Of a DNA stretch of 64,000 nt, positions 1 to 64,000 are shown in pieces. Origin of the DNA: Candidatus Hinthialibacter antarcticus. Its GTDB lineage: Bacteria > Hinthialibacterota > Hinthialibacteria > Hinthialibacterales > Hinthialibacteraceae. The notes beneath the pieces were generated by a model. It searched no databases. It saw only the letters and a program-made list of their open reading frames with translations, and was not told where the DNA came from. The DNA lies in the NCBI GenBank assembly GCA_030765645.1, contig JAVCCE010000008.1, positions 1 through 64,000 on the forward strand. The letters run 5' to 3'. Made by a program: the position numbers and the translations under genes. The first letter of the stretch is position 1; every line of letters starts with the position of its first letter.

Positions 1-110
1 AGCAGAGTTGGACCCATGCCTGATACAGCGAAAGATCAAGAATTTACGAAAAAGCGTCAAAAAAACGCAATTCAATTTGTGATAAAGTATCCAAATACCG
101 GAAGAACCAT
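1..110 (+). repeat. HR1 hairpin repeat, copy A (right part only)
   Basis: The first 20 bases match the right arm of the HR1 hairpin core seen whole at 2280, 4021, 34984 and 48960. The following sequence up to about 110 matches the right flank of the copy at 4021, including the shared end GGAAGAACCAT, but carries roughly 40 extra bases. The left part lies outside the window. It sits just upstream of the DinB-like gene. Confidence 0.7.
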
Positions 111-179
111 ATTTTCCATTGACAATCCCCTCTTCTTGAAGTGTAATTATGTTCACTTCTAAAATCGAAGGAGAAAACG

Positions 180-716
180 ATGACGTGGAAAGAACTACTC
201 ACAAACGAAATTGAGAACGCGTACCGATGTGCAAACGTCCTCATCGACATCGTCGGCGATGAAGATTTATCCTGGAAGCCGTCTCAAGGCGAAAATTGGA
301 TGACCACCGGGCAACTGCTGAAACATATCACCGAATCATGCGGGATGTGTATGAAAGGCTTCGTGACAGGCGACTGGGGCATGCCGGAAGATTTTGATCC
401 AAGCAAAATGTCCGGCGAGAATATGCTGCCGCCCGCAGAAACAATGGCGACCGTCGAAAGCGTCGCCGCAGCCAAGCAATTGTTAGCGCAAGACAAACAG
501 CTCGCGTATGACATGCTGAATTCGGTCAGCGAAGAAGATATTGATACCCGGCTCGTCACCGCCCCCTGGGACCCGACCGAAGTCAAACTCGGCCTGCAAT
601 TGCTTTCAATGATTAACCACTTAGTCCAACACAAAGGCCAATTATTTTACTATCTCAAATTGCAGGGCAAGCCTGTCAATACATTCCAATTATATGGAAT
701 GACGCTACCAGAATAA
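180..716 (+). CDS. DinB-like metal-binding four-helix protein
   Basis: This 178-residue protein resembles the DinB/YfiT-like superfamily, a four-helix bundle that usually binds a divalent metal through three histidines. H49 (in LLKHITES), H147 and H151 (in NHLVQHKGQ) are spaced as expected for that triad, and the segment HKGQLFYYLKLQG is typical of the last helix. Family members include bacillithiol and mycothiol S-transferases and many of unknown substrate, so no reaction is assigned. The start is supported by AAGGAG 6 bases upstream of the ATG. It is monocistronic: the next gene is convergent, and a long hairpin repeat lies between the two stops. Confidence 0.8.
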   Translation: MTWKELLTNEIENAYRCANVLIDIVGDEDLSWKPSQGENWMTTGQLLKHITESCGMCMKGFVTGDWGMPEDFDPSKMSGENMLPPAETMATVESVAAAKQLLAQDKQLAYDMLNSVSEEDIDTRLVTAPWDPTEVKLGLQLLSMINHLVQHKGQLFYYLKLQGKPVNTFQLYGMTLPE

Positions 717-730
717 GAAGCCGATTCTAT

Positions 731-821
731 AAATGCCGCAGGGGATTGGGTGCAGCGGCTTTCGTAGTCAGCGGCAATAAGCCGCGACGAAGACAAGCGA
801 AACCCAACCCCTGCGGTATTT
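731..821. repeat. HR2 long-hairpin repeat, complete copy
   Basis: The outer arms 731-751 and 802-821 pair over about 20 bp with one wobble and one bulged A. Inside, 771-785 forms GCGGC-AATAA-GCCGC, and CTTTCGT/GACGAAG segments can pair between the two. It lies between convergent stop codons (716 and 840), so it may end transcription or protect 3' ends in both directions. A truncated copy is at 2090. Confidence 0.7.
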
Positions 822-839
822 CATTATTGAATCCAGCAT

Positions 840-2006
840 TTAACCCAGCGTCATAAATTTCAGGCAAACGGGTTTATGCGCCTCAAACGTCGCGCCTGTC
901 GGCTTGAGTTTGCCGCTTTGTTGGTCGATTGAAAATACCACCACGGAGTTGCTGTCCTGGTTCGCCGCTAACAAGAAACGCCCTGAAGGATCAATCACAA
1001 AGTTGCGCGGCGTCTTGCCCATCGTCGATTGGTGTTGAATCAGCGTCAATTCACTCTTTGCTTCATTGTATGAATAGACCGCGATGCTGTTGTGTCCCCG
1101 GTTAGAACCATACACAAACTTGCCGTCGCTTGAGACATGAATATCCGCGCAGGAATTGTTGCCGTTAAAGTCATCCGGCAAAGTGGATATAGAATTTAAC
1201 GGATGCAACGCTCCGCTTTTGGCGTCAAAATGAAAAACCGTGATCGTCGAATCCAACTCGTTAATCACAAACGCCGCCTTGCCGTTCGGATGAAAATCAA
1301 TATGGCGCGGCCCGGCGCCGGGCTTTAATTTTGCAAACGGCGGATCATTCGCCGTTAAGGCGCCGGTCTTCTGGTCAATTTTATAGATCATCACTTTGTC
1401 GATGCCCAAGTCGCAAACATAAGCGAATTGGTTGTCTGGCGATATATAAATGCAATGCGCGTGCGGGCCTTTTTGCCGCCCCGGATTCACGCTGGAGCCT
1501 TCATGTTGAATCGCCGAAACCGGCTCGCCCAATCGTCCATCGGCTTCAATCGGGTACGAACAGATGTTGCCGCCCGAATAATTCGCGACCATCGCCCATT
1601 GGCCCGTTGTGTCAATGCTGACGTAACAAGGAGCACCGCCCCGGGTGGGTTGATGATTGAGCGCCGTCATCGCGCCGCTTTTTGCGTCCAACGAAAACGC
1701 CGTCAACCCACCGCCTTTTTCGCCTTCAAATTCGCCGACTTCATTCACGGCATAAACAAATTTTTTATTGGGATGCACCGCCAGATAGGATGGATTCACC
1801 GCTTCGCCCACCGCCAGTTGCGTAAACGACGTACAGTCTTCATCCACGCCAAACACATGCACGCCCTTGGCGTCGTTTGAGGTATACATCCCAACGAAGA
1901 GCAGAGATTTCATTGCTTTCTCCTCAACGGCAAACGTAGGCAGCGTGGATACAAGCGCCGCTCCAGCAGTGTGAGCAACAAAGGCGCGTCGGGAATAAGT
2001 GGTCAT
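840..2006 (-). CDS. Tat-exported lactonase-family beta-propeller protein
   Basis: This is a 388-residue member of the lactonase family (7-bladed propeller, as in 6-phosphogluconolactonase Pgl). Blades are visible as recurring segments such as NPSYLAVHPNKKFVYAVNE, GPHAHCIYISPDNQFAYVCD and GPRHIDFHPNGKAAFVINE. The N-terminus carries twin arginines (SRRAFVAHTAG) followed by a hydrophobic stretch and an Ala-rich cleavage region, which suggests Tat export. I chose the ATG at 2006 because GGAG lies 6 bases upstream; an in-frame ATG at 2018 lacks such a site. Substrate is unknown: secreted members occur widely in planctomycete-like genomes and may not be sugar-phosphate lactonases. Confidence 0.85.
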   Translation of the reverse strand: MTTYSRRAFVAHTAGAALVSTLPTFAVEEKAMKSLLFVGMYTSNDAKGVHVFGVDEDCTSFTQLAVGEAVNPSYLAVHPNKKFVYAVNEVGEFEGEKGGGLTAFSLDAKSGAMTALNHQPTRGGAPCYVSIDTTGQWAMVANYSGGNICSYPIEADGRLGEPVSAIQHEGSSVNPGRQKGPHAHCIYISPDNQFAYVCDLGIDKVMIYKIDQKTGALTANDPPFAKLKPGAGPRHIDFHPNGKAAFVINELDSTITVFHFDAKSGALHPLNSISTLPDDFNGNNSCADIHVSSDGKFVYGSNRGHNSIAVYSYNEAKSELTLIQHQSTMGKTPRNFVIDPSGRFLLAANQDSNSVVVFSIDQQSGKLKPTGATFEAHKPVCLKFMTLG

Positions 2007-2188
2007 AATTGGCTCCATTTATCATCCATTTTTTTGATAATTCAGTTTACTATGATTCTTCTCTATCAGATAAACACAAACAAAACAAAGCCGCAGGGGA
2101 TTAGTTGGAGCGGCTTTGCGTCTCCATCATAACGAATCCTTCGCCAGAAAAATACGCTTGCCCATTGTGAATTGATTTTTTTTCGTTT
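2007..2188. other. Intergenic gap upstream of the lactonase gene
   Basis: It holds the lactonase start region and a truncated HR2 copy (2090-2120). I see no open frame or clear promoter in the remainder, which is A/T-rich and borders the MITE-like HR1 copy B. Confidence 0.5.
2090..2120 (+). repeat. HR2 repeat, truncated copy
   Basis: GCCGCAGGGGATT followed by GGAGCGGCTTT matches the left half of the HR2 hairpin at 731-821. The right arm is absent here, so this copy cannot form the long stem. Confidence 0.55.
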
Positions 2189-2400
2189 ATCCGGTAAATA
2201 AGGACCGACATTGATGGATGAGCATGATTTTGATTCCGAAAATATATCCCGACCTATCAATAAATGACAAACCAATTCAGGCATGGATGCAACTCTGTGA
2301 GCGCCTGTGCACAAGGGCCTGAAAGCCCGCACTGAAGCGAGCAGAGTTGCGCCCATGCCAAATGCAGCAAAATAAAAAAAGTATCCAAGTTACGGAAGCA
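2189..2400 (+). repeat. HR1 repeat copy B inside a MITE-like unit
   Basis: The 80-base hairpin core (2280-2359) has end arms GGCATGG/CCATGCC. It is flanked on both sides by sequence shared with copy C. The left end, ATCCGGTAA followed by ACATTGATGGATG, and the right end, TATCCAAGTTACGGA, are partly inverted relative to each other (TCCGgTAA and TTACGGA). This gives a unit of about 210 bp without coding potential, as in miniature inverted-repeat elements. Confidence 0.7.
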
Positions 2401-2445
2401 CGTTTTTTTGTGATAGGTTGGCTGCAACTCCGTATAGATACATGA

Positions 2446-2571
2446 ACCAAAGGCGAAAAATTTGATTTGAACATCTTTCTTCCCGGTCATAGCGAACCAA
2501 TATTCACGCTGGAACAAGTGGAGGCGCCCAACAAAAACGTCATCATCCAACTGCCGGAAATACCGGAATAG
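2446..2571 (+). pseudogene. C-terminal gene remnant
   Basis: A 41-codon open stretch ends at TAG 2569 and reads like a genuine protein C-terminus (GEKFDLNIFLPGHSEP, then TLEQVEAPNKNVIIQLPEIP). It is preceded by an in-frame TGA and by the MITE-like repeat, and has no start codon. A strong intrinsic terminator follows 25 bases later, as expected for the end of a former gene. The family is not recognised. The inference is that a gene was truncated, possibly by the repeat insertion. Confidence 0.35.
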
Positions 2572-2591
2572 ATTGCGAATCATATTTGATG

Positions 2592-2631
2592 AAAAAGCCG
2601 AACCCGTTTAACGATTCGGTTCGGCTTTTTT
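2592..2631 (+). terminator. Intrinsic terminator
   Basis: GCCGAACC (2597-2604) pairs perfectly with GGTTCGGC (2618-2625) and is followed by six T. An A-run precedes the stem, so it could also work on the opposite strand. It follows the gene remnant and precedes the FG-GAP gene. Confidence 0.85.
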
Positions 2632-2727
2632 CGTTTTCCTCGTCCCCCACTAGACGCGCCCCGCTACAATATTCAATACTAATATCTCGATTTGATTTTT
2701 ATTTTTATTCGACTTTTGGAGAGCGTC

Positions 2728-3921
2728 ATGAAACAAATCCTCATACCCATCTGCCTGATTTTCGCCTTGACCACATTTGCAGCCGACAAACCACCCGTTT
2801 CATTTGAAGTCCACTCCATCGACGATAACGCCGAAATGTGGTGGGCGCGCGCATTCGCTGATATTAACAATGACGGGCTGCTCGACATCGCTTTACAGAA
2901 CAACAACGCACGCGGCGGGTGGCTGGGTTGGCTCGAAGCCACTGACGGCGGCAAACAATGGCAGCGTCATATCATCGCAGAAACCGCGCCCAACGACGGA
3001 ACGTTCGCCAGCGGCGACCTTGAAGCAGGCGACATCGACGGCGACGGCGACATTGATATTATCGGCGTCGCGCACCCCGGCGAGTGGGATGAAGGCAGCG
3101 CCCCATCAACAGTCTATTGGTATGAAAACCCTTCCTGGAAAGCGCACAAAATCGGCGGCGCCCCCGCCTTCATCAAAGATTTAAACCTGATCGACTTTAA
3201 TCAAGACGGCAAACTCGATCTCTGCTCGACTGTGTTCGTCACCAACACGCTGACAGTGTTTCGCCAGGATTCTCCTGATAAATGGACGACGGTGCAGAAA
3301 ATTAAAGTCGCAAATCTGCATGAAGGCATGGACGCAGGCGACATCGACGGAGACGGCGACAACGACATTGCCGCCGACGGCTATTGGCTCGAAAGCCCCG
3401 GCGGCAATCTCGAAGCCGAGTGGACGATCCACGAGATCAATCCGCGTTGGCACACCCAAGACGGCGATTGGTCGCGCAACGCCACCAAAAATTTCTGCCG
3501 TGACATCGACGGCGACGGACGCGCCGAAGTGTTTATCTCCCATTCAGAACGCAGCGGTTATCCGGTCGCCTATTACAGTGCGAAAGACCCCAAAAAAGGC
3601 CCATGGACCGAACACGTTTTAGTCAAAGATTTGTCATCCGCACATACCTTACAGATTTTCGATTTTGACAACGACGGCGACCAAGACGTGCTGACGGGAA
3701 TCAACATGAACCGCGCCAAAGCCCTCGAACTGACTTCGTTCCCTGTTTATTTGTTGATTAACCAAGGCGACAACAAAACTTGGACCAAACAGACGCTAAC
3801 AAATGAAGGAATCTATAACGGACAAGCAGGCGACATCGACGGCGACGGCGATTATGACATCGTGCGCCTTCAAACCCACGATGGAACAAAACTAGAAGTG
3901 TGGATGAACCAAACCAAATAA
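2728..3921 (+). CDS. Secreted FG-GAP/VCBS-repeat protein
   Basis: This is a 397-residue exported protein. The first ~18 residues (MKQILIPICLIFALTTFA) form a signal peptide. The body carries at least seven calcium-loop motifs of the FG-GAP/VCBS type: DINNDGLLDIA, DIDGDGDIDI, DFNQDGKLDL, DIDGDGDNDIA, DIDGDGRAEVF, DFDNDGDQDV and DIDGDGDYDIV. This is the pattern of an integrin-alpha-like beta-propeller. The start ATG has GGAG 6 bases upstream; longer in-frame starts would spoil the signal peptide. No catalytic domain is visible, so a structural, adhesive or ligand-binding role outside the cytoplasm is inferred. It appears monocistronic. Confidence 0.85.
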   Translation: MKQILIPICLIFALTTFAADKPPVSFEVHSIDDNAEMWWARAFADINNDGLLDIALQNNNARGGWLGWLEATDGGKQWQRHIIAETAPNDGTFASGDLEAGDIDGDGDIDIIGVAHPGEWDEGSAPSTVYWYENPSWKAHKIGGAPAFIKDLNLIDFNQDGKLDLCSTVFVTNTLTVFRQDSPDKWTTVQKIKVANLHEGMDAGDIDGDGDNDIAADGYWLESPGGNLEAEWTIHEINPRWHTQDGDWSRNATKNFCRDIDGDGRAEVFISHSERSGYPVAYYSAKDPKKGPWTEHVLVKDLSSAHTLQIFDFDNDGDQDVLTGINMNRAKALELTSFPVYLLINQGDNKTWTKQTLTNEGIYNGQAGDIDGDGDYDIVRLQTHDGTKLEVWMNQTK

Positions 3922-3931
3922 AAAATGGGGC

Positions 3932-4159
3932 ATCCGGTAAGTGAGTACTTACATTGATGGATGGCCATAATTTTGATTCAGAAACAGGCTCCGGCATTTC
4001 AAAAATTGATAAACCAACCAGGCTTGGGTGGAACTCTGGGAGCGCCTGTGCATAAGGGCCTGAAAACCCGCACTGAAGCGAGCAGAGTTGTACCCATGCC
4101 ACATGCAGCAAAATCCCAATTCAATGTATAAAAAAGCATCCAATTAACGGAAGAACCAT
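3932..4159 (+). repeat. HR1 repeat copy C inside a MITE-like unit
   Basis: The 80-base core (4021-4100) has arms GGCTTGGGT/ACCCATGCC. Left flank (ATCCGGTAA, ACATTGATGGATG, ATTTTGATTC) and right flank (ATGCAGCAAAAT, ATCCAATTAACGGA) match copy B. The ends ATCCGGTAA and TTAACGGA are imperfect inverted repeats. The unit starts 10 bases after the FG-GAP stop codon and ends just before the promoter-like element of the candidate RNA at 4202. Confidence 0.75.
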
Positions 4160-4163
4160 AAAT

Positions 4164-4194
4164 CTGTTTTTTAACCGTGTAATCCTGCTACAAT
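4164..4194 (+). promoter_or_regulatory. Candidate promoter for the structured RNA
   Basis: A -10-like TACAAT (4189-4194) lies 7 bases before the G at 4202 where the predicted RNA stem begins, the correct distance for a start site. The -35 side is weak (CTGTTT at 4164, spacing 19). The 12-mer GCTACAATATTC also occurs at 2663, ahead of the FG-GAP gene. Confidence 0.4.
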
Positions 4195-4201
4195 ATTCTC
4201 T

Positions 4202-4297
4202 GGCGGTTGATCGAGGAACGTTTCGGACGTTAGGCGGACGGCCTGAGATGCACTATCTTGGGTTGCACCATCCCCTTCGATGACCGCCTTTCATTTT
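4202..4297 (+). ncRNA. Candidate structured RNA, class unknown
   Basis: A closing stem GGCGGT (4202-4207)/ACCGCC (4283-4288) extends through ATCGA (4210-4214)/TCGAT (4277-4281). Inside are four small hairpins: AACGT/ACGTT (4217-4231), AGGC/GCCT (4232-4244), AGAT/ATCT (4246-4258) and GGG/CCC (4260-4274). The closing stem is followed by TTTCATTTT, so it could terminate itself. A -10-like box sits 7 bases upstream. The layout is a multi-arm junction. It lacks the T-loop sequence of tRNA and the core motifs of riboswitches I know. It may be a free small RNA or a leader of the kinase gene that follows about 290 bases later. Confidence 0.4.
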
Positions 4298-4582
4298 ACC
4301 TGATGAGATTTTCCACTTCAAATTTACCCATCACTCCATAGTTTCAGGCCTACAGTCTACTTGTTTTTTACTGCAATAACATAGTGTTTCGTTGTTGCAG
4401 AATTTTACATTCTTTTATCAAAATAAGATTTTTCTATTTTTTTACATTATGAGAATTTTCAACCTGCTAATTACTGCTGCATAACCTACTGAAAAAGCAA
4501 TGTTTCTTTGTTGAAAGTTTGTTTCTGGTGTTGGTATGTTCATTGCTATGATTCTGGTTATATATCAAAGTGGGTTCCAGCG
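4298..4582. other. AT-rich gap upstream of the kinase gene
   Basis: This gap of about 285 bases has no convincing coding frame. A hairpin CTGCAA...TGTTGCAG lies around 4371-4400. A long in-frame extension of the kinase back to TTG 4508 exists but has no ribosome-binding site and reads as non-protein-like. Confidence 0.4.
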
Positions 4583-6208
4583 ATGAAACCAGCAAGCGCC
4601 GATACAAGCAAAAGCCGCGAAGAGTTACTTAGCGAAAATCATGCTCTTCGCCAGCGTATTCATTTGCTCGAATCACAACCTCCGCAACCCAAACTTCATA
4701 TCGTCCATCCAGAAAAAAGCATTGAACCGGTCATGCAGACCATGTCGGAAAATTTCCCCGGTGTTCTCTACCAATGGTATGAACGCGCGAATGGGGAGTG
4801 CGGTTATTACTTCGTTAGTCCTCATTGCTTTGATTATTATGGAGTTACACCTGAAGAACTGATTGAAGATTGGCGCCGTTTGCCCATTCATCCTGACGAT
4901 ATGCTTGGTTGGGCGGAAAGCATGAAAGAGGCGTCTGAAAATAAATCCGACTGGTCATTTGAAGGTCGTTTTATTCTCAAAGACGGCATTATCCGCTGGT
5001 GGAGAGGCGTGTCAAAGCCTATTCAAGTGAGCGAAAATGAAATTGTGTACAGCGGTGTTTTGATTGACATCACTGACCAGAAAATTATAGAAGAGCAATT
5101 ACGCCACAAAGAAGAGCGCCTTGAGTTGGTGTTGAAAAGCGCCGAGTTGGGGATGTGGGATTGGAGCGTTCAATCAGATCAATCTATCTTCAATGACCAA
5201 TGGGCGTCAATTTTGGGATATGAGTTACATGAACTGACCAACAATGTAAGTGAATGGTCTTCGCGGGTGCATCCTGACGATTTACCCGAAATCCATCGGC
5301 GTTTGTCTATCAATCACCAACCGTGGTCGAATGAATTGTATGAAGCGGAATACCGGATGAAGAGCAAAGATGGCCAATGGGTCTGGGTCTTTGCCCGAGG
5401 CCGGGTGACCGAATGGGGAACGAACGGCGAGCCATTACGCATGATTGGCGTCACTCAAGATGTGACTGCGCGAAAGAAACTCGAAACGCTGCTGCGAAAT
5501 GCGAAAGAAGACGCAGAGGCGGCAGATTGCGCGAAGAGTGAATTTTTAGCCGCGATGAGCCACGAATTGCGTACGCCGCTGAATTCAATCATCGGATTTA
5601 CGAACCTGTTGCTCAAACGGCCTCAATGCGGTCGGAATGAGCATTGTTCAGAGTTCCTGGAACGAATCTCAGAAAATGGCGTTCACCTTTTAGGATTAAT
5701 CAACGATGTTCTTGATCTCTCGAAAATTCAAACGGGAAAAGCCCGAACGGATATTCGTGTTGTGAATATTGTTGAACTTCTTAAAAATATCGCTCAGCAA
5801 TTTGACTATCAGTTTCAAAAGAAAAATATTGAATTTTTTCTCGATGTTCCAAATGAACCTGTGTATTTAAAGACGGACGAAATGAAGTTAATACAAATTG
5901 TGCAGAACCTGGTAAGCAATGCGTTTAAGTTTACGAATAATGGGCGGGTCAGTATTATGCTTTCTACCTCGCCTTTGTCGGGACACCCCATTCAATTGGA
6001 AGTCCGCGATACCGGCGTCGGAATCCCTGCGGGCCGCCTCGAGACAATCTTCACTGCATTTCAGCAGGGCGAAACCGGCACGGCAAGAAAATATAATGGT
6101 ACAGGATTGGGGTTGGCAATCTGCCAGTCATTGTCAAACCTGTTGGGATATAAGTTAGAAATTGAGAGCCAAGTCGGATGCGGTTCAATGTTTCGGATAA
6201 TTTTTTGA
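4583..6208 (+). CDS. Cytoplasmic PAS-PAS hybrid-type sensor histidine kinase
   Basis: This is a 541-residue kinase without membrane segments, so a soluble signal is likely. A short coiled coil (about 15-35) precedes two PAS_3-type domains (about 55-175 and 180-310), each closed by a PAC-like stretch (GVLIDITDQ, GVTQDVTARKK). The HisKA dimerisation helix carries the phospho-accepting H327 in MSHELRTPLNSIIGF. The ATP domain shows the N box (LVSNAFKFTNNG), G1 (DTGVGIP), F region (FQQGE) and G2 (GTGLGLAI). There is no receiver domain of its own; the lone receiver gene at 6665 is the obvious partner. ATG 4583 is chosen as the first credible start, although its ribosome-binding site is poor. Confidence 0.85.
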   Translation: MKPASADTSKSREELLSENHALRQRIHLLESQPPQPKLHIVHPEKSIEPVMQTMSENFPGVLYQWYERANGECGYYFVSPHCFDYYGVTPEELIEDWRRLPIHPDDMLGWAESMKEASENKSDWSFEGRFILKDGIIRWWRGVSKPIQVSENEIVYSGVLIDITDQKIIEEQLRHKEERLELVLKSAELGMWDWSVQSDQSIFNDQWASILGYELHELTNNVSEWSSRVHPDDLPEIHRRLSINHQPWSNELYEAEYRMKSKDGQWVWVFARGRVTEWGTNGEPLRMIGVTQDVTARKKLETLLRNAKEDAEAADCAKSEFLAAMSHELRTPLNSIIGFTNLLLKRPQCGRNEHCSEFLERISENGVHLLGLINDVLDLSKIQTGKARTDIRVVNIVELLKNIAQQFDYQFQKKNIEFFLDVPNEPVYLKTDEMKLIQIVQNLVSNAFKFTNNGRVSIMLSTSPLSGHPIQLEVRDTGVGIPAGRLETIFTAFQQGETGTARKYNGTGLGLAICQSLSNLLGYKLEIESQVGCGSMFRIIF

Positions 6209-6664
6209 TTTGTTGTTTTGCCTAGAGAGGTCGTCGTGTTTTTCGTATAGAGGTTTGGGTTATGTATAGGTTTCCTGTCTCATTGGTGACAGGAGACAAT
6301 CGAACTTGGATGGAACGTGGGACTTCTAAGACGGGCAATTCACTTTGGATTCCAAACGGGTTGCCTGTTTGGGAGAGTTGACTGGACGGGAATATCTTTA
6401 ACTGCTTCATCCATCTCATTTTTTTGCCTTCCTCAATTTAAAACGCAATGCAAATGTTATGTAGAACGACGCTTGTTTCTTTTCAAACTATATCATTTAT
6501 ACAGAACAAGTGACAACTCTTTTTTAGTCGTTTTTTTAGCATTTCACGGCGTATAAATAAAATTACCTGTATAATTATGAAATGATTGAAACCTAATTCA
6601 TTCGTGTTGCTTTTATAGCACAATTTTGATTAATCGTATTTGAATTTAACCCTAGCGGTCATAA
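6209..6664. other. Intergenic gap between kinase and receiver genes
   Basis: These 456 bases, AT-rich toward the right, contain a small perfect hairpin CCTGTC/GACAGG (6274-6293) without a T-run. I see no credible gene on either strand and no clear promoter. Confidence 0.45.
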
Positions 6665-7081
6665 GTGATAAAGGACGAGCCTCCTTTGATTGATTCTTTC
6701 TTGCCGACTGAACTAAAAACGATTCTGTTTGTTGAAGATGAAATCGTTATCCGAGAAACTGTTTGTGAGGTATTAGGTGAAGCCGGACATACAATGCTGG
6801 CTGCGAAAGACGGACTGGCTGCTTGTGAACTCTTTGACAAGAACATAGATGAAGTTGACTTAGTCATTCTTGATTTATCTCTACCGAAACGCTCTGGCTT
6901 AGAGGTTATGGATTACATCCGCTCAAAAAGGTCAGATATGAAGATATTGGTTTGCAGCGGTTATGTTGACAATAAGAGAGTGGAAAAACTGGTACGTTCA
7001 GGCGCCGTCTCTTTTTTATCAAAACCGTATCAGTTTGAGCAAGTCGCCGCTGCGATTCGCGACTGTTTCAAAATGGAATAA
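6665..7081 (+). CDS. Single-domain response regulator (CheY-like receiver)
   Basis: This is a receiver domain only, 138 residues from GTG 6665. The acidic pocket E24-D25-E26 (ILFVEDE), phospho-acceptor D70 (VILDLSLPKRSG), switch S98 (VCSGY) and conserved K120 (LSKPY) are all present. No output domain follows, so it should signal by protein contact or take part in a phosphorelay. The upstream PAS kinase, also lacking a receiver, is its probable partner, although 456 bases separate them. Start choice is uncertain: TTG 6686 has AAGGA 10 bases upstream and would trim seven residues that are not part of the fold. Confidence 0.85.
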   Translation: MIKDEPPLIDSFLPTELKTILFVEDEIVIRETVCEVLGEAGHTMLAAKDGLAACELFDKNIDEVDLVILDLSLPKRSGLEVMDYIRSKRSDMKILVCSGYVDNKRVEKLVRSGAVSFLSKPYQFEQVAAAIRDCFKME

Positions 7082-7183
7082 GATTCGATTTGACTGAAGG
7101 CCCGTTTCTCTGGCATTGTCTTGACCCTATGTTACGCGGCGAGTACTCTCCAATGCAGCCGCGACTGCGGTGAAGGATCTGGA

Positions 7184-8203
7184 ATGACAACCGAACCACA
7201 AACCGTAAGCGCTCCAAGCGATGTCGATGCAATCAAGCGCATCCATGACAGCAAAGAGCGCATTTCAAATGAAATTGCGAAAGAAATCGTTGGGCAAAAG
7301 GCCGTCATTGAAGAATTGTTGATCTGTCTTTTCGCAGGGGGGCATGCGCTGTTAGTTGGCGTCCCCGGCTTGGCCAAGACGACTTTGATCCGTACGTTTT
7401 CTGATATTCTCGATTTAGATTTTAGGCGCATTCAATTTACGCCCGATCTTATGCCCTCTGATATTACGGGTACTGAGGTCATGCAGGAAGACCGCTCGAC
7501 GGGAGAGCGGGCGTTTCGTTTTATCAAAGGCCCGCTTTTTGCCAATATCATATTGGCGGATGAGATCAACCGAACGCCTCCCAAGACGCAAGCCGCCCTG
7601 CTTGAGGCGATGCAAGAAAAGCGCGTGACGGTCGGCGGCGTTGATTACCCGATTGAACCGCCGTTTTTTGTTCTAGCCACTCAGAACCCCATCGAGCAAG
7701 AGGGTACCTATCCATTGCCCGAAGCGCAGTTAGACCGCTTTATGTTCCAGATCAATATTGACTATCCAAGCACTGACGAGGAAATTGAAATCGTCAAGAA
7801 CACAACATCCGCTTACCATGCTGAACCTCAAAAAGTGTTGAGCGGCGAAGATATTCTACAAATTCAAGATTTAGTGCGTCGCGCCCCCGCCTCGGATGAT
7901 GTGGTCCGCTATGCCGTCGAAATCGTCAAAGCGACCCGTCCCCGTCAACAAGGTCAGGATTCTGTTGAAACGGTTGACCGTTACATTTCATGGGGAGCGG
8001 GGCCTCGCGCTTCACAATATCTGATTTTGGCAGGCAAGGTGAGGGCCATTCTCGCCGGGCGTTATAGCGTCGCGCACGAAGACGTACGGGCTGTCGCCGA
8101 CCCAACATTGCGGCATCGCATCATGACGAATTATCGCGCCGAGGCTGACCGCGTCAGCATACATGACATCATCAAGGAAATTATTGACGGCGTGAAGCAC
8201 TAA
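7184..8203 (+). CDS. MoxR-family AAA+ ATPase
   Basis: This 339-residue ATPase matches the MoxR/RavA group, chaperone-like ATPases that help assemble or activate protein complexes. Walker A is GVPGLAKT (59-66), Walker B is ILADEINR, sensor 1 is LATQNPIEQEGTYPLPEAQL, and the C-terminal lid contains the GAGPRASQYL segment typical of MoxR. The start ATG has AAGGA 6 bases upstream. MoxR genes usually sit beside DUF58 and VWA-domain genes; those are absent here, so the client is not evident. The gene ends in a double hairpin that probably stops transcription before the T2SS operon. Confidence 0.9.
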   Translation: MTTEPQTVSAPSDVDAIKRIHDSKERISNEIAKEIVGQKAVIEELLICLFAGGHALLVGVPGLAKTTLIRTFSDILDLDFRRIQFTPDLMPSDITGTEVMQEDRSTGERAFRFIKGPLFANIILADEINRTPPKTQAALLEAMQEKRVTVGGVDYPIEPPFFVLATQNPIEQEGTYPLPEAQLDRFMFQINIDYPSTDEEIEIVKNTTSAYHAEPQKVLSGEDILQIQDLVRRAPASDDVVRYAVEIVKATRPRQQGQDSVETVDRYISWGAGPRASQYLILAGKVRAILAGRYSVAHEDVRAVADPTLRHRIMTNYRAEADRVSIHDIIKEIIDGVKH

Positions 8204-8219
8204 AATGTAATTGTGAACT

Positions 8220-8276
8220 GGAGCGCCCCTGTCTACAGGGGCGTCTTTATGATGCGCGTGTGGACACGCGCGCTCC
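8220..8276 (+). terminator. Double-hairpin terminator-like element
   Basis: The first hairpin GCCCCTGT/ACAGGGGC (8225-8242) is followed by GTCTTTAT. The second is GCGCGTGT/ACACGCGC (8254-8271). Outer arms GGAGCGC (8220-8226) and GCGCTCC (8270-8276) can close both into a three-way junction. It lies 17 bases after the moxR stop. It may end moxR transcription, but its compact symmetric design also resembles a dispersed hairpin repeat. Confidence 0.55.
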
Positions 8277-8607
8277 GTATTTTATAGATACTACTTTGGC
8301 GAAATCAACTTTTTGCTTTCCACAGGTCTTTTTTCAAACCTCTTAGGCTCACATGTCACTCTCATTCCCGTCGCGGTCAACCGTGAAAACCCGGGTTCGC
8401 CTGGGATTTTCACGGTTCCTATAGGTTATATTCTATTTGATATAATATATAATCCATCAAGGCTTCATTGCCTAAGTGGTTTGTTATTAGTGTGTTAAGT
8501 GGTTTTCTTGTGAGTTGTTTTGCTGCCGCTGAATCTTGGCAGCCTGTTTGCATATAAGAATCACTGTAGAAAATAGTTGAAGCGTGTTTGAGGAGGCTTT
8601 TCCTGAG
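8277..8607. other. Leader region of the T2SS operon
   Basis: This gap of about 330 bases has no gene. It contains the long UUCG-capped hairpin (8381-8415), then an AT-rich stretch with TATAAT at 8441-8446 (no good -35), and the AGGAGG (8591-8596) used by gspE. It probably holds the operon promoter and a 5' leader. Confidence 0.5.
8381..8415 (+). promoter_or_regulatory. Long UUCG-capped hairpin in the T2SS leader
   Basis: CCGTGAAAA (8381-8389) pairs perfectly with TTTTCACGG (8407-8415). The inner CCCGGG/CCTGGG stem, with one G-T pair, is capped by TTCG; one A is bulged. No T-run follows immediately, so a processing or regulatory role is as likely as termination. Confidence 0.55.
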
Positions 8608-10314
8608 ATGACGAATAATCCCGGTACTATCGGACGACGGTATGGTGAGTTGCTTCGGTCACTAAATATGATCGAAACGGACGACATTAATCGTGCGATT
8701 GCCATTCAAGAAAAGACGGGCAAAAACCTCGATACCGTGTTGGTCGATAATGGAATGGTCGATGAAACCCAGATGCTGGATGCGTTATCGCAACATCTGG
8801 GGATGGAATCAATCGAAATCAAAAACATTGAACTACCCCCGGAGGTTTTGCAGGAAGTCCCAATCCGCTTTGTCCACCGGTTTAATATTATCCCGGTTGA
8901 GCGGCGCGGCGACACATTGCGCATCGCTACCGGCGACCCGCTCAATTTTAACGCGCTAGACGATTTACGGTTGCTTTTGAAATGCAACATTGAGCCGTTG
9001 CTCGCGCCCAGCGACGACATCATCGCCGCCATCAAAAAATATTACGGCATCGGCGCCGATACCATGGACAGCCTGCTCGAAGAAGACGGGCGCCCTGTTG
9101 AAGAGGAAGAGTTCGGCGACGGCAACATTGAAGAGCTCAGCGAAGACGCCTCAATTATCCGGTTTGTGAACCAGATTATGATGGAAGCGGTTTCTGACCG
9201 CGCAACCGATATTCACATCGAACCGTTTGAAGAAGAACTCCGCATTCGTTACCGGATTGATGGTTTGCTCTATGAAGCGGTGGTTCCTCCCTCGATCCGG
9301 CGCTACCAGGCAGCGGTCATCTCGCGTATCAAAATTATGTCGGACATGAACATCGCTGAAAAACGCTTGCCGCAGGATGGGCGAATCAACATTCGAACGG
9401 GCAATACGGAGTTTGACCTCCGCGTGTCGACGATTCCGACGCCGTACGGCGAGAGCATCGTTATTCGTATTTTGAACCGTGACAGCACCATCTTCGATTT
9501 GAAACAACTCGGCTTTGATGAATATTCCCTTGAGCGCTTTGAAAACCTCATTACCAAACCGCACGGAATTATCCTGGTTACAGGCCCGACGGGAAGCGGT
9601 AAAACCACCACGCTCTACGCGACTTTGTCCAAACTCAACAAAATGGACGTGAAAATCCTCACCATTGAGGAACCGATCGAATATCACTTGAAGGGCATCG
9701 TCCAAGTCCAGGTAACGTCGAAAATCGGGTTGACCTTTGCGAGCGTCTTGCGCTCGTTCTTGCGGCAGGATCCCGACATCATCCTGGTGGGTGAAACCCG
9801 CGACCACGAAACGGCGGAAATCGCCATCCAGGCTGCGCTAACCGGGCACTTAGTTTTTACTACGCTTCACACCAACGACGCACCCGGCGCGATTACGCGA
9901 CTGATTGATATGAAGGTCGAACCGTACCTGGTTTCGTCGTCGGTCATCGGCGTCGTCGCGCAACGCTTGATGCGGCGCGTTTGCCAGCGTTGTAAGGAAG
10001 AGTGTTTTCCTGAACACGATATGCTGCGCGGTTTGGGGCTATTGGATGAACAATATAAGGACATGAAATTTTATCATGGTCGCGGCTGCGAGGATTGCAA
10101 ATTTCTGGGCTACCGAGGTCGGACAGCGATCTATGAAATTTTTGAAATGACGGAAGACCTGCGTGAATTGACGGTCGAGCGGGTCCCCGCCAGCAAGATC
10201 AAGCAAATGGCGTTAAAAGAAGGCCTGAAAACGCTGCGCATGAGCGCGTTAGAGAAAGTGCAGCAAGGCGAATCAACCGTTGAAGAATTGATCCGCGTGA
10301 CTCAAGAGTGGTAA
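8608..10314 (+). CDS. gspE: Type II secretion ATPase GspE
   Basis: This is the 568-residue cytoplasmic ATPase that powers pseudopilus assembly. An N-terminal MshEN/GspE-N domain (about 10-150) precedes the ATPase core, which has Walker A GPTGSGKT (about 326-333), an Asp box around TIEEPIEY, and Walker B-like DPDIILVGETRD (about 389). The four zinc-type cysteines of GspE/PilB are present as CQRCKEEC and CEDC (about 459-495). ATG 8608 is preferred over GTG 8584, because AGGAGG (8591-8596) lies 11 bases upstream of the ATG and inside the longer version. It is the first gene of an 11-gene T2SS operon. PilB is the alternative, but the downstream pseudopilins and secretin support GspE. Confidence 0.9.
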   Translation: MTNNPGTIGRRYGELLRSLNMIETDDINRAIAIQEKTGKNLDTVLVDNGMVDETQMLDALSQHLGMESIEIKNIELPPEVLQEVPIRFVHRFNIIPVERRGDTLRIATGDPLNFNALDDLRLLLKCNIEPLLAPSDDIIAAIKKYYGIGADTMDSLLEEDGRPVEEEEFGDGNIEELSEDASIIRFVNQIMMEAVSDRATDIHIEPFEEELRIRYRIDGLLYEAVVPPSIRRYQAAVISRIKIMSDMNIAEKRLPQDGRINIRTGNTEFDLRVSTIPTPYGESIVIRILNRDSTIFDLKQLGFDEYSLERFENLITKPHGIILVTGPTGSGKTTTLYATLSKLNKMDVKILTIEEPIEYHLKGIVQVQVTSKIGLTFASVLRSFLRQDPDIILVGETRDHETAEIAIQAALTGHLVFTTLHTNDAPGAITRLIDMKVEPYLVSSSVIGVVAQRLMRRVCQRCKEECFPEHDMLRGLGLLDEQYKDMKFYHGRGCEDCKFLGYRGRTAIYEIFEMTEDLRELTVERVPASKIKQMALKEGLKTLRMSALEKVQQGESTVEELIRVTQEW

Positions 10315-10342
10315 GAGCATTTCATAAAAGGACGTAAACAGC

Positions 10343-11554
10343 ATGAAGTATCGTTACAAAGCAAAGAAATTATCTGGTGAAGTGGTCGAAGGTACGCTCG
10401 AAGCCGACAACCGCAAACTGGTCATTAGTCAGCTGCAAAAAATGCAGGTGTTCCCGCTGACTGTCGTTGAGCAACGCGGCGGCAAAGGGCTGAATAAAGA
10501 AATTTCGTTCAGCGCCTTGTGGGGCGTTTCTTCCGCCGACGTGACCACCTTCAGCCGCCAGATGAGCGACTTGTTACATGCGGGGCTTCCACTGGTGCGC
10601 TGCCTGGGAGTTATTCGTCAACAAACGTCGAATCCCAAACTATTAGAAATTTTGAAAGCGGTTGAATCAGATGTCTCCGGGGGGACGCCGTTTTCGGAAG
10701 CGTTAAATAAATATCCCAAAGTCTTCAGTACGCTCTACGCAAGCATGATTAGCGCCGGCGAGGCGGGCGGGATGCTCGATCAGGTGATGGAGCGTCTGGC
10801 CGAATTTTTAGAAAACGAGTTAGAAACCCGCAGCCGCGTTATCTCGGCGATGACATACCCGGCGTTTATGGTGTTTGTTTGCATCGGCGTTATCACCGTT
10901 TTGTTTTTGGTGGTTGTCCCGAATTTTAAGACGATGTTTGAAGACATGGAAATTGACCTGCCCATGTCAACGCAATTGCTTCTTGGGTTCAGCGGGTTCA
11001 TCAGCGCCTATTGGTGGTTGGTGCCCTTTGCGTTGATCCCGGCGATTATTCTCTTTCGCCAGTATATAAAAACGTCCGCAGGGCGCTTGCAATTTGACAA
11101 AGTGAAACTGGCCATCCCGCTGTTGGGCGATTTGATTCGCAAGCGGGAAATCGCAAAGTTTGGTCGAACGCTGGGCACGCTGTTGAGCAACGGCGTTGCG
11201 ATTTTGAAAGCGCTGGATATCACCGAACGGGTTATTAGCAATCAGGTATTGAAAGAAGATATCGCCGAATTTAAAGAGCGCATCAAAGAAGGTGAAAAAT
11301 TATCATCGCGAATGTCGGAGAGCGGTTTGTTTCCGCCGGTTGCTGTCAACATGGTTGCGGTCGGAGAAGAAACCGGCAGCATGGAAATTACGTTGCAGCG
11401 CGTGGCGGATGCGTTTGAAAACGAAACCGACCGCGTCATTAAAACCATCACAACCATTATTGAACCCATGATGATCGTCATCATGGCGGTGATTGTTGGT
11501 TTTATTGTATTCGCGATGATTATGCCGATCTTTTCGATCAGCCAAAACTTGTAA
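10343..11554 (+). CDS. gspF: Type II secretion inner-membrane platform protein GspF
   Basis: This 403-residue polytopic protein starts MKYRYKAKKLSGEVVEGTLEA, the usual GspF/PilC opening. It carries two copies of the cytoplasmic T2SSF domain (about 65-190 and 270-390), each with the GEETG/GEAGG-type signature (SAGEAGGMLDQV, AVGEETGSMEIT). Three membrane helices fall at about 170, 220 and 375. The protein anchors the GspE ATPase and the pseudopilus base. AAAGGACG precedes the ATG, and the gene follows gspE by 28 bases. Confidence 0.92.
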   Translation: MKYRYKAKKLSGEVVEGTLEADNRKLVISQLQKMQVFPLTVVEQRGGKGLNKEISFSALWGVSSADVTTFSRQMSDLLHAGLPLVRCLGVIRQQTSNPKLLEILKAVESDVSGGTPFSEALNKYPKVFSTLYASMISAGEAGGMLDQVMERLAEFLENELETRSRVISAMTYPAFMVFVCIGVITVLFLVVVPNFKTMFEDMEIDLPMSTQLLLGFSGFISAYWWLVPFALIPAIILFRQYIKTSAGRLQFDKVKLAIPLLGDLIRKREIAKFGRTLGTLLSNGVAILKALDITERVISNQVLKEDIAEFKERIKEGEKLSSRMSESGLFPPVAVNMVAVGEETGSMEITLQRVADAFENETDRVIKTITTIIEPMMIVIMAVIVGFIVFAMIMPIFSISQNL

Positions 11555-11620
11555 ACAAAAGTCAAGCCGGATACCGGCATAGGGAAACATAACTCATATT
11601 TGTATCTCGGAGGAATCGGA

Positions 11621-12049
11621 ATGAACGCAGACAATAGGAACAAACAAAACGCATTTACCCTGGTGGAACTCTTGCTCGTGGTTACCATCATCGGAATTCT
11701 GGCAGGCGCCGTCTTGGTCAATATCGGCGGTCAGACCCAAAAGGCGAAGATTACCCGCGCCCGGCAAGATATCGAGACGATGAGCACTGCGCTAAACATG
11801 TATGAGATCACTATTGGCCAATATCCCTCATCCGACCAGGGATTGCAGGCTCTCGTCGAAGACCCCGGCGGCGTCGATGGTTGGACGAAGCCGTTTCTCT
11901 CAAAAAAGAATTTCCGCGACCCGTGGGGCAACGACTATCAATATAGTTACCCCGGCGATCAAGGCATCAACTTTGACCTGTTTACCACTGGCCCCGACGG
12001 TCAATCGGGCACCGAAGACGATCTCGGTAACTGGGAAGACGACGAGTAA
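11621..12049 (+). CDS. gspG: Major pseudopilin GspG
   Basis: This is the 142-residue major subunit of the T2SS pseudopilus. The leader (MNADNRNKQNA) ends before FTLVELLLVVTIIGILAG, with E at mature position 5. The residue before the cut is Ala rather than the usual Gly, an odd but tolerated choice. The C-terminal part shows the GspG core (YPSSDQGLQALVE, DPWGNDYQY) and the calcium-site region around FTTGPDGQSGTEDD. ATG 11621 has GGAGG 7 bases upstream, so the longer in-frame start is rejected. The cognate prepilin peptidase is not in this window. Confidence 0.93.
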   Translation: MNADNRNKQNAFTLVELLLVVTIIGILAGAVLVNIGGQTQKAKITRARQDIETMSTALNMYEITIGQYPSSDQGLQALVEDPGGVDGWTKPFLSKKNFRDPWGNDYQYSYPGDQGINFDLFTTGPDGQSGTEDDLGNWEDDE

Positions 12050-12066
12050 GGAACCAGTCTTTCAAA

Positions 12067-12702
12067 ATGAATATGAAAACGACGAACGCTGGGTTTACGT
12101 TAATTGAATTGGTGGTTGCCATTTCGCTGGTGTTATTGATTACAGCGGTCGGCGCCCCCAGTTTTCGTCAATTGTATGAACGCTCCGAACTGCAACGCGC
12201 GTCGGGTGAATTTACCAACACATTGCGGTATGCGCAGCAACGCGCCGTGTTGGAACGTACGCCCATCCGTGTTGTGCTTGATGTGGATGAGAACAAGTTT
12301 TGGGTGCCGGTTGAACAACAAGAAGAACGGCGCCATTACCGCTCAAAATCACGCCGCAACAACTCGCGGCGCAGGTCATCTACTCGAAGCAGTCGAGACC
12401 GGGTGCGGGAAGAAAAAGCGACGGAAGCCAAGTTGCCGGAAGGCTTCATCTTTGAATTTGTCTACAAGGTCTCTGAGGATGATGAAGTCAAGCGCGGTGA
12501 AGGCGAAATTTATTTTTACCCGGACGGCTCGGCTGATGCGTCGTATGTGACGTTATTGCGCTTGGGCAATCATCGCGAAGATGAGCAACGGGTGTTTATT
12601 AAACTCGACCCTGTCACCGGAGCGATTAGAACGCATTCCGGTTATACAGAGCAAGACGGCTCGGCGTTTTATCAAGGCGAATATGACGGGCCGTATTTGT
12701 AA
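12067..12702 (+). CDS. gspH: Minor pseudopilin GspH with Arg/Ser-rich insert
   Basis: This is a 211-residue minor pseudopilin. The leader ends at Gly9 before FTLIELVVAISLVLLITAVG, and SFRQLYERSELQRASGEF is the usual GspH helix. Residues 88-116 are an arginine/serine-rich, disordered-looking segment (RSKSRRNNSRRRSSTRSSR) not expected in GspH; folded beta-strand sequence resumes after it. Position between gspG and gspI is standard. The start may be ATG 12067 or 12073; neither has a strong ribosome-binding site, so translation is probably coupled to gspG. Confidence 0.85.
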   Translation: MNMKTTNAGFTLIELVVAISLVLLITAVGAPSFRQLYERSELQRASGEFTNTLRYAQQRAVLERTPIRVVLDVDENKFWVPVEQQEERRHYRSKSRRNNSRRRSSTRSSRDRVREEKATEAKLPEGFIFEFVYKVSEDDEVKRGEGEIYFYPDGSADASYVTLLRLGNHREDEQRVFIKLDPVTGAIRTHSGYTEQDGSAFYQGEYDGPYL

Positions 12703-12715
12703 GCGTTAAGAAGGC

Positions 12716-13234
12716 ATGATGAAAAGAAACGAACGCGCATACGTTTTGATTGAAGTCCTGGCGGCGATGACCATACTCGCCATTTCGGGGACGGTATTGA
12801 TGCGTTCGTTGCAAAATGCCATGAGCGCCACGCGATCCGTACAGGACATCACAAAAGCCATTTATCTGACCGAAGCAAAATTAAATGAGTTTAAAGCAAT
12901 ATACAACAGCAAGTTTAATCCAGAACTTGGTGAGTTTCGCGGCAATTACAGCCAACCCGGCTCGGCGAAATTTACCTGGACGGCTTGGGTGGAACACGAC
13001 CGGAAACTTGACGCCTATGTTATCACCGTTTCAACGACTTGGGGTGATGGCGCTACGCGGCGCCGCCGCCGTCGCTCACGCGATATCGAAGGCGGCTTTG
13101 TGTTGAAATCCATGGTGCCGCGCGCGCGGATCAATGACGAGTTGATTTTAGGCGGCGTTCCTAGCGTTGGCAGCCGACGGTCGAGCGATTCAGCAGGGCG
13201 GGGGTCGCAACGCGGCTCACGGGGAGGGCGCTGA
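12716..13234 (+). CDS. gspI: Minor pseudopilin GspI
   Basis: This 172-residue protein has a short leader (MMKRNERA) followed by YVLIEVLAAMTILAISGTVL, with E at mature position 5 and the EVLAAM motif of GspI. As in gspG, the residue before the cut is Ala. Two basic low-complexity patches stand out: R115-R120 (TRRRRRRSRD) and the Ser/Gly/Arg-rich tail from about 152. GspI normally nucleates the pseudopilus tip with J and K. The stop codon TGA overlaps the gspJ ATG by one base, and GGGGAGGG precedes that ATG, so translation is coupled. Confidence 0.87.
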   Translation: MMKRNERAYVLIEVLAAMTILAISGTVLMRSLQNAMSATRSVQDITKAIYLTEAKLNEFKAIYNSKFNPELGEFRGNYSQPGSAKFTWTAWVEHDRKLDAYVITVSTTWGDGATRRRRRRSRDIEGGFVLKSMVPRARINDELILGGVPSVGSRRSSDSAGRGSQRGSRGGR

Positions 13235-14253
13235 TGATAGGTCGCGCCAGAATACGTACGCATGGTTTTACCCTGCTTGAATTAATGCTGGGCATGACGC
13301 TAATGACCATCGTGATGGGCAGCGTATTCGCCGCCGTGCGGGTGGGCGTCGATGCGTATGACCGTGGACAAAAAAGTATGCAGCAGTATCAGTCCGCTCG
13401 TATTGGGCTGCGAAAAGTGATGGAGGAGTTGCAGTTTTCTTTATCGCAATCTTCATTCTGGCAGCCGGGCGATCAGTATCGGACGATGTCGCCGGAAGTT
13501 TTGATGGCGTTGGAAAACACACGCATGGTCAGGGAAAGAGACCCCGGGAAGATTCGCTTTCTCGGAGCAGGGCAAAATGTTTTATTTGTGCGTAAAATTT
13601 ATCAGTTAAATCAAAATCCACCGTTTGACTTACAGGAATGCCGTATTGCCGTCGATCAAGAAAATCAAATTTTATACCTTGAAGTTGTTCGTTCATTATT
13701 GGTTGTGAAGCAGGCCAGTTGGTATTTTCAACAAGTGTTCCAGACGAAACTTGGCGGCTATGTGAGTATGTACGGCGGTCAGAATCTTCGTTTCCGTGAA
13801 ATACGTTCTGATGAAGAGCCTCCGCTTGAAATGTTTATTGGCGAAGCGGGGCTGATTGGCAGACGTTATACGCTGGCGACTGGCGTGACGGGATTGCGGC
13901 TTCGTTTTACCGATGGCGAGGGATGGAAGACTTCTTGGAGTTCGGAAGAGGTCATAACCAATTTTCGCATTTCACCCAATAGCCCCAATTTTAATGCGAA
14001 CCGCGATTTGCAATTTAACGAGAAAGGCCCTCCATTAATTACTGAAATTACTTTAGAACTAGCAAACGGCGATACTGTGACCGGCTCGGTTGAAATCGGG
14101 TCAGGAAACATGCGTGGTCGTAAGGGCGCAATGAGCGTTGAGCGCGGGGCGCCTCTTCCTGGCGTGGGCGCTCCTGGACAAAACGCGAAGGCGCCGTCGC
14201 TTCCTGTGCCCACCGCGTTCCCACGGCCTGAGACGCCGTCAGCGGGGATATAA
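13234..14253 (+). CDS. gspJ: Minor pseudopilin GspJ
   Basis: This is a 339-residue tip pseudopilin, longer than usual for GspJ (around 200). The leader MIGRARIRTHG ends before FTLLELMLGMTLMTIVMGSV. The body has the Arg/Gln-rich helix that follows the hydrophobic stretch and a beta-rich C-terminal half. The last ~70 residues, after SVEIGSGNMRGRKG, are Pro/Gly/Arg-rich and probably disordered. Gene order between gspI and gspK supports the call. Confidence 0.85.
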   Translation: MIGRARIRTHGFTLLELMLGMTLMTIVMGSVFAAVRVGVDAYDRGQKSMQQYQSARIGLRKVMEELQFSLSQSSFWQPGDQYRTMSPEVLMALENTRMVRERDPGKIRFLGAGQNVLFVRKIYQLNQNPPFDLQECRIAVDQENQILYLEVVRSLLVVKQASWYFQQVFQTKLGGYVSMYGGQNLRFREIRSDEEPPLEMFIGEAGLIGRRYTLATGVTGLRLRFTDGEGWKTSWSSEEVITNFRISPNSPNFNANRDLQFNEKGPPLITEITLELANGDTVTGSVEIGSGNMRGRKGAMSVERGAPLPGVGAPGQNAKAPSLPVPTAFPRPETPSAGI

Positions 14254-14255
14254 AT

Positions 14256-15530
14256 ATGAATACGAAATCACGAAACGAACGCGGCATTGTGTTGGTCATC
14301 ACGTTATGGGTCATCCTCGTACTATCGGTCGTATCGTTGTCGTATTTACGTCAAGTCAATTTAGAATTAAAGATGGCGGGTTTTCAGCGCGACGCGGCGG
14401 TGGTCGATTCAATCGCCAAAGCGGGATTGCAGCAGGCGGTGATTCTATTGCGTGAAGACCGCATCAAAGATAGCGCCGAAAATATTCAAGAAACCATGTT
14501 TCGCTTTATGGATGATGACATTTATTTATATGACGGCGGAACCGAAGTTTGGGCGGACAGCCCCGAATTATTAGAAGACGTAATGTTCTATGAGAACGGA
14601 GACAAAGCGGGTTATTATTTTGTTAAGATTGAAGACGAGTCTGCTAAATTTCCCATTAATAATCAAAAAACAACAATCGAAATGATCGCCCATCTGTTAG
14701 AGATGACGGGCGTTCAAGAAAAACAGTCGCAAAGCCTGGCGGCGGCGATTATGGATTGGCGCGACGCTGATACCATTCCGACTGATACCGGTGAGCAGGG
14801 GTATGGTCGCGATGGTGCGGATGAAACCTCTTTCTATAACACCGGGCGCCGTTCCAGAGATAAAGACGTTCCATCGGTCATTATGAAGAATTCACCGATT
14901 GATAGCATTGATGAACTTTTGTTGATCCCTGGTATGACGCCGGGAATTATTTATGGAACAGTTGAACCGGAAGAACAGAAAAGCCAGGGGCGCGGGCGGA
15001 GACAACGTCTGCGTCGCGGCGAATATTTGGGGTTGATCCATTTCATCACCATCTATAGCGATACGGTGAACCTCAATACCGTCAAGCAGGAAGTGTTGGA
15101 ATCATTGTTGTACATGCCGCTTGGAGAAGACGCCGAGCATGTGGCGCAGGAGTGGGTCGATTATCGCAACGGCCGCGACAATACGCTCTATACCAAAGAC
15201 GATAATGTGTTGAAGACGATTGACAATAGCGACTTGGACGACGTTCATTACACCGAAGCCGACGGCATGACGGAAGAATTAGTCACGCAATTCGGCGCCG
15301 GGATATTCACCATCGCGACCAAAGCATTTTCAGTGGAGTGCCTCGCTGAATATGAAGGCATCGAAAAAGGGTATCGGGCGATTATCGGTCGTGACTTTGT
15401 GCCGTGGGACCAATTGCCGGTGTTTGGTCTTGATACAGACAAGATCGAAGATTTAGAGCAAGTGCAATTACAGGTGCGCATGTTTGAACCGATCTTTGAC
15501 GCGAAACAACGAATTCAACGGTATCTATAG
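14256..15530 (+). CDS. gspK: Pseudopilus tip protein GspK
   Basis: This is the 424-residue large minor pseudopilin that caps the pseudopilus. The start MNTKSRNERG is followed by IVLVITLWVILVLSVVSL, without the position-5 Glu, as is normal for GspK. The first helix ends in AAVVDSIAKAGLQQAVILL. The large alpha domain shows MDWRDADTIPTDTGEQGYG and SIDELLLIPGMTP (helix-hairpin-helix-like). An insert GQGRGRRQRLRRGEY is again arginine-rich. The gene begins 3 bases after the gspJ stop. Confidence 0.88.
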   Translation: MNTKSRNERGIVLVITLWVILVLSVVSLSYLRQVNLELKMAGFQRDAAVVDSIAKAGLQQAVILLREDRIKDSAENIQETMFRFMDDDIYLYDGGTEVWADSPELLEDVMFYENGDKAGYYFVKIEDESAKFPINNQKTTIEMIAHLLEMTGVQEKQSQSLAAAIMDWRDADTIPTDTGEQGYGRDGADETSFYNTGRRSRDKDVPSVIMKNSPIDSIDELLLIPGMTPGIIYGTVEPEEQKSQGRGRRQRLRRGEYLGLIHFITIYSDTVNLNTVKQEVLESLLYMPLGEDAEHVAQEWVDYRNGRDNTLYTKDDNVLKTIDNSDLDDVHYTEADGMTEELVTQFGAGIFTIATKAFSVECLAEYEGIEKGYRAIIGRDFVPWDQLPVFGLDTDKIEDLEQVQLQVRMFEPIFDAKQRIQRYL

Positions 15531-15546
15531 AATTATAGGAGAGGAC

Positions 15547-17193
15547 ATGGCGAGAGCGCCGCGAAGTTCACGTACAAAACAAAAAGCCAAAACGCGCAGC
15601 ACCTCGACGCAAAAATTGGGGCGCGGAAAACGCTATGCAACCGGCATCGACATCGGACGCTTTTCGGTGAAAATTGTCACGTTGGGCGGCGATGATGAAG
15701 GCAAGATTGATTTCCGCAAAGCGACCGTCGAGCACGTTCCTGAAGCGAACGGCGCTGAGTACCCGGAAGAGCTGCACGCCCGGCAACAGGAAGCGTTAAA
15801 AGAAGCCTTGAAACAACATGGAAAACTCGAAGGCCGGATTGCGCTCGGGTTTCCCCGCGAACGGGCTTCGATTCGCTATGTGACTTTACCTTCAAGCCGA
15901 ACGGAAGAATTGCGCGAAATGTTGTATTACGATGTGGAGCGGCATGTGCCGTTTCCCATTGATGATTTAGAACTCGCGTTTGAAATTATTGATCAGAGCA
16001 GTGAGCATGAGTCGCGCGTGATGATGGTGTGCGCCCCGACCTCGGAAATTGAACCGTACGTCGAAATGTGCCACGCATTAAAGATCGATATCGACATGAT
16101 TCATCTGAATGTAGTGGCGGATGCGGAAGCCTACGGGCGCACCATGCCGGAAACGGAAACCTCTGCGCTGGTGAACTTTGGGCGGTCGTCGGTTACGCTC
16201 GCCGTGGTACACAACAAGCGGTTGCTCTACAGCCGCAGCTTGCCCGTGACGGAGCAGCGCTTACTCGACGGTTTCGCTGGCGCAAGAACCTGGAAAGACC
16301 TGCAGGGGCGCGTGACGGCGGCGGGGGCGTTGAACCCTCGTGAAAAAGAGCACTTTACGCAGTGGGTCGATCATCTGGCGTTAGAACTGATGCGTTCCAT
16401 GAGCGCGTATATGTGCGAAGAGGGCGCCGCCAAAGTCGATAAGATGATTCTATGCGGCGGGGCGGGATACTTTCCCGCCGGGCCTCCTCGGGGCCTGACT
16501 ACAAAAATGAAAACCAACGCCGCGATTGAACCCGCCTTAAATGGTTCGATTCCGGCGAGCGACGAATATCACGCGACCGTATTGGCGACCTCCGCCGGGT
16601 TGGCGTTGCGCGCATTGCGGAAAGGCGACGACCCGCTCAATATCCTGCCTGAGGCGATGGTGCAAGCGAGAAAACAACGCCAGACGTCTTCGTTCCGTAA
16701 GAACGTCGCGGTGATGTTCTTTATGATTTTCATGCTGTTGGGCTCTGCCGGATATTTGAAATGGCATGAGCAATATAAAGTCATGTCGGAAGTGAATGGC
16801 TACCACGGCAATTTGGTGAAAGAGACTTCGGCTGTCCAGAAGATGCGTAAAAAAATTGGCGACGTTGAACATTATCTTGACATCGAACAATCATGCCTGG
16901 TGGTTCTTCAACAAATGTTAGAGGCGTTGCCTCAACGAATTTGGCTTTACAATGTCACTTTCAAAAAGCGCGGGACGTTAGAAATCACCGGGCAGGTCGA
17001 AACCGAAAACGAAGTCCAGCAGATTCAAAAAGCGCTGCAAGATTTGCGCCCTAACCCGGGCGGCGAGCGCTTTTTTATTAGCGTTCACAACTCGCGTACT
17101 CAGAATAAAGAATTAGAACTTGGGCGCAATAAAATGACTGTGCGCGAATTTCAGTTCAACTGTATGTTGCGCTGGGAAGAAGATCGAAACTGA
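15547..17193 (+). CDS. gspL: GspL-like protein: PilM actin fold fused to PilN
   Basis: This 548-residue protein combines a cytoplasmic actin-like domain with a single membrane helix (about 386-405) and a periplasmic PilN-like domain. The actin part opens GIDIGRFSVKIVTL, as in PilM, and continues with SALVNFGRSSVTLAV and MILCGGAGYF. GspL has this same fusion layout and links the GspE ATPase to GspM. ATG 15547 is chosen because AGGAGAGG precedes it; an earlier in-frame ATG would overlap gspK. A basic, Ser/Thr-rich N-terminal tail of about 30 residues precedes the fold. Confidence 0.85.
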   Translation: MARAPRSSRTKQKAKTRSTSTQKLGRGKRYATGIDIGRFSVKIVTLGGDDEGKIDFRKATVEHVPEANGAEYPEELHARQQEALKEALKQHGKLEGRIALGFPRERASIRYVTLPSSRTEELREMLYYDVERHVPFPIDDLELAFEIIDQSSEHESRVMMVCAPTSEIEPYVEMCHALKIDIDMIHLNVVADAEAYGRTMPETETSALVNFGRSSVTLAVVHNKRLLYSRSLPVTEQRLLDGFAGARTWKDLQGRVTAAGALNPREKEHFTQWVDHLALELMRSMSAYMCEEGAAKVDKMILCGGAGYFPAGPPRGLTTKMKTNAAIEPALNGSIPASDEYHATVLATSAGLALRALRKGDDPLNILPEAMVQARKQRQTSSFRKNVAVMFFMIFMLLGSAGYLKWHEQYKVMSEVNGYHGNLVKETSAVQKMRKKIGDVEHYLDIEQSCLVVLQQMLEALPQRIWLYNVTFKKRGTLEITGQVETENEVQQIQKALQDLRPNPGGERFFISVHNSRTQNKELELGRNKMTVREFQFNCMLRWEEDRN

Positions 17194-17235
17194 CACGGGC
17201 GTGAATTAGTTCGCCCCGTTTAAAGGAAGGCAGAA

Positions 17236-17883
17236 ATGGCCCGACCGAAATCAGAGAAATTTCTTGCAATTGCCGTCATATTTTTGGGGCTTGTTTTTGG
17301 CGCTCCCTATCTCTATCAAAATATTGATTTAAGCACCGTCTTGCTGCAAAGCGACGTAGACGAAAAAAAAGAAGCCATTACCGCGATGCAGGACGTTATG
17401 GCCCTCAAGCCTGGCATCGAGTCGCGATACAACGCCATGATGTCTGAATTAACGCTCGGCTTGAACGGCAAAGAAAACGAAGCGCAATTCAACGAAATGT
17501 TAGACTCCGAACAAGAGTTACAGATTCGCCAGCAAGTTACGCAAATTTTTGAACAACTTGGATTGCAGGACGCGTATGACAACATTCAGAGCCGCGATCC
17601 CGAACGCGACGACGAATTTAAAATCGTTTCGATCAGTATTGATAACTTAGAGTGTACGCCTGATCAACTCGGTCAATTGTTGTATCGGCTTGAAGAGCAA
17701 TCCGAAGTCATGGAAGTCAAAGAATGCAGTATTACCAATCAAATTACCGACCGGGGCGACCCGCCGCGCCGTCGCGAAACGTTAAACTTTGATATGAGCA
17801 AAGGACTGTTGACCGTCGATTTGCAAATCTCGCGGCTAGTCGAATATAAAAAAGGCGAGGCGCCTAAAAAGAAACGGAGTTAA
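17236..17883 (+). CDS. gspM: GspM/PilO-like assembly protein
   Basis: This is a 215-residue bitopic protein with one membrane helix at about residues 9-28, then a coiled coil (about 35-65) and a small ferredoxin-like periplasmic domain (FKIVSISIDNLECTPDQLGQ and LTVDLQISRLVEY). Size, topology and place after the GspL-like gene match GspM/PilO. Sequence conservation in this family is weak, so the call rests mainly on context. AAAGGAAGG precedes the ATG. Confidence 0.75.
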   Translation: MARPKSEKFLAIAVIFLGLVFGAPYLYQNIDLSTVLLQSDVDEKKEAITAMQDVMALKPGIESRYNAMMSELTLGLNGKENEAQFNEMLDSEQELQIRQQVTQIFEQLGLQDAYDNIQSRDPERDDEFKIVSISIDNLECTPDQLGQLLYRLEEQSEVMEVKECSITNQITDRGDPPRRRETLNFDMSKGLLTVDLQISRLVEYKKGEAPKKKRS

Positions 17884-17885
17884 TC

Positions 17886-18434
17886 ATGAAGCAAGGAACC
17901 AAAGCCGTTTTGTCATACACGCTTCTTTTTCTCACGTTGGTCGGGACGGCGTTTTTGTTGGGATTTGAAGTGAAGCATTATCTCTATGAACAAACAGACC
18001 CGTTAGAAGAAATTAGACGCAACGAACCGGATCAAGAAGAAATCAAAAATAAAGAAGACCAACAAAAAGAGCGGCAGCGCAACGATATTTTGTTTGCCTT
18101 TGGGCAGACGAACGCGTTTACGCCTCTCGCGACGCCGGTGCCGTTTCCAACCGCGACGCCCTTGCCGCCGCCGGAGCCGACGCCGATCGTTCCCGGGCGC
18201 GGGTTTATGGTTGAGTTCGCAGCGCGGAACATGTGCATCTTGCTGGGCTACGACAAAGAACAGCGCATGGTGCGCCCTGGCGATATTATTGAAGACCAGG
18301 TGATTGGTAATTTTAAAATTTTAGAATGCAAAGCGGACTACCAAAACACAGCGGCGCCGTTTAGCGTGAAAGTACAGCACGTTGATTCCGGCACGGTTCG
18401 CTGGATTTCTGAACAAGCGCCAAAGAAGAAGTAA
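17886..18434 (+). CDS. gspC: GspC/PilP-like secretin-coupling protein
   Basis: This 182-residue protein has an N-terminal membrane helix (about 8-27), a charged coiled stretch (about 38-65), a proline-rich spacer (about 79-103, with repeated TP/PP) and a C-terminal beta-domain of about 75 residues (MVRPGDIIEDQVIGNFKIL) resembling the HR/PilP fold that touches the secretin N0 domain. It sits directly before the secretin gene, as gspC normally does. Assignment is by architecture and position. It begins 3 bases after the gspM stop. Confidence 0.7.
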   Translation: MKQGTKAVLSYTLLFLTLVGTAFLLGFEVKHYLYEQTDPLEEIRRNEPDQEEIKNKEDQQKERQRNDILFAFGQTNAFTPLATPVPFPTATPLPPPEPTPIVPGRGFMVEFAARNMCILLGYDKEQRMVRPGDIIEDQVIGNFKILECKADYQNTAAPFSVKVQHVDSGTVRWISEQAPKKK

Positions 18435-18489
18435 GCAAAGACTCGATCAAACAAATCAGACGATTGTTATGGGGCAAAGGAGCAGACCA

Positions 18490-20475
18490 TTGAAGGGCAT
18501 TCACCAGAGAGCAATGATGATGTTGGGGCTCGCGTTGTTGATGACGGCGTCATTGGCAATTGCGCAAGATACAAAACCAGCAGAACCCGCCGCGCCAGCC
18601 GGCAACCAAAACGCCGCCCCGGAACAACAAGGCGGGACCGGCCTCGATTATCAAATCCAAGGCCCTGTGCAGATGGTCAATCAAGACCTGGATTTTCTCA
18701 TTGGTCTATTGCAGAGCGAGAGCGGCGTTCAGATTGTGAAAGGCGACAGTATTAAGAAAAACGTCACCTTTAATTTAATGAACCCGACCATTCGCCAGGT
18801 GCTAGATACGGTGCTGCCGCCGATTGGTCTAGATCACACCGTTAATGATTCCGGCGTTGTGTATGTTGATACGGTAGAAAAAATTAAACAAGCGACTCAA
18901 CCTCTCGTTGAATTGGTGAGTCGGACATTTTCGCCGCGATTTGTCGATGTCACGCAGCTGCAAGACGCCATCGGCAACCTGAAAAGTGCAAGCGGCCAGA
19001 TCATTATTGATCCTGATTCACAAAAAATTATTGTGACCGATACGCCGGAAGTGGTTGAAGCGATCGAACAGATGATTCAGCAACTTGACGTACGGACTGA
19101 GATGCGGGTATTTCCAATCCGTTACGGCAATGCGCAAGAAATCGCCGATCAGTTACAGGGCGTTATTAACACCATCGAAGGCGAATTGTTCGTTGATATT
19201 CGCAACAACCTTATCATCATCAAAGACACGCGCGACCGTCTTGACGCGGCGCAGGCGATCATTGAGCAACTCGACGTTGCGGTGGATATCCGCGTGATTC
19301 CGTTGGCATTTGCGTTGCCTGATGATGTGTTGCCGATTATCGAAACATTATTAAGCGAGAACGGTTACATTGATTTTGACCCGCGCACATCGCGATTGAT
19401 TGTGCAGGACATCCCCAGCATTCTCGATCAGATAACCGACTTGATTGAACAGTTGGATATCGCGACTCAACAGGTTTATGTGGAAGCCGATATCGTGCAG
19501 ATCAGCAACGATAAGTCATTCAGTTTCGGCACCAAGTCAGATTTTGGAACCGACATCGGCGCAGGCGGCGATCCCGGTTCACCAGGAGTTGGATCCACAA
19601 CCGATTCGGTCTTTTCCAGTTTTAATCCATTTTTATCGACTTCAAGCGGCGGTTTGACGCTGCTTGACGTAAACAAAGGGACGTATCGTTTTCAAATTGA
19701 CATGATGGTCAGCCGTGAGAAGGCGGAAGTGATTGCCAGTCCGCGCTTATTAATTCAAGACGGCGGCATTGGTTCCTTTAATTTAGGTTCACAAGAACCC
19801 TTTGCAACTCGCCAACAAAATTCCTTCTTTGGCGGAAGCGGGAACGATTTTTACACGCAACAGTTTCGCAATGTTGGTACGACCATCAATTTGGAAGTTT
19901 ACGCCAGCGAAGCGGGCTATATCGAAATGTACATCAATATTGAAGATACGCGCGCCCGTCGCGTTGAACTGGCCAACTTAGGCGACAGCCTCGCAGTTGA
20001 CGGTTCGTTTATAGATACCAGCGCGACGGTGAAGTCAGGTCGTACGGTCGTATTGGGCGGGATCATTAACCGCAGCAGTTCCGAGTCGCGATCCGGCGTA
20101 CCTATATTAAGCAGTATTCCAATCATCGGCGGTTTGTTCAGCAATAAGAACAAACAAAGCGAAAAGCAAAAATTACTGGTATTCATCACGCCGCGACTGG
20201 TGAACATCGACGACCCATACGACTTTGCCCAAGTGGATAACGTCGAGCGATTGAAAAACCTTCGCAACAGCGGCGCGACCGGATTTCTTGAAACCGATGT
20301 TGATGATTCCTATATCGACTGGAGTAATGAGGAAGACAACGAGCAGCAAGCGATTTTGGACGCATTAGAAAATATTGACGACGTCCCATCGGGGAAAGCC
20401 CAAACCAAAGAAAAAACGCCTTCTCTTGAAGAGCAAATGGATGAAGGCGTTGTACGCATGAAGCGCAAAAAATAA
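18490..20475 (+). CDS. gspD: T2SS outer-membrane secretin GspD
   Basis: This is the 661-residue outer-membrane channel. The signal peptide MKGIHQRAMMMLGLALLM... ends in ASLAIA. It is followed by an N0 domain (DLDFLIGLLQSESGVQIV), three N1-N3 repeats (for example FVDVTQLQDAIGNL, VFPIRYGNAQEIADQL, VIPLAFALPDDVLPII) and the secretin core with its signature VVLGGIINRSSSE and GVPILSSIPIIGGLF. TTG 18490 is taken as the start because AAAGGAG lies 7 bases upstream and the signal peptide is then exact; ATG 18469 is in frame but has no ribosome-binding site. The acidic C-terminal tail could bind a pilotin. It is the last gene of the operon. Confidence 0.92.
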   Translation: MKGIHQRAMMMLGLALLMTASLAIAQDTKPAEPAAPAGNQNAAPEQQGGTGLDYQIQGPVQMVNQDLDFLIGLLQSESGVQIVKGDSIKKNVTFNLMNPTIRQVLDTVLPPIGLDHTVNDSGVVYVDTVEKIKQATQPLVELVSRTFSPRFVDVTQLQDAIGNLKSASGQIIIDPDSQKIIVTDTPEVVEAIEQMIQQLDVRTEMRVFPIRYGNAQEIADQLQGVINTIEGELFVDIRNNLIIIKDTRDRLDAAQAIIEQLDVAVDIRVIPLAFALPDDVLPIIETLLSENGYIDFDPRTSRLIVQDIPSILDQITDLIEQLDIATQQVYVEADIVQISNDKSFSFGTKSDFGTDIGAGGDPGSPGVGSTTDSVFSSFNPFLSTSSGGLTLLDVNKGTYRFQIDMMVSREKAEVIASPRLLIQDGGIGSFNLGSQEPFATRQQNSFFGGSGNDFYTQQFRNVGTTINLEVYASEAGYIEMYINIEDTRARRVELANLGDSLAVDGSFIDTSATVKSGRTVVLGGIINRSSSESRSGVPILSSIPIIGGLFSNKNKQSEKQKLLVFITPRLVNIDDPYDFAQVDNVERLKNLRNSGATGFLETDVDDSYIDWSNEEDNEQQAILDALENIDDVPSGKAQTKEKTPSLEEQMDEGVVRMKRKK

Positions 20476-20531
20476 GGACGCGCTTTTTGTGATTCCGCCG
20501 GGTATCAATCGGCGATACTGAGTGATACAAA

Positions 20532-21026
20532 ATGGGAGATACTCGCAGCAGTGAGGAGCGGGCGTTTTATTTCGCCTATTGCGTACGTCTGGATGCCATC
20601 CGGCTTGATCCGCGTCATGTGGCTTGTATTTCATCCGAGACGGTGACGTTGCCTGATTACTGTCTGTTGTTCAATGTTCTCGAAGACCACGATTTTATTT
20701 TTGAATGTCGGGGGCTTGCGAACATTGTTCCGACGCCGGGCGCATCGGTCGAAGGCGTATTGTATGAAATTTCAACCGACGCCATTGATGCGCTTGATGC
20801 GTATGTGGGAGTGGATGATTTGAAGTATTACCGAAAGCCGGTGCGGGTCCATCGTCAAAATGGCTGCGGGGTTTCGGCGTTTACGTATGCGGCTTGGCCG
20901 GATAAAACCGCGCAAGGCTTGCGTCCGCATGATGGGTATTTACATCAGTTGGTCCAAGCGGCGAAGCGCCACGGATGTTCGCAGCGCTTTTTATCCTGGC
21001 TCTCAAACCAACCGACTTGCGTTTGA
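20532..21026 (+). CDS. GGCT-like protein lacking the catalytic Glu
   Basis: This 164-residue protein has the gamma-glutamylcyclotransferase (AIG2/GGCT) fold: FAYCVRLDAIRL replaces the usual YGSNM-like substrate loop, and GLANIVPTPGASVEGVLYEI and ALDAYVGV...YYRKPVRV follow the family pattern. In GGCT the general base is a Glu in LDxxEG. Here that position is V92 (LDAYVG), so cyclotransferase activity is doubtful. It may have another substrate or a binding role. Its stop is separated by one base from the convergent hpt stop. Confidence 0.75.
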   Translation: MGDTRSSEERAFYFAYCVRLDAIRLDPRHVACISSETVTLPDYCLLFNVLEDHDFIFECRGLANIVPTPGASVEGVLYEISTDAIDALDAYVGVDDLKYYRKPVRVHRQNGCGVSAFTYAAWPDKTAQGLRPHDGYLHQLVQAAKRHGCSQRFLSWLSNQPTCV

Positions 21027-21027
21027 A

Positions 21028-21567
21028 TTATTGGTTTTCATTCAAGCAAGGAACCGCAATGTAGGGCAGTTGGCGGTAGCGTTCCTGATAATCAAGCCCA
21101 TACCCGACCACAAATAGATTTGGAATGGTAAAGCCGGAATAGTCAATCGGCGCTTCGGCTTTACGTTCAACCCCCTCTTTAATTAAGAATACGCACGTTT
21201 TTAGCGTTTTCGGTTGTTCACGCAGACACCGTTGATACGCATAGGCCATGCTGGCGCCCGTATCGTAAATGTCTTCGAGCAACAAAACATTTTTCCCCGT
21301 TAAATTCGGCAACGGCAGGCTTGTTTCAACAATTTTGCTTTGCGGTTGCGTTTCTCCCTGATAACTGGAAAGCGAGAGAAAGCCGGTTTCAATATCCAGA
21401 GAAAGCGCCCGGATCAAGTCGGCGTGAAATATAAACCCACCTTTTAATACGGAAATCACGATTAAAGGATCGCCGACAAAATCCTCTTGAATCTGTTGGG
21501 CCAATTCACGGACTTTTTGTTGTATCTGATCTTCGGATATAACAATTGATTCGATTTTTGGGATCAT
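21028..21567 (-). CDS. hpt: Hypoxanthine phosphoribosyltransferase
   Basis: This is a 179-residue purine-salvage enzyme that makes IMP or GMP from hypoxanthine or guanine and PRPP. The PRPP loop LLLEDIYDTGASMAY (95-109) contains the catalytic E98-D99...D102. The flexible-loop SSYQGE and the base-binding segment GYGLDYQERYRQLPYI (D159, R163) match bacterial Hpt. It overlaps the upstream TPR lipoprotein gene by 4 bases (ATGA), indicating coupled translation. Confidence 0.93.
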   Translation of the reverse strand: MIPKIESIVISEDQIQQKVRELAQQIQEDFVGDPLIVISVLKGGFIFHADLIRALSLDIETGFLSLSSYQGETQPQSKIVETSLPLPNLTGKNVLLLEDIYDTGASMAYAYQRCLREQPKTLKTCVFLIKEGVERKAEAPIDYSGFTIPNLFVVGYGLDYQERYRQLPYIAVPCLNENQ

Positions 21568-22682
21568 GGTTCCGGCGTTACAGAAGGGATTTCATCGTGA
21601 CTTGGTGCGGAGCCTTGTATGAAGTATTTGAGCAATTCTTTCACCTTGGGTTGGTTCGGGGCGATGCTCAAAGATAGCTGCAAATATTTATGGGCTGGCA
21701 GCATTTGGTCTTTTCGCGCATATAGCGTTGCCAGCAAATTATAGAGCGATGGGTCCTGGATGGGCGTTCCGCTTGTGAGTAGTCCTTCTTCCGCCGACTG
21801 CGCTTGGGTGAGCGCTTCGTCTTCGCGTTGGGCGGCGAACAGCATCTCCGCATATTGCGCGCGATGCCAGGGGCTGGTGTTGGGGCAAACCAGGGCGCGG
21901 GTAAATGCGCTTTCCGCTTCACCAAAATCGAGTACGGTTAATTGAGCGCGACCGATCAGCGCCCATAAATTGGCGTCGCGTTTGGTTTCGGGCGACAGTT
22001 GTTTCGCCATAGTCAACGCATTTTGCGCTTGGCCTAGTTCCAAATGGCATTCAGCGATTTGGCGGATGGCGTCGTCGCTTTTTTCAGAGGCGGATTCGGA
22101 TTCGGCTAAATAGGCTTTGCCTTCTTCAATCTGGCCTTTTTGAATTTTGATGTAGGCCAGCATCGCTTTCGTCAATGGACTGACGTCCCCGAGCGATATG
22201 GCCTTTCGCAATGAACCCTCGGCTTCATCCAGGGAACTCATCTGCATTTGGATCATGCTGGAAAGGTATAAAGCGCGGGGCCGGTTACGGGCCGACGCCG
22301 ACATTTGGTTGAGGCGGTCCCAGGCGGGCTTGGCTTGGCTTTCGAGAATGCCCAACTCGGCTAACAGCAGCAATACGTCATCGTCGCCGGGTGAGAGTTC
22401 CAAAGCGCGTACAGCGTTGCGGCGCGCTTCCGTATAGTCGCCTGTCAGGCGTTGAATGAGCGCAAAGTTATAGAGTAAGTCTACATTGCGCGGGTTTTCG
22501 CTTAACGCTTTGCTGATAATTTCAGAGGCTTCATCATATTGTCCAGCCTTCACAAGCGTGGTAACGTCAACCGCGCTAGCGTTTTGCTGAGACGGGCTGC
22601 ATGATGCGCAAATCAGCAAGAGTAGAATATTGAAGATCACAGCCCATTTCAAAAAAGGCTGATTGGTTTGGTCCGGGGCCAT
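21564..22682 (-). CDS. TPR-repeat lipoprotein
   Basis: This is a 372-residue exported tetratricopeptide-repeat protein. A hydrophobic segment (about 11-27) ends in ICASC with C28 as the probable lipidated residue; the lipobox is slightly atypical because position -3 is Cys. At least eight TPR units follow (for example AGQYDEASEIISKALSENPR, GDYTEARRNAVRALELSPGD, LGQAQNALTMAKQLSPE). It is likely a scaffold on the periplasmic side. It is co-transcribed with hpt. The start is uncertain because AAAGGA lies 13 bases upstream. Confidence 0.8.
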   Translation of the reverse strand: MAPDQTNQPFLKWAVIFNILLLLICASCSPSQQNASAVDVTTLVKAGQYDEASEIISKALSENPRNVDLLYNFALIQRLTGDYTEARRNAVRALELSPGDDDVLLLLAELGILESQAKPAWDRLNQMSASARNRPRALYLSSMIQMQMSSLDEAEGSLRKAISLGDVSPLTKAMLAYIKIQKGQIEEGKAYLAESESASEKSDDAIRQIAECHLELGQAQNALTMAKQLSPETKRDANLWALIGRAQLTVLDFGEAESAFTRALVCPNTSPWHRAQYAEMLFAAQREDEALTQAQSAEEGLLTSGTPIQDPSLYNLLATLYARKDQMLPAHKYLQLSLSIAPNQPKVKELLKYFIQGSAPSHDEIPSVTPEP

Positions 22683-22774
22683 ACGCTCGTATTCGTCCTT
22701 TCAGAACGGAGGAAGAGAACCTGAAATATCTATACACTAACGGTTCCCAATACGAAAATGTCATCCTATCATTT

Positions 22775-22826
22775 GGTCGAAATCAAGCATAGCCTCGACC
22801 CTGCGCTGGCGCCAGAGAAAGCGCTT
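22775..22826. promoter_or_regulatory. Inverted repeats between divergent genes
   Basis: GGTCGA (22775-22780) is mirrored by TCGACC (22795-22800). It is followed by the perfect palindrome CTGGCGCCAG inside a GCGCT...AGCGC hairpin. The pair lies in the 180-base gap between the divergent TPR lipoprotein and pgeF genes, where an operator or leader element would be expected. Confidence 0.3.
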
Positions 22827-22861
22827 GAGTAAGGTCAATGCGACAAAAAAAAGGACGCCTA

Positions 22862-23620
22862 ATGTTTTTACTGCAATCGGAACGACTAAATTCCATCCCA
22901 TCCATCACTCACGGCTTTTTCGGGCCGGACGACTGCAACCAATTGACCGACAATGTCAGTTTTAAAACCGGTTCGGTTGAAGACGCCCGCAATGCGCGCA
23001 AACGCGCGTGTGATTTGATCGGCGTTGAGAGCGCCCATCTCACCCATGTCTATCAAGAACACAGCGATGTGTTGTTTCCTGTAACTCAGGCGCAGCGCGG
23101 CGCGGGCGCCAACGGGCCGGACGGACAGGTCGGGACAGGCGACGGCTTGATGACCGCTGATCCCGAAACGCCTCTTTCGATTTTGGTCGCTGATTGTTTG
23201 CCGTTGTTTTTCGCTTCGAAGGACGGCAAGGCGATTGCGCTGGCCCACGCGGGATGGCGCGGCACATTGAAGGCCATCGCCAAAAAAACGATTGAGCGGA
23301 TGCAGCAGGAATACGGAACCAAGCCGGAAGATATCAATGTGTGGATCGGCCCCGGCATCTCCTACGATCATTTTGAAGTCGGCGAAGACACCTGGGCGTA
23401 CTTCATGGACGGCTGGTGCCAGTATCATGATTGCTTTGATACCAAGAGCCGCTGCATTGATTTAAAGGGCTTGAACATCTATCAGCTGATTGAAGCAGGC
23501 GTCCCTGAAGATAACATTGAAGAGTCGGAAGAATGCACCGTCGGCGATGAGCGCTTTTATTCATACCGCCGCCAGGGCGAGGGAAAAGGCCACAACCTTG
23601 CCGTTATTATGAAGAAATAA
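22862..23620 (+). CDS. pgeF: Peptidoglycan-editing factor PgeF (YfiH/laccase-domain)
   Basis: This 252-residue protein is of the YfiH/CNF1 fold. Members remove misincorporated residues from peptidoglycan precursors and also show purine nucleoside phosphorylase/deaminase activity. The metal ligands are visible: H67 (YQEHSD), C112 (ADCLPLFF) and H129 (AHAGWRG). ITHGFFG at the N-terminus and FYSYRRQGEGKGHNLAVI at the C-terminus are typical. The start ATG 22862 has AAGGA 6 bases upstream, so a longer version from 22838 is not favoured. Confidence 0.9.
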   Translation: MFLLQSERLNSIPSITHGFFGPDDCNQLTDNVSFKTGSVEDARNARKRACDLIGVESAHLTHVYQEHSDVLFPVTQAQRGAGANGPDGQVGTGDGLMTADPETPLSILVADCLPLFFASKDGKAIALAHAGWRGTLKAIAKKTIERMQQEYGTKPEDINVWIGPGISYDHFEVGEDTWAYFMDGWCQYHDCFDTKSRCIDLKGLNIYQLIEAGVPEDNIEESEECTVGDERFYSYRRQGEGKGHNLAVIMKK

Positions 23621-23671
23621 AGTTGCAGTGCAAAATGGAATGGCTTATATTGATAGAATTCAGAGGCGGCG

Positions 23672-23971
23672 ATGTCTGAACTTTTATTGAACGGCGTGAT
23701 GGAGGAAGAAGCCGGAGATTTTTTTCATATTTGCTTCTTCACCGATCGGCATGGCTTAGACTTGAATAATGATGACAATTATATTTTCGTGCCGAAGGTC
23801 GTTTGCCGTGTGATCGATTACCGCACCATTGCCGTGCAAGATTGGTATGTGAAAAAGAAATCGCTTCAGTGTTACATCAGCGGAAAATCCAAAGGGCCGT
23901 TGACGCAGCCGCCGCAAAACACATCTGCGTCCGGCGTCGAAGAGCGTCTGCGTGAATTAAAGCGCAGATGA
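23672..23971 (+). CDS. Hypothetical 99-residue protein
   Basis: No family is recognised. The protein is soluble and acidic in the first half (MEEEAGDFFHICFF), with two hydrophobic beta-like strands (YIFVPKVVCRVIDY and AVQDWYVKKKSLQCYI). It ends in a Pro/Ser-rich linker and a charged helix (VEERLRELKRR). GAGGCGG precedes the ATG. Its last 15 bases overlap the convergent glycosyltransferase gene. Confidence 0.55.
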   Translation: MSELLLNGVMEEEAGDFFHICFFTDRHGLDLNNDDNYIFVPKVVCRVIDYRTIAVQDWYVKKKSLQCYISGKSKGPLTQPPQNTSASGVEERLRELKRR

Positions 23972-25591
23972 TGCTTTTAACTTATTACCGACGATATCAA
24001 GTTTCTCGTTGCGAATCCAAAACACCACATTAATGTCATACCAAAACCACTCGTCTTCAGGAATGTCATCCGCAAACGCATCTTCAAGCGGCGTATAAAG
24101 GCCCCGTAAGGCAACCGCTGTTTCCGGGCTAAAGGATTGCAGCCAAACATCGGGCGCGTCTGAATTCATTACCGTCAAATCCATAATTATTACGGCGGGT
24201 TTTCGCTGCTGAATGTCAAAGATCAATTGCTGGAAGAAACGGACGTTTTTTTCGTCATTGAATTTTTCTTTCCATAAAGGCGAATAATGAAAATACCGCG
24301 ATCCCGCATAACGCTTAGACAAGAAATACACCGAATTCGGCGCTTGACCGATTAATAAGATTGTATCGTCCGGCCCGGTAATTTGATTGACTGCACTGGC
24401 GACGCCGCGTTGAAAGGCGTAGGCGCGATTGGGGTTTTGATAGTCATTGAGGATTGAGCGGTAATTCTGAATATAGGTTTGAACGCCGGACGTCAGCAAG
24501 AGCAATGTGGATAAACATACAATAATTGCGATAGGCCAATAGGCGGCCTTCTTACGTTGGCTCGCATTATCTGGAATTCGTTGTGCGAGAGATGAAATGC
24601 AATAGACGAATAGCAAATGAATACTGACGGCGGCTTGAACATAGTAATGGGTGTAGTATTCACCGCTCAGCGAGACGGCGAGCAGGTCTCCAGCAAAACA
24701 AGCAAGCAAAGGGATGAGAAATCGGCGGAGAGATTGGTTCGCCCAAGGCGTCAGGAGTATCGCGAATATTGGGGCCAGCAGAAAGGGGCCGGTTGAGAGT
24801 AGAAAGTTCCAATGGTGAGCGAATATCTGTTGCCAAGTATTCTGTGGGCTGGCGGAGACGTAAACAAAATTAAAGAGGTAGCTATTTTCAAAGTAAGCCC
24901 ACCATGCGCCGTTTATCCAAAAATAGAATGAGACGAAACATTCGGGAAGCAGCATCCCCGCGCAGAGGGCGAGGGTTTGTGTGGCGGAGGTTTTTATGTC
25001 TTGCTTTTTTGTGAGCGTCTGTTGGGCGATCCAAACAAAATGGAACAATGCCGTCAACGCAAACGTCTGGCGGAACTGGACCGCAGCGCCCAGAGCGACG
25101 CCGGAGGCGAGCGTCCAACGCCAATCGCGCGTTTGAAGAAAGAACAGAAAACTCAAAATCACAAACGGCAGAGCGCCTTCTTCGGTCAGCCCGCCTGTTC
25201 GGATGGTGGTGTACTGGCTGGTATAAAATACGTAGAGAAGCAGCGCGATTGAGGATGCGAGCCGTCCCGTGATCCGGCGGCAGAGAATATATAAGAGCGT
25301 TGCGCCCGCCGCCGCCCATAGTATCAAAAATGTTTTGACCGCAAACAACGAAAAGGGAAACAAGCGGCAGGGAAGCGACAACAAGAAGAACAGCCCAGGC
25401 GGCTTATGGTCGCTGAAGTCGCGGTAGGGCAACTCACCCGCCGCCCATGCCTGTCCGGTATAAAGAAACAAGCCGTCGTCATGAACCAACGCGCTAAAAT
25501 AGGTAAATGAGCGCAGACACGCATAGAGCGCCGCTAGCCCGATCCACAGGGCGAAGCATTTCAGGCAGAGTGTTCGGCGTTCGTCATTCAT
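23957..25591 (-). CDS. GT39/ArnT-like membrane glycosyltransferase
   Basis: This is a 544-residue polytopic membrane protein of the PMT_2 (GT39-type) superfamily, which moves sugars from polyprenyl-phosphate carriers onto lipids or proteins. Acidic motifs on the first outer loop (LVHDDG and RDFSDHKPPGLFF) match the catalytic/metal region of these enzymes. At least ten hydrophobic helices precede a soluble C-terminal domain of about 150 residues. It is the last gene of the ileS-lspA-lgt-ugd run, directly after the UDP-sugar dehydrogenase, which suggests envelope glycan or lipid decoration. Donor and acceptor cannot be read from the sequence. Confidence 0.78.
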   Translation of the reverse strand: MNDERRTLCLKCFALWIGLAALYACLRSFTYFSALVHDDGLFLYTGQAWAAGELPYRDFSDHKPPGLFFLLSLPCRLFPFSLFAVKTFLILWAAAGATLLYILCRRITGRLASSIALLLYVFYTSQYTTIRTGGLTEEGALPFVILSFLFFLQTRDWRWTLASGVALGAAVQFRQTFALTALFHFVWIAQQTLTKKQDIKTSATQTLALCAGMLLPECFVSFYFWINGAWWAYFENSYLFNFVYVSASPQNTWQQIFAHHWNFLLSTGPFLLAPIFAILLTPWANQSLRRFLIPLLACFAGDLLAVSLSGEYYTHYYVQAAVSIHLLFVYCISSLAQRIPDNASQRKKAAYWPIAIIVCLSTLLLLTSGVQTYIQNYRSILNDYQNPNRAYAFQRGVASAVNQITGPDDTILLIGQAPNSVYFLSKRYAGSRYFHYSPLWKEKFNDEKNVRFFQQLIFDIQQRKPAVIIMDLTVMNSDAPDVWLQSFSPETAVALRGLYTPLEDAFADDIPEDEWFWYDINVVFWIRNEKLDIVGNKLKASSAL

Positions 25592-25600
25592 CGTGTCATT

Positions 25601-26917
25601 CTATTGGCGGCCAATGCTGAAATAGGTGAAGCCCTGGTCGCGCATTCGCGACGGATCATAAATGTTTCGTCCATCAAACAAGGCGCGGCCCGTCATCTTT
25701 TCTAGAATCACGTCCCAATTGGGGCGGCGAAATTCGTCCCACTCGGTCGCCAGCGCCAGCGCATCAGCGCCTTCGAGACAATCATACATTTTTTTGCCGT
25801 ATTCGACGCGGTCGCCAAAGAAACTTCTGGCGTTGTCCATCGCAACGGGGTCATAGACAGCAACTTTTGCGCCGCGTTCCAATAGACCTTCGATGAGTAC
25901 GACCGAGGGCGCTTCGCGCATGTCGTCCGTTTTGGGTTTGAAGGCCAACCCCCAAACCGCGATGGTTCTTCCCTTGAGAGAATCGCCAAAATGGGCGGTG
26001 ATTTTTTTGAGCAGCGATTGCTTTTGTCGTTGATTGACCGACTCGACCGCATTGATGATTTCCATCGGCGTATTGGCTAGGCCGCCCATCGCGACCAATG
26101 CTTTTACATCCTTGGGGAAGCAACTGCCGCCGTAACCCAGGCCGGGAAACAAGAATTGGTAGCCAATGCGTGAATCCGAACCGACCGCCATGCGGACGGA
26201 ATCAATGTCGGCGCCGATCTGCTCGCATAAGCAAGCCATTTCGTTCATGAATGAAATTTTGGTTGCGAGTAAGGCATTCGAGACGTACTTGGTCATTTCA
26301 GCGGACGGATTGTCCATGATGTGGATCGGTTTGCCCGTTCGCAAGAACGGCGCGTAGAGTTCTTTCATGATTTCCGCAGTGCGTACGTTGTCTGCGCCGA
26401 TGACGACGCGGTCAGGCTTCATGAAATCGGTGATGGCTGCGCCTTCTTTGAGGAACTCAGGGTTTGACACGACGTCAAATTCGATTGACTGTTTGCGTTC
26501 TTGCAGCACGTCTTGAATGGCTTTTCGTACTTTCGCGGCGGAGCCGACCGGAACCGTCGATTTGAGTACGATGATTTTGAACTGCTCCATGGCGCGGCCT
26601 ATATCGCGCGCGGCGGACAGGACATGCTTCAGATCCGCAGAGCCGTCTTCGCTCGGCGGCGTTCCAACAGCGATGAAAATGATGAGAGAGCGCTCCACTG
26701 CTTCCGCCAAGTTCGATGTAAAAAATAGGCGTTCTTCGCGGATGTTTCGTTTGACGATCTCTTCAAGGCCGGGTTCGTAGATGGGGATTCCGCCGTTGTT
26801 CAACTCGTCGATTTTTGATTGGTTGATGTCAACGCAGGTTACGTCGTTGCCTGACTCGGCAAAACATGCTCCCGCCACAAGCCCAACATAGCCTGTACCA
26901 ATCACTGCAATCTGCAT
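25601..26917 (-). CDS. ugd: UDP-glucose 6-dehydrogenase
   Basis: This is a 438-residue NAD-dependent enzyme that oxidises UDP-glucose to UDP-glucuronate. The Rossmann motif IAVIGTGYVGLVAG opens the protein. Glutamate and lysine motifs follow (NPEFLKEGAAI, with the LKSTVPVG segment), and the catalytic Cys (about residue 266) lies in GYGGSCFPKDV. The C-terminal domain shows VWGLAFKPKTDDMREAPS. GAGGAG precedes the ATG. It is a paralogue of the dehydrogenase at 59524 but belongs to the Ugd rather than the WbpA type. Confidence 0.92.
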   Translation of the reverse strand: MQIAVIGTGYVGLVAGACFAESGNDVTCVDINQSKIDELNNGGIPIYEPGLEEIVKRNIREERLFFTSNLAEAVERSLIIFIAVGTPPSEDGSADLKHVLSAARDIGRAMEQFKIIVLKSTVPVGSAAKVRKAIQDVLQERKQSIEFDVVSNPEFLKEGAAITDFMKPDRVVIGADNVRTAEIMKELYAPFLRTGKPIHIMDNPSAEMTKYVSNALLATKISFMNEMACLCEQIGADIDSVRMAVGSDSRIGYQFLFPGLGYGGSCFPKDVKALVAMGGLANTPMEIINAVESVNQRQKQSLLKKITAHFGDSLKGRTIAVWGLAFKPKTDDMREAPSVVLIEGLLERGAKVAVYDPVAMDNARSFFGDRVEYGKKMYDCLEGADALALATEWDEFRRPNWDVILEKMTGRALFDGRNIYDPSRMRDQGFTYFSIGRQ

Positions 26918-26954
26918 GATGCGCTCCTCAAAAATAGATCGTAATTTTATGAAT

Positions 26955-27782
26955 CTAAGCTGAAGGTGATGGTTCCTGCTTTGGCATGTCTGGCGCTATA
27001 TGTTTCTTGCTAAGCACCCAATAGCCAATGGTTCCCGTTGCCAATAATAAAATGCCCAGCCATTGCGATGTTGAAAGTCCTGCCGCAAGGCCGCGCGGAT
27101 CGTCGCGGAAATGTTCGATGACAGTGCGGGCGATGCTGTAAAGAATGAGGTACGACATCGCCAGTTGGCCTTTGAATGTTTGCTTCGTACGCAACAAGAG
27201 AAGCAGGCCGCATATTGTCAGGTTCGCCCCGACCGAATACAACTGCGTCGCATGAACCGGAAGCGAATGAAGTGCCTCCGGGCTTAACAATCCACGGTTG
27301 ACCTGGTCAAACCATGCGGGAGATTCTTGTGGGAAGCGGACGCCGACATTGGCGGAGCACTGTGCGCCCCAGCAACAGCCGAACAGAAAACAGCCAACGC
27401 GACCAATGGCGTGAGCAAGCGGTAAGAAGGGCGCAAACAAATCGGCGACGCCCAAGACGCTTTGTTTATGACGGCGGATATACCAGATCGAAATACTGAC
27501 GGCGACCACGAAGCCGCCCAGGAAGACGTAACCTTCACGGGCGAGTATTTGTGACGGGTTGGCGACGTAGTAGGGGACATTGACGGCGATGTGAAGCAGC
27601 CGGGCGCCGACCATCGCGCTGATGACGATGATGGTCATTAAGTTCTGTAAAAAATCAGAGTCGTATCCTAATTTCCTGCCGCGTGAGACGGCGCAAAACC
27701 AGAACGTGACAAAGGCGACCGCCGCCATCAGGCCGTAGGTCGTAATTGGAAATCCAAAGGGTTCGATTAAGATGGGGTACAT
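26955..27782 (-). CDS. lgt: Prolipoprotein diacylglyceryl transferase
   Basis: This is a 275-residue inner-membrane enzyme that attaches diacylglycerol to the lipobox cysteine of prolipoproteins. The Lgt signature HAIGRVGCFLFGCCWG is present, with the essential Arg, and HATQLYSVGANL and the late RTVIEHFRDDPRG fit the family. Seven hydrophobic helices are visible. It overlaps lspA by 16 bases, so the first and second steps of lipoprotein maturation are co-translated. Confidence 0.93.
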   Translation of the reverse strand: MYPILIEPFGFPITTYGLMAAVAFVTFWFCAVSRGRKLGYDSDFLQNLMTIIVISAMVGARLLHIAVNVPYYVANPSQILAREGYVFLGGFVVAVSISIWYIRRHKQSVLGVADLFAPFLPLAHAIGRVGCFLFGCCWGAQCSANVGVRFPQESPAWFDQVNRGLLSPEALHSLPVHATQLYSVGANLTICGLLLLLRTKQTFKGQLAMSYLILYSIARTVIEHFRDDPRGLAAGLSTSQWLGILLLATGTIGYWVLSKKHIAPDMPKQEPSPSA

Positions 27783-28366
27783 GGCGGTCCTGACGGAGAT
27801 GCGTCGTCTTGAGGCTTAGGGCAAGCCGCTACATTCGGTTCGGTATCATCTTGCGGGTGCGTTTCCCAGAACAGAATTTTTAGAATTAAGAGAATCTGTC
27901 CGCAAGTCAACGCCGAATCGGCGATGTTAAACGTCGGGAAATTATACGTCCCGATGAACACGTCGATGAAGTCAACGACGTAACCCATGCGGATGCGGTC
28001 GATGATGTTTCCGAGTGCGCCGCCAATGAGCAAGGCGAACACCAGGCGGTACATCACGTCCATGGTTGATTCGGCGAATTGTTTGTAGATCAAATAAATT
28101 AATACAGCGAAGGCAATCGGCGTAACCACATGCAGCCAGCCGCCGTGATTTTGAAACATGCCGAATGCGATGCCGGTGTTTTCGCCGTAAGCAAATTGAA
28201 AGACGTCTTCAATGATGACGATAGGGCGCGCGTTTTTGAGGCGCATCACCGCCCAATATTTGCTGATTTGGTCAAGGGCGAATATGACCACAGCAATAAC
28301 CGCCACCCAGATCAGGTCCCGGCGGCGGTCTTGATTTTGCATCATTGTTGGTTGGCTTTCAGTCAT
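27767..28366 (-). CDS. lspA: Lipoprotein signal peptidase II
   Basis: This is the aspartic membrane peptidase that cleaves the signal peptide of lipidated prolipoproteins. The two catalytic aspartates lie in GNIIDRIRMGYVVDFIDV and FNIADSALTCG. Four membrane helices are present, and NTGIAFGMF is the conserved N-terminal loop motif. A hydrophilic Pro/Asp-rich tail of about 30 residues overlaps lgt. I prefer ATG 28366, which has GGTGA 8 bases upstream; GTG 28378 is in frame and possible. The order ileS-lspA is common in bacteria. Confidence 0.92.
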   Translation of the reverse strand: MTESQPTMMQNQDRRRDLIWVAVIAVVIFALDQISKYWAVMRLKNARPIVIIEDVFQFAYGENTGIAFGMFQNHGGWLHVVTPIAFAVLIYLIYKQFAESTMDVMYRLVFALLIGGALGNIIDRIRMGYVVDFIDVFIGTYNFPTFNIADSALTCGQILLILKILFWETHPQDDTEPNVAACPKPQDDASPSGPPCTPS

Positions 28367-28399
28367 AAACTCATTCACCGCGCAGTTTCGGCGTTTCTA

Positions 28400-31243
28400 T
28401 TATTTTGATTTGTCCAGCACGACCTGACAGCGCGCACATACGTTGATTCCATCTTCGGTAACGATTTTGTCATAGTGCCAGCAACGCGGGCATTTATGGC
28501 CCGGCGCTTTATCGACGCCGATCCGAATGGGGAGTTCCTCCGCCTGCTCAACAATCGGCATCCCTTCCACGGCGCCGGTTTCGACGCAGGAAACAATAAG
28601 GACCGATGCGAGCTCGTCGCCTGCCTGCGCCTGGACTGCGGCTTCAATGGCTTGCTTCCATTCCTCGTCGGAGGTCTCAAACCGCACCATGCAATCCAGC
28701 GAGTGGCCGATGATGTCTTTCTTTCGGGCGTGTTCGATGACGCGCACCGCTTCGGCGCGCAGTTTAAAGATGCGGCTCCAGCGTTCGATTCGGGCGGCGT
28801 CGCTGTCGGCTTCGCTCTTTTTTACTTCGCCAAAGAAGACGCTTTCTTCATTGACTAAGCCTAATTCTTTTAAATAGCCCCAGGTCTCTTCGCATGTGAA
28901 TGACAAGATCGGAGCGGTGCAAAGCGTTAATTCAACGATGATTTCCGCCAGCGTGGTTTGGGCGGAAAGACGTTCTTTGCTGGCGTCTCCGCTGACATAC
29001 AGGCGGTCTTTGATGATATCCAAATACTGCGAACTTAGATCGATGCTGCAAAAGTTATTCAAATCATACACAATGCGGTGGAAATCATATTTTTGATACG
29101 CCGCTAGAATTCGCGCTTTGCATTCGCGCCAGCGTTGCAGCGCCCAGCGGTCGAGCTCATGGCGTTCATTTTCTGCAATCGCGCTGGCTGGATCGTAGCC
29201 GTCAAGGTTGCCTAAAATAAAGCGGACCGTATTGCGAAGGCGGCGATACGATTCATTGGTCCGCTTCAAAATTTCTTTTGAGAATGATACGTCATTGCGA
29301 AAATCTTCCGATGCCACCCAAAGGCGGATGATGTCAGCGCCGGTTTCTTTTAAGAGAGCGTCGAGTTCAACATAATTGCCTAAACTTTTCGATAACTTGC
29401 GACCGTTTTCATCAACCGTGAAACCGTGAGTTAAGACGGTCTTGTAAGGCGGCTCGTGGCCCGCGCCGATAGAGGTCACAAGTGACGACTGGAACCAGCC
29501 GCGATGCTGGTCACTGCCTTCGAGATATAAGTCGACGGGAAAGACGCCTTCTTCTTGCGCCATGACGGAATGGTGGGATACGCCTGAATCAAACCAGACA
29601 TCTAAAATGTCGGTTTCGAGTCTGACGTCGTCGAGCGTCTTGCCTTCCGGTAGCAGTTCTTGCAGGCGTTTGATGCGCTTGAGTTCGTCGGTGGAATTCT
29701 TTGCGCGGAACCAGAAGTCAGTCCCTTCTGTCTGGACAATTTGAGACACTTCATCAATAAAATCGGCGTCCAGGATGGCTTCATCCGAGTCGCCAATATA
29801 GAACGCCGGAATCGGGCAGCCCCAGGAGCGTTGGCGCGAGATGCACCATTCCTGGCGGTTCTCGACCATGCCGCGAATACGCGACAGCCCCCAATTCGGG
29901 ATCCATTGAACTTTCGTATCAATTGCGTCCAATAAGCGTTGACGTAAGTTATCGGTTTCCAGTGAGACGAACCATTGTCGCGTCGCCCGGAAAATGATGG
30001 GCTTCTTGCTGCGCCAACAGTAGGGGTACGAATGCTTATAGGCTTCGTGATGAATCAACAAACTGCGTTCGCGAAGCATTTCGACGATCTGCGGATTGGC
30101 TTTTTCGACAAACACGCCTTGAAGAATCGGCGATTCGTCTGAGAAACAACCGCTGTCATCGACGGGAGAGAACACTTGAAGTTTATATTCGAGGCCAATC
30201 ATATAATCTTCGTGACCGTGACCGGGCGCGGTGTGGACGGCGCCGGTGCCTTGCTCTAAGGTGACGTGCATCCCGCAGATCATGGGGACGGGTTCGTCTG
30301 AGAAAGGCGGCTTCATCTTGAGGCCGAGCGCTTCGAGATCGCTGCCTTTGAAATCGCCGATTGCTTCGGCTTTAGACTCCAGCGATGTTTTCTCTAAAAA
30401 AGTTTCAACCAAATCTTTTGCGATCAAGAGGTATTCGCCGCCGCAATCCACAAAGGTATATAGAAAATTCGGATGCAGACAGACGGCGCGGTTTGCGGGC
30501 AGCGTCCAGGGCGTCGTAGTCCAAATGACCGCGTTGATAGATTTATCGCCGAGCGCCGAACATGTATCGCGTAAAGCGGCGGTTGACTCTTGGGTAAAAG
30601 GAAAGCGGACGAATACCGACGGCGATGTATGGTCTTCGTATTCCAGTTCCGCTTCGGCGAGCGCCGTCTTAAACACCGGGCACCAATGGACGGGCTTCAA
30701 ACCCTGATAGACATAACCTTTGCGAACTAAGTGTGAAAATTGGCGAAGTTCTTCGCCTTCAAATTCGGGTTTTAAGGTCAAGTAGGGGCGTTCCCACTCG
30801 CCCATGACGCCCAAGCGCTTGAAACTCTTGCGGTGTTTGTCGACGAACTTGAGCGCGTAGTTTCGGCAGCGGCGGCGAATTTCCTCCGCAGGCAGCGTTT
30901 CGCGTTCTTCATCGGTCAGGTTTTGCACGACGGCGTTTTCAATGGGCAGTCCGTGACAATCCCAACCGGGACGGAAATGGACGTTCATTCCCAACAATAA
31001 TTTTGATTTAACGACCAGGTCTTTGAGAATTTTATTGAGCGCCGTTCCCATGTGGATATTGCCGTTGGCGTAGGGAGGCCCGTCGTGGAGATAGAAGGTT
31101 TCTTTTCCATCGCGCGCCTTGCGAACGCTGTGATATAAGTCGGCTTTTTCCCAGGATTTTACTTGTTCCGGCTCGCGCTGGGGGAGGTTCGCCCGCATGG
31201 GAAATGAGGTGTTGGGTAAATTGAGTGTATTACGGTAGTCCAT
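28400..31243 (-). CDS. ileS: Isoleucyl-tRNA synthetase
   Basis: This is a 947-residue class I synthetase. The HIGH-type motif is PYANGNIHMGTALNKILKD, and the KMSKS-type loop is GRKLSKSLGNY. The editing domain (TTTPWTLPANRAVCL) and the C-terminal zinc finger (CPRCWHYD...CARC) mark the bacterial type I IleRS. DGPPYANGN with GWDCHGLPIE is diagnostic of the Ile/Val/Leu group. It is first in the ileS-lspA-lgt run; the ribosome-binding site is weak. Confidence 0.95.
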   Translation of the reverse strand: MDYRNTLNLPNTSFPMRANLPQREPEQVKSWEKADLYHSVRKARDGKETFYLHDGPPYANGNIHMGTALNKILKDLVVKSKLLLGMNVHFRPGWDCHGLPIENAVVQNLTDEERETLPAEEIRRRCRNYALKFVDKHRKSFKRLGVMGEWERPYLTLKPEFEGEELRQFSHLVRKGYVYQGLKPVHWCPVFKTALAEAELEYEDHTSPSVFVRFPFTQESTAALRDTCSALGDKSINAVIWTTTPWTLPANRAVCLHPNFLYTFVDCGGEYLLIAKDLVETFLEKTSLESKAEAIGDFKGSDLEALGLKMKPPFSDEPVPMICGMHVTLEQGTGAVHTAPGHGHEDYMIGLEYKLQVFSPVDDSGCFSDESPILQGVFVEKANPQIVEMLRERSLLIHHEAYKHSYPYCWRSKKPIIFRATRQWFVSLETDNLRQRLLDAIDTKVQWIPNWGLSRIRGMVENRQEWCISRQRSWGCPIPAFYIGDSDEAILDADFIDEVSQIVQTEGTDFWFRAKNSTDELKRIKRLQELLPEGKTLDDVRLETDILDVWFDSGVSHHSVMAQEEGVFPVDLYLEGSDQHRGWFQSSLVTSIGAGHEPPYKTVLTHGFTVDENGRKLSKSLGNYVELDALLKETGADIIRLWVASEDFRNDVSFSKEILKRTNESYRRLRNTVRFILGNLDGYDPASAIAENERHELDRWALQRWRECKARILAAYQKYDFHRIVYDLNNFCSIDLSSQYLDIIKDRLYVSGDASKERLSAQTTLAEIIVELTLCTAPILSFTCEETWGYLKELGLVNEESVFFGEVKKSEADSDAARIERWSRIFKLRAEAVRVIEHARKKDIIGHSLDCMVRFETSDEEWKQAIEAAVQAQAGDELASVLIVSCVETGAVEGMPIVEQAEELPIRIGVDKAPGHKCPRCWHYDKIVTEDGINVCARCQVVLDKSK

Positions 31244-31381
31244 AGTTTCCGCCGTGGTTGTTCTTGCAATTGCATCGTTTTGGAATGAGCGTTTTTGGTG
31301 ATGGCATCGGTCAGAAAGCCCGTTGTAACGCTAAACACAAAAGGTAACTTTGAACGCGTCGCCATTCAAGGCGCAGCGCAT

Positions 31382-32179
31382 TCACGTCTTGACTGGACGG
31401 ACTAAGGTTTCGATTTTCGACAACAAGAGGAGGCTCTCTTGACGATAGAGTTGGAGGCCGTTTTCCAGCGTCTGAATATCGTTTTCCAAAAGGAGAATTT
31501 GGTCTTCGATTGATTCTTTTTCGTGAACCGCCTGAGAAACGTAGGGAGGGAGTTCGATACAGGTGCGAATCCAGGTCAGGTGTTCTTTGCATAACTCTTG
31601 CAATTGAGGGTCGTTTTGCAAAAGGGTGAGTATGTTGCTGGCTTTTGAGATGAGTTGATGACGTGAAAGCGAGTGTTGAAGCATACTCAATCGACGCTGT
31701 TGGGTAAGAAACGCCAAACGGTATTCACGCGCAATGAACACGCGCTTTTCAATTTCATTGCGGCGCCGACGAAAGAGTTTTAAATCTTGCGCGTGGTTTT
31801 TCTCGATTTGGGCGGCGGTTGTTTGTTCGCCTTTTTGATGATGCAACGCGATGCGGTCGTCAATTTCAAGCAAGTCGTCGTATCCCGGAAATTCATCCTT
31901 CAATACCTGGATATCAGTCTCGAGTTCAATGAGAGGCTCGACTGATTGTTCTGCTGCTGAGGCGACTTGGGCCATTTCTGATAGAAAGGAATAGACGTCT
32001 TGTCCTGTGACGGCGAAGTTGTGTTCGAGGTCGTGAACAATTGATTCGCAATCGCTCAATTGCTGATTGACGCGCTCAATGATGGAGTTCGCGCCGCGAA
32101 TTGAGCGGCTGCGTTCGGTTGACGCCGAATTGTCTGGCTCCAATGATTGAGGCGATGTTGATTGACTGTCCATATTCAT
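31382..32179 (-). CDS. Unknown coiled-coil protein (second of pair)
   Basis: This 265-residue protein matches no family I know. After a polar Ser-rich start of about 30 residues it is almost entirely helical and heptad-like (SIIERVNQQLSDCESIVHDLE, then EKRVFIAREYRLAFLTQQRRLS). It has no signal peptide, membrane helix or enzyme motif. It begins 14 bases after the stop of the other coiled-coil gene, so the two are probably co-expressed and may form a complex. Confidence 0.6.
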   Translation of the reverse strand: MNMDSQSTSPQSLEPDNSASTERSRSIRGANSIIERVNQQLSDCESIVHDLEHNFAVTGQDVYSFLSEMAQVASAAEQSVEPLIELETDIQVLKDEFPGYDDLLEIDDRIALHHQKGEQTTAAQIEKNHAQDLKLFRRRRNEIEKRVFIAREYRLAFLTQQRRLSMLQHSLSRHQLISKASNILTLLQNDPQLQELCKEHLTWIRTCIELPPYVSQAVHEKESIEDQILLLENDIQTLENGLQLYRQESLLLLSKIETLVRPVKT

Positions 32180-32193
32180 CTTTCAAATGTTTA

Positions 32194-33300
32194 CTATGCT
32201 TTTTTGCGCGCAAGAAACGCCATCCGCGTAATGGGGGCTTTCGGCTTTACGCGTGGGCTGCCGAGCATTTTTTGTTTCGCCGCGAGTTCTGACAATTGAT
32301 CGGATATATCAAGTTCGGGTTTTTTGAGTACGTTGCATGCGATCTCGGTGATTACCGATTGCGTGTTTGACTCTTGGCTCTTTAAAAGGCGGTCTTGTCG
32401 CGAGATTGAAGTGAGCAGCGTTTGGTCGAACTCAAGCAACTCGGATATTTTTTTCATCTCAATATCTTGTGAGATGTGTTCAGGGGGCGGCGCTGATTGA
32501 ACGTCGCCAGGCTGGCCTTGAAGAGATTTCATTCGGCTGCGTAGTTCGTTGATCTCCATTTCAAGACCGTCTACTTTTTGTGCGCACAAATAACGGTGGA
32601 TGCTCAACAAGCGTTTTTTGACCTTCTGCAAATCAAGACGACGGAAAGATACTGAATTCAGGTCTGGCTCAATAGCCCGGCAACTGAGGAGATACTGGTT
32701 TTTTTTCTTTTCGAGTTCACATGCAATTTTTCTGGCTGAGTCCCACTGGCCGTTGGATTTATGCTCTAACAATTCGCCGACTTTTTTTTCATAATTTACG
32801 ATCTGAGGTTGTTGATTTCTGACTTCGGCAATGTTGGCTTCTAATTCTTCAATATCTTTAAGCGCGTTGTCTATTTCAACTTGAGAACGTTTCAACTGCG
32901 GAACCAGGCGCCGGACTTCGATTTGATCAATGTCGGGGTCTTTGCGGCATTGCTCCATGGTTAGTTCAGCCATGGTCATCAATACTTGCAACTCTTGCTT
33001 AATGAATTTCGATTCGCCTTTGAGCGCTTTTTCGACCGCTTTTCGCAGGGAGGCTTCTTGTCCGTGAAAGCGGTGGTTTTGTAGGTAGCGGTCAGCTTGT
33101 TCTTGGGTGAGCCAGATTAATTCATTGTTGTGGACAATTTTCACCAAGGCGGCAGAACTCACTCCATGCGTCTCGGAACTGAGGTCAACGACGCTCGTTA
33201 AAAACTGGTTGAGTTTTTCCAGCGACGCATGCTCGTTCTCATCCCCAAATAATTCGTGGAATGAAACCTTCGCAACACATCCTTGCGCCTGAGTAGACAT
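32194..33300 (-). CDS. Unknown coiled-coil protein (first of pair)
   Basis: This is a 368-residue protein of unrecognised family. An N-terminal part of about 100 residues looks globular (CVAKVSFHELFGDENEHASL, LIWLTQEQADRYLQNHRFHG). The rest is heptad-rich coiled coil (VPQLKRSQVEIDNALKDIEE, LEMEINELRSRMKSLQG), followed by a basic, Pro/Lys-containing tail. There is no export signal. AGGAG precedes the ATG, and a possible promoter lies about 80 bases upstream. The adjacent downstream coiled-coil gene suggests a two-protein structural assembly. Confidence 0.6.
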   Translation of the reverse strand: MSTQAQGCVAKVSFHELFGDENEHASLEKLNQFLTSVVDLSSETHGVSSAALVKIVHNNELIWLTQEQADRYLQNHRFHGQEASLRKAVEKALKGESKFIKQELQVLMTMAELTMEQCRKDPDIDQIEVRRLVPQLKRSQVEIDNALKDIEELEANIAEVRNQQPQIVNYEKKVGELLEHKSNGQWDSARKIACELEKKKNQYLLSCRAIEPDLNSVSFRRLDLQKVKKRLLSIHRYLCAQKVDGLEMEINELRSRMKSLQGQPGDVQSAPPPEHISQDIEMKKISELLEFDQTLLTSISRQDRLLKSQESNTQSVITEIACNVLKKPELDISDQLSELAAKQKMLGSPRVKPKAPITRMAFLARKKA

Positions 33301-33378
33301 AATTACTCCTCAGGCTTCCATGGTTAAAATTTGTGGCAAAAAAGACAGATAATGAATAAATAAATTACAACATTTATA

Positions 33379-33405
33379 ACTATACGGTATTTTCTCTGAT
33401 TTCAA
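33379..33405 (-). promoter_or_regulatory. Possible promoter of the coiled-coil pair
   Basis: On the minus strand TTGAAA (33405-33400) and TATAGT (33384-33379) are separated by 15 bases. This is a little short but in an AT-rich gap directly upstream of the first coiled-coil gene. Confidence 0.3.
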
Positions 33406-33482
33406 TGAAAAAATCAATCCTTTTTCAAGAAAAAAATCAATCCGGCGCTTTCACTAGGGTTAAGGCTATGAAAACAAGTCTT

Positions 33483-34844
33483 TTACTTGATATCAATCAA
33501 CGCCAGTAATTCGTTGGTTTTTTCTTCAAGTAAGTTTGAGTCACTGCGGGTTTCAACATTAAGCCGAAGAATCGGCTCAGTGTTTGATTTGCGTAAATTA
33601 AACCGCCATTGCTCAAACTCAAAGCTGATGCCGTCAGTCATGTCGATATGGATGCTTTGCTCACGGAATTTATCGTCGACGCGTTGAATCGCTGCGTCAG
33701 CGTCTACTATGCGGCGGTTGATCTCTCCGCTACATGGAAACGCTTGAATGCGCTCGCTGACTAATTGCGAGATCGACTTGCCTGTCTTGCACATGATTTC
33801 AACCACTAACAACCAGGGGACCATTCCACTATCGCAAAAGAAAAAGTCGCGGAAATAATGGTGCGCCGACATCTCACCGCCATAGATGGCGTTGACTTCG
33901 CGCATTTTTTCTTTGATGAACGCATGACCGGAACGGCATTGAACCGCCTCGCCGCCGTTCTGTTTTACCGTTTCGATGGTGTTCCAGGTCAGGCGCGGAT
34001 CGTAGACGATCTTGGCGCCTTTCTCTCGCTGCAACATGGCTTCCGCTAAAAAGCCGACAATGTAATAGCCTTCGATGAAGTTGCCGTTTTCATCAAAAAA
34101 GAAGCAACGGTCAAAGTCACCGTCCCAGGCGATGCCCGCATCGGCTTTTTCACGAATTACCACATCCGCCGTTGATGCGCGATTTTCTGGCAGCAAGGGA
34201 TTCGGTACGCCGTTGGGGAAGGTTTCATCTGGGTTGTGATGAACTTTGATAAACTCGAAGGGTAAGTGCTTTTCTAACTGATCGAGCGCAGGCCCTGCGC
34301 ATCCGTTGCCCGCATTTACGACGAGTCTAAGCGGCTTCAATACGCTGATGTCAACCGTTTTCAGAATGCGTTCGATGTATGGCGCCATAACGTCGATTTG
34401 CTCAATGCTTCCAGTTTCCGAAGAGGCTTCAAACTTGCCGATTGATGCGAGGCGCTCGATATCTTTCAGGCCGGTTTCGCTGCTGATAGGGCGCGACCCT
34501 TCGCGGACGAACTTCATGCCGTTGTATTCAGGCGGATTATGGCTGGCGGTAATCATGATGCCGCCGTCTGCGTTAAGATGCGAAGTCGCAAAGTAGACCA
34601 TCTCCGTCCCGCACAAGCCAATATCAACGACATCGGCGCCGCCTTCCGTTAGACCGCGTATCAATGCCTGCGAAAGTTCATTTCCCGAAGAGCGGATGTC
34701 GCGCCCGACAACGATCTTCTTCGCCGAAAGAAATTGCACCGTCGCGCGGCCAATGTTGTAAGCCAAATCGGGGTTGAGTTCTTCGGGAACGCGGCCTCGC
34801 GCGTCGTAGGCTTTAAAGCAGGGAAGCGGCGTATAGTCCGTCAT
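33483..34844 (-). CDS. Phosphomannomutase/phosphoglucomutase
   Basis: This is a 453-residue alpha-D-phosphohexomutase that interconverts mannose (or glucose) 6- and 1-phosphates. The phosphoserine lies in TASHNPPEYNGMKF, the metal loop is DGDFDRCFFFDE, the sugar loop is GGEMSAHHYFRD, and the phosphate-binding loop is RKSNTEPILRLN. ATG 34844 has GGAG 6 bases upstream; earlier in-frame starts are less likely. Together with the guanylyltransferase gene upstream it would supply GDP-mannose for envelope glycans. An HR1 repeat separates the two genes. Confidence 0.9.
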   Translation of the reverse strand: MTDYTPLPCFKAYDARGRVPEELNPDLAYNIGRATVQFLSAKKIVVGRDIRSSGNELSQALIRGLTEGGADVVDIGLCGTEMVYFATSHLNADGGIMITASHNPPEYNGMKFVREGSRPISSETGLKDIERLASIGKFEASSETGSIEQIDVMAPYIERILKTVDISVLKPLRLVVNAGNGCAGPALDQLEKHLPFEFIKVHHNPDETFPNGVPNPLLPENRASTADVVIREKADAGIAWDGDFDRCFFFDENGNFIEGYYIVGFLAEAMLQREKGAKIVYDPRLTWNTIETVKQNGGEAVQCRSGHAFIKEKMREVNAIYGGEMSAHHYFRDFFFCDSGMVPWLLVVEIMCKTGKSISQLVSERIQAFPCSGEINRRIVDADAAIQRVDDKFREQSIHIDMTDGISFEFEQWRFNLRKSNTEPILRLNVETRSDSNLLEEKTNELLALIDIK

Positions 34845-34983
34845 GAAGTTCTCCATCAATCAGCCCAAAATAGTATTCGTTAGTATACCTTCGGAGCGAA
34901 GTTTGGTTTATCTCTATCACGTAATTTTTATACAAGCCGAATACATGTGAGAATCACTTTCGATCAATTTAGACCGGCTTAAC

Positions 34984-35067
34984 TTGGGGCGGGTGCAACT
35001 CTGTGAGCGCCTGTGCAAAAGGGCCTGAAAGCTCGCACCGAAGCGAAGAGAGTTATACCCGCCCCAA
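34984..35067 (+). repeat. HR1 hairpin repeat, copy D (core only)
   Basis: Arms TTGGGGCGGGT (34984-34994) and ACCCGCCCCAA (35057-35067) pair perfectly over 11 bp. The inner stem GGGC/GCTC and the CTGAAA loop are kept. The MITE-like flanks of copies B and C are absent. It lies between the manC-like stop and the phosphomannomutase start. Confidence 0.75.
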
Positions 35068-35100
35068 ACGCAATCGTACTATTAAGTATGGTCCGTAAAA

Positions 35101-36216
35101 TTACACTTGCGGCGCGTCGCGGTGTTTGAGTTCTGCGACCACGCGGCGCACGTCCTGTGCACGGTCTTTGCGGCAAACCAGGACGCCGTCTTCGGTTGCA
35201 ACCACAATGACGTTCTCAAGCCCGACGACGCCAACCGCCATTTGCTCGGCGCCCGCTTGATTGATGACGGTCACGTTCTTGCAATCAATCAAAACCGGAT
35301 CGCCGCTGTTGAGTCCTTCTTCCTCGACGCCCAAGGCTTGCGCCAGGGATGACCAGGTACCGATGTCGTTCCAGGAGAACTTCGCAGGAACCATATAAAC
35401 GCTCTGCGCATGTTCCAGTAATGCTTTATCAATAGATTGAGAGGGCATGCGTTCAAAGGCTTCGTTAAGCGCCTTCGCGTCTGGCGGCGTTTGTTGCAAG
35501 GCGTCCCGCATTTCTTCAATAGCGCGGGCGTAGGCAGGCGCGACGTTTTCGAGTTCCTCAATGAATGTCGATAGTTTCCAAAAAAAGAGGCCGCTGTTCC
35601 AGAGAAAGCGATTGGATTGGATGTATTCAACTGCTGTGTTGTGATCGGGTTTTTCACGGAATGAATGCACCGAATACACAGGCATGTCGTCGATCACGGC
35701 GTCTGGCTGTTCGCGGTCGCTGATTTCGATGTAACCGAACCCGGTTTCGGCACGAACCGGCTCAATGCCCAGTACCGCGATTGCGTCATGTTCGACTGCC
35801 GCTTGCAGCGCGGTGTGAACGGTTTGGTGTAAGGCGTCATCGTCGCCAATATAAATGTCTGCGCTAATGATGGCGATGCGGTGTTTCAGCGCTTCATCGC
35901 CCCAGCGGGCGAGCAGGTGCGCGGCGGCGAACGCAAGGCAGCCAGCGGTATTGCGCGGCGTGGGTTCTGAAAGAATGTTGGCTGTCGGAAAGTCAGGAAG
36001 TTGCGCCTGGATGGGTTCTGCAAGCGATTCGTTCGTCGCGATAAACAGGTGTTCGGGCCCAGACAGCGGTAGCCATTGCCGGACGCAGCGTTCTAACATA
36101 CTTTCGCTGTCATCCACCAAACGCAGTAATTGCTTAGGCCGACGGCGCCGACTTAACGGCCAAAACCGCTCGCCGGAACCGCCAGCCATTATGATGGTAA
36201 CAAGTGGCGCTTGCAT
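35101..36216 (-). CDS. manC: Mannose-1-phosphate guanylyltransferase
   Basis: This is a 371-residue nucleotidyltransferase that makes GDP-mannose from GTP and mannose-1-phosphate. The signature IIMAGGSGERFWPLSRRRRPKQ opens the protein (sugar-nucleotide pyrophosphorylase motif and catalytic Lys). SEPTPRNTAGCLAFAA and FREKPDHNTAVEYI fit the GMP family, and WNSGLFFWKLSTF is the usual sugar-binding stretch. There is no C-terminal isomerase domain, so it is the monofunctional short form. GGGAG precedes the ATG. It is functionally paired with the mutase downstream. Confidence 0.9.
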   Translation of the reverse strand: MQAPLVTIIMAGGSGERFWPLSRRRRPKQLLRLVDDSESMLERCVRQWLPLSGPEHLFIATNESLAEPIQAQLPDFPTANILSEPTPRNTAGCLAFAAAHLLARWGDEALKHRIAIISADIYIGDDDALHQTVHTALQAAVEHDAIAVLGIEPVRAETGFGYIEISDREQPDAVIDDMPVYSVHSFREKPDHNTAVEYIQSNRFLWNSGLFFWKLSTFIEELENVAPAYARAIEEMRDALQQTPPDAKALNEAFERMPSQSIDKALLEHAQSVYMVPAKFSWNDIGTWSSLAQALGVEEEGLNSGDPVLIDCKNVTVINQAGAEQMAVGVVGLENVIVVATEDGVLVCRKDRAQDVRRVVAELKHRDAPQV

Positions 36217-36246
36217 CGGTTCGCTCCCAGTTGTGAGTCAAACCAA

Positions 36247-38895
36247 TTATACGTGAACCTCTGCTGATGGCGACGGCTGCGGCGCCGGATTTTCAATTTG
36301 AACATTCAACTCGCCGTCGACTAAGTCAATGTGAATTTGCGCGCCGTCGAAAATTTCACCTGCGATTAATTCACGCGCCAGGCGGTTTTCGAGTTCCTTT
36401 TGAATCATACGCCGCAACGGACGCGCACCGTACACCGGGTCGTAACCGCTGAGCGCAATGTGTTCTTTCGCCGCGTTGCTGACTTCAATGCTCAGTCGGC
36501 GTTCCTGTAAGCGATGGCGCAATTCGTCCAGCATCAAGTCAACTATTTTCTCTATTTCTTCCAGGCTCAATGATTTGAACAAGACGATGTCGTCGACGCG
36601 GTTCAAAAATTCGGGGCGGCAATGGATGCGAAGTTCATCCATGACTTTTTGGCGCACATCGTTTGAAACCTCATCGCCCGCCGCCGTTGTGTCGTAAAGA
36701 TGATGTGAGCCGATATTCGATGTCATAATGATGACCGTATTCTTAAAGTCGATGGTGCGGCCTTGCGAGTCGGTCAGGCGCCCGTCGTCCAGAATCTGCA
36801 ACAGGATGTTAAACACATCGTGATGCGCTTTCTCAAATTCATCAAACAGGATGACGCAATAGGGCTTGCGGCGCACTGCTTCGGTCAATTGGCCGCCTTC
36901 TTCAAACCCGACATAGCCGGGAGGCGCTCCGATCAGGCGTGAAACGCTATGCTTCTCCATGTATTCTGACATGTCGATGCGCACGATGTTGTCTTCTGAA
37001 TCAAACAATGAAGTCGCCAGCGCTTTGGCCAATTCCGTCTTTCCGACGCCGGTCGGCCCCAGGAAAATAAACGAACCAATCGGGCGGCGCGGGTCTTTGA
37101 TGCCTGCGCGGGCGCGCAGCACGGCGTCTGCGACGGCGCTGACGGCCTCGTCTTGTCCGATGACGCGCTCATGCAGCACGTCTGAAAGATGCAGCAATTT
37201 TTCGCGTTCGCCTTCCATCAATTTTGATACGGGAATCCCCGTCCAGAGGGCGACGATCTCGGCGATTTCCTCTTCGGTGACTTCTTCGCGCAAAAATTGG
37301 TTCGCGCCTTGTTTGTTGAGCAAGGCGGCTTCTTTTTCAGCAATCTGACTCTGCAATTGCGGCAAGCGCCCGTGACGTAGCTCCGCTGCTTTTGACAGAT
37401 CGTACGCGCGTTCGGCTTGCTCGATTTCGATCTTGATCGACTCCAGTTCCTCACGAAGTTGACGTACGGATTGGATGCCTTCTTTTTCGGCTTCCCATTG
37501 GGCGCGCATACTCGACGCCCGCGCTTTCAGGTCAGCCAGTTCTTTCCGCAACGCAATCAAGCGCTCCTTGCTGGCGCTGTCTTTTTCTTTGCTGAGCGCC
37601 TGTTCTTCGATTTCGAGTTGCATGACGCGGCGGGTGACCTCGTCGAGTTCCGTCGGCATGGAGTCGATTTCCGTACGAATTTTGGCGCAGGCTTCATCCA
37701 TCAGGTCGATGGCTTTGTCCGGCAAAAAGCGGTCAGAAATATAGCGGTTCGACAACACGGCCGCCGCGACTAGCGATTTATCTTGAATCTTGACGCCGTG
37801 GTGGACTTCATACCGCTCGCGCAAACCGCGAAGGATCGAAATTGCGTCTTCAACCGTGGGCTGCTCAACCAGTACAGGTTGAAAGCGGCGTTCGAGCGCG
37901 GCGTCTTTTTCGATATGCAGGCGGTATTCGTTTAGCGTGGTGGCGCCGATGCAATGTAGTTCGCCGCGCGCCAGCATGGGTTTGAGCATGTTGCCCGCGT
38001 CCATAGAGCCTTCGGTTTTACCCGCGCCGACGATGGTGTGCAGTTCGTCAATAAAGAGAAGGATGCGCCCGTCGCTGTTTTTGATCTCGGTCAGCACCGC
38101 TTTGAGGCGTTCCTCAAACTCGCCGCGATACTTGGCGCCCGCAACCAGCGATCCCATATCGAGCGAAAAGATTTGCTTGTTTTTGAGACCTTCCGGTACG
38201 TCGCCCCGTACGATGCGATGGGCGAGGCCTTCGACGATGGCGGTCTTGCCTACGCCCGGCTCGCCAATTAAGACTGGGTTGTTCTTTGTTTTACGAGACA
38301 GAATTCGAATGACGCGGCGGATCTCGCCGTCACGCCCGATCACGGGGTCGAGTTTTCCCTTCGAGGCTTCGGAGACCAACTCGCGTCCAAAGCGTTCCAA
38401 GGCGTCGTATGTCGATTCGGGCGAAGCGCTGGTGACGCGCTGGTTGCCGCGCACCGACAGCAGGGACTTGAGAAACGCATCGCGACTAAGCCCGGCGTCT
38501 TTAAAAATTTTCACGGCGGGTGCAGCGATCTTTCCCGATAGCAGCGCAAGAACCAGGTGCTCAACGCTGATGTATTCGTCTTTCAGTTGCTTGGCCTCGG
38601 CTTCAGCCTGGACGATCAGCTGGTTCAAGCGGCTGGACGCATAACTCTGCCCATTGTCGCGGCCTGGGCCGCTGACGCGGGGACGGCGGTTGAGTTCGTC
38701 TTCGAGTTGGCTTTCGATTGCGCCCGTCGGAACCTCCATCTTGCTGAGCAGCCGTGGAACGAGCCCTTCCGGCTGACGCAGCAACGCCAACATCAAATGC
38801 TCGACGTCGATTTCGAGATGATTATTTTCGACCGCGATGTGTTGCGCGGCGGCGATGGCTTCTTGAGATTTTTGGGTGAAACGGTTCATATCCAT
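36247..38895 (-). CDS. clpB: ATP-dependent disaggregase ClpB
   Basis: This is an 882-residue Hsp100 chaperone that, with DnaK, pulls proteins out of aggregates. It has the N-terminal Clp repeat domain ([20 protein letters not shown]), a first AAA domain with GEPGVGKT, the long coiled-coil middle domain (about 410-525) typical of ClpB, and a second AAA domain with [18 protein letters not shown] 38895 is chosen because AAGGAGG lies 9 bases upstream. It is divergent from the unusual regulatory gap at 38.9-39.6 kb. I see no CIRCE-like inverted repeat. Confidence 0.95.
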
Positions 38896-39018
38896 ACGTA
38901 TTCGCCTCCTTGAGTCGGCGTTGGTTATTTTACCATGAATGCAAATGTCGTGCACAAAAGTTCCATGATTGCATTTTTTTCTATAAATCTTAATTTTCTA
39001 GGATGTTATGCCGTTGTG

Positions 39019-39254
39019 AACTAACTAGAGTCTACTTTTTTTGCAGGTGCTATTCTGTGTCATTATGGCGCAATTCGGTTGCATCATTGACTCGACTTAG
39101 TTAAACTTGATCTTGTGTTCTTTAATCAAACTACACTAAGTCAAGTTAATGATATATCCACTTTCTTTCGTCAAAATAGTTTGACTTAGGTGAATTTAAT
39201 CCGACTGGATTTAGTCTGTTTTTTCAGGCTTAATGTTATCGACTAACTATAGTC
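39019..39254. promoter_or_regulatory. Array of repeated operator-like sites
   Basis: Three 19-base sites share GACTTAG followed by a T/A-rich half ending TTRATY: 39094-39112, 39183-39201, and 39142-39124 on the other strand. Three palindromic sites have the form RACT-N6-AGTC: 39019-39032, 39203-39216 and 39241-39254. The first and last of these are near identical (ACTAAC...AGTC). The array lies between divergent clpB and a small membrane-protein frame, so it is probably a multi-site binding region for one or two regulators. Confidence 0.5.
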
Positions 39255-39306
39255 AACTACAGGATTGTGCAAAATTGGTTTATGATTATCTCTGGAGAAA
39301 AAACGA

Positions 39307-39417
39307 ATGGCGCATAATCCACGGAATTTTATAAATCTGCTTCGTCTCGTTGGCTTAACCATGCTGACTGGAGTCGTGTATGTCTTACTGAAAATTCAAG
39401 GAAAACTCCGTATGTAA
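39307..39417 (+). CDS. Predicted 36-residue small membrane protein
   Basis: A short frame, ATG 39307 to TAA 39415, has GGAGA (39294-39298) 8 bases upstream. The product starts polar (MAHNPRNFIN), then has a single hydrophobic helix (LLRLVGLTMLTGVVYVLL) and a basic tail (KIQGKLRM), which suits an inner-membrane small protein with its tail in the cytoplasm. No family is recognised. The operator-like array ends about 50 bases upstream. It could be a stress-related regulator or a toxin-like peptide; the sequence does not say. Confidence 0.45.
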   Translation: MAHNPRNFINLLRLVGLTMLTGVVYVLLKIQGKLRM

Positions 39418-39508
39418 CTCAAAACATGTGATTTATGTGTAATATCCTACCTCTGTCTTTCTTCTGAATTCGCCTTTCCTTATTTTCACCTTCAATAAAA
39501 ATATGAAT

Positions 39509-39575
39509 AAAGTTAAAATTATGTTTAATTATATTGACAACTCGGTTCAATTATATTAATATTGTTTTTAACTTT
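39509..39575 (+). promoter_or_regulatory. Promoter flanked by an inverted repeat
   Basis: TTGACA (39534-39539) and TAATAT (39557-39562) are 17 bases apart, a near-consensus sigma-70 type promoter ahead of the DUF2089 gene. AAAGTTAAAA (39509-39518) and TTTTAACTTT (39566-39575) form a perfect inverted repeat that brackets it. This suggests an operator, possibly for self-control by the DUF2089 protein. Confidence 0.7.
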
Positions 39576-39594
39576 GTTGAATTCAGGAGGGCTT

Positions 39595-39912
39595 ATGAAT
39601 CTCCAAAACGAACAACCATCTTGGCTTAGGGCGCTCAATGATGAAGACCTGCAGTTTCTGAAGCGCTTCATCCTGGCGTCCGGGTCTTTGAAAGCGCTGG
39701 CGAGTGAGTACGGCATTTCTTACCCAACCGTAAGGACGCGGCTCGACCGGCTCATCGAAAAAGTGAAAGTTGCAGAACAGAGCGGGCTTGAAGACGAGTT
39801 CCATCGCCTCATTCAAATTAAGGTGGCTGAGGGTTCGCTGGGCGCATCCACGGCGAAACAACTGCTCAAAGTCCATCGCGAAAGTGTAAAATCCATGGAG
39901 GAACAGTCATGA
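39595..39912 (+). CDS. DUF2089-type helix-turn-helix regulator
   Basis: This is a 105-residue protein. WLRALNDEDLQFLKRFILASGSLKALASEYGISYPTVRTRLDRL fits the DUF2089 family; LKALASEYGISYPTVRTRL (about 41-59) is the helix-turn-helix. The C-terminal half is a charged helical region (FHRLIQIKVAEGSLGASTAK). AGGAGG precedes the ATG, and the strong promoter at 39534 drives it. It overlaps the next gene by 4 bases (ATGA), so the regulator and the membrane protein are produced together, as in regulator/sensor pairs. Confidence 0.8.
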   Translation: MNLQNEQPSWLRALNDEDLQFLKRFILASGSLKALASEYGISYPTVRTRLDRLIEKVKVAEQSGLEDEFHRLIQIKVAEGSLGASTAKQLLKVHRESVKSMEEQS

Positions 39913-40790
39913 AAACATATAAAAAATGGATTCAAGTTTTTCTAATTTTCGCAACGTGGGCTATTGCTGATTGTTTTGGTGTAGAGCCGCAACAAATTCT
40001 CCCAAAAGAAATGGGCAAATTCACCTCGGAACGCATTGTGGGGCATGATCTGTCTTACACAGATTTCATAGATGTGTTCTATAACGATCAAGGAATCTTG
40101 GTTAATAACAAATATAATAAAGGCGCCATATCTGTACCTCTATTCATATATGAAGACCCAGGTTTTGAGGCGGAAACCATCATTTACTCAGCCGAAATCA
40201 AAAGCGACAAGATTGATTTGAAGGCCTATCTCGAAATGCTCTGCACGTTTCCCGATGGAAAAACCTATTTTTCCCGGGGCGTTTCACAATCTTTAAGTGG
40301 AGCAACAACGTGGGAAATGCAACAGACGCCGTTTTTTCTGAAAGCGGGGCAACGGCCCACTCGCATAACAGTTGGGCTTCGTTTTGAAGAACCGGGTTTT
40401 GTTTATATTCGAAATATTGAGCTGAAGAAGGCGGACAACTCCCTGCGGTCTTCGCTGTATTTCTATCAATCGGTTATGCCGCGATTGCTGGGAATCATCT
40501 ATGGATGCTGGGGGGCGGCCATCGGGATCCTCGGCGGGATCATGGTTCCTAAGGGACGTTTTAAAAAACTGGTGCTAACGCTGATTGCCAGTATGGGATT
40601 GTTCAGCGTCGCCATATTTATCCTCGCGGTTCAATTGCAGATGAGTACAGGAATCTCTGTCTCAATAATCAATCAATATTACATTGCCGCTGGACTCGGA
40701 ATCGTTCTCTCGGTTGTATTTATACCAATCATGCTGAGGCGCTATCAGGAGGTCGAACTGCGAAAAATGCAAGCCAAGGATATCGGGTAA
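39909..40790 (+). CDS. Membrane protein coupled to the DUF2089 regulator
   Basis: No family is recognised. This 293-residue protein has an N-terminal signal or anchor (about 7-24) and an extracytoplasmic, beta-rich domain of about 160 residues (VPLFIYEDPGFEAETIIYSAEI, ITVGLRFEEPGFVYIRNIEL, resembling a carbohydrate-binding-type sandwich). Three membrane helices follow (about 190-215, 225-245 and 255-275), then a short basic tail. GGAGG lies before the start. By context it may sense an envelope signal and control the DUF2089 protein; that is inference. Confidence 0.65.
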   Translation: MKTYKKWIQVFLIFATWAIADCFGVEPQQILPKEMGKFTSERIVGHDLSYTDFIDVFYNDQGILVNNKYNKGAISVPLFIYEDPGFEAETIIYSAEIKSDKIDLKAYLEMLCTFPDGKTYFSRGVSQSLSGATTWEMQQTPFFLKAGQRPTRITVGLRFEEPGFVYIRNIELKKADNSLRSSLYFYQSVMPRLLGIIYGCWGAAIGILGGIMVPKGRFKKLVLTLIASMGLFSVAIFILAVQLQMSTGISVSIINQYYIAAGLGIVLSVVFIPIMLRRYQEVELRKMQAKDIG

Positions 40791-40875
40791 ATAAAAGAGA
40801 CCGGAGGCCTTTTGCGTTGGCTCGCGTGTGCGTCTACACTGCTATCAATCATTGTAAAGGCTAGGGGAAACGCAC

Positions 40876-41877
40876 ATGGATTCATTGTTTGACGACGCGC
40901 CGCAAAAGGCGTACGTTGATGAACTCAACGTCGGAGATTTGGTCGAGTCGGCCTTTGTCGTACATCGCCTCAATCTGCGGGAGTACGATAAGGGCAAATT
41001 TTTACAAGTTCGGCTCGGCGACCGCACTGGTAAAGTCAACGCGGTTTTATGGAACAATGCCGACAGCGTCAACGAGCGCCTCGAAGAAGGGCAGATTGTC
41101 CATATCGAGGGCAAGGTCAATAGTTATCAGGGTGAATTACAAATCACCTTAGACCGCATCGAAGCGCTGCAAGACCTTTCAGAAGTTGACCCTGGCGATT
41201 TTTTGCCGAAGTCGCCGTATGAACTGGACGAAATGACCGCTGAATTTGACCAGCGTATTGAAGAAATCCAGGATACGGATTTTCGCGAGTTGTTGGAATC
41301 GTTTCGAAACGATGAGGCCGTTTGGAAAAAATTCTCAACTGCCCCCGGCGCAAAGTTATGGCATCACCCCTACATTCACGGCTTGCTGGAACACACGCTT
41401 TCCGTGATTCGGATGTGTCGGGCGGCGGCGGACAATTACCCAAATATCAATCGCGATTTGTTGATAACGGGCGCGGTGTTTCATGATTCAGGCAAGATGG
41501 ATGAGTTTGAATATGATTTTCGCATCGACTATAGCACCCAAGGGCGTTTGCTGACGCACGTCTATATGAGCACAAAACTGGCTGAGCAGTTGATTGAACG
41601 GCTGGAAGCGTTCCCCGAAGAAAAACGCCGCCTTTTGTTGCACATTATCCTATCTCACCACGGCGAAACGGAGCGTTCTCCCGTTTTGCCAATGACCTTG
41701 GAAGCCTGCCTGCTGCATCATGTTGAAAATATGGACGCGCAAATTGCTGCGTTTCAACGGGAAATGGACAAAGTCGGCAACGAGAGCAAACCTTGGACCG
41801 GGTATGTAAACTTGATTGGACGTTATTTATACCGTGGAGAGCCTCAGGCGCCGGATGATGAAGAAGCGGCATCCTAA
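40876..41877 (+). CDS. yhaM: YhaM-type 3'-5' exoribonuclease
   Basis: This is a 333-residue protein with an N-terminal OB fold (about 12-95, VRLGDRTGKVNAVLW and GQIVHIEGKVNSYQGELQI) and a C-terminal HD domain (about 150-310). Metal-binding positions are seen in GLLEHTLSVI, VFHDSGKMDEF and ILSHHGETERSP. This pairing is that of YhaM/CBF1-type nucleases, which degrade RNA and single-stranded DNA from the 3' end. AGGGGA precedes the ATG. Confidence 0.87.
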   Translation: MDSLFDDAPQKAYVDELNVGDLVESAFVVHRLNLREYDKGKFLQVRLGDRTGKVNAVLWNNADSVNERLEEGQIVHIEGKVNSYQGELQITLDRIEALQDLSEVDPGDFLPKSPYELDEMTAEFDQRIEEIQDTDFRELLESFRNDEAVWKKFSTAPGAKLWHHPYIHGLLEHTLSVIRMCRAAADNYPNINRDLLITGAVFHDSGKMDEFEYDFRIDYSTQGRLLTHVYMSTKLAEQLIERLEAFPEEKRRLLLHIILSHHGETERSPVLPMTLEACLLHHVENMDAQIAAFQREMDKVGNESKPWTGYVNLIGRYLYRGEPQAPDDEEAAS

Positions 41878-41957
41878 CGGGGTGGCGTGACCGTGCTTGA
41901 AAGCGCCCGTTTATGAGTACAATGAGTCAAAAGGATAATCAAGGATAATCGTTGTTC

Positions 41958-44900
41958 ATGTCAAATAAATTACGCAGTTCTCAATTGCTCAGCCAGTTGT
42001 ATTGGCGCTACCAGCGCCGCCGCCTGATCGGCTTGCTTTCGCTATGCCTTCTCTGTTTGATGCTGGGCGCTCAGGGCATGTTGTTCACGGGTATGGCGCT
42101 ACGCTTAGAACAATTCAGCCTAAACGTGCTCTTTACGGTCTTGTTATTGGGCGGCGCTGCCGTCATTGGGCGATATATATACGACTGGTTGGCGGACGGA
42201 GTGTTTGCGCGCCGATTTTTTCATCAATGGGAATCGCACCACCAGGATGTCGCGCACCGCACCGACTTGGTTGTGTATAGCGAACGTCAACCGGATGAAA
42301 TCCAACGCTTGGGCTATTCGCAAGAACTGATTCACGCTGAAGACGAAATATTGATTGAGCGATTGCAGGCAATAGCCCAACACAGCGCGCCTACTCCGCT
42401 GCGGTTGCCGCTGGCGTTGCTCGCGGCGGTGGTTATTTCATCGGGATTGATGTGGCTGGTCAAAGGAGACGCGTTGCAAGCGGAGTCGCGCCGCATCGCG
42501 CAGGCGCTGGTCGTGTATGATGCGCCGGACGACAGTCTATCGTTGCAAGTTCCAACCCAGGTGACGGTAAAACGCGGCGATCCGCTCACGTTGTCGGCGA
42601 CCATTCAGGGAGACCCGAAAGGGCAATTCGCGACGCTGCATCGGGAATTTCGATCCGGCTGGGAGAGCGTAAGCGTCGCGCCGCAAGACGGGCGGGCCGA
42701 GTTTTCGTTGCCCAGCCTCAATCGTGAAATGGTCTACTACATTTCGCTGGGCGATGCATTGTCCAACCGGGGGACGGCGACGCCGCTCGATCCGCCTGCA
42801 TTGGCGAAGGGGCGCATTGTCATTCAGCCGCCAGCCTATACCAACTTGCCGCAAGAGACCATCAACCATTGGCGGGCGTTCTCGGCGCCGCGTGGCAGCC
42901 ATGTGACGTTTGCGGGCATTGCCAGCGCCAGTTTGACCGCTGCGACGGCGCAGTGGTTGGGTAATCCATATCCATTGACGCTAGGCGGCGGCGAGTTTGC
43001 GATTGAGATCGAACAGATTCATCAGAACAGTGAATTTACCGTCTCGATGCAAGATGAAAACGGCATGATCGGCCAGTCGCAGTCAATTCAAATTGAAATG
43101 GTTGAAGACGCGACGCCGCAGGTTGAGATCATGGCGCCGCCGGAGAATATAGACATCCCCGGCGGGATGGCGATTGGCGTTTCGGCCCATATTCAAGATG
43201 ATTACGGCGCCCGTATTATGCTGCTGCATTCGCAACTGAACTATGACGAATCGACCAACAAGTCTGAACTGGTGTGGAAATACACCGAAGAACAAGCGGC
43301 GGACATAAACAGCGGTAAAGATTTTTATGTGAATTTTGAATGGAACATCGCGCCGTTTGAAATGTATCCCGGCGATGAATTGACGTTCTATCTTGAAGCG
43401 TTCGACGAAGACCCGTTTCATGGTCCGAAGGCGGCGCGTTCAAAAACACATACGGTGCGGTATCCCTCGTTATTGGATTTGGTGGATGAACTGAACCAGG
43501 AAGAAGATACCCACATTGAAGATTTGAATGAGATTCTCGCTGAACAACGCGATATCCGCAACAATCTAGACGATACCTTGGAGCGCATTGCGGAAAAGTC
43601 TGAAATGCAGGGGCAGGAGGAGCAGGGCGAAGAACAATTCTGGATGGAAAAACAAGAACTCGAAACCATCAAAGACCGCCAGGAAGAACTAATCGAAGAA
43701 GCCAAACGCATTGAAGAAGAACTCGAACAGTATCAAGAGTCAGCTAACGAAGAGCTCAGTTCTGAGGAAAAAGAAGAGCAGGGCTTTACGCCGGATACCT
43801 TAGAAAAACTGAGCCGCGTTCAAGAATTGATGAAGGAGATGGTCGACCAGGAAAGCCAGCAACTGATGGAGCAAATGGAATCGGCTATCGAACAACTTTC
43901 GCAAAATATGGATGCTGAGCAGATGCAGGAACTCGATTTCAGCGTCCAGAATTTTGAAGAGCAGCTCGACCGGACGCTGTCGATGCTCGAATCGACCTTT
44001 CAGTTCCGTCAGTTAGAAGGCCTTCGTCAAACGGCGGAGGAACTGGCCCAGCGCCAAGACCATCTGATGCGCGAAACGGAGCAATTACAGCAGGACGTTT
44101 CGAGTCTCGAATCAGAAATCCAGGAGATGGAAGAACAAGCGCAGCAATTGGCGCAAGAGCAAGAACAACAAGGCGAAAATTCGCAAGCAGAGAATTCGCA
44201 ATCGGGTGAACAGAACCAAGGCGAGCAAACCCCGTCGGGCGAGAATAGCGAATCTTCCGAGCAATCGGAGGGCGAGCAAGGCGACGCCGCCTCAGAAGAA
44301 CAGCAACGCCTGCAAGAGGAAATCAATAAGAAAAAAGAAGAACTAAGCGCGAAAGAAAACCTGTTGGCGCAGCGTCAAGAGCGCTTGCAAGAAGACGCTG
44401 AAGCGATGATGGAACAGATGGAGAAGATGAAGGAAGAGATGAGCGAAAGCAACCCCATGCTCGCTCAAAAGATGGAACAAATGCTGGAGCAGCTGCAAGA
44501 AAATAAAACCATGCAGCAAATGAAAAAAGCCGCCCAGCAATTACAGTCGGGCCAGCCGCAAATGGCGCAGCAGAACCAGAAAAAAGCGCTGGAATCTCTG
44601 CAACAAATGTCAGAGCAAATGAACGACCAAATGGCCAATATGGGCATGCAAAATATGGAAGAAGATTCCAACCAGATTAAGCGCCTGGTTGATCGCGGAT
44701 TGTTTCTTTCGGATGAGATGGAAGGCCTGACCGAGTCCGTCATGGGGCAGAGCGAGGCCTTGGCTGCGTTGCGAATCGCGAACGCCTACTTACGCGAAAT
44801 CAAGCGCGTACGCACCGTATGGAAAGGCGTCGCAGCGCAGAACCCGTATCTCAATCGACGTTCGGGCCAATTGCTGCAACAGAGCGAACAACGCCTCTAT

Positions 44901-45584
44901 GAAGCCGTGGAGGTAGGGCAGGGCGTCAAATGGCTGGGGCTGCATGAAGCCCGCCAGTCGTTGATTGCGCTCAATCAGGCGTTGCGTCAGATGATGCAAG
45001 ACAATCAGGACATGATGCAGCAAATGCAGCAGCAACAAAGCAGTATGCAGGATTTCCAACAGCAGATGCAACAGATGATGCAGCAACAGCAAAGCCTCAA
45101 CCAGATGATGCAACAGCTGAAGCAACAAGGCGAACAAGGCGAAAAGATGGCCGAACAACTCAAGCGCATGGCGCAGCAACAATCGCGTATTCGCAAAGAG
45201 ATCGAAAAAATGATGCAGCAAAACCGCCACGCCCGCCAATTGAAAAACCGGCTGCAGGGCATCTATGACGAGATGCGCGAGGTCGAAAAACTGCTGGAAG
45301 CCGGCGAGAGCGGCGACGAAGTCGATGAACGCCAACAACGCATCATGACGCGGATGCTCGAAGCGGGCACCATGCAGGAAGAAGACGAATACGGACGCGA
45401 GCGCCGCGAAGAAACGCCTGATGCGGTCGAAACTGAATCGCCGGAAGGCGAAGTAAAAACCGATTGGAAAGATTCAATACGCCGAAGCCTGGAGCAACCG
45501 CCGCTTGACAATATCCCGCCGCAGTATCGCGAGGCGATCAAGAAGCATTACATCCGGTTGTCTGAAGAAGCGCTGCCCGGTTAA
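41958..45584 (+). CDS. Giant DUF4175-like membrane coiled-coil protein
   Basis: This is a 1,208-residue protein. Three membrane helices lie near the N-terminus (about 24-44, 52-72 and 145-165). An extracytoplasmic region of about 330 residues follows with beta-sandwich-like stretches (VTVKRGDPLTLSATIQGD; IVIQPPAYTNLPQETI). From about 500 to 1150 it is a very long coiled coil extremely rich in Glu, Gln and Met (many QQMQQMMQQQQ-like runs). The layout fits the DUF4175 group of uncharacterised envelope proteins. ATG 41958 is preferred to the TTG six bases before. Codon use stays like its neighbours, so transfer is not indicated. Confidence 0.65.
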   Translation: MSNKLRSSQLLSQLYWRYQRRRLIGLLSLCLLCLMLGAQGMLFTGMALRLEQFSLNVLFTVLLLGGAAVIGRYIYDWLADGVFARRFFHQWESHHQDVAHRTDLVVYSERQPDEIQRLGYSQELIHAEDEILIERLQAIAQHSAPTPLRLPLALLAAVVISSGLMWLVKGDALQAESRRIAQALVVYDAPDDSLSLQVPTQVTVKRGDPLTLSATIQGDPKGQFATLHREFRSGWESVSVAPQDGRAEFSLPSLNREMVYYISLGDALSNRGTATPLDPPALAKGRIVIQPPAYTNLPQETINHWRAFSAPRGSHVTFAGIASASLTAATAQWLGNPYPLTLGGGEFAIEIEQIHQNSEFTVSMQDENGMIGQSQSIQIEMVEDATPQVEIMAPPENIDIPGGMAIGVSAHIQDDYGARIMLLHSQLNYDESTNKSELVWKYTEEQAADINSGKDFYVNFEWNIAPFEMYPGDELTFYLEAFDEDPFHGPKAARSKTHTVRYPSLLDLVDELNQEEDTHIEDLNEILAEQRDIRNNLDDTLERIAEKSEMQGQEEQGEEQFWMEKQELETIKDRQEELIEEAKRIEEELEQYQESANEELSSEEKEEQGFTPDTLEKLSRVQELMKEMVDQESQQLMEQMESAIEQLSQNMDAEQMQELDFSVQNFEEQLDRTLSMLESTFQFRQLEGLRQTAEELAQRQDHLMRETEQLQQDVSSLESEIQEMEEQAQQLAQEQEQQGENSQAENSQSGEQNQGEQTPSGENSESSEQSEGEQGDAASEEQQRLQEEINKKKEELSAKENLLAQRQERLQEDAEAMMEQMEKMKEEMSESNPMLAQKMEQMLEQLQENKTMQQMKKAAQQLQSGQPQMAQQNQKKALESLQQMSEQMNDQMANMGMQNMEEDSNQIKRLVDRGLFLSDEMEGLTESVMGQSEALAALRIANAYLREIKRVRTVWKGVAAQNPYLNRRSGQLLQQSEQRLYEAVEVGQGVKWLGLHEARQSLIALNQALRQMMQDNQDMMQQMQQQQSSMQDFQQQMQQMMQQQQSLNQMMQQLKQQGEQGEKMAEQLKRMAQQQSRIRKEIEKMMQQNRHARQLKNRLQGIYDEMREVEKLLEAGESGDEVDERQQRIMTRMLEAGTMQEEDEYGRERREETPDAVETESPEGEVKTDWKDSIRRSLEQPPLDNIPPQYREAIKKHYIRLSEEALPG

Positions 45585-45621
45585 GCGCGCCTTTTGCAAT
45601 ATTGTCGAAATATGATATAAC

Positions 45622-45656
45622 AGGCTGGGCTTCGCGCCCGGCCTGATTTATTTTTG
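45622..45656 (+). terminator. Intrinsic terminator after the DUF4175-like gene
   Basis: CAGGCTGGGC (45622-45631) pairs with GCCCGGCCTG (45637-45646) over 10 bp with one wobble, and TTTATTTTT follows. A promoter-like pair TTGCAA (45595) and TATAAC (45617), 16 bases apart, overlaps its left side, so it may also form the leader of the next transcript. Confidence 0.6.
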
Positions 45657-45667
45657 GGAGGATAGAA

Positions 45668-46747
45668 ATGCAACGAAATAACAAGACGTGGACATTGCGC
45701 TGCTTGGCCTTATTTATTCTGTGTGGAACAATGGCAATAACAACAATGAATGTAGGAGCAGGCGCTGTGAAAATTGAGAAAACGACTTTCGAAGGCTGGA
45801 ATGATTGTTACCGGATGTCAAACGGTGAAGTTGAATTAATCGCAGTGGCGGACATCGGCCCGCGTATTCTGCGCGTCGGGTTTGTCGGCGGGCAGAATTT
45901 CTTTAGCGTAAGTGAAGGCAGTAAGGGAAAAACTGGCGGCAACGAATGGAACGGCTACGGCGGACACCGCTTCTGGATCGCTCCTGAAATGGATTACACC
46001 TATCACCCTGATAACTTCCCCGTCAAAGCGGAGGTTCAAGGCAATTCGATCACGTTTACTTCATCGCCGGAATTGGTTGACTTCAGCAACCGCGCAGCAA
46101 TGGACAATGACGAGTTGTATGAAAAAGTGAATGACCCGGCGTTTAAGTCTAAGTTGACCGTACAAAAGGTTATGAAAGTCACTATGTCAGAAGAAGGCGA
46201 AGTGACTGTCGATCATACCGCGACCAATGTTGGTACTCAAACCTTGGATATTTCGCCCTGGGTATTGACCGTCATGAGTAAAGAAGGTCTTGCAATTATT
46301 CCCAATGAACCTTATGCGCCCCACGGCCCCGGCCATTTTCTTCCTGAACGGCAATTGGTGTTGTGGAGTTATACCTTCATGAATGATTACCGCATCCAGT
46401 TCGGCGACCGCTATTTCACTGTGCAGCAGGACCCGAAGGCAACCAAGCCGTTTAAACTGGGCTTCTCCGATACGCAAGGTTGGGCGGGTTATTCATTAAA
46501 TGGTGAATTGTTCGTCAAATATATGGACCGCATTCCAGGGAAATCTTATCCTGACATGGGAAGTTCAGTTGAATTGTTTACCAACAACGCCATCATGGAA
46601 ATCGAGTCGCTCGGCCCGGAGTTTAACTTGAAACCGGGCGAAGGTATGTCGCACCAGGAGCGCTGGCGCTTGTTCAAAACTGGCCCGATCGAACGAAACG
46701 ATGATGCGATTGATGCCAAACTCAAGCCATTGGGCTTAGTGGAGTAA
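45668..46747 (+). CDS. Secreted DUF4380-like protein
   Basis: This is a 359-residue protein with an N-terminal signal (about 10-32) and a body resembling DUF4380, a galactose-mutarotase-like beta-sandwich group. Features are VELIAVADIGPRILRVGF near the start, GGHRFWIAPEMDYTYHPDN in the middle, and VDHTATNVGTQTLDISPWVL later. The His and Glu of GHRFWIAPE may be active-site residues, as in aldose-1-epimerase folds. GGGAGG precedes the ATG. It is followed by its own terminator and then the GH172-like gene, suggesting a carbohydrate-processing pair. Confidence 0.65.
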   Translation: MQRNNKTWTLRCLALFILCGTMAITTMNVGAGAVKIEKTTFEGWNDCYRMSNGEVELIAVADIGPRILRVGFVGGQNFFSVSEGSKGKTGGNEWNGYGGHRFWIAPEMDYTYHPDNFPVKAEVQGNSITFTSSPELVDFSNRAAMDNDELYEKVNDPAFKSKLTVQKVMKVTMSEEGEVTVDHTATNVGTQTLDISPWVLTVMSKEGLAIIPNEPYAPHGPGHFLPERQLVLWSYTFMNDYRIQFGDRYFTVQQDPKATKPFKLGFSDTQGWAGYSLNGELFVKYMDRIPGKSYPDMGSSVELFTNNAIMEIESLGPEFNLKPGEGMSHQERWRLFKTGPIERNDDAIDAKLKPLGLVE

Positions 46748-46765
46748 TTCCAATTCGATGAAGCG

Positions 46766-46797
46766 AAAAAGGGGGCGGTGATCCGTCCCCTTTTTAT
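46766..46797 (+). terminator. Intrinsic terminator
   Basis: GGGGGCGG (46771-46778) pairs with CCGTCCCC (46783-46790) around a TGAT loop, with one G-T pair. The stem is extended by A/T pairs and followed by TTTTTATT. It lies 19 bases after the DUF4380-like stop. Confidence 0.8.
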
Positions 46798-46809
46798 TAG
46801 TGAGGAGAA

Positions 46810-48888
46810 ATGAAAATGAACATTCTACGCGCTTGTATGGCATTGTGCGTATTAACGCTGCTCCTTCCGTCTCCGCAATGCGAGACGATTACCTTCGGCT
46901 CGCTGGTTGATGAGATGACCGACATGCACCGCTTGGCGAAGTTCCCTGAACCTGTGTATAAGACCGTCCAGTTTTCATCGTATGACCGGCGCAGCAAGAC
47001 GCCGGGCGGGCCGGACTGGTATGCAAATTCCGACGGCTTTGGCAGCGAACCCATTCCCAATTTTGAAGAAGTATTGAAAGAGCCGGGTGCGGACAACATT
47101 GGTGAATATCTCGTTTGCGACGTAAAAGGCCCCGGCGCGATTGTGCGAACCTGGACGGCGGCGATCAAAGGCGATGTTCGCGTGTATTTAGACGGCTCGA
47201 AAGATGCGGTGTATGAAGGCTCCGCACAGCAGTTCTTTCAATATACGGCGCAGCATTTTTTAGCGGATAGCGGCATTGATTCAAAACTGATCGACCGCAC
47301 GTTTCAACAAAGAAATGCGTGTTACTTTCCGATTCCATTTGCGCGGCGCTGTCGCATTGAATGGCGCGGCAATTTGAAGGAACTACATTTTTATGAAGTG
47401 CAGATTCGCTTGTATGAGCCACACGCCGAAGTCGCGACGTTTGAGCCAAGCGACGTAAAAGTCTTTCAGGAAAAGATTGAATCCGTTGCAAAAATTCTGG
47501 GCGATATCGACGGCGAATGGCAGTACAAATCCGAAAAAGAAGCGCTGCCTTTGAATGCTATGTTGAAAGCGGGTGAAACGGTTTCTTCGATTAAGCATAA
47601 AGGCTCAGGCGCGATTGAACGGCTGACGCTTCAACTCAAAGCCGATGATCTCAACGCGGCGCTGCGCCAGACGGTGATGAAAATTTCATTCGACGGCTTC
47701 CAGACTGAACAGATCATTTCGCCCGTCGGTGATTTTTTTGGCGCGGCGCCGGGCGTGAATCCCTATACTTCGCTTCCATTTACCGTGACGCCAGAGGGCG
47801 AAATGACCTGCCGCTATGTGATGCCGTTTCGCGAGAGCGTGAATATCACCTTTGAAAACCGGGGCGAACAGACGGTTGAAATTATTGGTTCCGTTTTGCC
47901 GTGCGCGTTTGAAGTCGAGCCGGAGCGCTTCCAGCATTTTCGGGCGCGTTGGCGCGTCGAACATGACCTGATTAGCAAACCGGAACGCGACTTGCCGTTT
48001 TTGCTCGCCAATGGAAAAGGCGTTTACGTTGGTACCACCAGTTATTTATGGAACCCGAATTTGATCCCTACGCCGTATGGCAACTGGTGGGGCGAAGGCG
48101 ACGAAAAAATATTTGTCGATGAGGATGAATTTCCTACGACATTCGGTACTGGCTCAGAAGATTACTACAACTACGCCTGGTCGGCGCCGGATATATTCTT
48201 GTTTCCCTATTGCGGACAACCTCTCAACGATGGTCCCGGCAATCGCGGGTTCGTGACCAATTTTCGCTGGCATGTGATAGATGCGCTGCCGTTTAACGAA
48301 CAGATTGCCTTCTATATGGAACTCTTCACTCATCAGTTGACGCCCAAATTAACCTATGCGCGTATCAGTTACCACTATGGCTCGCCGGGAATCTACGACG
48401 ATGTATCGCGTATCAGCATGGACGATTTGCGTAAGCCCGTTCGCGATCAGGTTTGGAGCCCTGTAGCGGAATTTGGTGCTCAGAATTCGACGTTTTATGA
48501 AACCGAAGCCGTTGCGACAAAGAGCGCAACAAGCCGTATGGACAATGACAATCTGTTTTCAAACGGCTCATGTTGGGTCTGGCAGCCAAAAGCAATCGGA
48601 GAAACGGTTGAGTTAAAACTGTCGTTACAAGAAGCGGGCAAGTACGGCTTGCGTATGACCTGCGCCCACACAGAAAATTCGGGGACGTTTTCTATTCTAT
48701 TTAACGGAGAAGACATCGACGAAATCGTTGAATTGAATGTTGCGCACCGGAAGTATTTGAGAAACCGCTTTCTGCCGGAGTTTGAATTAAAAGCCGGAGA
48801 GCAAACGCTGGTTTTAAAATATGAGGGTGCGCCCGACGGCGCCGCTGGCGAGATCGGCGTCGATTTTGTTTGGCTGCAAAAGCGATAG
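46810..48888 (+). CDS. Secreted GH172 (DUF2961) family protein
   Basis: This is a 692-residue exported protein: signal peptide about 1-25 (ACMALCVLTLLLPSPQC), then the DUF2961 domain now called glycoside hydrolase family 172. Family marks are FSSYDRRSKTPGG, VCDVKGPGAIVRTWTA, and the conserved TFGTGSEDYYNYAWSAP with its active-site glutamate. The last ~130 residues form a beta-sandwich (VELKLSLQEAGKYGLRM), as often added to this family. Characterised members cleave or form fructofuranosides; the substrate here is unknown. GAGGAG precedes the ATG. An HR1 hairpin lies after the stop. Confidence 0.82.
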   Translation: MKMNILRACMALCVLTLLLPSPQCETITFGSLVDEMTDMHRLAKFPEPVYKTVQFSSYDRRSKTPGGPDWYANSDGFGSEPIPNFEEVLKEPGADNIGEYLVCDVKGPGAIVRTWTAAIKGDVRVYLDGSKDAVYEGSAQQFFQYTAQHFLADSGIDSKLIDRTFQQRNACYFPIPFARRCRIEWRGNLKELHFYEVQIRLYEPHAEVATFEPSDVKVFQEKIESVAKILGDIDGEWQYKSEKEALPLNAMLKAGETVSSIKHKGSGAIERLTLQLKADDLNAALRQTVMKISFDGFQTEQIISPVGDFFGAAPGVNPYTSLPFTVTPEGEMTCRYVMPFRESVNITFENRGEQTVEIIGSVLPCAFEVEPERFQHFRARWRVEHDLISKPERDLPFLLANGKGVYVGTTSYLWNPNLIPTPYGNWWGEGDEKIFVDEDEFPTTFGTGSEDYYNYAWSAPDIFLFPYCGQPLNDGPGNRGFVTNFRWHVIDALPFNEQIAFYMELFTHQLTPKLTYARISYHYGSPGIYDDVSRISMDDLRKPVRDQVWSPVAEFGAQNSTFYETEAVATKSATSRMDNDNLFSNGSCWVWQPKAIGETVELKLSLQEAGKYGLRMTCAHTENSGTFSILFNGEDIDEIVELNVAHRKYLRNRFLPEFELKAGEQTLVLKYEGAPDGAAGEIGVDFVWLQKR

Positions 48889-48911
48889 AAGTTTTTTACG
48901 TACTGGAGTAG

Positions 48912-48931
48912 GGGCGCAGCGTGCCGCGCCC
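48912..48931 (+). repeat. Short GC hairpin next to HR1 copy E
   Basis: GGGCGC (48912-48917) mirrors GCGCCC (48926-48931) with an 8-base loop. It is 24 bases after the GH172 stop and has no T-run. It may help end transcription together with the adjacent HR1 copy. Confidence 0.4.
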
Positions 48932-48959
48932 GTGATAACACCGATTAGAAATCTTTAAT

Positions 48960-49047
48960 TCAAGGCGTGGGTGCAACTCTGTGAGCGCCTGTGCATAAAG
49001 GCCTGAAAGCCTGCACTGAAGCGAAGAGAGATGTACCCACGCCTTGA
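48960..49047 (+). repeat. HR1 hairpin repeat, copy E (core only)
   Basis: Arms TCAAGGCGTGGGT (48960-48972) and ACCCACGCCTTGA (49035-49047) pair perfectly over 13 bp. The inner stem is AGGC/GCCT where other copies have GGGC/GCCC, a two-sided compensatory change. The copy lies between the convergent GH172 and mtnA stops. Confidence 0.8.
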
Positions 49048-49074
49048 TTCCGATGTCTATATACCAAATAAGCG

Positions 49075-50112
49075 TTATTGAAATAACTGCGCTAAATTCT
49101 CTTTATACGGTGGATAGATAATGCCTTTTTCGGTGACGAAGGCGGTGACCAATTCATTTGGAGTTACGTCGAAAGCTGGGTTGTAGACTTTGATTCCATC
49201 CGGCGCGGTTTGTTTGCCAAAGCCGTGGGTGATTTCTTCGGAGTTGCGTTCTTCAATCGGAATCAACGCGCCTTCGGCAAGGTTCATGTCAATGGTTGAG
49301 GTCGGCAACGCGACGTAAAAGGGGATGCCATGATGCTTGGCGAGAACCGCGACGCCGTAGGTTCCAATCTTATTGGCGACGTCTCCGTTAGCGGCGACGC
49401 GGTCGGTCCCAACGATGACGGCCTTGATCCAACCCTTCGCCATCACTGATGCTGCCATGTTGTCGCAAATCACAGTGACGGGAATATCGGCTTGCTGCAG
49501 TTCCCAGGCGGTGAGGCGCGCGCCTTGTAGCAGCGGGCGGGTTTCGTCGGCGAACACGTTGAGCGTGACGCCATTTTCTTTGGCGATGAACATCGGCGCC
49601 AGCGCGGTGCCATAGCGGGCGGTGGCGAGACCGCCGGCGTTGCAGTGAGTTAATACGCCGTCGCCTTCATTGAAAAGCGTCGCTCCGAATTCACCAATGG
49701 CGCGACAGACGGCGGCGTCTTCTTCGAGCATTCGTTGCGCTTCGTCGAAAACGATTGTTTTTAATTCATCGACAGATTTGCCGCTATTTTCGCTCGCGAC
49801 CCGTTTAATGCGGTCAAGCGCCCAAAACAGGTTTACAGCCGTCGGACGCGAGGTCGCCAGGTAATCGGCGGCTTTCTCCACATCGGCTTGGAACGCGGTA
49901 AAATCAGCGGCAGTCGAGTGCTTGACGCCGATATAGACGCCAAATGCAGCGGAAACGCCAATCGCAGGGGCGCCGCGTACGCGCAGCATTTTGATGGCTT
50001 CCCACATATCTTCAATGGTCTCGATGGTAATATATAACGTCTGCGTGGGCAGCAGCGTTTGGTCGATGATTTTGACTTGTCCATCCACGACGGCTATGGT
50101 ATCGAACGGCAT
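49075..50112 (-). CDS. mtnA: S-methyl-5-thioribose-1-phosphate isomerase
   Basis: This 345-residue enzyme converts methylthioribose-1-phosphate to the ribulose form in the methionine salvage pathway. MtnA marks are GAPAIGVSAAFG, the catalytic Cys in LTHCNAGGLAT, and the catalytic Asp in GTDRVAANGDVANKIGTYG. STIDMNLAEGALIPIEERN is also characteristic. ATG 50112 has AAGGA 8 bases upstream and gives the usual family length; an upstream extension to 50178 is rejected. It is divergent from rsmA. Confidence 0.93.
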   Translation of the reverse strand: MPFDTIAVVDGQVKIIDQTLLPTQTLYITIETIEDMWEAIKMLRVRGAPAIGVSAAFGVYIGVKHSTAADFTAFQADVEKAADYLATSRPTAVNLFWALDRIKRVASENSGKSVDELKTIVFDEAQRMLEEDAAVCRAIGEFGATLFNEGDGVLTHCNAGGLATARYGTALAPMFIAKENGVTLNVFADETRPLLQGARLTAWELQQADIPVTVICDNMAASVMAKGWIKAVIVGTDRVAANGDVANKIGTYGVAVLAKHHGIPFYVALPTSTIDMNLAEGALIPIEERNSEEITHGFGKQTAPDGIKVYNPAFDVTPNELVTAFVTEKGIIYPPYKENLAQLFQ

Positions 50113-50217
50113 GGCTTGTATCCTTACATATTGGTTTGCAATGGGAGAAACGGTAGCATCGAACCGTTTGTCCGGCAACCGTTTATCCTGAGCTGCACAG
50201 ATTGATCAAAATTCTTT

Positions 50218-51117
50218 ATGAACGTATTACTGGAATCACTCTATAGCAAGCAAGGTTTGATCGCCTATACCAAGCGCTACGGCTTGCGCTTGACCAAGGC
50301 GCTGGGGCAGCATTTTTTGATCCAGCGCGAATGGATGGCGGCTGTGCTCAACCGGTCTGAGATTCCCCGCGAAGGTTGCGTTATCGAAATTGGCCCGGGA
50401 GTGGGGCACCTCACATGGTTGCTGTTGGAGCGCGGTTTAAACGTCGTCGCCATCGAAAAAGACCGCCGCTTTGCCGGAATGATTCAAGAACTGGCGGCGT
50501 TAGAGCCTACCTACAAAGACCGCTTGCGCATCATTGAAGGCGACGCGCTGAAGACGGACTTCAAAGCGCTGCAAGAAGAAACGGGCGCGAGATGCGTCAT
50601 CGGCAACCTGCCATACAACGCCGCGACGCCGATTCTATTTCATCTCGCGTATTCTCAGGCGCCGCTGGAATGTATATGCACCATGGTGCAGAAAGAAGTC
50701 GGCGAGCGAATTATGTCGAAATCGGGCTGCAAAGCCTACGGTCGGCTGTCGGTGGTTCTACAATATCTGTTTGACATTACCGCCAGCGAGGTGATTCCGC
50801 CTTATGCGTTTTTCCCGGCGCCCAAGGTCGATTCGCTGGTGTTAAAATTTGCGCCTAAGACTGATGTTGACGCAGAGTTTGCGCAGCAATTTTTAGAGAA
50901 GGTTGTGCATGTCGGTTTTTTGCACCGCCGTAAAAAATTGCGTACGTCGCTAAAAGGCGCGACTGTACAAAAGCAAATTTTCTCGCTTGATTTTTTACGT
51001 GAAGCAGAAGCCCAATTCAACTTTGATGACCGCGCCGAACAGTGGCCGGTTGAACAGTGGGTCGCATTTGCGGAATATGTTCGGTCCCAGCCCGTTTCAA
51101 ATCCAACGGGCGTTTAA
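50218..51117 (+). CDS. rsmA: 16S rRNA dimethyladenosine transferase RsmA
   Basis: This is a 299-residue SAM-dependent enzyme that dimethylates two adjacent adenines near the 3' end of 16S rRNA, a late 30S assembly check. KALGQHFLIQREW, SAM motif EIGPGVGHLTWLL, acidic EKDRRF, and the catalytic GNLPYNAATPILFHL are all present. YAFFPAPKVDSLVLKF is typical of the KsgA C-terminal domain. No ribosome-binding site is seen before the ATG; an AT-rich leader precedes it. Confidence 0.93.
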   Translation: MNVLLESLYSKQGLIAYTKRYGLRLTKALGQHFLIQREWMAAVLNRSEIPREGCVIEIGPGVGHLTWLLLERGLNVVAIEKDRRFAGMIQELAALEPTYKDRLRIIEGDALKTDFKALQEETGARCVIGNLPYNAATPILFHLAYSQAPLECICTMVQKEVGERIMSKSGCKAYGRLSVVLQYLFDITASEVIPPYAFFPAPKVDSLVLKFAPKTDVDAEFAQQFLEKVVHVGFLHRRKKLRTSLKGATVQKQIFSLDFLREAEAQFNFDDRAEQWPVEQWVAFAEYVRSQPVSNPTGV

Positions 51118-51138
51118 TTATTAAAGAAGGAAAAAGAA

Positions 51139-51984
51139 ATGACCAAACGAGTAATCACTTTGGGGCATAGCCCAGACTCCGATGACGCATTTATGTTTTA
51201 CGGCCTCGCCCAGGATAAAATTGATACCGGCGACTTGCAGTTCAAGCACATCTTGCAAGACATTGAAACCTTGAACCATCGCGCGGCGGTGGGCGAGCTC
51301 GACATCACCGCGATTTCCGTCCACGCCTATGCGTACGTCAACCACAACTACGCCATCTTGACGGCGGGCGGCAGTTTAGGGCTGGGTTATGGGCCGATGG
51401 TGGTCGCGAAAGAAAACTGGGATATCAAAACGCTCAAGACCAAGAAAATCGCGATTCCCGGTAAGATGACCTCCGCCTATCTTGCCCTGCGGCTTTGCAT
51501 TGGCGAATTTGATTTTGACGTCGTCCCATTTGACCAGATCATCCCCGCTGTGGAAGACGGGCGCGTCGACGCAGGCCTGATTATCCATGAAGGCCAGTTG
51601 ATGTATGGCGATCACGGTTTGCACAAACTGGTCGAACTAGGCGAATGGTGGAGCGAAGAAACCGGCGGGCTGCCGTTGCCTTTGGGCGCCAATGCGATTC
51701 GCAAAGACCTCGGCGAAGAAATGATCCAGCGCATCGCGCCGTTCATGCGCAAGACCATTCAATACAGCCTGGACAACCGCGAGGGCGCCTTGGCCCACGC
51801 CATGCAATACGCCCGTGATTTGAAGCAAGAACAAGCCGACAAGTTCGTCGGGATGTATGTCAATGAATTGACCTTGCATGTGAGCGATCAAGGCAAGGAA
51901 TCCTATAAATTGTTTTTAGATCGCGGTTATAAAGAAGGAATCATTCCAAATCCCGTCGATTTAGAATTTATCGAATGCGGCTGA
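51139..51984 (+). CDS. mqnD: 1,4-dihydroxy-6-naphthoate synthase MqnD
   Basis: This is a 281-residue enzyme of the futalosine route to menaquinone, converting cyclic dehypoxanthine futalosine to 1,4-dihydroxy-6-naphthoate. It has the periplasmic-binding-protein-like fold: GHSPDSDDAFMFYGLAQ, QDIETLNHRA, DITAISVHAYA, YGPMVVAKE and GLIIHEGQLMYGD, where the His is the proposed catalytic residue. AAGGA lies 7 bases before the ATG. MqnA-type paralogues lack the HSPDxDDAF start. It implies that this organism makes menaquinone by the futalosine pathway. Confidence 0.93.
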   Translation: MTKRVITLGHSPDSDDAFMFYGLAQDKIDTGDLQFKHILQDIETLNHRAAVGELDITAISVHAYAYVNHNYAILTAGGSLGLGYGPMVVAKENWDIKTLKTKKIAIPGKMTSAYLALRLCIGEFDFDVVPFDQIIPAVEDGRVDAGLIIHEGQLMYGDHGLHKLVELGEWWSEETGGLPLPLGANAIRKDLGEEMIQRIAPFMRKTIQYSLDNREGALAHAMQYARDLKQEQADKFVGMYVNELTLHVSDQGKESYKLFLDRGYKEGIIPNPVDLEFIECG

Positions 51985-52003
51985 TTTAATGGAGGAAAGT
52001 AGC

Positions 52004-53131
52004 ATGAGACTTCGCATCGCTTTTGCCTTGTGCGTATTTCTGGGAACCGCTGGCTTGGCTGGCGCGGTTGAAGAGGGATTCGACTCGCTCTTCAACGGGA
52101 AAAATTTAACCGGATGGACTGTCGAACATGGTGAAGCCGGGACGTTTTCCGTTCAAAAAGACGTTCTCTATTGTCCTGGCGTGACAGGCTATCCCGCCTG
52201 GCTTCGCAGCGAAAAAGTATACGAGAATTTTGATCTGCGCTTTGAGTTTCGTATGGACGGCTGGTGCAACAGCGGCGTCTTCTTCCACGCGCCGCTGCAT
52301 GGCCGCAATTCAAAAGTCGGCTTTGAATTTCAGATCGACCATAAAAGCGAAGAAGGATTACTGAAAAAATCTGCGGGCGCCTTGTTCGATGTGCTCCCGC
52401 CGAAAGTCATGGCGATTGGGCCGGATAAAAGTTGGAACCAGGGACGTATTTTGATGGACTGGCCGCGCCTGACCTGCTGGATCAACGACCGAGTCGTACA
52501 AGAGCTGAATGTTGAAGAGCACCCTGAACTCAAGCACCGATTGCGCAAAGGCTACCTTGGCTTGCAGGATATGGGCTACAAAGTCTGGTATCAGAATATC
52601 CGCATCAAAGAACTGCCTTCAAAAGAAAAATGGCAATCCTTATTTAACGGCGAGAACTTCGACGGCTGGTATCAAGAAGGTAAGGGCGCCGTATGGAAAG
52701 TCATCGACGGCGCGATGCACACCGCAGGCGGGACCAGTTATATGGTCACCAATGGCGAGTATGAAAATTTTGAATTTCAGTCTTATGTTCGCACCAGTGC
52801 GAATGCCAACGGGGGAATATTCGTCCGATGGAAGCAACTGGAAGGCGGCGACCGGGGCAATGAAATTCAAGTTGAAAACACGCCGGATTCAAATTTTCCC
52901 ACTGGAAGCCTGTACAATATCATCCGTGCGCCGATGTTCCATTATGAGAATGAAGAGTGGTTTCTCATCCAGATTAAAATTGTCGGCTCGCGTTTAGTTG
53001 TCCGTGTGAACGGTGAAACCGTGGTTGAAACAGATGAATTTCCCACTGTCCGCAAGGGCCATATTTCACTGCAAATGCACAGCCATGATCCGTGGATCGA
53101 GTTTAAAGATTTAAAAATCAAAACACTGTAG
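52004..53131 (+). CDS. Secreted tandem DUF1080 (keto-disaccharide hydrolase-like) protein
   Basis: This 375-residue exported protein has a signal peptide (MRLRIAFALCVFLGTAGLAG) and two DUF1080 domains (about 25-205 and 210-375). Both open with the hallmark SLFNGxNxxGW (SLFNGKNLTGWT, SLFNGENFDGWY). The domains are jelly-roll lectin/hydrolase folds, and some members are 3-keto-disaccharide hydrolases. The first domain keeps NSGVFFH, GFEFQIDHK and GYLGLQDMG; the second has NGGIFVRWK and NEIQVENT. ATG 52004 has GGAGG 10 bases upstream. A terminator follows the stop. Confidence 0.85.
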   Translation: MRLRIAFALCVFLGTAGLAGAVEEGFDSLFNGKNLTGWTVEHGEAGTFSVQKDVLYCPGVTGYPAWLRSEKVYENFDLRFEFRMDGWCNSGVFFHAPLHGRNSKVGFEFQIDHKSEEGLLKKSAGALFDVLPPKVMAIGPDKSWNQGRILMDWPRLTCWINDRVVQELNVEEHPELKHRLRKGYLGLQDMGYKVWYQNIRIKELPSKEKWQSLFNGENFDGWYQEGKGAVWKVIDGAMHTAGGTSYMVTNGEYENFEFQSYVRTSANANGGIFVRWKQLEGGDRGNEIQVENTPDSNFPTGSLYNIIRAPMFHYENEEWFLIQIKIVGSRLVVRVNGETVVETDEFPTVRKGHISLQMHSHDPWIEFKDLKIKTL

Positions 53132-53155
53132 TTTTCTGCAATTGAATTATAATGC

Positions 53156-53192
53156 GCGCCCAGGGGACTGTTTTCCTCTGGGGCGTTTTTTT
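53156..53192 (+). terminator. Intrinsic terminator after the DUF1080 gene
   Basis: CGCCCAGGGGA (53157-53167) pairs with the stretch ending CTCTGGGGCG (53185), with one bulge and one wobble, followed by seven T (53186-53192). Confidence 0.8.
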
Positions 53193-53224
53193 CAATGGTT
53201 GGATGAAATTTGGAAGGCAAACGT

Positions 53225-54622
53225 ATGACGACAAGCGCAAGCGAAATCAATTACTGGGGGCGATTAATTGAGCCTGAGATTAAGGAATTTCTTCAGGCGA
53301 AAGATTTCAAATCGCTCCGGTCTGCGTTAGCGGAACTCGAAGCGCCGGATATTGCCGAAGCGCTTTTGGTTCTAACGCCGGATGAGCGCGCGATTGTCTT
53401 TCGAATTCTCCCCCGCCAGCTAGGCGCTGAAGTATTCGCCTATCTCCCGTTTGCGGAAGAAGAAGAACTGATTCATAGCCTTGGCAATGAACACGTCACG
53501 GGCATTTTGAATGAGATGGAGCCGGATGACCGGACGGCGCTGTTAGAGGAACTGCCGGGACAGATTACCAAACGTCTGATCGCCTCGCTTTCGCCAGAGG
53601 AACGCTCTGTCGCAAGGCAGCTGTTAGGCTACCCGGAAGAGTCTGTCGGTCGATTGATGACGCCGGAATATGTGTCCATCAATGAAGAATGGACCGTGCA
53701 AGAGACGCTAAATAAACTGCGCCAGATCGGCAAAGAAAAAGAAACAGTCAACTCACTTTACGTCACCGACCAAAAAGACCATTTGCTTGCGTATGTTCCA
53801 TTAAAGATGTTAATTTTTGTCGCCCCCGATTCATTGGTTCGCGACATCATGCTGCCGAACATCGTGGCGTTGCGCGCTTTTGACGACCAGGAAACCGCCT
53901 CTGACGCCATGTTGCACTATGACTTGAATATTCTTCCCGTTATTGATTCAGATGGAACTCTGGTGGGCATCGTGACCGCTGATGATGTTTTGGACGTCGT
54001 GATTGAAGAGACGACCGAAGATATCCATCTCATGGGCGGCGTGCAGGCGTTGGAAGAGCCGTATGACGACGTGTCGTTTTTTACGATGGCGCGCAAGCGG
54101 GGTACTTGGCTGTTTATTCTGTTTCTTGGCAGCACGATTACGGTCGCAATTATGAAGCAGTTTGAAACCACCATCGACAATGTCAGTACGGCGGTAGTTT
54201 TATTTCTTCCAATGATTATCAGCAGCGGCGGAAACTCCGGCTCTCAAGCGGCGACGCTGATTATCCGCGCACTGTCTGTTCAGGATGTTGAGTTAAAAGA
54301 TTGGCTGGTTGTGTTTGGCCGCGAACTACTAACAGGTCTGTTGCTTGGCGCTTTTTTGGGAATCATTGCGATGCTTCTCGTTGTTTTGTGGCCCGGCGCG
54401 GAGACCTTATTCGGCGCCAATTATATTATGTTCGGATTCACCATTAGTTGCGCTGTTGTTGGCGTGGTGACGGCGGGCGCGGTGATTGGCTCTATGCTTC
54501 CATTTCTTTTATCCGCATGGGGCGTTGATCCGGCGTTGGCTTCAACGCCGCTTGTCGCGACGTTGGTTGACGCACTGGGCGTTGTCATATTGTTTTCGGC
54601 GGCGTTATTGATTCTCGCTTGA
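53225..54622 (+). CDS. mgtE: MgtE-type magnesium transporter
   Basis: This is a 465-residue Mg2+ channel. The cytoplasmic N domain (IAEALLVLTPDERAIVFRIL, LLEELPGQITKRLI) and two CBS domains (about 140-260; SVGRLMTPEYVSI, PVIDSDGTLVGIVTADDVLDV) precede a five-helix membrane domain with the pore motif SSGGNSGSQAATLIIRAL. Mg2+ binding between the N and CBS domains normally closes the channel. ATG 53225 has GGAAGG 7 bases upstream. Confidence 0.93.
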   Translation: MTTSASEINYWGRLIEPEIKEFLQAKDFKSLRSALAELEAPDIAEALLVLTPDERAIVFRILPRQLGAEVFAYLPFAEEEELIHSLGNEHVTGILNEMEPDDRTALLEELPGQITKRLIASLSPEERSVARQLLGYPEESVGRLMTPEYVSINEEWTVQETLNKLRQIGKEKETVNSLYVTDQKDHLLAYVPLKMLIFVAPDSLVRDIMLPNIVALRAFDDQETASDAMLHYDLNILPVIDSDGTLVGIVTADDVLDVVIEETTEDIHLMGGVQALEEPYDDVSFFTMARKRGTWLFILFLGSTITVAIMKQFETTIDNVSTAVVLFLPMIISSGGNSGSQAATLIIRALSVQDVELKDWLVVFGRELLTGLLLGAFLGIIAMLLVVLWPGAETLFGANYIMFGFTISCAVVGVVTAGAVIGSMLPFLLSAWGVDPALASTPLVATLVDALGVVILFSAALLILA

Positions 54623-54644
54623 ATAATTCAAACACAAGGCGCTT

Positions 54645-56048
54645 ATGACGACTTACGCCTATACCTTTCGTGAACGAGCGCTGAACGCCATTCAACGATA
54701 CGGCATGTTGAAGAAAGGCGCGCGTCCGCTGTTGGCTGTATCCGGCGGCCCTGATTCTGTCGCGCTGCTGGATGTGTTCTCCCGCTTACAAGATGAACTC
54801 AACCTGGATATTCACGTTTGCCATGTCAATCATGGATTGCGCGGCTCAGCATCTTTTGAAGACGAACGCTTCGTTGTCCAACTGACGGGGCGTTATATTC
54901 TTCCACTCACCGTACGCCGGTTTGAGCCGGATGAAATTGAAACAATCCGCGCAGGCAATCTGGAAGAAGAAGCGCGCAATTTGCGCTATCAAAAACTCAT
55001 CCATACCGCAGAAGAACTCAACCTGTCGCCCATCGTGACGGGCCATACTTTGAGCGACCAGGCGGAAACCGTATTACACCGGATTGTTCGTTCCAGCGGC
55101 ATAACCGGTTTGAGCGCGATTGCTCCTATGCGAAATGATGTCGAGCCTCCGGTTGTGCGTCCTTTGATTTCGCATACCCGCGACGAGATCATGCAGTATA
55201 TTCAAGAAGAAAAACTCGAATATTGCCGCGACCAGATGAATGAGGAACTGGCGTTTACGCGAGTGCGAATTCGTAAGGAATTACTACCGCTGATTCGAGA
55301 TACATTAAACCCGAACATTGAAGAAGCGCTTGGCCGGCTCGCGTGCGTCGCGCAAGAAGAAGAAACCTTTTGGAACCAGTGGATAGACGGCGTACATCAG
55401 CAGATTGGCGAGGCGGAAGAAGACTCGCCGGCCGACCGGGAGCGCTTTTTGCGTCTAAGCCGGGCCGAGCAGCGCCGATTGCTGCGGCGATATATTCAAA
55501 CGTATAACGTCGATCTCTCATTCGTGAATGTTGACGATTCAATCGAATTGCTGATGGGAGAAAAACCGCAAGGCGAAATTCATATCAGCAGCGAAGTCCG
55601 CTTGTATCGGCGTTATGACCGCTTCTATTTTGCGGGGCCATCTCTGCCAGCCGAGCCAATGACTGAGATTGTGTTGAAGGCGCCGGGTGTGACGGTGATT
55701 TCTGACTTGCGCATCGAAGCCGTTGTTCAGGAATTTCCCGCTGAGGTGAAGCACCTGCCCCCGCAGGGCGCCTGGGTCGGAGAATTTGACGCAGGCAAAG
55801 TCATGCGCCCCATCACGGTCCGTACACGTAGGGACGGCGACGTGATTCGTCCGCTCGGCATGAGTGGAACCAAAAAGATCAAAAAAATATTGCAAGAAAA
55901 ACAAATTCCTCAAGAAGAACGTGAACGCCTCCCGCTGGTATTTATGAACAATGAAACGGCCTGGGCGCCGGGATGTTGCCTCTCTCAATCATTTTGCGTT
56001 GACCACAACACTCAAACCATTTTGCGAATTGTCATTCGGAAAATCTAA
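54645..56048 (+). CDS. tilS: tRNA(Ile)-lysidine synthase TilS
   Basis: This 467-residue enzyme puts lysine on C34 of the AUA-reading tRNA(Ile). The PP-loop LLAVSGGPDSVALLDVF is intact. HVNHGLRGSASFEDE, EEEARNLRYQKL and VTGHTLSDQAETVLHRIVR follow as in the family, and the C-terminal TilS domain contains GDVIRPLGMSGTKKIKKIL. It begins 22 bases after mgtE and is followed after 2 bases by the exchanger gene. Confidence 0.93.
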   Translation: MTTYAYTFRERALNAIQRYGMLKKGARPLLAVSGGPDSVALLDVFSRLQDELNLDIHVCHVNHGLRGSASFEDERFVVQLTGRYILPLTVRRFEPDEIETIRAGNLEEEARNLRYQKLIHTAEELNLSPIVTGHTLSDQAETVLHRIVRSSGITGLSAIAPMRNDVEPPVVRPLISHTRDEIMQYIQEEKLEYCRDQMNEELAFTRVRIRKELLPLIRDTLNPNIEEALGRLACVAQEEETFWNQWIDGVHQQIGEAEEDSPADRERFLRLSRAEQRRLLRRYIQTYNVDLSFVNVDDSIELLMGEKPQGEIHISSEVRLYRRYDRFYFAGPSLPAEPMTEIVLKAPGVTVISDLRIEAVVQEFPAEVKHLPPQGAWVGEFDAGKVMRPITVRTRRDGDVIRPLGMSGTKKIKKILQEKQIPQEERERLPLVFMNNETAWAPGCCLSQSFCVDHNTQTILRIVIRKI

Positions 56049-56050
56049 CG

Positions 56051-56992
56051 ATGCTCTACGTTATGCTTGCTGCTGGATTTCTTATGTTGTTTTTTGGCGG
56101 TGAAGCATTAATTCGCGGCGCCGCATCGTTAGCAAAACGCATCGGCGTTTCTCCATTGGTGATCGGTTTAACTGTAGTGGGCTTTGGTACGTCAATGCCG
56201 GAAATGGTGGTGAGCGTTCAGGCGTCGCTTGTAAAACAACCTGATATCTCCGTCGGAAACGTGGTTGGAAGCAACATCGCCAATATTCTATTAATACTGG
56301 GCGTCACTGCGATCATATCCCCTCTGAAATGCAAACCTGCTTTGTTGTACCGCGACTCTAGCATCATGGTTGCCGCCACTATTTTCTTTGTTACCATATC
56401 GTTTTGGGGAACGATCGGGGCTGCGACCGGCGTATTCATGTTGGCGTCATTGGCGGCGTTTATTTTTTACACCTATTGGTCAGAAGCAAAGTGGAACGCC
56501 CCTTCAGCCGAACTCCGAACGCAAACCGCTGATTTGGCGCCGCAAGAATACAACATCATTTTCAGCATGACGTTAATCGTGATCGGCCTTGGGTTGTTAA
56601 TTGCAGGTTCACGTTTTTTTGTCGGCGGCGCAGTCGGTTTGTCGCGCCAGTGGGGCGTTCCCGAAGCGATCATCGGGCTTACTCTGGTCGCAGTCGGAAC
56701 TTCGCTTCCTGAACTTGCAACATCAGTTCTTGCTGCATTTCGCGGTCAAAGCGATGTCGCCGTCGGTAACATCATCGGCAGTAATATTTTCAATATATTG
56801 GGAATACTCGGCGTTGCGTCCATCATAGCGCCTATTGCAGTCTCTTCTCAAATTGCTACCTTTGATAATTGGGTGATGCTCAGCGTCGCGCTTTTGTTAT
56901 GTTCGTTCATGTTTACCGGATGGAAAATCAGCCGCTGGGAAGGCGCTATTTTTTTAGTGGTATATTGCGTATACATATTTATCTTGTATTAG
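56051..56992 (+). CDS. yrbG: CaCA-family Na+/Ca2+ exchanger (YrbG-like)
   Basis: This is a 313-residue membrane antiporter with ten predicted helices in two inverted halves. The alpha repeats are plain: GFGTSMPEMVVSVQASL with GNVVGSNIANILLILG, and AVGTSLPELATSVLAAF with GNIIGSNIFNILGILG. The acidic residue of each GTSxPE motif coordinates the cation. No ribosome-binding site is obvious; it probably shares the tilS transcript. Confidence 0.9.
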   Translation: MLYVMLAAGFLMLFFGGEALIRGAASLAKRIGVSPLVIGLTVVGFGTSMPEMVVSVQASLVKQPDISVGNVVGSNIANILLILGVTAIISPLKCKPALLYRDSSIMVAATIFFVTISFWGTIGAATGVFMLASLAAFIFYTYWSEAKWNAPSAELRTQTADLAPQEYNIIFSMTLIVIGLGLLIAGSRFFVGGAVGLSRQWGVPEAIIGLTLVAVGTSLPELATSVLAAFRGQSDVAVGNIIGSNIFNILGILGVASIIAPIAVSSQIATFDNWVMLSVALLLCSFMFTGWKISRWEGAIFLVVYCVYIFILY

Positions 56993-57041
56993 TTGAGTAA
57001 GATCGAATTGAAGCAGGAATAATGAAAATACGCATATTGGA

Positions 57042-58178
57042 ATGATGATGACTAAATGCGAACCGGCGCCGCATATCGTGATGCTTCACAAAGCGTATCC
57101 CCCGTGGGTGGGCGGCGTGGAGCGGCATATTCGCGATGTGAGCGAGGCGTTGGTTGAACGCGGGTGGCGCGTAACTGCGCTCGTCTGTAATGACGCGCGG
57201 TTTGAAACCCGCGAATGGCGCGGCGGCGTTCGGGTCATTCGCGTCCCGCGATGGGGAAGCGTGTTATCGCAGCCGTTAACGACTCGGTATGCGCACTGGC
57301 TAAAGCGCCTGAAACCGGATATCGTCCATGCTCATACGCCGTTTCCGCTGGCGTGGCTGATGGTCAGGCGTGTCCCGAAATCAACGCCCGTCATCTGCAC
57401 TTGGCATAGCGACATTGTCCGGCAAAAAGCGATCATGCCGCTGCTGCGTCCATTTGAATTAGGATTTCTAAAGCGTTGCAACCAGATCGTTGCGACTTCG
57501 CCGCGATTGATTGAATTTTCCCGTGCATTGCGCCCAGTGAAAGACCGATGCGTATCTATTCCATTGAGTTTGCCGCCTTGCGGTCACAACAAACTGAGCA
57601 ATGCTATCGCTTTTTCAGAAACCCAGCCGGAGCACGCGAAACCTACCTTATTATTTGTTGGACGCTTGGTTGGCTATAAGGGCTTGAAGTATCTTATACA
57701 AGCAATGAAATCACTCGACGCCCATCTATTGATCGCTGGCGACGGCCCGTTGCGGGGCGTATTACAAACTCAGGTGGAACGCGCGGGACTCGCTGACCGA
57801 ATTTCATTTCTTGGGTATGTTGATGATGAGACAAAGCGAAGTTTATATCGCGCGGCGGACGTATTTGTCTTGCCTTCGGTTTCAGCCAATGAAGCGTTTG
57901 GCTATGTGCTGCTTGAAGCCATGAGCGAAGGGCTTCCAGTGGTGACTTGCGATTTGCCGACTGGAGTTTCGTATGTGAATCAACATCAACAAACGGGCTT
58001 GATTGTTCCACCCAAAAATGCGGACGCATTAAGAGAAGCCATACAGCTATTAATCAGCGATATATCATTGCGGCGCGAATATGGAGCGGCTGCCCGGCGG
58101 AGAGTTGAGTCGGAATTTGATTTCAATCGAACTCTTGATTCGCTTGAGGCGGTTTACCGTCAGTCGCTGCCGGGTTGA
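57042..58178 (+). CDS. Family 4 glycosyltransferase
   Basis: This is a 378-residue retaining glycosyltransferase of GT-B fold. The glycine-rich acceptor loop PPWVGGVERHIRDVSEAL is followed by DIVHAHTPFPLAWL, the donor-side LFVGRLVGYKGLKYLI, and the E-x7-E motif in SANEAFGYVLLEAMSEGLP. It has no membrane helix, so it acts on the cytoplasmic face. Its 3' end overlaps the convergent DUF374 gene by 19 bases. Sugar and acceptor are unknown. Confidence 0.88.
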   Translation: MMMTKCEPAPHIVMLHKAYPPWVGGVERHIRDVSEALVERGWRVTALVCNDARFETREWRGGVRVIRVPRWGSVLSQPLTTRYAHWLKRLKPDIVHAHTPFPLAWLMVRRVPKSTPVICTWHSDIVRQKAIMPLLRPFELGFLKRCNQIVATSPRLIEFSRALRPVKDRCVSIPLSLPPCGHNKLSNAIAFSETQPEHAKPTLLFVGRLVGYKGLKYLIQAMKSLDAHLLIAGDGPLRGVLQTQVERAGLADRISFLGYVDDETKRSLYRAADVFVLPSVSANEAFGYVLLEAMSEGLPVVTCDLPTGVSYVNQHQQTGLIVPPKNADALREAIQLLISDISLRREYGAAARRRVESEFDFNRTLDSLEAVYRQSLPG

Positions 58179-58843
58179 ATCCGCTGATTTTCCGGCATGA
58201 TTTCATCTGCAATTATTGTGATCCGTCGCAGTTCATTTTGGACTTCAAGGCGTTTTGCTTCCATTACTGTTTTGTCTGCATCGGCTGGAACTTCGATTGG
58301 GTTTCCAACAACCTGGCGGATTTTTCCGAAGGGCAGGGGGGCAATGAACTTGTCCCAACTTTTGTGAAAACGAATGCATCGGCTGCTTGACCAGGCAACA
58401 GGCAAAATGGGGATCTTCGCCAAGTGCGCCAATTGAACGATTCCTGCGTGAGCAACTTCTCGCGGACCGCGCGGCCCATCGGGGGTGATCGCGGCGCATT
58501 TTCCATCTTTTAAGTGATGCAATAAGTCTCGGAGTCCACCGACGCCCCGGTTCGAACTCGAACCCCGGCTTGCATGGAAACCAAAACGGTACATGGTTTG
58601 AGCGATGAACTCACCGTCCCGGCTTTGTGAAACCAGCGTCGAGATTTTTGTGTTTTTGTAATAGTAAAGAGGAAATATCTGGCAGCTGTGCCAAAAACAA
58701 AAAATGAATGGGCCGTCTTCTCGAATTTGTTTCTTCGTGAATGGCCTGCCGATTGCTTCAAAGCGGTTTGTGATCCCGACCGCCTGAATATAGGCGTAGG
58801 CGGCGTAAGAAGCGAGAATTGGGACGCGATTTGAATCAGACAT
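58160..58843 (-). CDS. DUF374 lysophospholipid acyltransferase-like protein
   Basis: This 227-residue protein belongs to the DUF374 group, related to LPS/phospholipid acyltransferases. Family marks are FCFWHSCQIFPLYYY (His of the HX4D-like site), VSQSRDGEFIAQTMYRFGF, RGSSSNRGVGGL and ITPDGPRGPREVAHAGIV. A lipid A- or lipid-linked-glycan-related role in outer-membrane assembly is likely. It lies just downstream of smpB. Confidence 0.87.
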   Translation of the reverse strand: MSDSNRVPILASYAAYAYIQAVGITNRFEAIGRPFTKKQIREDGPFIFCFWHSCQIFPLYYYKNTKISTLVSQSRDGEFIAQTMYRFGFHASRGSSSNRGVGGLRDLLHHLKDGKCAAITPDGPRGPREVAHAGIVQLAHLAKIPILPVAWSSSRCIRFHKSWDKFIAPLPFGKIRQVVGNPIEVPADADKTVMEAKRLEVQNELRRITIIADEIMPENQRIQPGSD

Positions 58844-58858
58844 GCTTTATCGTTATCG

Positions 58859-59329
58859 CTAACGGAGTTCTGCGCGGCGCACTTCGCGGTCCATATCGCG
58901 GCGCTTAATGTCTTCACGCTTGTCAAATTGCTTTTTGCCTTGCGCCAATGCAATATCGAGTTTGGCTTTGCCCCGGGTAAAGTAAATTCGCAATGGAACC
59001 AGCGTATAGCCTTTTTGCTGGACTTTGCCAAACAAACGCACGATTTCGCTTTTGTGCATCAGGAGTTTGCGGCGGCGCTTGGGGTCATGATTAAAAACAT
59101 TGCCCTGTTCATAGGGGCTGATATGGCAATCGTATAAGAAGATTTCTCCATTATTGATGCTGGCGTGGCTATCTTGCAGGTTGGCTTTTCCTTGACGCAA
59201 CGATTTGACTTCGGTGCCTTGCAAAACGACGCCAACCTGGAAGGTTTCTAGAAAATGATAGTCATATCGCGCTTTTCGGTTTTGCGCGACGATCTGTTTT
59301 GGATTGTCTTCTGAGTGTGCTTTTGACAT
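58859..59329 (-). CDS. smpB: SsrA-binding protein SmpB
   Basis: This is the 156-residue partner of tmRNA in ribosome rescue. RKARYDYHFLETFQVGVVLQ, GTEVKSLRQGKANLQDSHA and PKRRRKLLMHKSEI are the family core, and the basic C-terminal tail (KKQFDKREDIKRRDMDREV) is the part that enters the mRNA channel. The tmRNA gene itself is not in this window. Confidence 0.95.
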   Translation of the reverse strand: MSKAHSEDNPKQIVAQNRKARYDYHFLETFQVGVVLQGTEVKSLRQGKANLQDSHASINNGEIFLYDCHISPYEQGNVFNHDPKRRRKLLMHKSEIVRLFGKVQQKGYTLVPLRIYFTRGKAKLDIALAQGKKQFDKREDIKRRDMDREVRRAELR

Positions 59330-59523
59330 AATTAATTCATTCTATATTTCTGGCAATCATCATGCGTGTATTTATTGTAAGAATCAATGCCTTACGTGTT
59401 TGTGGGTCAAGTCTCCCGACAATCTTCGTTTTTGCGTTGCCTCACGATATGATGACCGTTGTTGATGATATGGAAACATGTTCATCTACGCATGGGAATA
59501 CTTCATCGAAAGGTAACAATTAA

Positions 59524-60843
59524 ATGATGTTAGACGCGCTGAAATCACGAATCAAAAACCGCGAAGCTGTCGTCGGGGTGGTGGGGTTGGGTTACGTTGG
59601 GTTGCCCATCGTGATGATTACGACGCAAGCAGGATTCCGAACCATTGGGTTTGATATAGATAACAAAAAAGTTGAGTCCTTACAAAAAGGGGAATCTTAT
59701 ATTCACCATATTCCCTCAGACGATATCAAAAAATTACGCGATGGCGGTTTGTTTGAAGCGACCACTGCGTATAAGCGTTTATCCGATGTGGATGCAATTC
59801 TCATTTGCGTACCAACGCCGTTGAACGAATTCCGCGAGCCTGATCTCGCCGCCGTTGATGCAACCGCAGATGCGATTGCTGAAACGCTTCGTAAAGGGCA
59901 GCTGGTTATTTTAGAAAGCACGACCTACCCCGGTACCACAGAAGAACGCATCCGTCCGCGTTTAGAAGAAAAAGGCTTTAAGGCGGGTGAAGATTTCTTC
60001 TTGACCTATTCGCCTGAGCGTGAAGACCCGGGCAGAAAAGACCATACCACCCGAACGATTCCGAAGGTGTTTGGCGGGACAACGCCAAATTGTCTTGATG
60101 CGGGTACGACCTTATATGAATGTATTTTTGAAACGGTTGTGCAAGTATCCTCGACGCAAGCGGCGGAATTGACGAAGTTGCTGGAGAATATTTTCCGCTC
60201 CGTCAACATCGCTTTAGTGAACGAACTCAAAATGCTCTGCGACCGCATGGACATCGACGTGTGGGAAGTCATTGGCGCCGCGTCAACCAAACCGTTTGGC
60301 TACCAACCATTTTATCCTGGCCCTGGATTGGGCGGACACTGTATTCCCATAGATCCATTTTATCTTACTTGGAAAGCGCGCGAGTATGAATTTTCGACCC
60401 GCTTCATTGAGCTCGCTGGCGAAGTGAATACGGGAATGCCGCGTTTTGTCGTCGGTAAATTGGTCGAAACATTAGCGAAATCCGGCGTCTTAATTAAGGA
60501 CGCTAAAATTCTTGTCCTTGGCGTTGCATACAAAAAAGACGTTGATGATGTGCGCGAATCGCCTGCGCTTAAGGTCGTTGAAATAATGAAAGAATGGAAT
60601 ATGGATGTGAGTTACCATGATCCGTATATTCCTGTGTATCCCAAAGGCCGCCATGGCGATCTTGGGCTTTCTTCGGTTCCTCTCACGAAAGAGACAGTAG
60701 AAAATTCGGACGCGGTATTTATCTTGACCGACCATAATTGCATCGACTATTCGTGGGTGGTTGAACACGCAAAGATAGTAGTTGATACGCGCAACGCCAC
60801 CAAAGACGTTGCAAATCACCGGGAGAAAATAGTTAAGGCGTAA
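59524..60843 (+). CDS. wbpA: UDP-N-acetylhexosamine 6-dehydrogenase (WbpA type)
   Basis: This 439-residue nucleotide-sugar dehydrogenase probably oxidises UDP-GlcNAc (or a similar N-acetylhexosamine) to the uronate for surface glycans. It has the Rossmann loop VGVVGLGYVGLPIV, CVPTPLNEFREPDL, YSPEREDPG, and the catalytic Cys in PGLGGHCIPIDPFYLTWKA; SPEREDPG and GGHCIPIDP mark the WbpA rather than the Ugd group. The C-terminal part has GVAYKKDVDDVRESPALK. Its stop codon overlaps the methyltransferase start by one base (TAATG). A second in-frame ATG lies 3 bases inside. Confidence 0.88.
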   Translation: MMLDALKSRIKNREAVVGVVGLGYVGLPIVMITTQAGFRTIGFDIDNKKVESLQKGESYIHHIPSDDIKKLRDGGLFEATTAYKRLSDVDAILICVPTPLNEFREPDLAAVDATADAIAETLRKGQLVILESTTYPGTTEERIRPRLEEKGFKAGEDFFLTYSPEREDPGRKDHTTRTIPKVFGGTTPNCLDAGTTLYECIFETVVQVSSTQAAELTKLLENIFRSVNIALVNELKMLCDRMDIDVWEVIGAASTKPFGYQPFYPGPGLGGHCIPIDPFYLTWKAREYEFSTRFIELAGEVNTGMPRFVVGKLVETLAKSGVLIKDAKILVLGVAYKKDVDDVRESPALKVVEIMKEWNMDVSYHDPYIPVYPKGRHGDLGLSSVPLTKETVENSDAVFILTDHNCIDYSWVVEHAKIVVDTRNATKDVANHREKIVKA

Positions 60844-61673
60844 TGATGAACCAAGAGACGTCGCGGGAGCAGGTCGCTCATGATCTGAAACGCTACTATC
60901 AGACTAGCACGCTTTACCGCGACGATCTTCAGACGCATGATGAGCGTTTTCTGGAGCCGTATCTCATATTAATTGAACGCTACGTTCAACCGCCTGCGCG
61001 TGTGTTGGACGTAGGCTGCGGGACGGCGCTTTCAACCCGGATGTTGATGCAGCGCGGGTTTGATACCGTTGGCGTTGACCTTTCGCCGCTGTTTTTGCGC
61101 GTCGAAAAAGAAAGCCATCCCGCGACGGATTTGTCTGCTGCCGACGCGACCCAACTTCCATTTGAGGACGAGTCGTTCGACGTGGTTGCTGCGTTTGAAT
61201 TTATTGAACACGCGCCGAATGTTCCCGCGTTGTTGGATGAACTCAAACGTGTGCTGCGGCCGCAAGGATTCTTATTCTTTCATTCGCCAAACCTCATCTC
61301 ACCCTACCTGCCCGCGTATGACATCGCCCGAATGATGTGTGGCGGAGAGGGGCGCCCCGTGTTTGCTGAGACTCTTTCGCAAGCCTGGGGATGGTTGGGT
61401 GGAAATTTAATGTTATCTCTTAAAAAATGGGCGCATCCAAAACCCGGCTTTACCTACCGGGACCCGGATTTGTCCGAACGCCGCATCGGAGGCGACGCCG
61501 ACAGCGTCTATCTGGCAAACCCGCTGGATTTGGCGTCGTATTTAAAACGACATGGGTTTATCATTGACCAACGCGCTCATGCCATGAGCTTTAAGAACAA
61601 AGTCTTGGCTGCGGTAACGCCGAATTTTGCGCCTTACATGGGATTGGTCGCCCACAAACGGAGCCGAACATGA
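60843..61673 (+). CDS. SAM-dependent methyltransferase, class I
   Basis: This 276-residue protein has the Rossmann methyltransferase marks: motif I VLDVGCGTALSTRML, GVDLSPLFLRVE, DATQLPFEDESFDVVAAF, and the later LKRVLRPQGFLFFHSP. The middle part (MMCGGEGRPVFAETLSQAWG) is unfamiliar. The substrate is unknown. Translation is coupled to the dehydrogenase upstream, and the gene overlaps lptB by 4 bases, so it probably modifies an envelope sugar, lipid or quinone. Confidence 0.8.
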   Translation: MMNQETSREQVAHDLKRYYQTSTLYRDDLQTHDERFLEPYLILIERYVQPPARVLDVGCGTALSTRMLMQRGFDTVGVDLSPLFLRVEKESHPATDLSAADATQLPFEDESFDVVAAFEFIEHAPNVPALLDELKRVLRPQGFLFFHSPNLISPYLPAYDIARMMCGGEGRPVFAETLSQAWGWLGGNLMLSLKKWAHPKPGFTYRDPDLSERRIGGDADSVYLANPLDLASYLKRHGFIIDQRAHAMSFKNKVLAAVTPNFAPYMGLVAHKRSRT

Positions 61674-62419
61674 GAGGCAAGAACGCGCCCATTCTAGAAG
61701 CTCGCTCGTTGGTGAAGCGCTTTGGCGCCCGCACTGTGGTGAATCAAGTAAGCGTTGAAGTTCACGCCCGCGAAATTGTAGGACTGTTAGGCCCTAACGG
61801 AGCAGGCAAGACAACCTCGTTCCGTATGATTATGGGTATCTTGGCGCCGGATGATGGAGAGATTTTTCTAGACGGCGTCGATATCGCCCGGCGAACATTA
61901 ACGCAACGCGCGCGCATGGGCGTCGGGTATTTGGCGCAAGAGCCGTCCATCTTTCGCCGTCTGACCATTGAGCAAAATATCATGGTTGTGTTAGAAAACA
62001 TGCCCTTAAGCGCATCCGAACGCAATGCGCATTGTCGTCAATTGCTTAAAGAAGCCGAACTCACTCACCTATTGGGCCGCAAGGCGGAGACGCTTTCGGG
62101 CGGCGAAAAACGCCGATTAGAAATTTGTCGCGCCTTGGCTGCGCGCCCTCGAATCTTACTACTGGATGAGCCGTTTTCCGGCGTGGACCCGATTGCGGTG
62201 TCGGAACTACAAGACATCATTCAAAAACTCAAAGAACGCGGTCTTGGTATTTTGATTACCGACCATAGCGTACGTGAAACGTTGGAAGTGACTGACCGCT
62301 CTTACATTATTCACGAAGGCAAAATCCTCACCCAGGGTTCCGCAAATAAACTGGTCAAAGACCCCATTGTGAGAGAGACATACCTGGGTGAAAAGTTTTA
62401 TTATCGTGACGAAAAGTAA
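61670..62419 (+). CDS. lptB: LPS-export ABC ATPase LptB
   Basis: This is a 249-residue ABC ATPase. Walker A is LGPNGAGKTTSFRMIMG, the Q-loop YLAQEPSIFRRLTIEQNI is a hallmark of LptB, the signature is LSGGEKRRLEICRAL, Walker B is ILLLDEPFSGVDPIAV, and the H-loop ITDHSVRETLEV completes the set. LptB energises transport of LPS from inner to outer membrane, which supports a diderm envelope. The membrane partners LptF/LptG and LptA/C are not in the window; here the gene follows sugar and methyltransferase genes instead. Confidence 0.9.
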   Translation: MRGKNAPILEARSLVKRFGARTVVNQVSVEVHAREIVGLLGPNGAGKTTSFRMIMGILAPDDGEIFLDGVDIARRTLTQRARMGVGYLAQEPSIFRRLTIEQNIMVVLENMPLSASERNAHCRQLLKEAELTHLLGRKAETLSGGEKRRLEICRALAARPRILLLDEPFSGVDPIAVSELQDIIQKLKERGLGILITDHSVRETLEVTDRSYIIHEGKILTQGSANKLVKDPIVRETYLGEKFYYRDEK

Positions 62420-62484
62420 TTAGAGAGAATCCGTATTTTCGAGTCTCGCATATAATGTGGGTAAACTTGTTATAGGAAATGATT

Positions 62485-62940
62485 GTGCGCAAAAGCAGCC
62501 CAAAGGAAATTGAAGAGCGGATTCAAGAGTTTAATTCCCTTTGCCGGGAACACGGCCTCAAAGTAACTCATCAAAGAATTGAAATCTATCGCGCGTTGCT
62601 TGAATCAGACGATCATCCGACTGCGGAAGATGTCTATAACCGCATTCGCGATAAAATTCCAATGGTTTCGGTTGACACCATTTACCGCACACTCGCGCTC
62701 TTTGAAGAACACAAACTTATTTCACGAGTTCAGTGCTTATCAGATAAAGGGCGCTTTGATAAAAATTTGGATAAACACCACCATTTTATTTGCGTAGAAT
62801 GTAAGTCGGTTTTTGATTTTTATTGGCCTGAATTTGAGAAAATTTCTTTGCCCAAAAGCGCAAAAGAATATGGCAAGATTATGAATGAAAAAGTTGAACT
62901 GATGGGCGTCTGCAATAAATGCCAAAATTACAATGAGTGA
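62485..62940 (+). CDS. perR: PerR-like Fur-family regulator
   Basis: This is a 151-residue metal-dependent repressor. An N-terminal winged helix (HGLKVTHQRIEIYRALLE, VSVDTIYRTLALFEEH) is followed by the dimerisation domain. Two CxxC pairs (CVEC and CNKC) form the structural zinc site. The regulatory-site residues around RFDKNLDKHHHFICVEC and FDFYWPE use Asp at key places, as in peroxide sensor PerR rather than iron sensor Fur. GTG 62485 is chosen because AGGA lies 7 bases upstream; for the ATG at 62479 it would be only 1 base away. A TATAAT lies at 62451. Confidence 0.8.
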   Translation: MRKSSPKEIEERIQEFNSLCREHGLKVTHQRIEIYRALLESDDHPTAEDVYNRIRDKIPMVSVDTIYRTLALFEEHKLISRVQCLSDKGRFDKNLDKHHHFICVECKSVFDFYWPEFEKISLPKSAKEYGKIMNEKVELMGVCNKCQNYNE

Positions 62941-63028
62941 ATCTCCCCTAGATTTTTTCTGCATTGCAAATAAGAGCAATTCTTTTTAAAGATTATATAT
63001 TATCTGGGTGGAGGGGACAACGTGCTGT

Positions 63029-63796
63029 CTAATTCAATTGAATTTCAACGACATGGATGTCGCGTTCGCGATCTTTGGCGGTTGTGATGATGTTGCCCTC
63101 TGCGTCTGACGCGACGCTTTGTCCGCCATAAATCCAACCCGTCCATGGACCTTTGCTGATGGCGCCGACAAGGTCGGTTCCGACTAACGGGGCGCCGATG
63201 GTCAACGCTGCGCGGGATACCGTCTTCTCGAGTTCTTCTCCATGGCGCGGCCATTTGTCTTCCGGCGCCGCCCATCCATACGGAACAAGCACTAAGTTGG
63301 GTTTTAATTTTGCCATTCGTTGAAGGTTTTCTTCAATGAAACTATCCGCGCAAATCAACAATCCAATTCGCCCGAATTTTGTATCAACAACTTTGATGTC
63401 GGTTCCAGGCTGATAAGACGGCGTCATCAATTCGGAGAGGATATTCATCTTGCGATGCTTGAGGAGGATACTCCCTTGATCGTCGATTAGAATCGCAGAG
63501 TCATGTAAATCGGCGCCATTTTTTTCCGCAAGGCCGATACAGATATAAATAGAATAATGTTTCGCCAATTGGCAGAGCCGGTTGCTGTCGTCGCCCGGGA
63601 TGGGGAACGCCCGCTCATGAGCGTCGCTGTTGACCCAGCCTAAAATCGCGGTTTCTGGAAAGCAAATAATCTCTGCATTTGAGGCTTTCGCTTCCTGTAT
63701 CGCGTTTTCAATGCGTACAAAATTTCCTTCGCGGTCGCCGTCGAGGCAGAAGATTTGCGCCATCGCCACGCGGACGGAATCTGGAGGATTTGACAT
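63029..63796 (-). CDS. Nitrilase-superfamily carbon-nitrogen hydrolase
   Basis: This is a 255-residue amidase/nitrilase-fold protein. The catalytic triad is E48 (CFPETAILGW), K116 (LKHRKMNIL) and C149 (LLICADSFIE). The substrate class (aliphatic amide, carbamoyl, N-acyl) cannot be told. ATG 63796 has AAGGAG 6 bases upstream and starts right at the fold (VRVAMAQI). Upstream the same reading frame stays open without a stop to the window edge, so the enzyme is either an independently started product or the C-terminal domain of a larger protein. Confidence 0.85.
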   Translation of the reverse strand: MSNPPDSVRVAMAQIFCLDGDREGNFVRIENAIQEAKASNAEIICFPETAILGWVNSDAHERAFPIPGDDSNRLCQLAKHYSIYICIGLAEKNGADLHDSAILIDDQGSILLKHRKMNILSELMTPSYQPGTDIKVVDTKFGRIGLLICADSFIEENLQRMAKLKPNLVLVPYGWAAPEDKWPRHGEELEKTVSRAALTIGAPLVGTDLVGAISKGPWTGWIYGGQSVASDAEGNIITTAKDRERDIHVVEIQLN

Positions 63797-64000
63797 AGAC
63801 TGCTCCTTCTTTGACGGCGTAATGACCGCGCTGGTGAGTAAGCGAAAGGCTTCGTTCAGCGGGTGAGGCTCTTCGGGCATATCGCCGATGCGTGAATCGT
63901 TCCACGAAATGACGATATCGAGGCCGGGCAAGACTGCCATGCCGCGCATTCCATTGCGGTGGCCCAGGGCGGAGAACACGTCATGCGGCGCATCAGGCCA
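63797..64000 (-). CDS. Partial upstream gene in frame with the nitrilase
   Basis: The last 68 codons before the nitrilase start read as a protein C-terminus (FSALGHRNGMRGMAVLPGLD, then IVISWNDSRIGDMPEEPHP). They resemble the end of a beta-lactamase-type serine hydrolase, where a Gly-rich strand is followed by a loop of this kind. No stop codon separates it from the nitrilase frame. The gene's start and most of its body are beyond the window, so the family is tentative. Confidence 0.4.

Follow-up and report, generated by a model that had tools for sequence, protein, structure and literature searches.

HR1, a hairpin of ~80 bases, is a mixture of two classes within a single genome: stand-alone copies and copies borne by MITEs. 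In the stand-alone class selection maintains outer-stem pairing, and copies lie preferentially, and in one orientation, just past the stop codons of genes, a slot that for two of these genes is held by a canonical terminator in relatives. We lean towards reading HR1 as a lineage-specific, REP/ERIC-like set of hairpins at mRNA 3' ends that terminate transcription or protect the transcript end, with the minus strand as the functional one, and that MITEs have captured. If gene-end copies do end or protect transcripts, HR1 is a repeat family that, in an uncultured phylum, equips many unrelated genes with their 3' ends. Thin evidence underlies most labels of interspersed bacterial palindromes as selfish or functional; one hairpin in two contexts of one genome, its pairing kept in one and decaying in the other, provides a natural internal control for distinguishing selection from mutation.

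Copy number and distribution

The window (the whole stretch of DNA analysed, 64,000 nucleotides, C8:1-64000) belongs to a genome of 5.15 Mb in 78 contigs. An earlier, sequence-only reading of the window had described HR1 as a dispersed repeat with an almost invariant inner sequence, and this core is indeed present far beyond chance: the 5.15 Mb contain 175 exact matches to an 18-base core pattern, against 0 for the reversed control. The same 18 bases have no match in 40 other genomes. The covariance-model search that the reading had proposed was run with a model built from 20 copies (R1) and a second one built from stand-alone copies (R2). Each gives at least 150 matches in the hairpin's own genome, where there are probably about 200 copies; neither R1 (E <= 0.001) nor R2 (E <= 0.1) has a match in 13 genomes of the same phylum, a search that scored the first 150 candidates per relative and that diverged relatives might escape. 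Many contigs terminate within the HR1 repeat, as expected where a repeat breaks assembly. About 1.49 Mb of the genome was read, yielding 150 non-redundant matches, a few of them truncated or marginal.

Beyond this genome, a strict core pattern found nothing in 85,000 species genomes (its own excluded), and the core pattern found nothing in plasmids. Among viral contigs the core pattern matched once, in a partial, MITE-borne copy located at the end of a contig, and a stricter version matched none. One IMG/VR contig (L172:1-150) starts inside an HR1-bearing MITE, beside cellular and phage-like genes, and is probably a prophage edge from a close relative of the bacterium. No Rfam family reached its gathering score in the window, and the copy at 48960 drew only chance-level microRNA matches.

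A family that is both lineage-specific and dispersed has spread somehow. It could itself be a mobile, REP-like palindrome, spreading as single-stranded DNA, with insertion in a fixed orientation into or beside terminators; its position at gene ends would then be a target preference, and its conserved core a transposase recognition site. We regard this as possible but doubtful. Such an element would produce what is seen, at least 150 copies dispersed through one genome and none in 13 relatives, and further evidence on both sides is given below.

HR1 copies in the window

The sequences described in the sequence-only reading are present where it placed them, including the outer arms TTGGGGCGGGT/ACCCGCCCCAA at 34984 and TCAAGGCGTGGGT/ACCCACGCCTTGA at 48960 and, in what it called copy E, the inner AGGC/GCCT pair. 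All full copies lie between ORFs, as it had said, and all are recovered by R1. Its count of four complete copies and a partial one at position 1 needs a qualification, as the partial copy comprises just the terminal 21 nt of a single arm, the contig starting inside the repeat.

The copies at 1, 2280 and 4021 are not independent hairpins, each being part of a longer element that they have in common, a MITE; those at 34984 and 48960 are stand-alone. The window begins at base 1 of contig C8, and bases 1-21 are the 3' arm of an HR1 hairpin in the right part of an ISL3-type MITE of type B (1..108, + strand), which is cut by the contig start and whose right end, ..CCGGAAGAACC, is common to the MITE family. 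A type A ISL3-type MITE at 2184..2402 (+), with TIR-like ends and shared flanks, carries the hairpin at 2279..2360 (+; R1 105.2 bits), and T runs at both of its ends would fit a target duplication. A second type A element at 3927..4157 (+), with the shared left flank and right end CGGAAGAACC, carries the hairpin at 4020..4101 (+; R1 97.1 bits), whose arm changes are unpaired.

The two stand-alone copies are given here as gene-sense elements on the minus strand. One (34982..35068, -; R1 93.2 bits) begins 35 nt past the stop of a mannose-1-phosphate guanylyltransferase-like gene (35101..36216, -; NTP_transferase and ManC beta-helix domains by Pfam), which lies sense-upstream of it. The other (48960..49047, -; R1 102.2 bits, R2 106.5 bits) begins 31 nt past the stop of an MtnA-like gene of the IF-2B family (49075..50178, -; Pfam PF01008), likewise sense-upstream, and is convergent with 46810-48888 (+). 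It folds to -52.4 kcal/mol, compared to -23.8 for shuffled sequences (z = -8.8). The earlier statement that several copies sit just after stop codons holds for these two, the relevant genes being on the minus strand with stops at 35101 and 49075.

The arms had also been said to change on both sides together. This is so at 34984 and 48960; at 2280 there is an A-C mismatch, and at 4021 GGCTTGG stands opposite CCATGCC, a T-T mismatch, with GGAACTCTGG replacing GCAACTCTGT. Paired changes within the window therefore rest on two copies.

Two classes of copies

About 60% of the 150 matches read have common flanks, and most of these lie within MITEs. Types A and B are mostly 220-263 bp long with ends GGTTCATCCGGTAA...TTACGGAAGAACC (GGTTC..GAACC) and are bordered by 8-bp AT-rich target duplications, perfect in 8 of 15 elements and with one mismatch in two more. 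Fragments of ISL3 transposases (PF01610) at contig ends lie directly inside the same left end, which identifies the type A/B carrier as an ISL3-type MITE. A smaller group, type C, has GAAGCCATCTCAAAA ends beside TA and by inspection appears IS630/Tc1-like.

The remaining copies (roughly 50-58) have neither shared flanks nor TIRs, and no target duplication was seen when the flanks of their stems were inspected by eye; most carry the signature CTCTGTGAGCG...GAAGCGAAGAGAG. They are the more diverse class, with a mean identity of 0.82 versus 0.88 for MITE-borne copies, which suits an older age. We infer that the hairpin was captured by MITEs rather than the reverse. Two MITE families, one ISL3-type with 8-bp duplications and one TA-flanked and IS630/Tc1-like, would have picked it up and amplified it as a decaying passenger. 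The absence of target duplications also agrees with a mobile palindrome. Against mobility, nearest stand-alone copies are only ~74-94% alike (a few reach 96-97%), pairs at one locus excepted, which gives little indication of recent jumps.

Stand-alone hairpins are frequently found in same-orientation pairs 135-184 bp apart that have one flank in common and the other not (C1:147378/147513, C1:154459/154643, C11:166666/166845, C75:46915/47086). In addition, several HR1 copies (L102:13395-13617, L013, L045:11087) are cut at one point (GAAGC) and fused to a CAATGTCATTGACTT repeat, a pattern that recombination with this repeat, or its insertion, at a fixed site of the hairpin would give.

Pairing in the outer stem

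Covariation was tested statistically, as the sequence-only reading had suggested, on an alignment of 43 stand-alone copies (A4). It contains 137 cells changed on both sides with the pair kept, compared to 46 in shuffled alignments, and has a covariation score of 0.292 versus 0.113; none of 500 shuffles reached the observed value of either measure. Structures slid along the same alignment give at most 51 pair-keeping cells. A tree inferred from these data requires at least 59 joint changes, in contrast to 8-19 for slid partners.

The strongest argument comes from the contrast between classes. Relative to their class consensus, stand-alone arms show 90 paired and 74 one-sided changes, and MITE-borne arms 4 paired and 88 one-sided, although the one-sided load is alike in both (about 9-10% of cells; 9.3% for MITEs). 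Outer-stem pairing is thus under selection in the stand-alone class. The paired changes might instead be a product of mutation, with template switching at quasi-palindromes copying one arm onto the other, which we consider improbable: given the similar one-sided load, a general palindrome-correcting mutational process at work in both classes should have produced many paired changes in MITE hairpins as well. The mismatched internal loops of the core, moreover, are preserved and not corrected.

What such fold-back copying would give is a perfect, locus-specific extension of the stem into unique flanks, and this is observed: the stem continues past the consensus by a mean of 2.6 bp, versus 0.74 with flanks shuffled between loci. 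Any of three processes could account for it: further selection, fold-back copying, and insertion into a palindrome, the last of which would suit a mobile palindrome; yet GGCnnGGG is common to the arms, which are therefore not simply derived from the target.

The earlier conclusion that HR1 is a selected hairpin and not a decaying repeat consequently stands for the stand-alone class and fails for the MITE-borne class, to which three of the five copies it cited belong and which has no gene-end preference. Arm differences that break pairing, which it had named as evidence against itself, characterize the MITE-borne class, not the stand-alone one.

Position relative to genes

A simple longest-ORF rule was used to define genes. 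By this rule, 33 of 53 stand-alone copies begin no more than 60 nt past the stop of a minus-strand gene, the strand opposite to the orientation used in the sequence-only reading; the figure for MITE copies is 8 of 87 (Fisher 6e-11), and the expectation for copies placed at random in intergenic gaps is 12.5%. Nine stand-alone copies lie within 60 nt after a plus-strand stop, and some after no stop. The start of the hairpin is 0-60 nt past the stop in most cases (median about 29), and strict intrinsic terminators of the same genome are mostly 20-55 nt past it (median about 27). None of the HR1-linked genes has a strict terminator in this slot; four have one beyond 120 nt.

The linked genes are unrelated to each other. 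They include Ser-, Gly-, Val- and Phe-tRNA synthetases, NhaA, PRA isomerase, cobalamin adenosyltransferase, the NTP transferase/ManC and IF-2B/MtnA-like genes, ABC permeases and others, a diversity that fits a general 3'-end role. In the closest relative (G004) the MtnA ortholog, 76% identical, has a canonical terminator, AAAAAAGGCGGCACGAAGCCGCCTTTTTTTTT, 24 nt after its stop, in the place of HR1, and GlyRS orthologs have one 26 nt past the stop in G004 and 46 nt past it in a second relative (G002). Across the readable part of G004, a terminator occupies the slot for 2 of 3 HR1-linked orthologs versus 7 of 23 controls, a comparison that is suggestive only.

The 3'-end reading and mobility may also be combined: an orientation-locked mobile palindrome would enter or replace terminators, the host would then come to depend on it, and its copies would become constrained in pairing, turning a selfish repeat into mRNA 3' ends throughout the genome that are recognized by way of the fixed core. 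We hold this sequence of events to be unlikely.

Y1/RAYT-type genes and other candidates

Three Y1/RAYT-type genes are present in the genome, and all have other repeats beside them. A 183-aa Y1 transposase gene on C42 (L152:1317-2070) has GTAGGGTGGGTTCTTAACCCACC repeats on both sides and forms with them a classic GTAG REP-RAYT pair. Another, of 185 aa, on C74 (L151:1232-2256) lies between copies of a GGTGGCAAGGGCAAG repeat that is also scattered genome-wide. The third, on C1 (L078:13520-14320; C1:146520-147320), is frameshifted and flanked on both sides by an 80-base palindrome, GGGGAGGGCGAACCTCCTGGTGAGCC...GGCTCGTCGGGAG...CGCCCTCCCC. The layout of this palindrome, with outer arms and an inner GAGC/GC stem, is like that of HR1.

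An HR1 pair ~200 nt beyond the broken gene on C1 is a further point in favor of a mobile palindrome, but it lies on one side only; as HR1 does not flank any of the three genes on both sides, we rejected a RAYT as its mobilizer.

Three other candidates were considered and set aside. Integron attC sites, suggested by position and orientation after stops, have RYYYAAC/GTTRRRY ends, which by inspection HR1 lacks, and HR1 is dispersed, not arrayed. For a kink-turn or SECIS-like core, the plus strand does have G-A pairs, but the bulge length and geometry do not fit, also by inspection. No reverse transcriptase domain turned up to support a connection with group II introns or retroelements.

Strand and mechanism

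We propose that stand-alone HR1, which fills the slot of an intrinsic terminator 0-60 nt after the stop codon, serves ordinary mRNAs as their 3'-end hairpin. Read in gene sense (the reverse complement of the strand shown in the sequence-only reading), it would help to end transcription or, alternatively, would form a stable 3' end that blocks exonucleases, as REP and ERIC hairpins do. The near-invariant, asymmetric core is probably either a mark recognized by a protein or a trace of recent common origin.

In 9 of 30 gene-end copies the sense-strand stem is followed by at least 5 T in 8 nt. T content is higher on the sense side than on the plus side (p = 0.03) and not above that farther out (p = 0.30). 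With so weak a T tract, gene-end HR1 copies are not canonical U-tract terminators.

The minus strand is our presumed functional strand; G-U evidence mildly favors the other. The plus strand, antisense to the gene, is more stably folded in 40 of 50 copies, and G-T is preferred over A-C by 35:1 at two stem columns, compared to about 12:15 in the rest of the consensus arm columns; this is a hint that the plus strand is the one that folds. A plus-strand folding bias would also agree with a mobile palindrome. The stability bias is equally strong in MITE copies and may have been inherited from an ancestor.

The same G-U preference and higher plus-strand stability would be expected of a plus-strand small RNA or antisense RNA targeting the 3' ends of neighboring genes. 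We think this highly improbable, as the same core is found at very different genes and the stability bias is identical in decaying MITE copies.

Comparison with known systems

REPs are high-copy intergenic palindromes with stems of 5-13 bp, found mostly between unidirectional and convergent genes; their families have alternative, complementary stem residues, and some are restricted to one species (PMC3733652). HR1 resembles these GTAG/CGTC elements in being high-copy and intergenic, between unidirectional or convergent genes, and differs in its length (~80 nt), in having at least 17 bp in the outer stem, and in its long, asymmetric core. GTAG occurs within 12 nt of 2 of 52 hairpin ends, and CGTC of 4 of 52; the absence of a tag also argues against a mobile, REP-like palindrome. 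By the features tested, HR1 is REP-like in habit but is not a REP.

ERIC and many other stem-loop families have also been described (PMC2267715). HR1 has no evident sequence relation to ERIC/IRU, belongs to a different phylum and exists as stand-alone and MITE-borne classes.

Compared to canonical intrinsic terminators, HR1 occupies the same post-stop slot in the sense direction, and some copies have an A-rich/T-rich stem base. It differs in its invariant 40-nt core with internal loops and in usually having no strong U-tract directly after the stem.

The bcr1 repeats and similar structured repeats of the Bacillus cereus group have MITE-like, mobile features. HR1 shares with bcr1 an interspersed, intergenic distribution and a predicted stem-loop, but its stand-alone copies have neither TIRs nor target duplications and are orientation-locked at gene ends. 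The carriers, in contrast, match ISL3-family MITEs in their TIRs, 8-bp AT-rich target duplications and full-element ends, a group to which stand-alone HR1 does not belong.

What is new in HR1 is a longer hairpin whose asymmetric core is invariant and which is locked in one orientation in the terminator slot, its constrained stand-alone copies existing side by side with decaying transposon passengers.

Follow-up and report, generated by a model that had tools for sequence, protein, structure and literature searches.

Complex repressor operators of bacteria carry several dyads between divergent promoters, as in OR/OL of phage lambda and in the looping operators of the gal/deo type, and half-sites placed ten base pairs (bp) apart suit a dimeric regulator of the helix-turn-helix (HTH) kind. 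Inverted repeats are also found near chaperone genes under the control of HrcA, the usual chaperone repressor, which acts with the CIRCE element, and palindromes upstream of clpB characterize the HAIR/HspR system. The region upstream of clpB in Candidatus Hinthialibacter antarcticus, analysed within a 64-kb window (the whole stretch of DNA under study), resembles the lambda and gal/deo-type operators in having several short palindromes that form near-regular pairs, half-sites separated by one helical turn, and flanking divergent genes. It differs from them in its start-to-start spacings of 70, 40, 74 and 38 bp, which lack a common helical phase, and in its motif, which is no recognised operator and gave no match when its string was searched for in the literature. 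We interpret it, with a probability of about 0.45, as a lineage-specific, single-locus complex operator at which a putative dimeric regulator would control clpB and the divergent gene of a microprotein.

Architecture of the clpB–microprotein intergenic region

The start codon of clpB (ATG at 38895, minus strand) and that of the microprotein (39307, plus strand) enclose an intergenic region of 411 bp with a G+C content of 35%. Five GACT-N6-AGTC palindromes, each with at most one mismatch, are arranged within 236 bp of this region (39019–39254, as correctly located by the initial annotation), which contain nine GACT/AGTC tetramers in all (Table 1). The centres of the two half-sites lie 10 bp apart, corresponding to one helical turn. 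Four of the dyads form two close pairs (39089/39129, 40 bp apart, and 39203/39241, 38 bp apart), and the remaining one is an outlying site, whose 24-bp surroundings (39013–39036) are similar to dyad 5. The end of dyad 5 is separated from the microprotein start codon by 53 bp.

The initial annotation had divided the array into two interleaved motifs, comprising three copies of a 19-base sequence (19-mer), one of them inverted, and three RACT-N6-AGTC palindromes. The palindrome is in fact matched at five distinct places. The 19-mers at 39094 and 39183 fit their consensus with no mismatches, whereas the inverted copy (39124–39142) has three. The division into two motifs fails, since the GACT cores of the 19-mers are half-sites of the same dyad family, the copy at 39094 overlapping the dyad at 39089 and the inverted copy overlapping the dyad at 39129; the start of the copy at 39183–39201 overlaps the palindrome GTCAAAATAGTTTGAC at 39170–39185. 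The array is better read as a single dyad family, of which five members are good and a sixth is weak.

A candidate clpB promoter element was recognised as a stretch of approximately 26 bp (38933–38958) that has counterparts at a similar distance from clpB in two genomes of the same family, G004 and G001. The element is borderline, its similarity falling at the top end of the shuffled distribution; if the promoter reading holds, the array is located about 60–300 bp upstream of it. An element resembling GCGCCATTTTGGCTCA, spotted by eye in the same two genomes and in the window (39059–39075), was unranked among conserved stretches.

Table 1 Coordinates of features in and around the clpB–microprotein intergenic region
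Feature	Coordinates	Strand	Description
clpB	36247–38895	−	882 aa; left-hand divergent gene
Candidate clpB core-promoter element	38931–38958	−	TTTGTGCACGACATTTGCAT on the clpB strand; resembles stretches in G004 and G001
Dyad 1	39019–39032	+	AACTAACTAGAGTC; one mismatch to GACT-N6-AGTC
Imperfect inverted repeat	39083–39153		29 nt, 79%, 13-nt centre; arms hold dyads 2 and 3
Dyad 2	39089–39102	+	GACTCGACTTAGTT; one mismatch; overlaps 19-mer 39094–39112
Dyad 3	39129–39142	+	AACTACACTAAGTC; one mismatch; overlaps inverted 19-mer 39124–39142
Third 19-mer copy	39183–39201	+	GACTTAGGTGAATTTAATC; contains weak dyad GACTTAGGTGAATT, two mismatches
Dyad 4	39203–39216	+	GACTGGATTTAGTC; perfect
Dyad 5	39241–39254	+	GACTAACTATAGTC; perfect
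Microprotein open reading frame	39307–39417	+	36 aa (36 codons), one hydrophobic stretch; right-hand divergent gene
DUF2089 (HTH) gene	39595–39912	+	own promoter-like site, TTGACA-17-TAATAT, at 39534–39562

Clustering, genomic distribution and conservation of the dyads

RACT-N6-AGTC gives nine strand-matches in the 64-kb window against 1.69 expected, and the maximum reached in 100 shuffles was seven. The choice of motif was corrected for by assigning a Poisson score to the count of every 4-base dyad with gaps of 0–12. In the region of approximately 410 bp the top-scoring dyad is GACT-N6-AGTC, with a score of 6.79 that none of 500 dinucleotide shuffles reached (best 5.18). With arms of five or six bases the excess is weaker or gone, the number of shuffles reaching it being 1 of 500 (GACTA, gap 4), 6 of 500 and 96 of 500, so that the shared core really comprises four bases. 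A cruder clustering statistic, calculated without expected-count weighting, was reached by 146 of 1,000 shuffles and failed to separate the array because AT-rich words dominate it; the expected-count version does separate it. When real sequence is used for comparison, 6 of 636 sliding 410-bp windows outscore the array. All six are apparent coding sequence with codon repeats, including a Gln-rich frame of 1210 aa and a frame with repeats of the DIDGDGD type, which leaves the array as the top non-coding stretch of the 64 kb. The clustering is real, though not overwhelming.

The motif does not extend to a regulon of the kind that the initial annotation had proposed to look for. Pattern searches over the 5.15-Mb genome returned 142 strand-matches for RACT-N6-AGTC, compared with 412 for the reversed control, so that the motif shows no enrichment, and two dyads spaced 10–40 bp apart were matched only inside the array. 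At the 25 dyad-site loci examined elsewhere, most dyads fall in coding frames, and the few intergenic examples (such as C39:88750 and C11:46317) are single sites ahead of unrelated genes; isolated sites of this kind look like background. The genome contains no second copy of the region, self-similarity matches being at chance level. The paired-dyad search also gave paired repeats of the TTGAC type (GACTATGTCAAGT... / GACTCTGTCAAGT...) at loci L105 (G005:C150:62815) and L106 (G004:C22:45516).

Conservation was likewise negative: in five genomes of the same family (G001–G005) the array was not found upstream of clpB, the small open reading frame or the DUF2089 gene, and fourteen more clpB upstream regions, taken from named genomes, contained no array. 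The nearest relative, G004 (ClpB at 70% over the first 200 residues), keeps the order microprotein–DUF2089–membrane protein, divergent from clpB, around a clpB/microprotein spacer of 280 bp that is without any dyad. Neither regulon nor conservation support for the dyads was thus found in this genome and the five same-family genomes. The initial annotation had made its claim depend on the motifs being neither at background frequency genome-wide nor unconserved in relatives; background frequency and lack of conservation were both observed, and by that rule the claim would fall, yet the local clustering still exceeds that of shuffled sequence. With regard to gene order, clpB and the microprotein gene are divergent in this genome and in G004, but in G003 and G005 (L033 and L034) clpB is immediately preceded by a DnaJ-like frame.

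Candidate regulators and rival explanations

The known heat-shock elements do not account for the array. CIRCE (TTAGCACTC-N9-GAGTGCTAA) has no match with up to three mismatches in the 64-kb window, and HrcA (PF01628) is found in none of the 14 genomes of the class or phylum (G000–G013), the control genomes being positive in 7 of 14; chaperone control in this class must therefore differ from HrcA/CIRCE. The HAIR element (CTTGAGT-N7-ACTCAAG), whose half-site CTTGAGT loosely resembles CTTGACT, has three matches in the window with up to three mismatches, none of them within 38.9–39.3 kb. No MerR gene of the hspR type was found beside dnaJ, dnaK or clpB; the two MerR_1 genes, neither of which adjoins chaperone genes, have as neighbours frames that look, on inspection of their translations, secretin-like and TldD-like, and one that looks MEMO-like. 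The CtsR box (RGTCAAANANRGTCAAA) is without a match in the region at up to three mismatches.

For the operator, we infer protein binding at the dyads, cooperativity and a direction of control: a putative dimeric regulator of the HTH type would bind the five palindromes through the half-site GACT, the two close pairs and the outlying site between the divergent starts could allow binding to be cooperative, and such binding may shut or tune both the clpB and the microprotein transcripts. The clustering of the dyads beyond shuffles, the uniqueness of their pairing in the genome, the half-site geometry, the location of the array between two divergent starts and the putative clpB promoter element beside it support this reading, and some other form of control is to be expected where HrcA is missing from the phylum. 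Counting against it are the absence of a regulon, the weakening of the excess with longer arms and the lack of conservation of the dyads even in G004, which has the same divergent arrangement; no regulator gene for the array was found. The multi-site operator put forward by the initial annotation is accordingly reasonable for a divergent gene pair separated by five palindromes with two close pairs among them, although the regulon and conservation tests were negative.

The main rival to the operator is a functionless, or nearly functionless, AT-rich spacer rich in repeats, where a short palindrome would have been multiplied by local duplication and inversion on a small scale, leaving the dyads as remnants. 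This is possible, if somewhat unlikely, since selection on the dyads has no support from beyond this genome. It agrees with the direct and inverted pairwise copies within the region (19–29 nt, 73–79% identity), with the non-conservation of the dyads in relatives and with the length of the spacer, 411 bp here against 280 bp in G004, which implies that it has grown or shrunk; however, the similarity is centred on the cores of the dyads, and two of the palindromes are perfect although the sequence around them has otherwise diverged. The palindromes could instead be the stems of a structured RNA, chiefly in the 39083–39153 hairpin, with transcription of the region yielding a leader or a small RNA. 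Folding is indeed far stronger than in shuffled sequence for the minus strand (z −5.4), and the plus strand gives z −3.6, but any palindrome cluster folds well, and single-stranded DNA also gives z −3.5. Given that the region has no Rfam match and no homologues for covariation, that no terminator was found, and that the array is upstream of the candidate (borderline) clpB promoter and so would fall outside that mRNA, a structured RNA is unlikely.

That the array might be an auto- or cross-regulatory operator of the DUF2089 protein, which the initial annotation had suggested as a binder, is highly doubtful. The protein carries an HTH and is encoded by the nearest gene for a DNA-binding protein, two genes away; a published survey recognises ZnR, HTH and SHOCT-like parts in the DUF2089 model and assigns such proteins to membrane-stress loci (PMC11237479). 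Its orthologues in G002, G003, G004, G012 and G013 (52–65% identity; 65% in G004, 52–53% in G002 and G003) keep the HTH nearly unchanged, and each of their genes has its own near TTGACT...TATAAT-like promoter, free of dyads; the array is not found upstream of DUF2089, microprotein or clpB in these relatives. From this sequence comparison the DUF2089 protein appears unlikely to be the array binder. Together with the gene that follows it, which encodes a membrane protein without a Pfam family, the DUF2089 gene occupies 39595–40790 (plus strand) as a pair that recurs in five further genomes of the class, has its own TTGACT/TATAAT-like promoter and is reminiscent of membrane-stress loci. An iteron-like role, also raised at the outset, or one as the ends of a mobile element (origin, attachment site or transposon arms) would suit repeated short sites in both orientations. 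It is already disfavoured and extremely improbable, however, for the region is single copy in the genome and has ordinary chromosomal neighbours. A scan of ten neighbouring proteins gave no Rep, integrase or transposase, the annotated stretch contains no replication gene, neither tandem repeats nor tandem periodicity were seen, and phages and plasmids yielded no similar sequence. In viral contigs the 19-mer has one match per contig among the matches listed, which is uninformative. Scans for Rfam families, tRNAs and tandem repeats were negative or irrelevant.

The microprotein and the meaning of the locus

The hydrophobic stretch of the microprotein is MAHNPRNFINLLRLVGLTMLTGVVYVLLKIQGKLRM. The microprotein is present as a single copy per genome in 13 of the 14 genomes of the phylum, as judged from a profile search that includes its own training sequences and a single-sequence search that does not. 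It is 86% identical to its counterpart in G004, from which it is separated by 15 synonymous and 5 non-synonymous codon changes, with the differences concentrated at third positions, and is apparently under purifying selection. The neighbours of the gene vary among genomes and include clpB, an argF-like frame and a sugar-permease-like frame. No convincing family was found for it in Pfam or NCBIfam. This unannotated, conserved microprotein is a more solid result than the dyad array.

In an extended form of the operator reading, a new lineage-specific regulator acting at a cooperative five-dyad operator would couple clpB to a phylum-wide membrane microprotein in a phylum without detectable HrcA, and would thereby link disaggregation to a membrane signal; we consider this decidedly doubtful. 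If the array is functional, it would represent an uncharacterised chaperone-gene operator in a phylum that is without HrcA, none of the known heat-shock boxes having been found near clpB. An operator cluster supported by neither a regulon nor conservation would be of interest mainly to students of this lineage; a lead of wider reach is the neighbouring microprotein, found in 13 of the 14 genomes and without a match to any family model.
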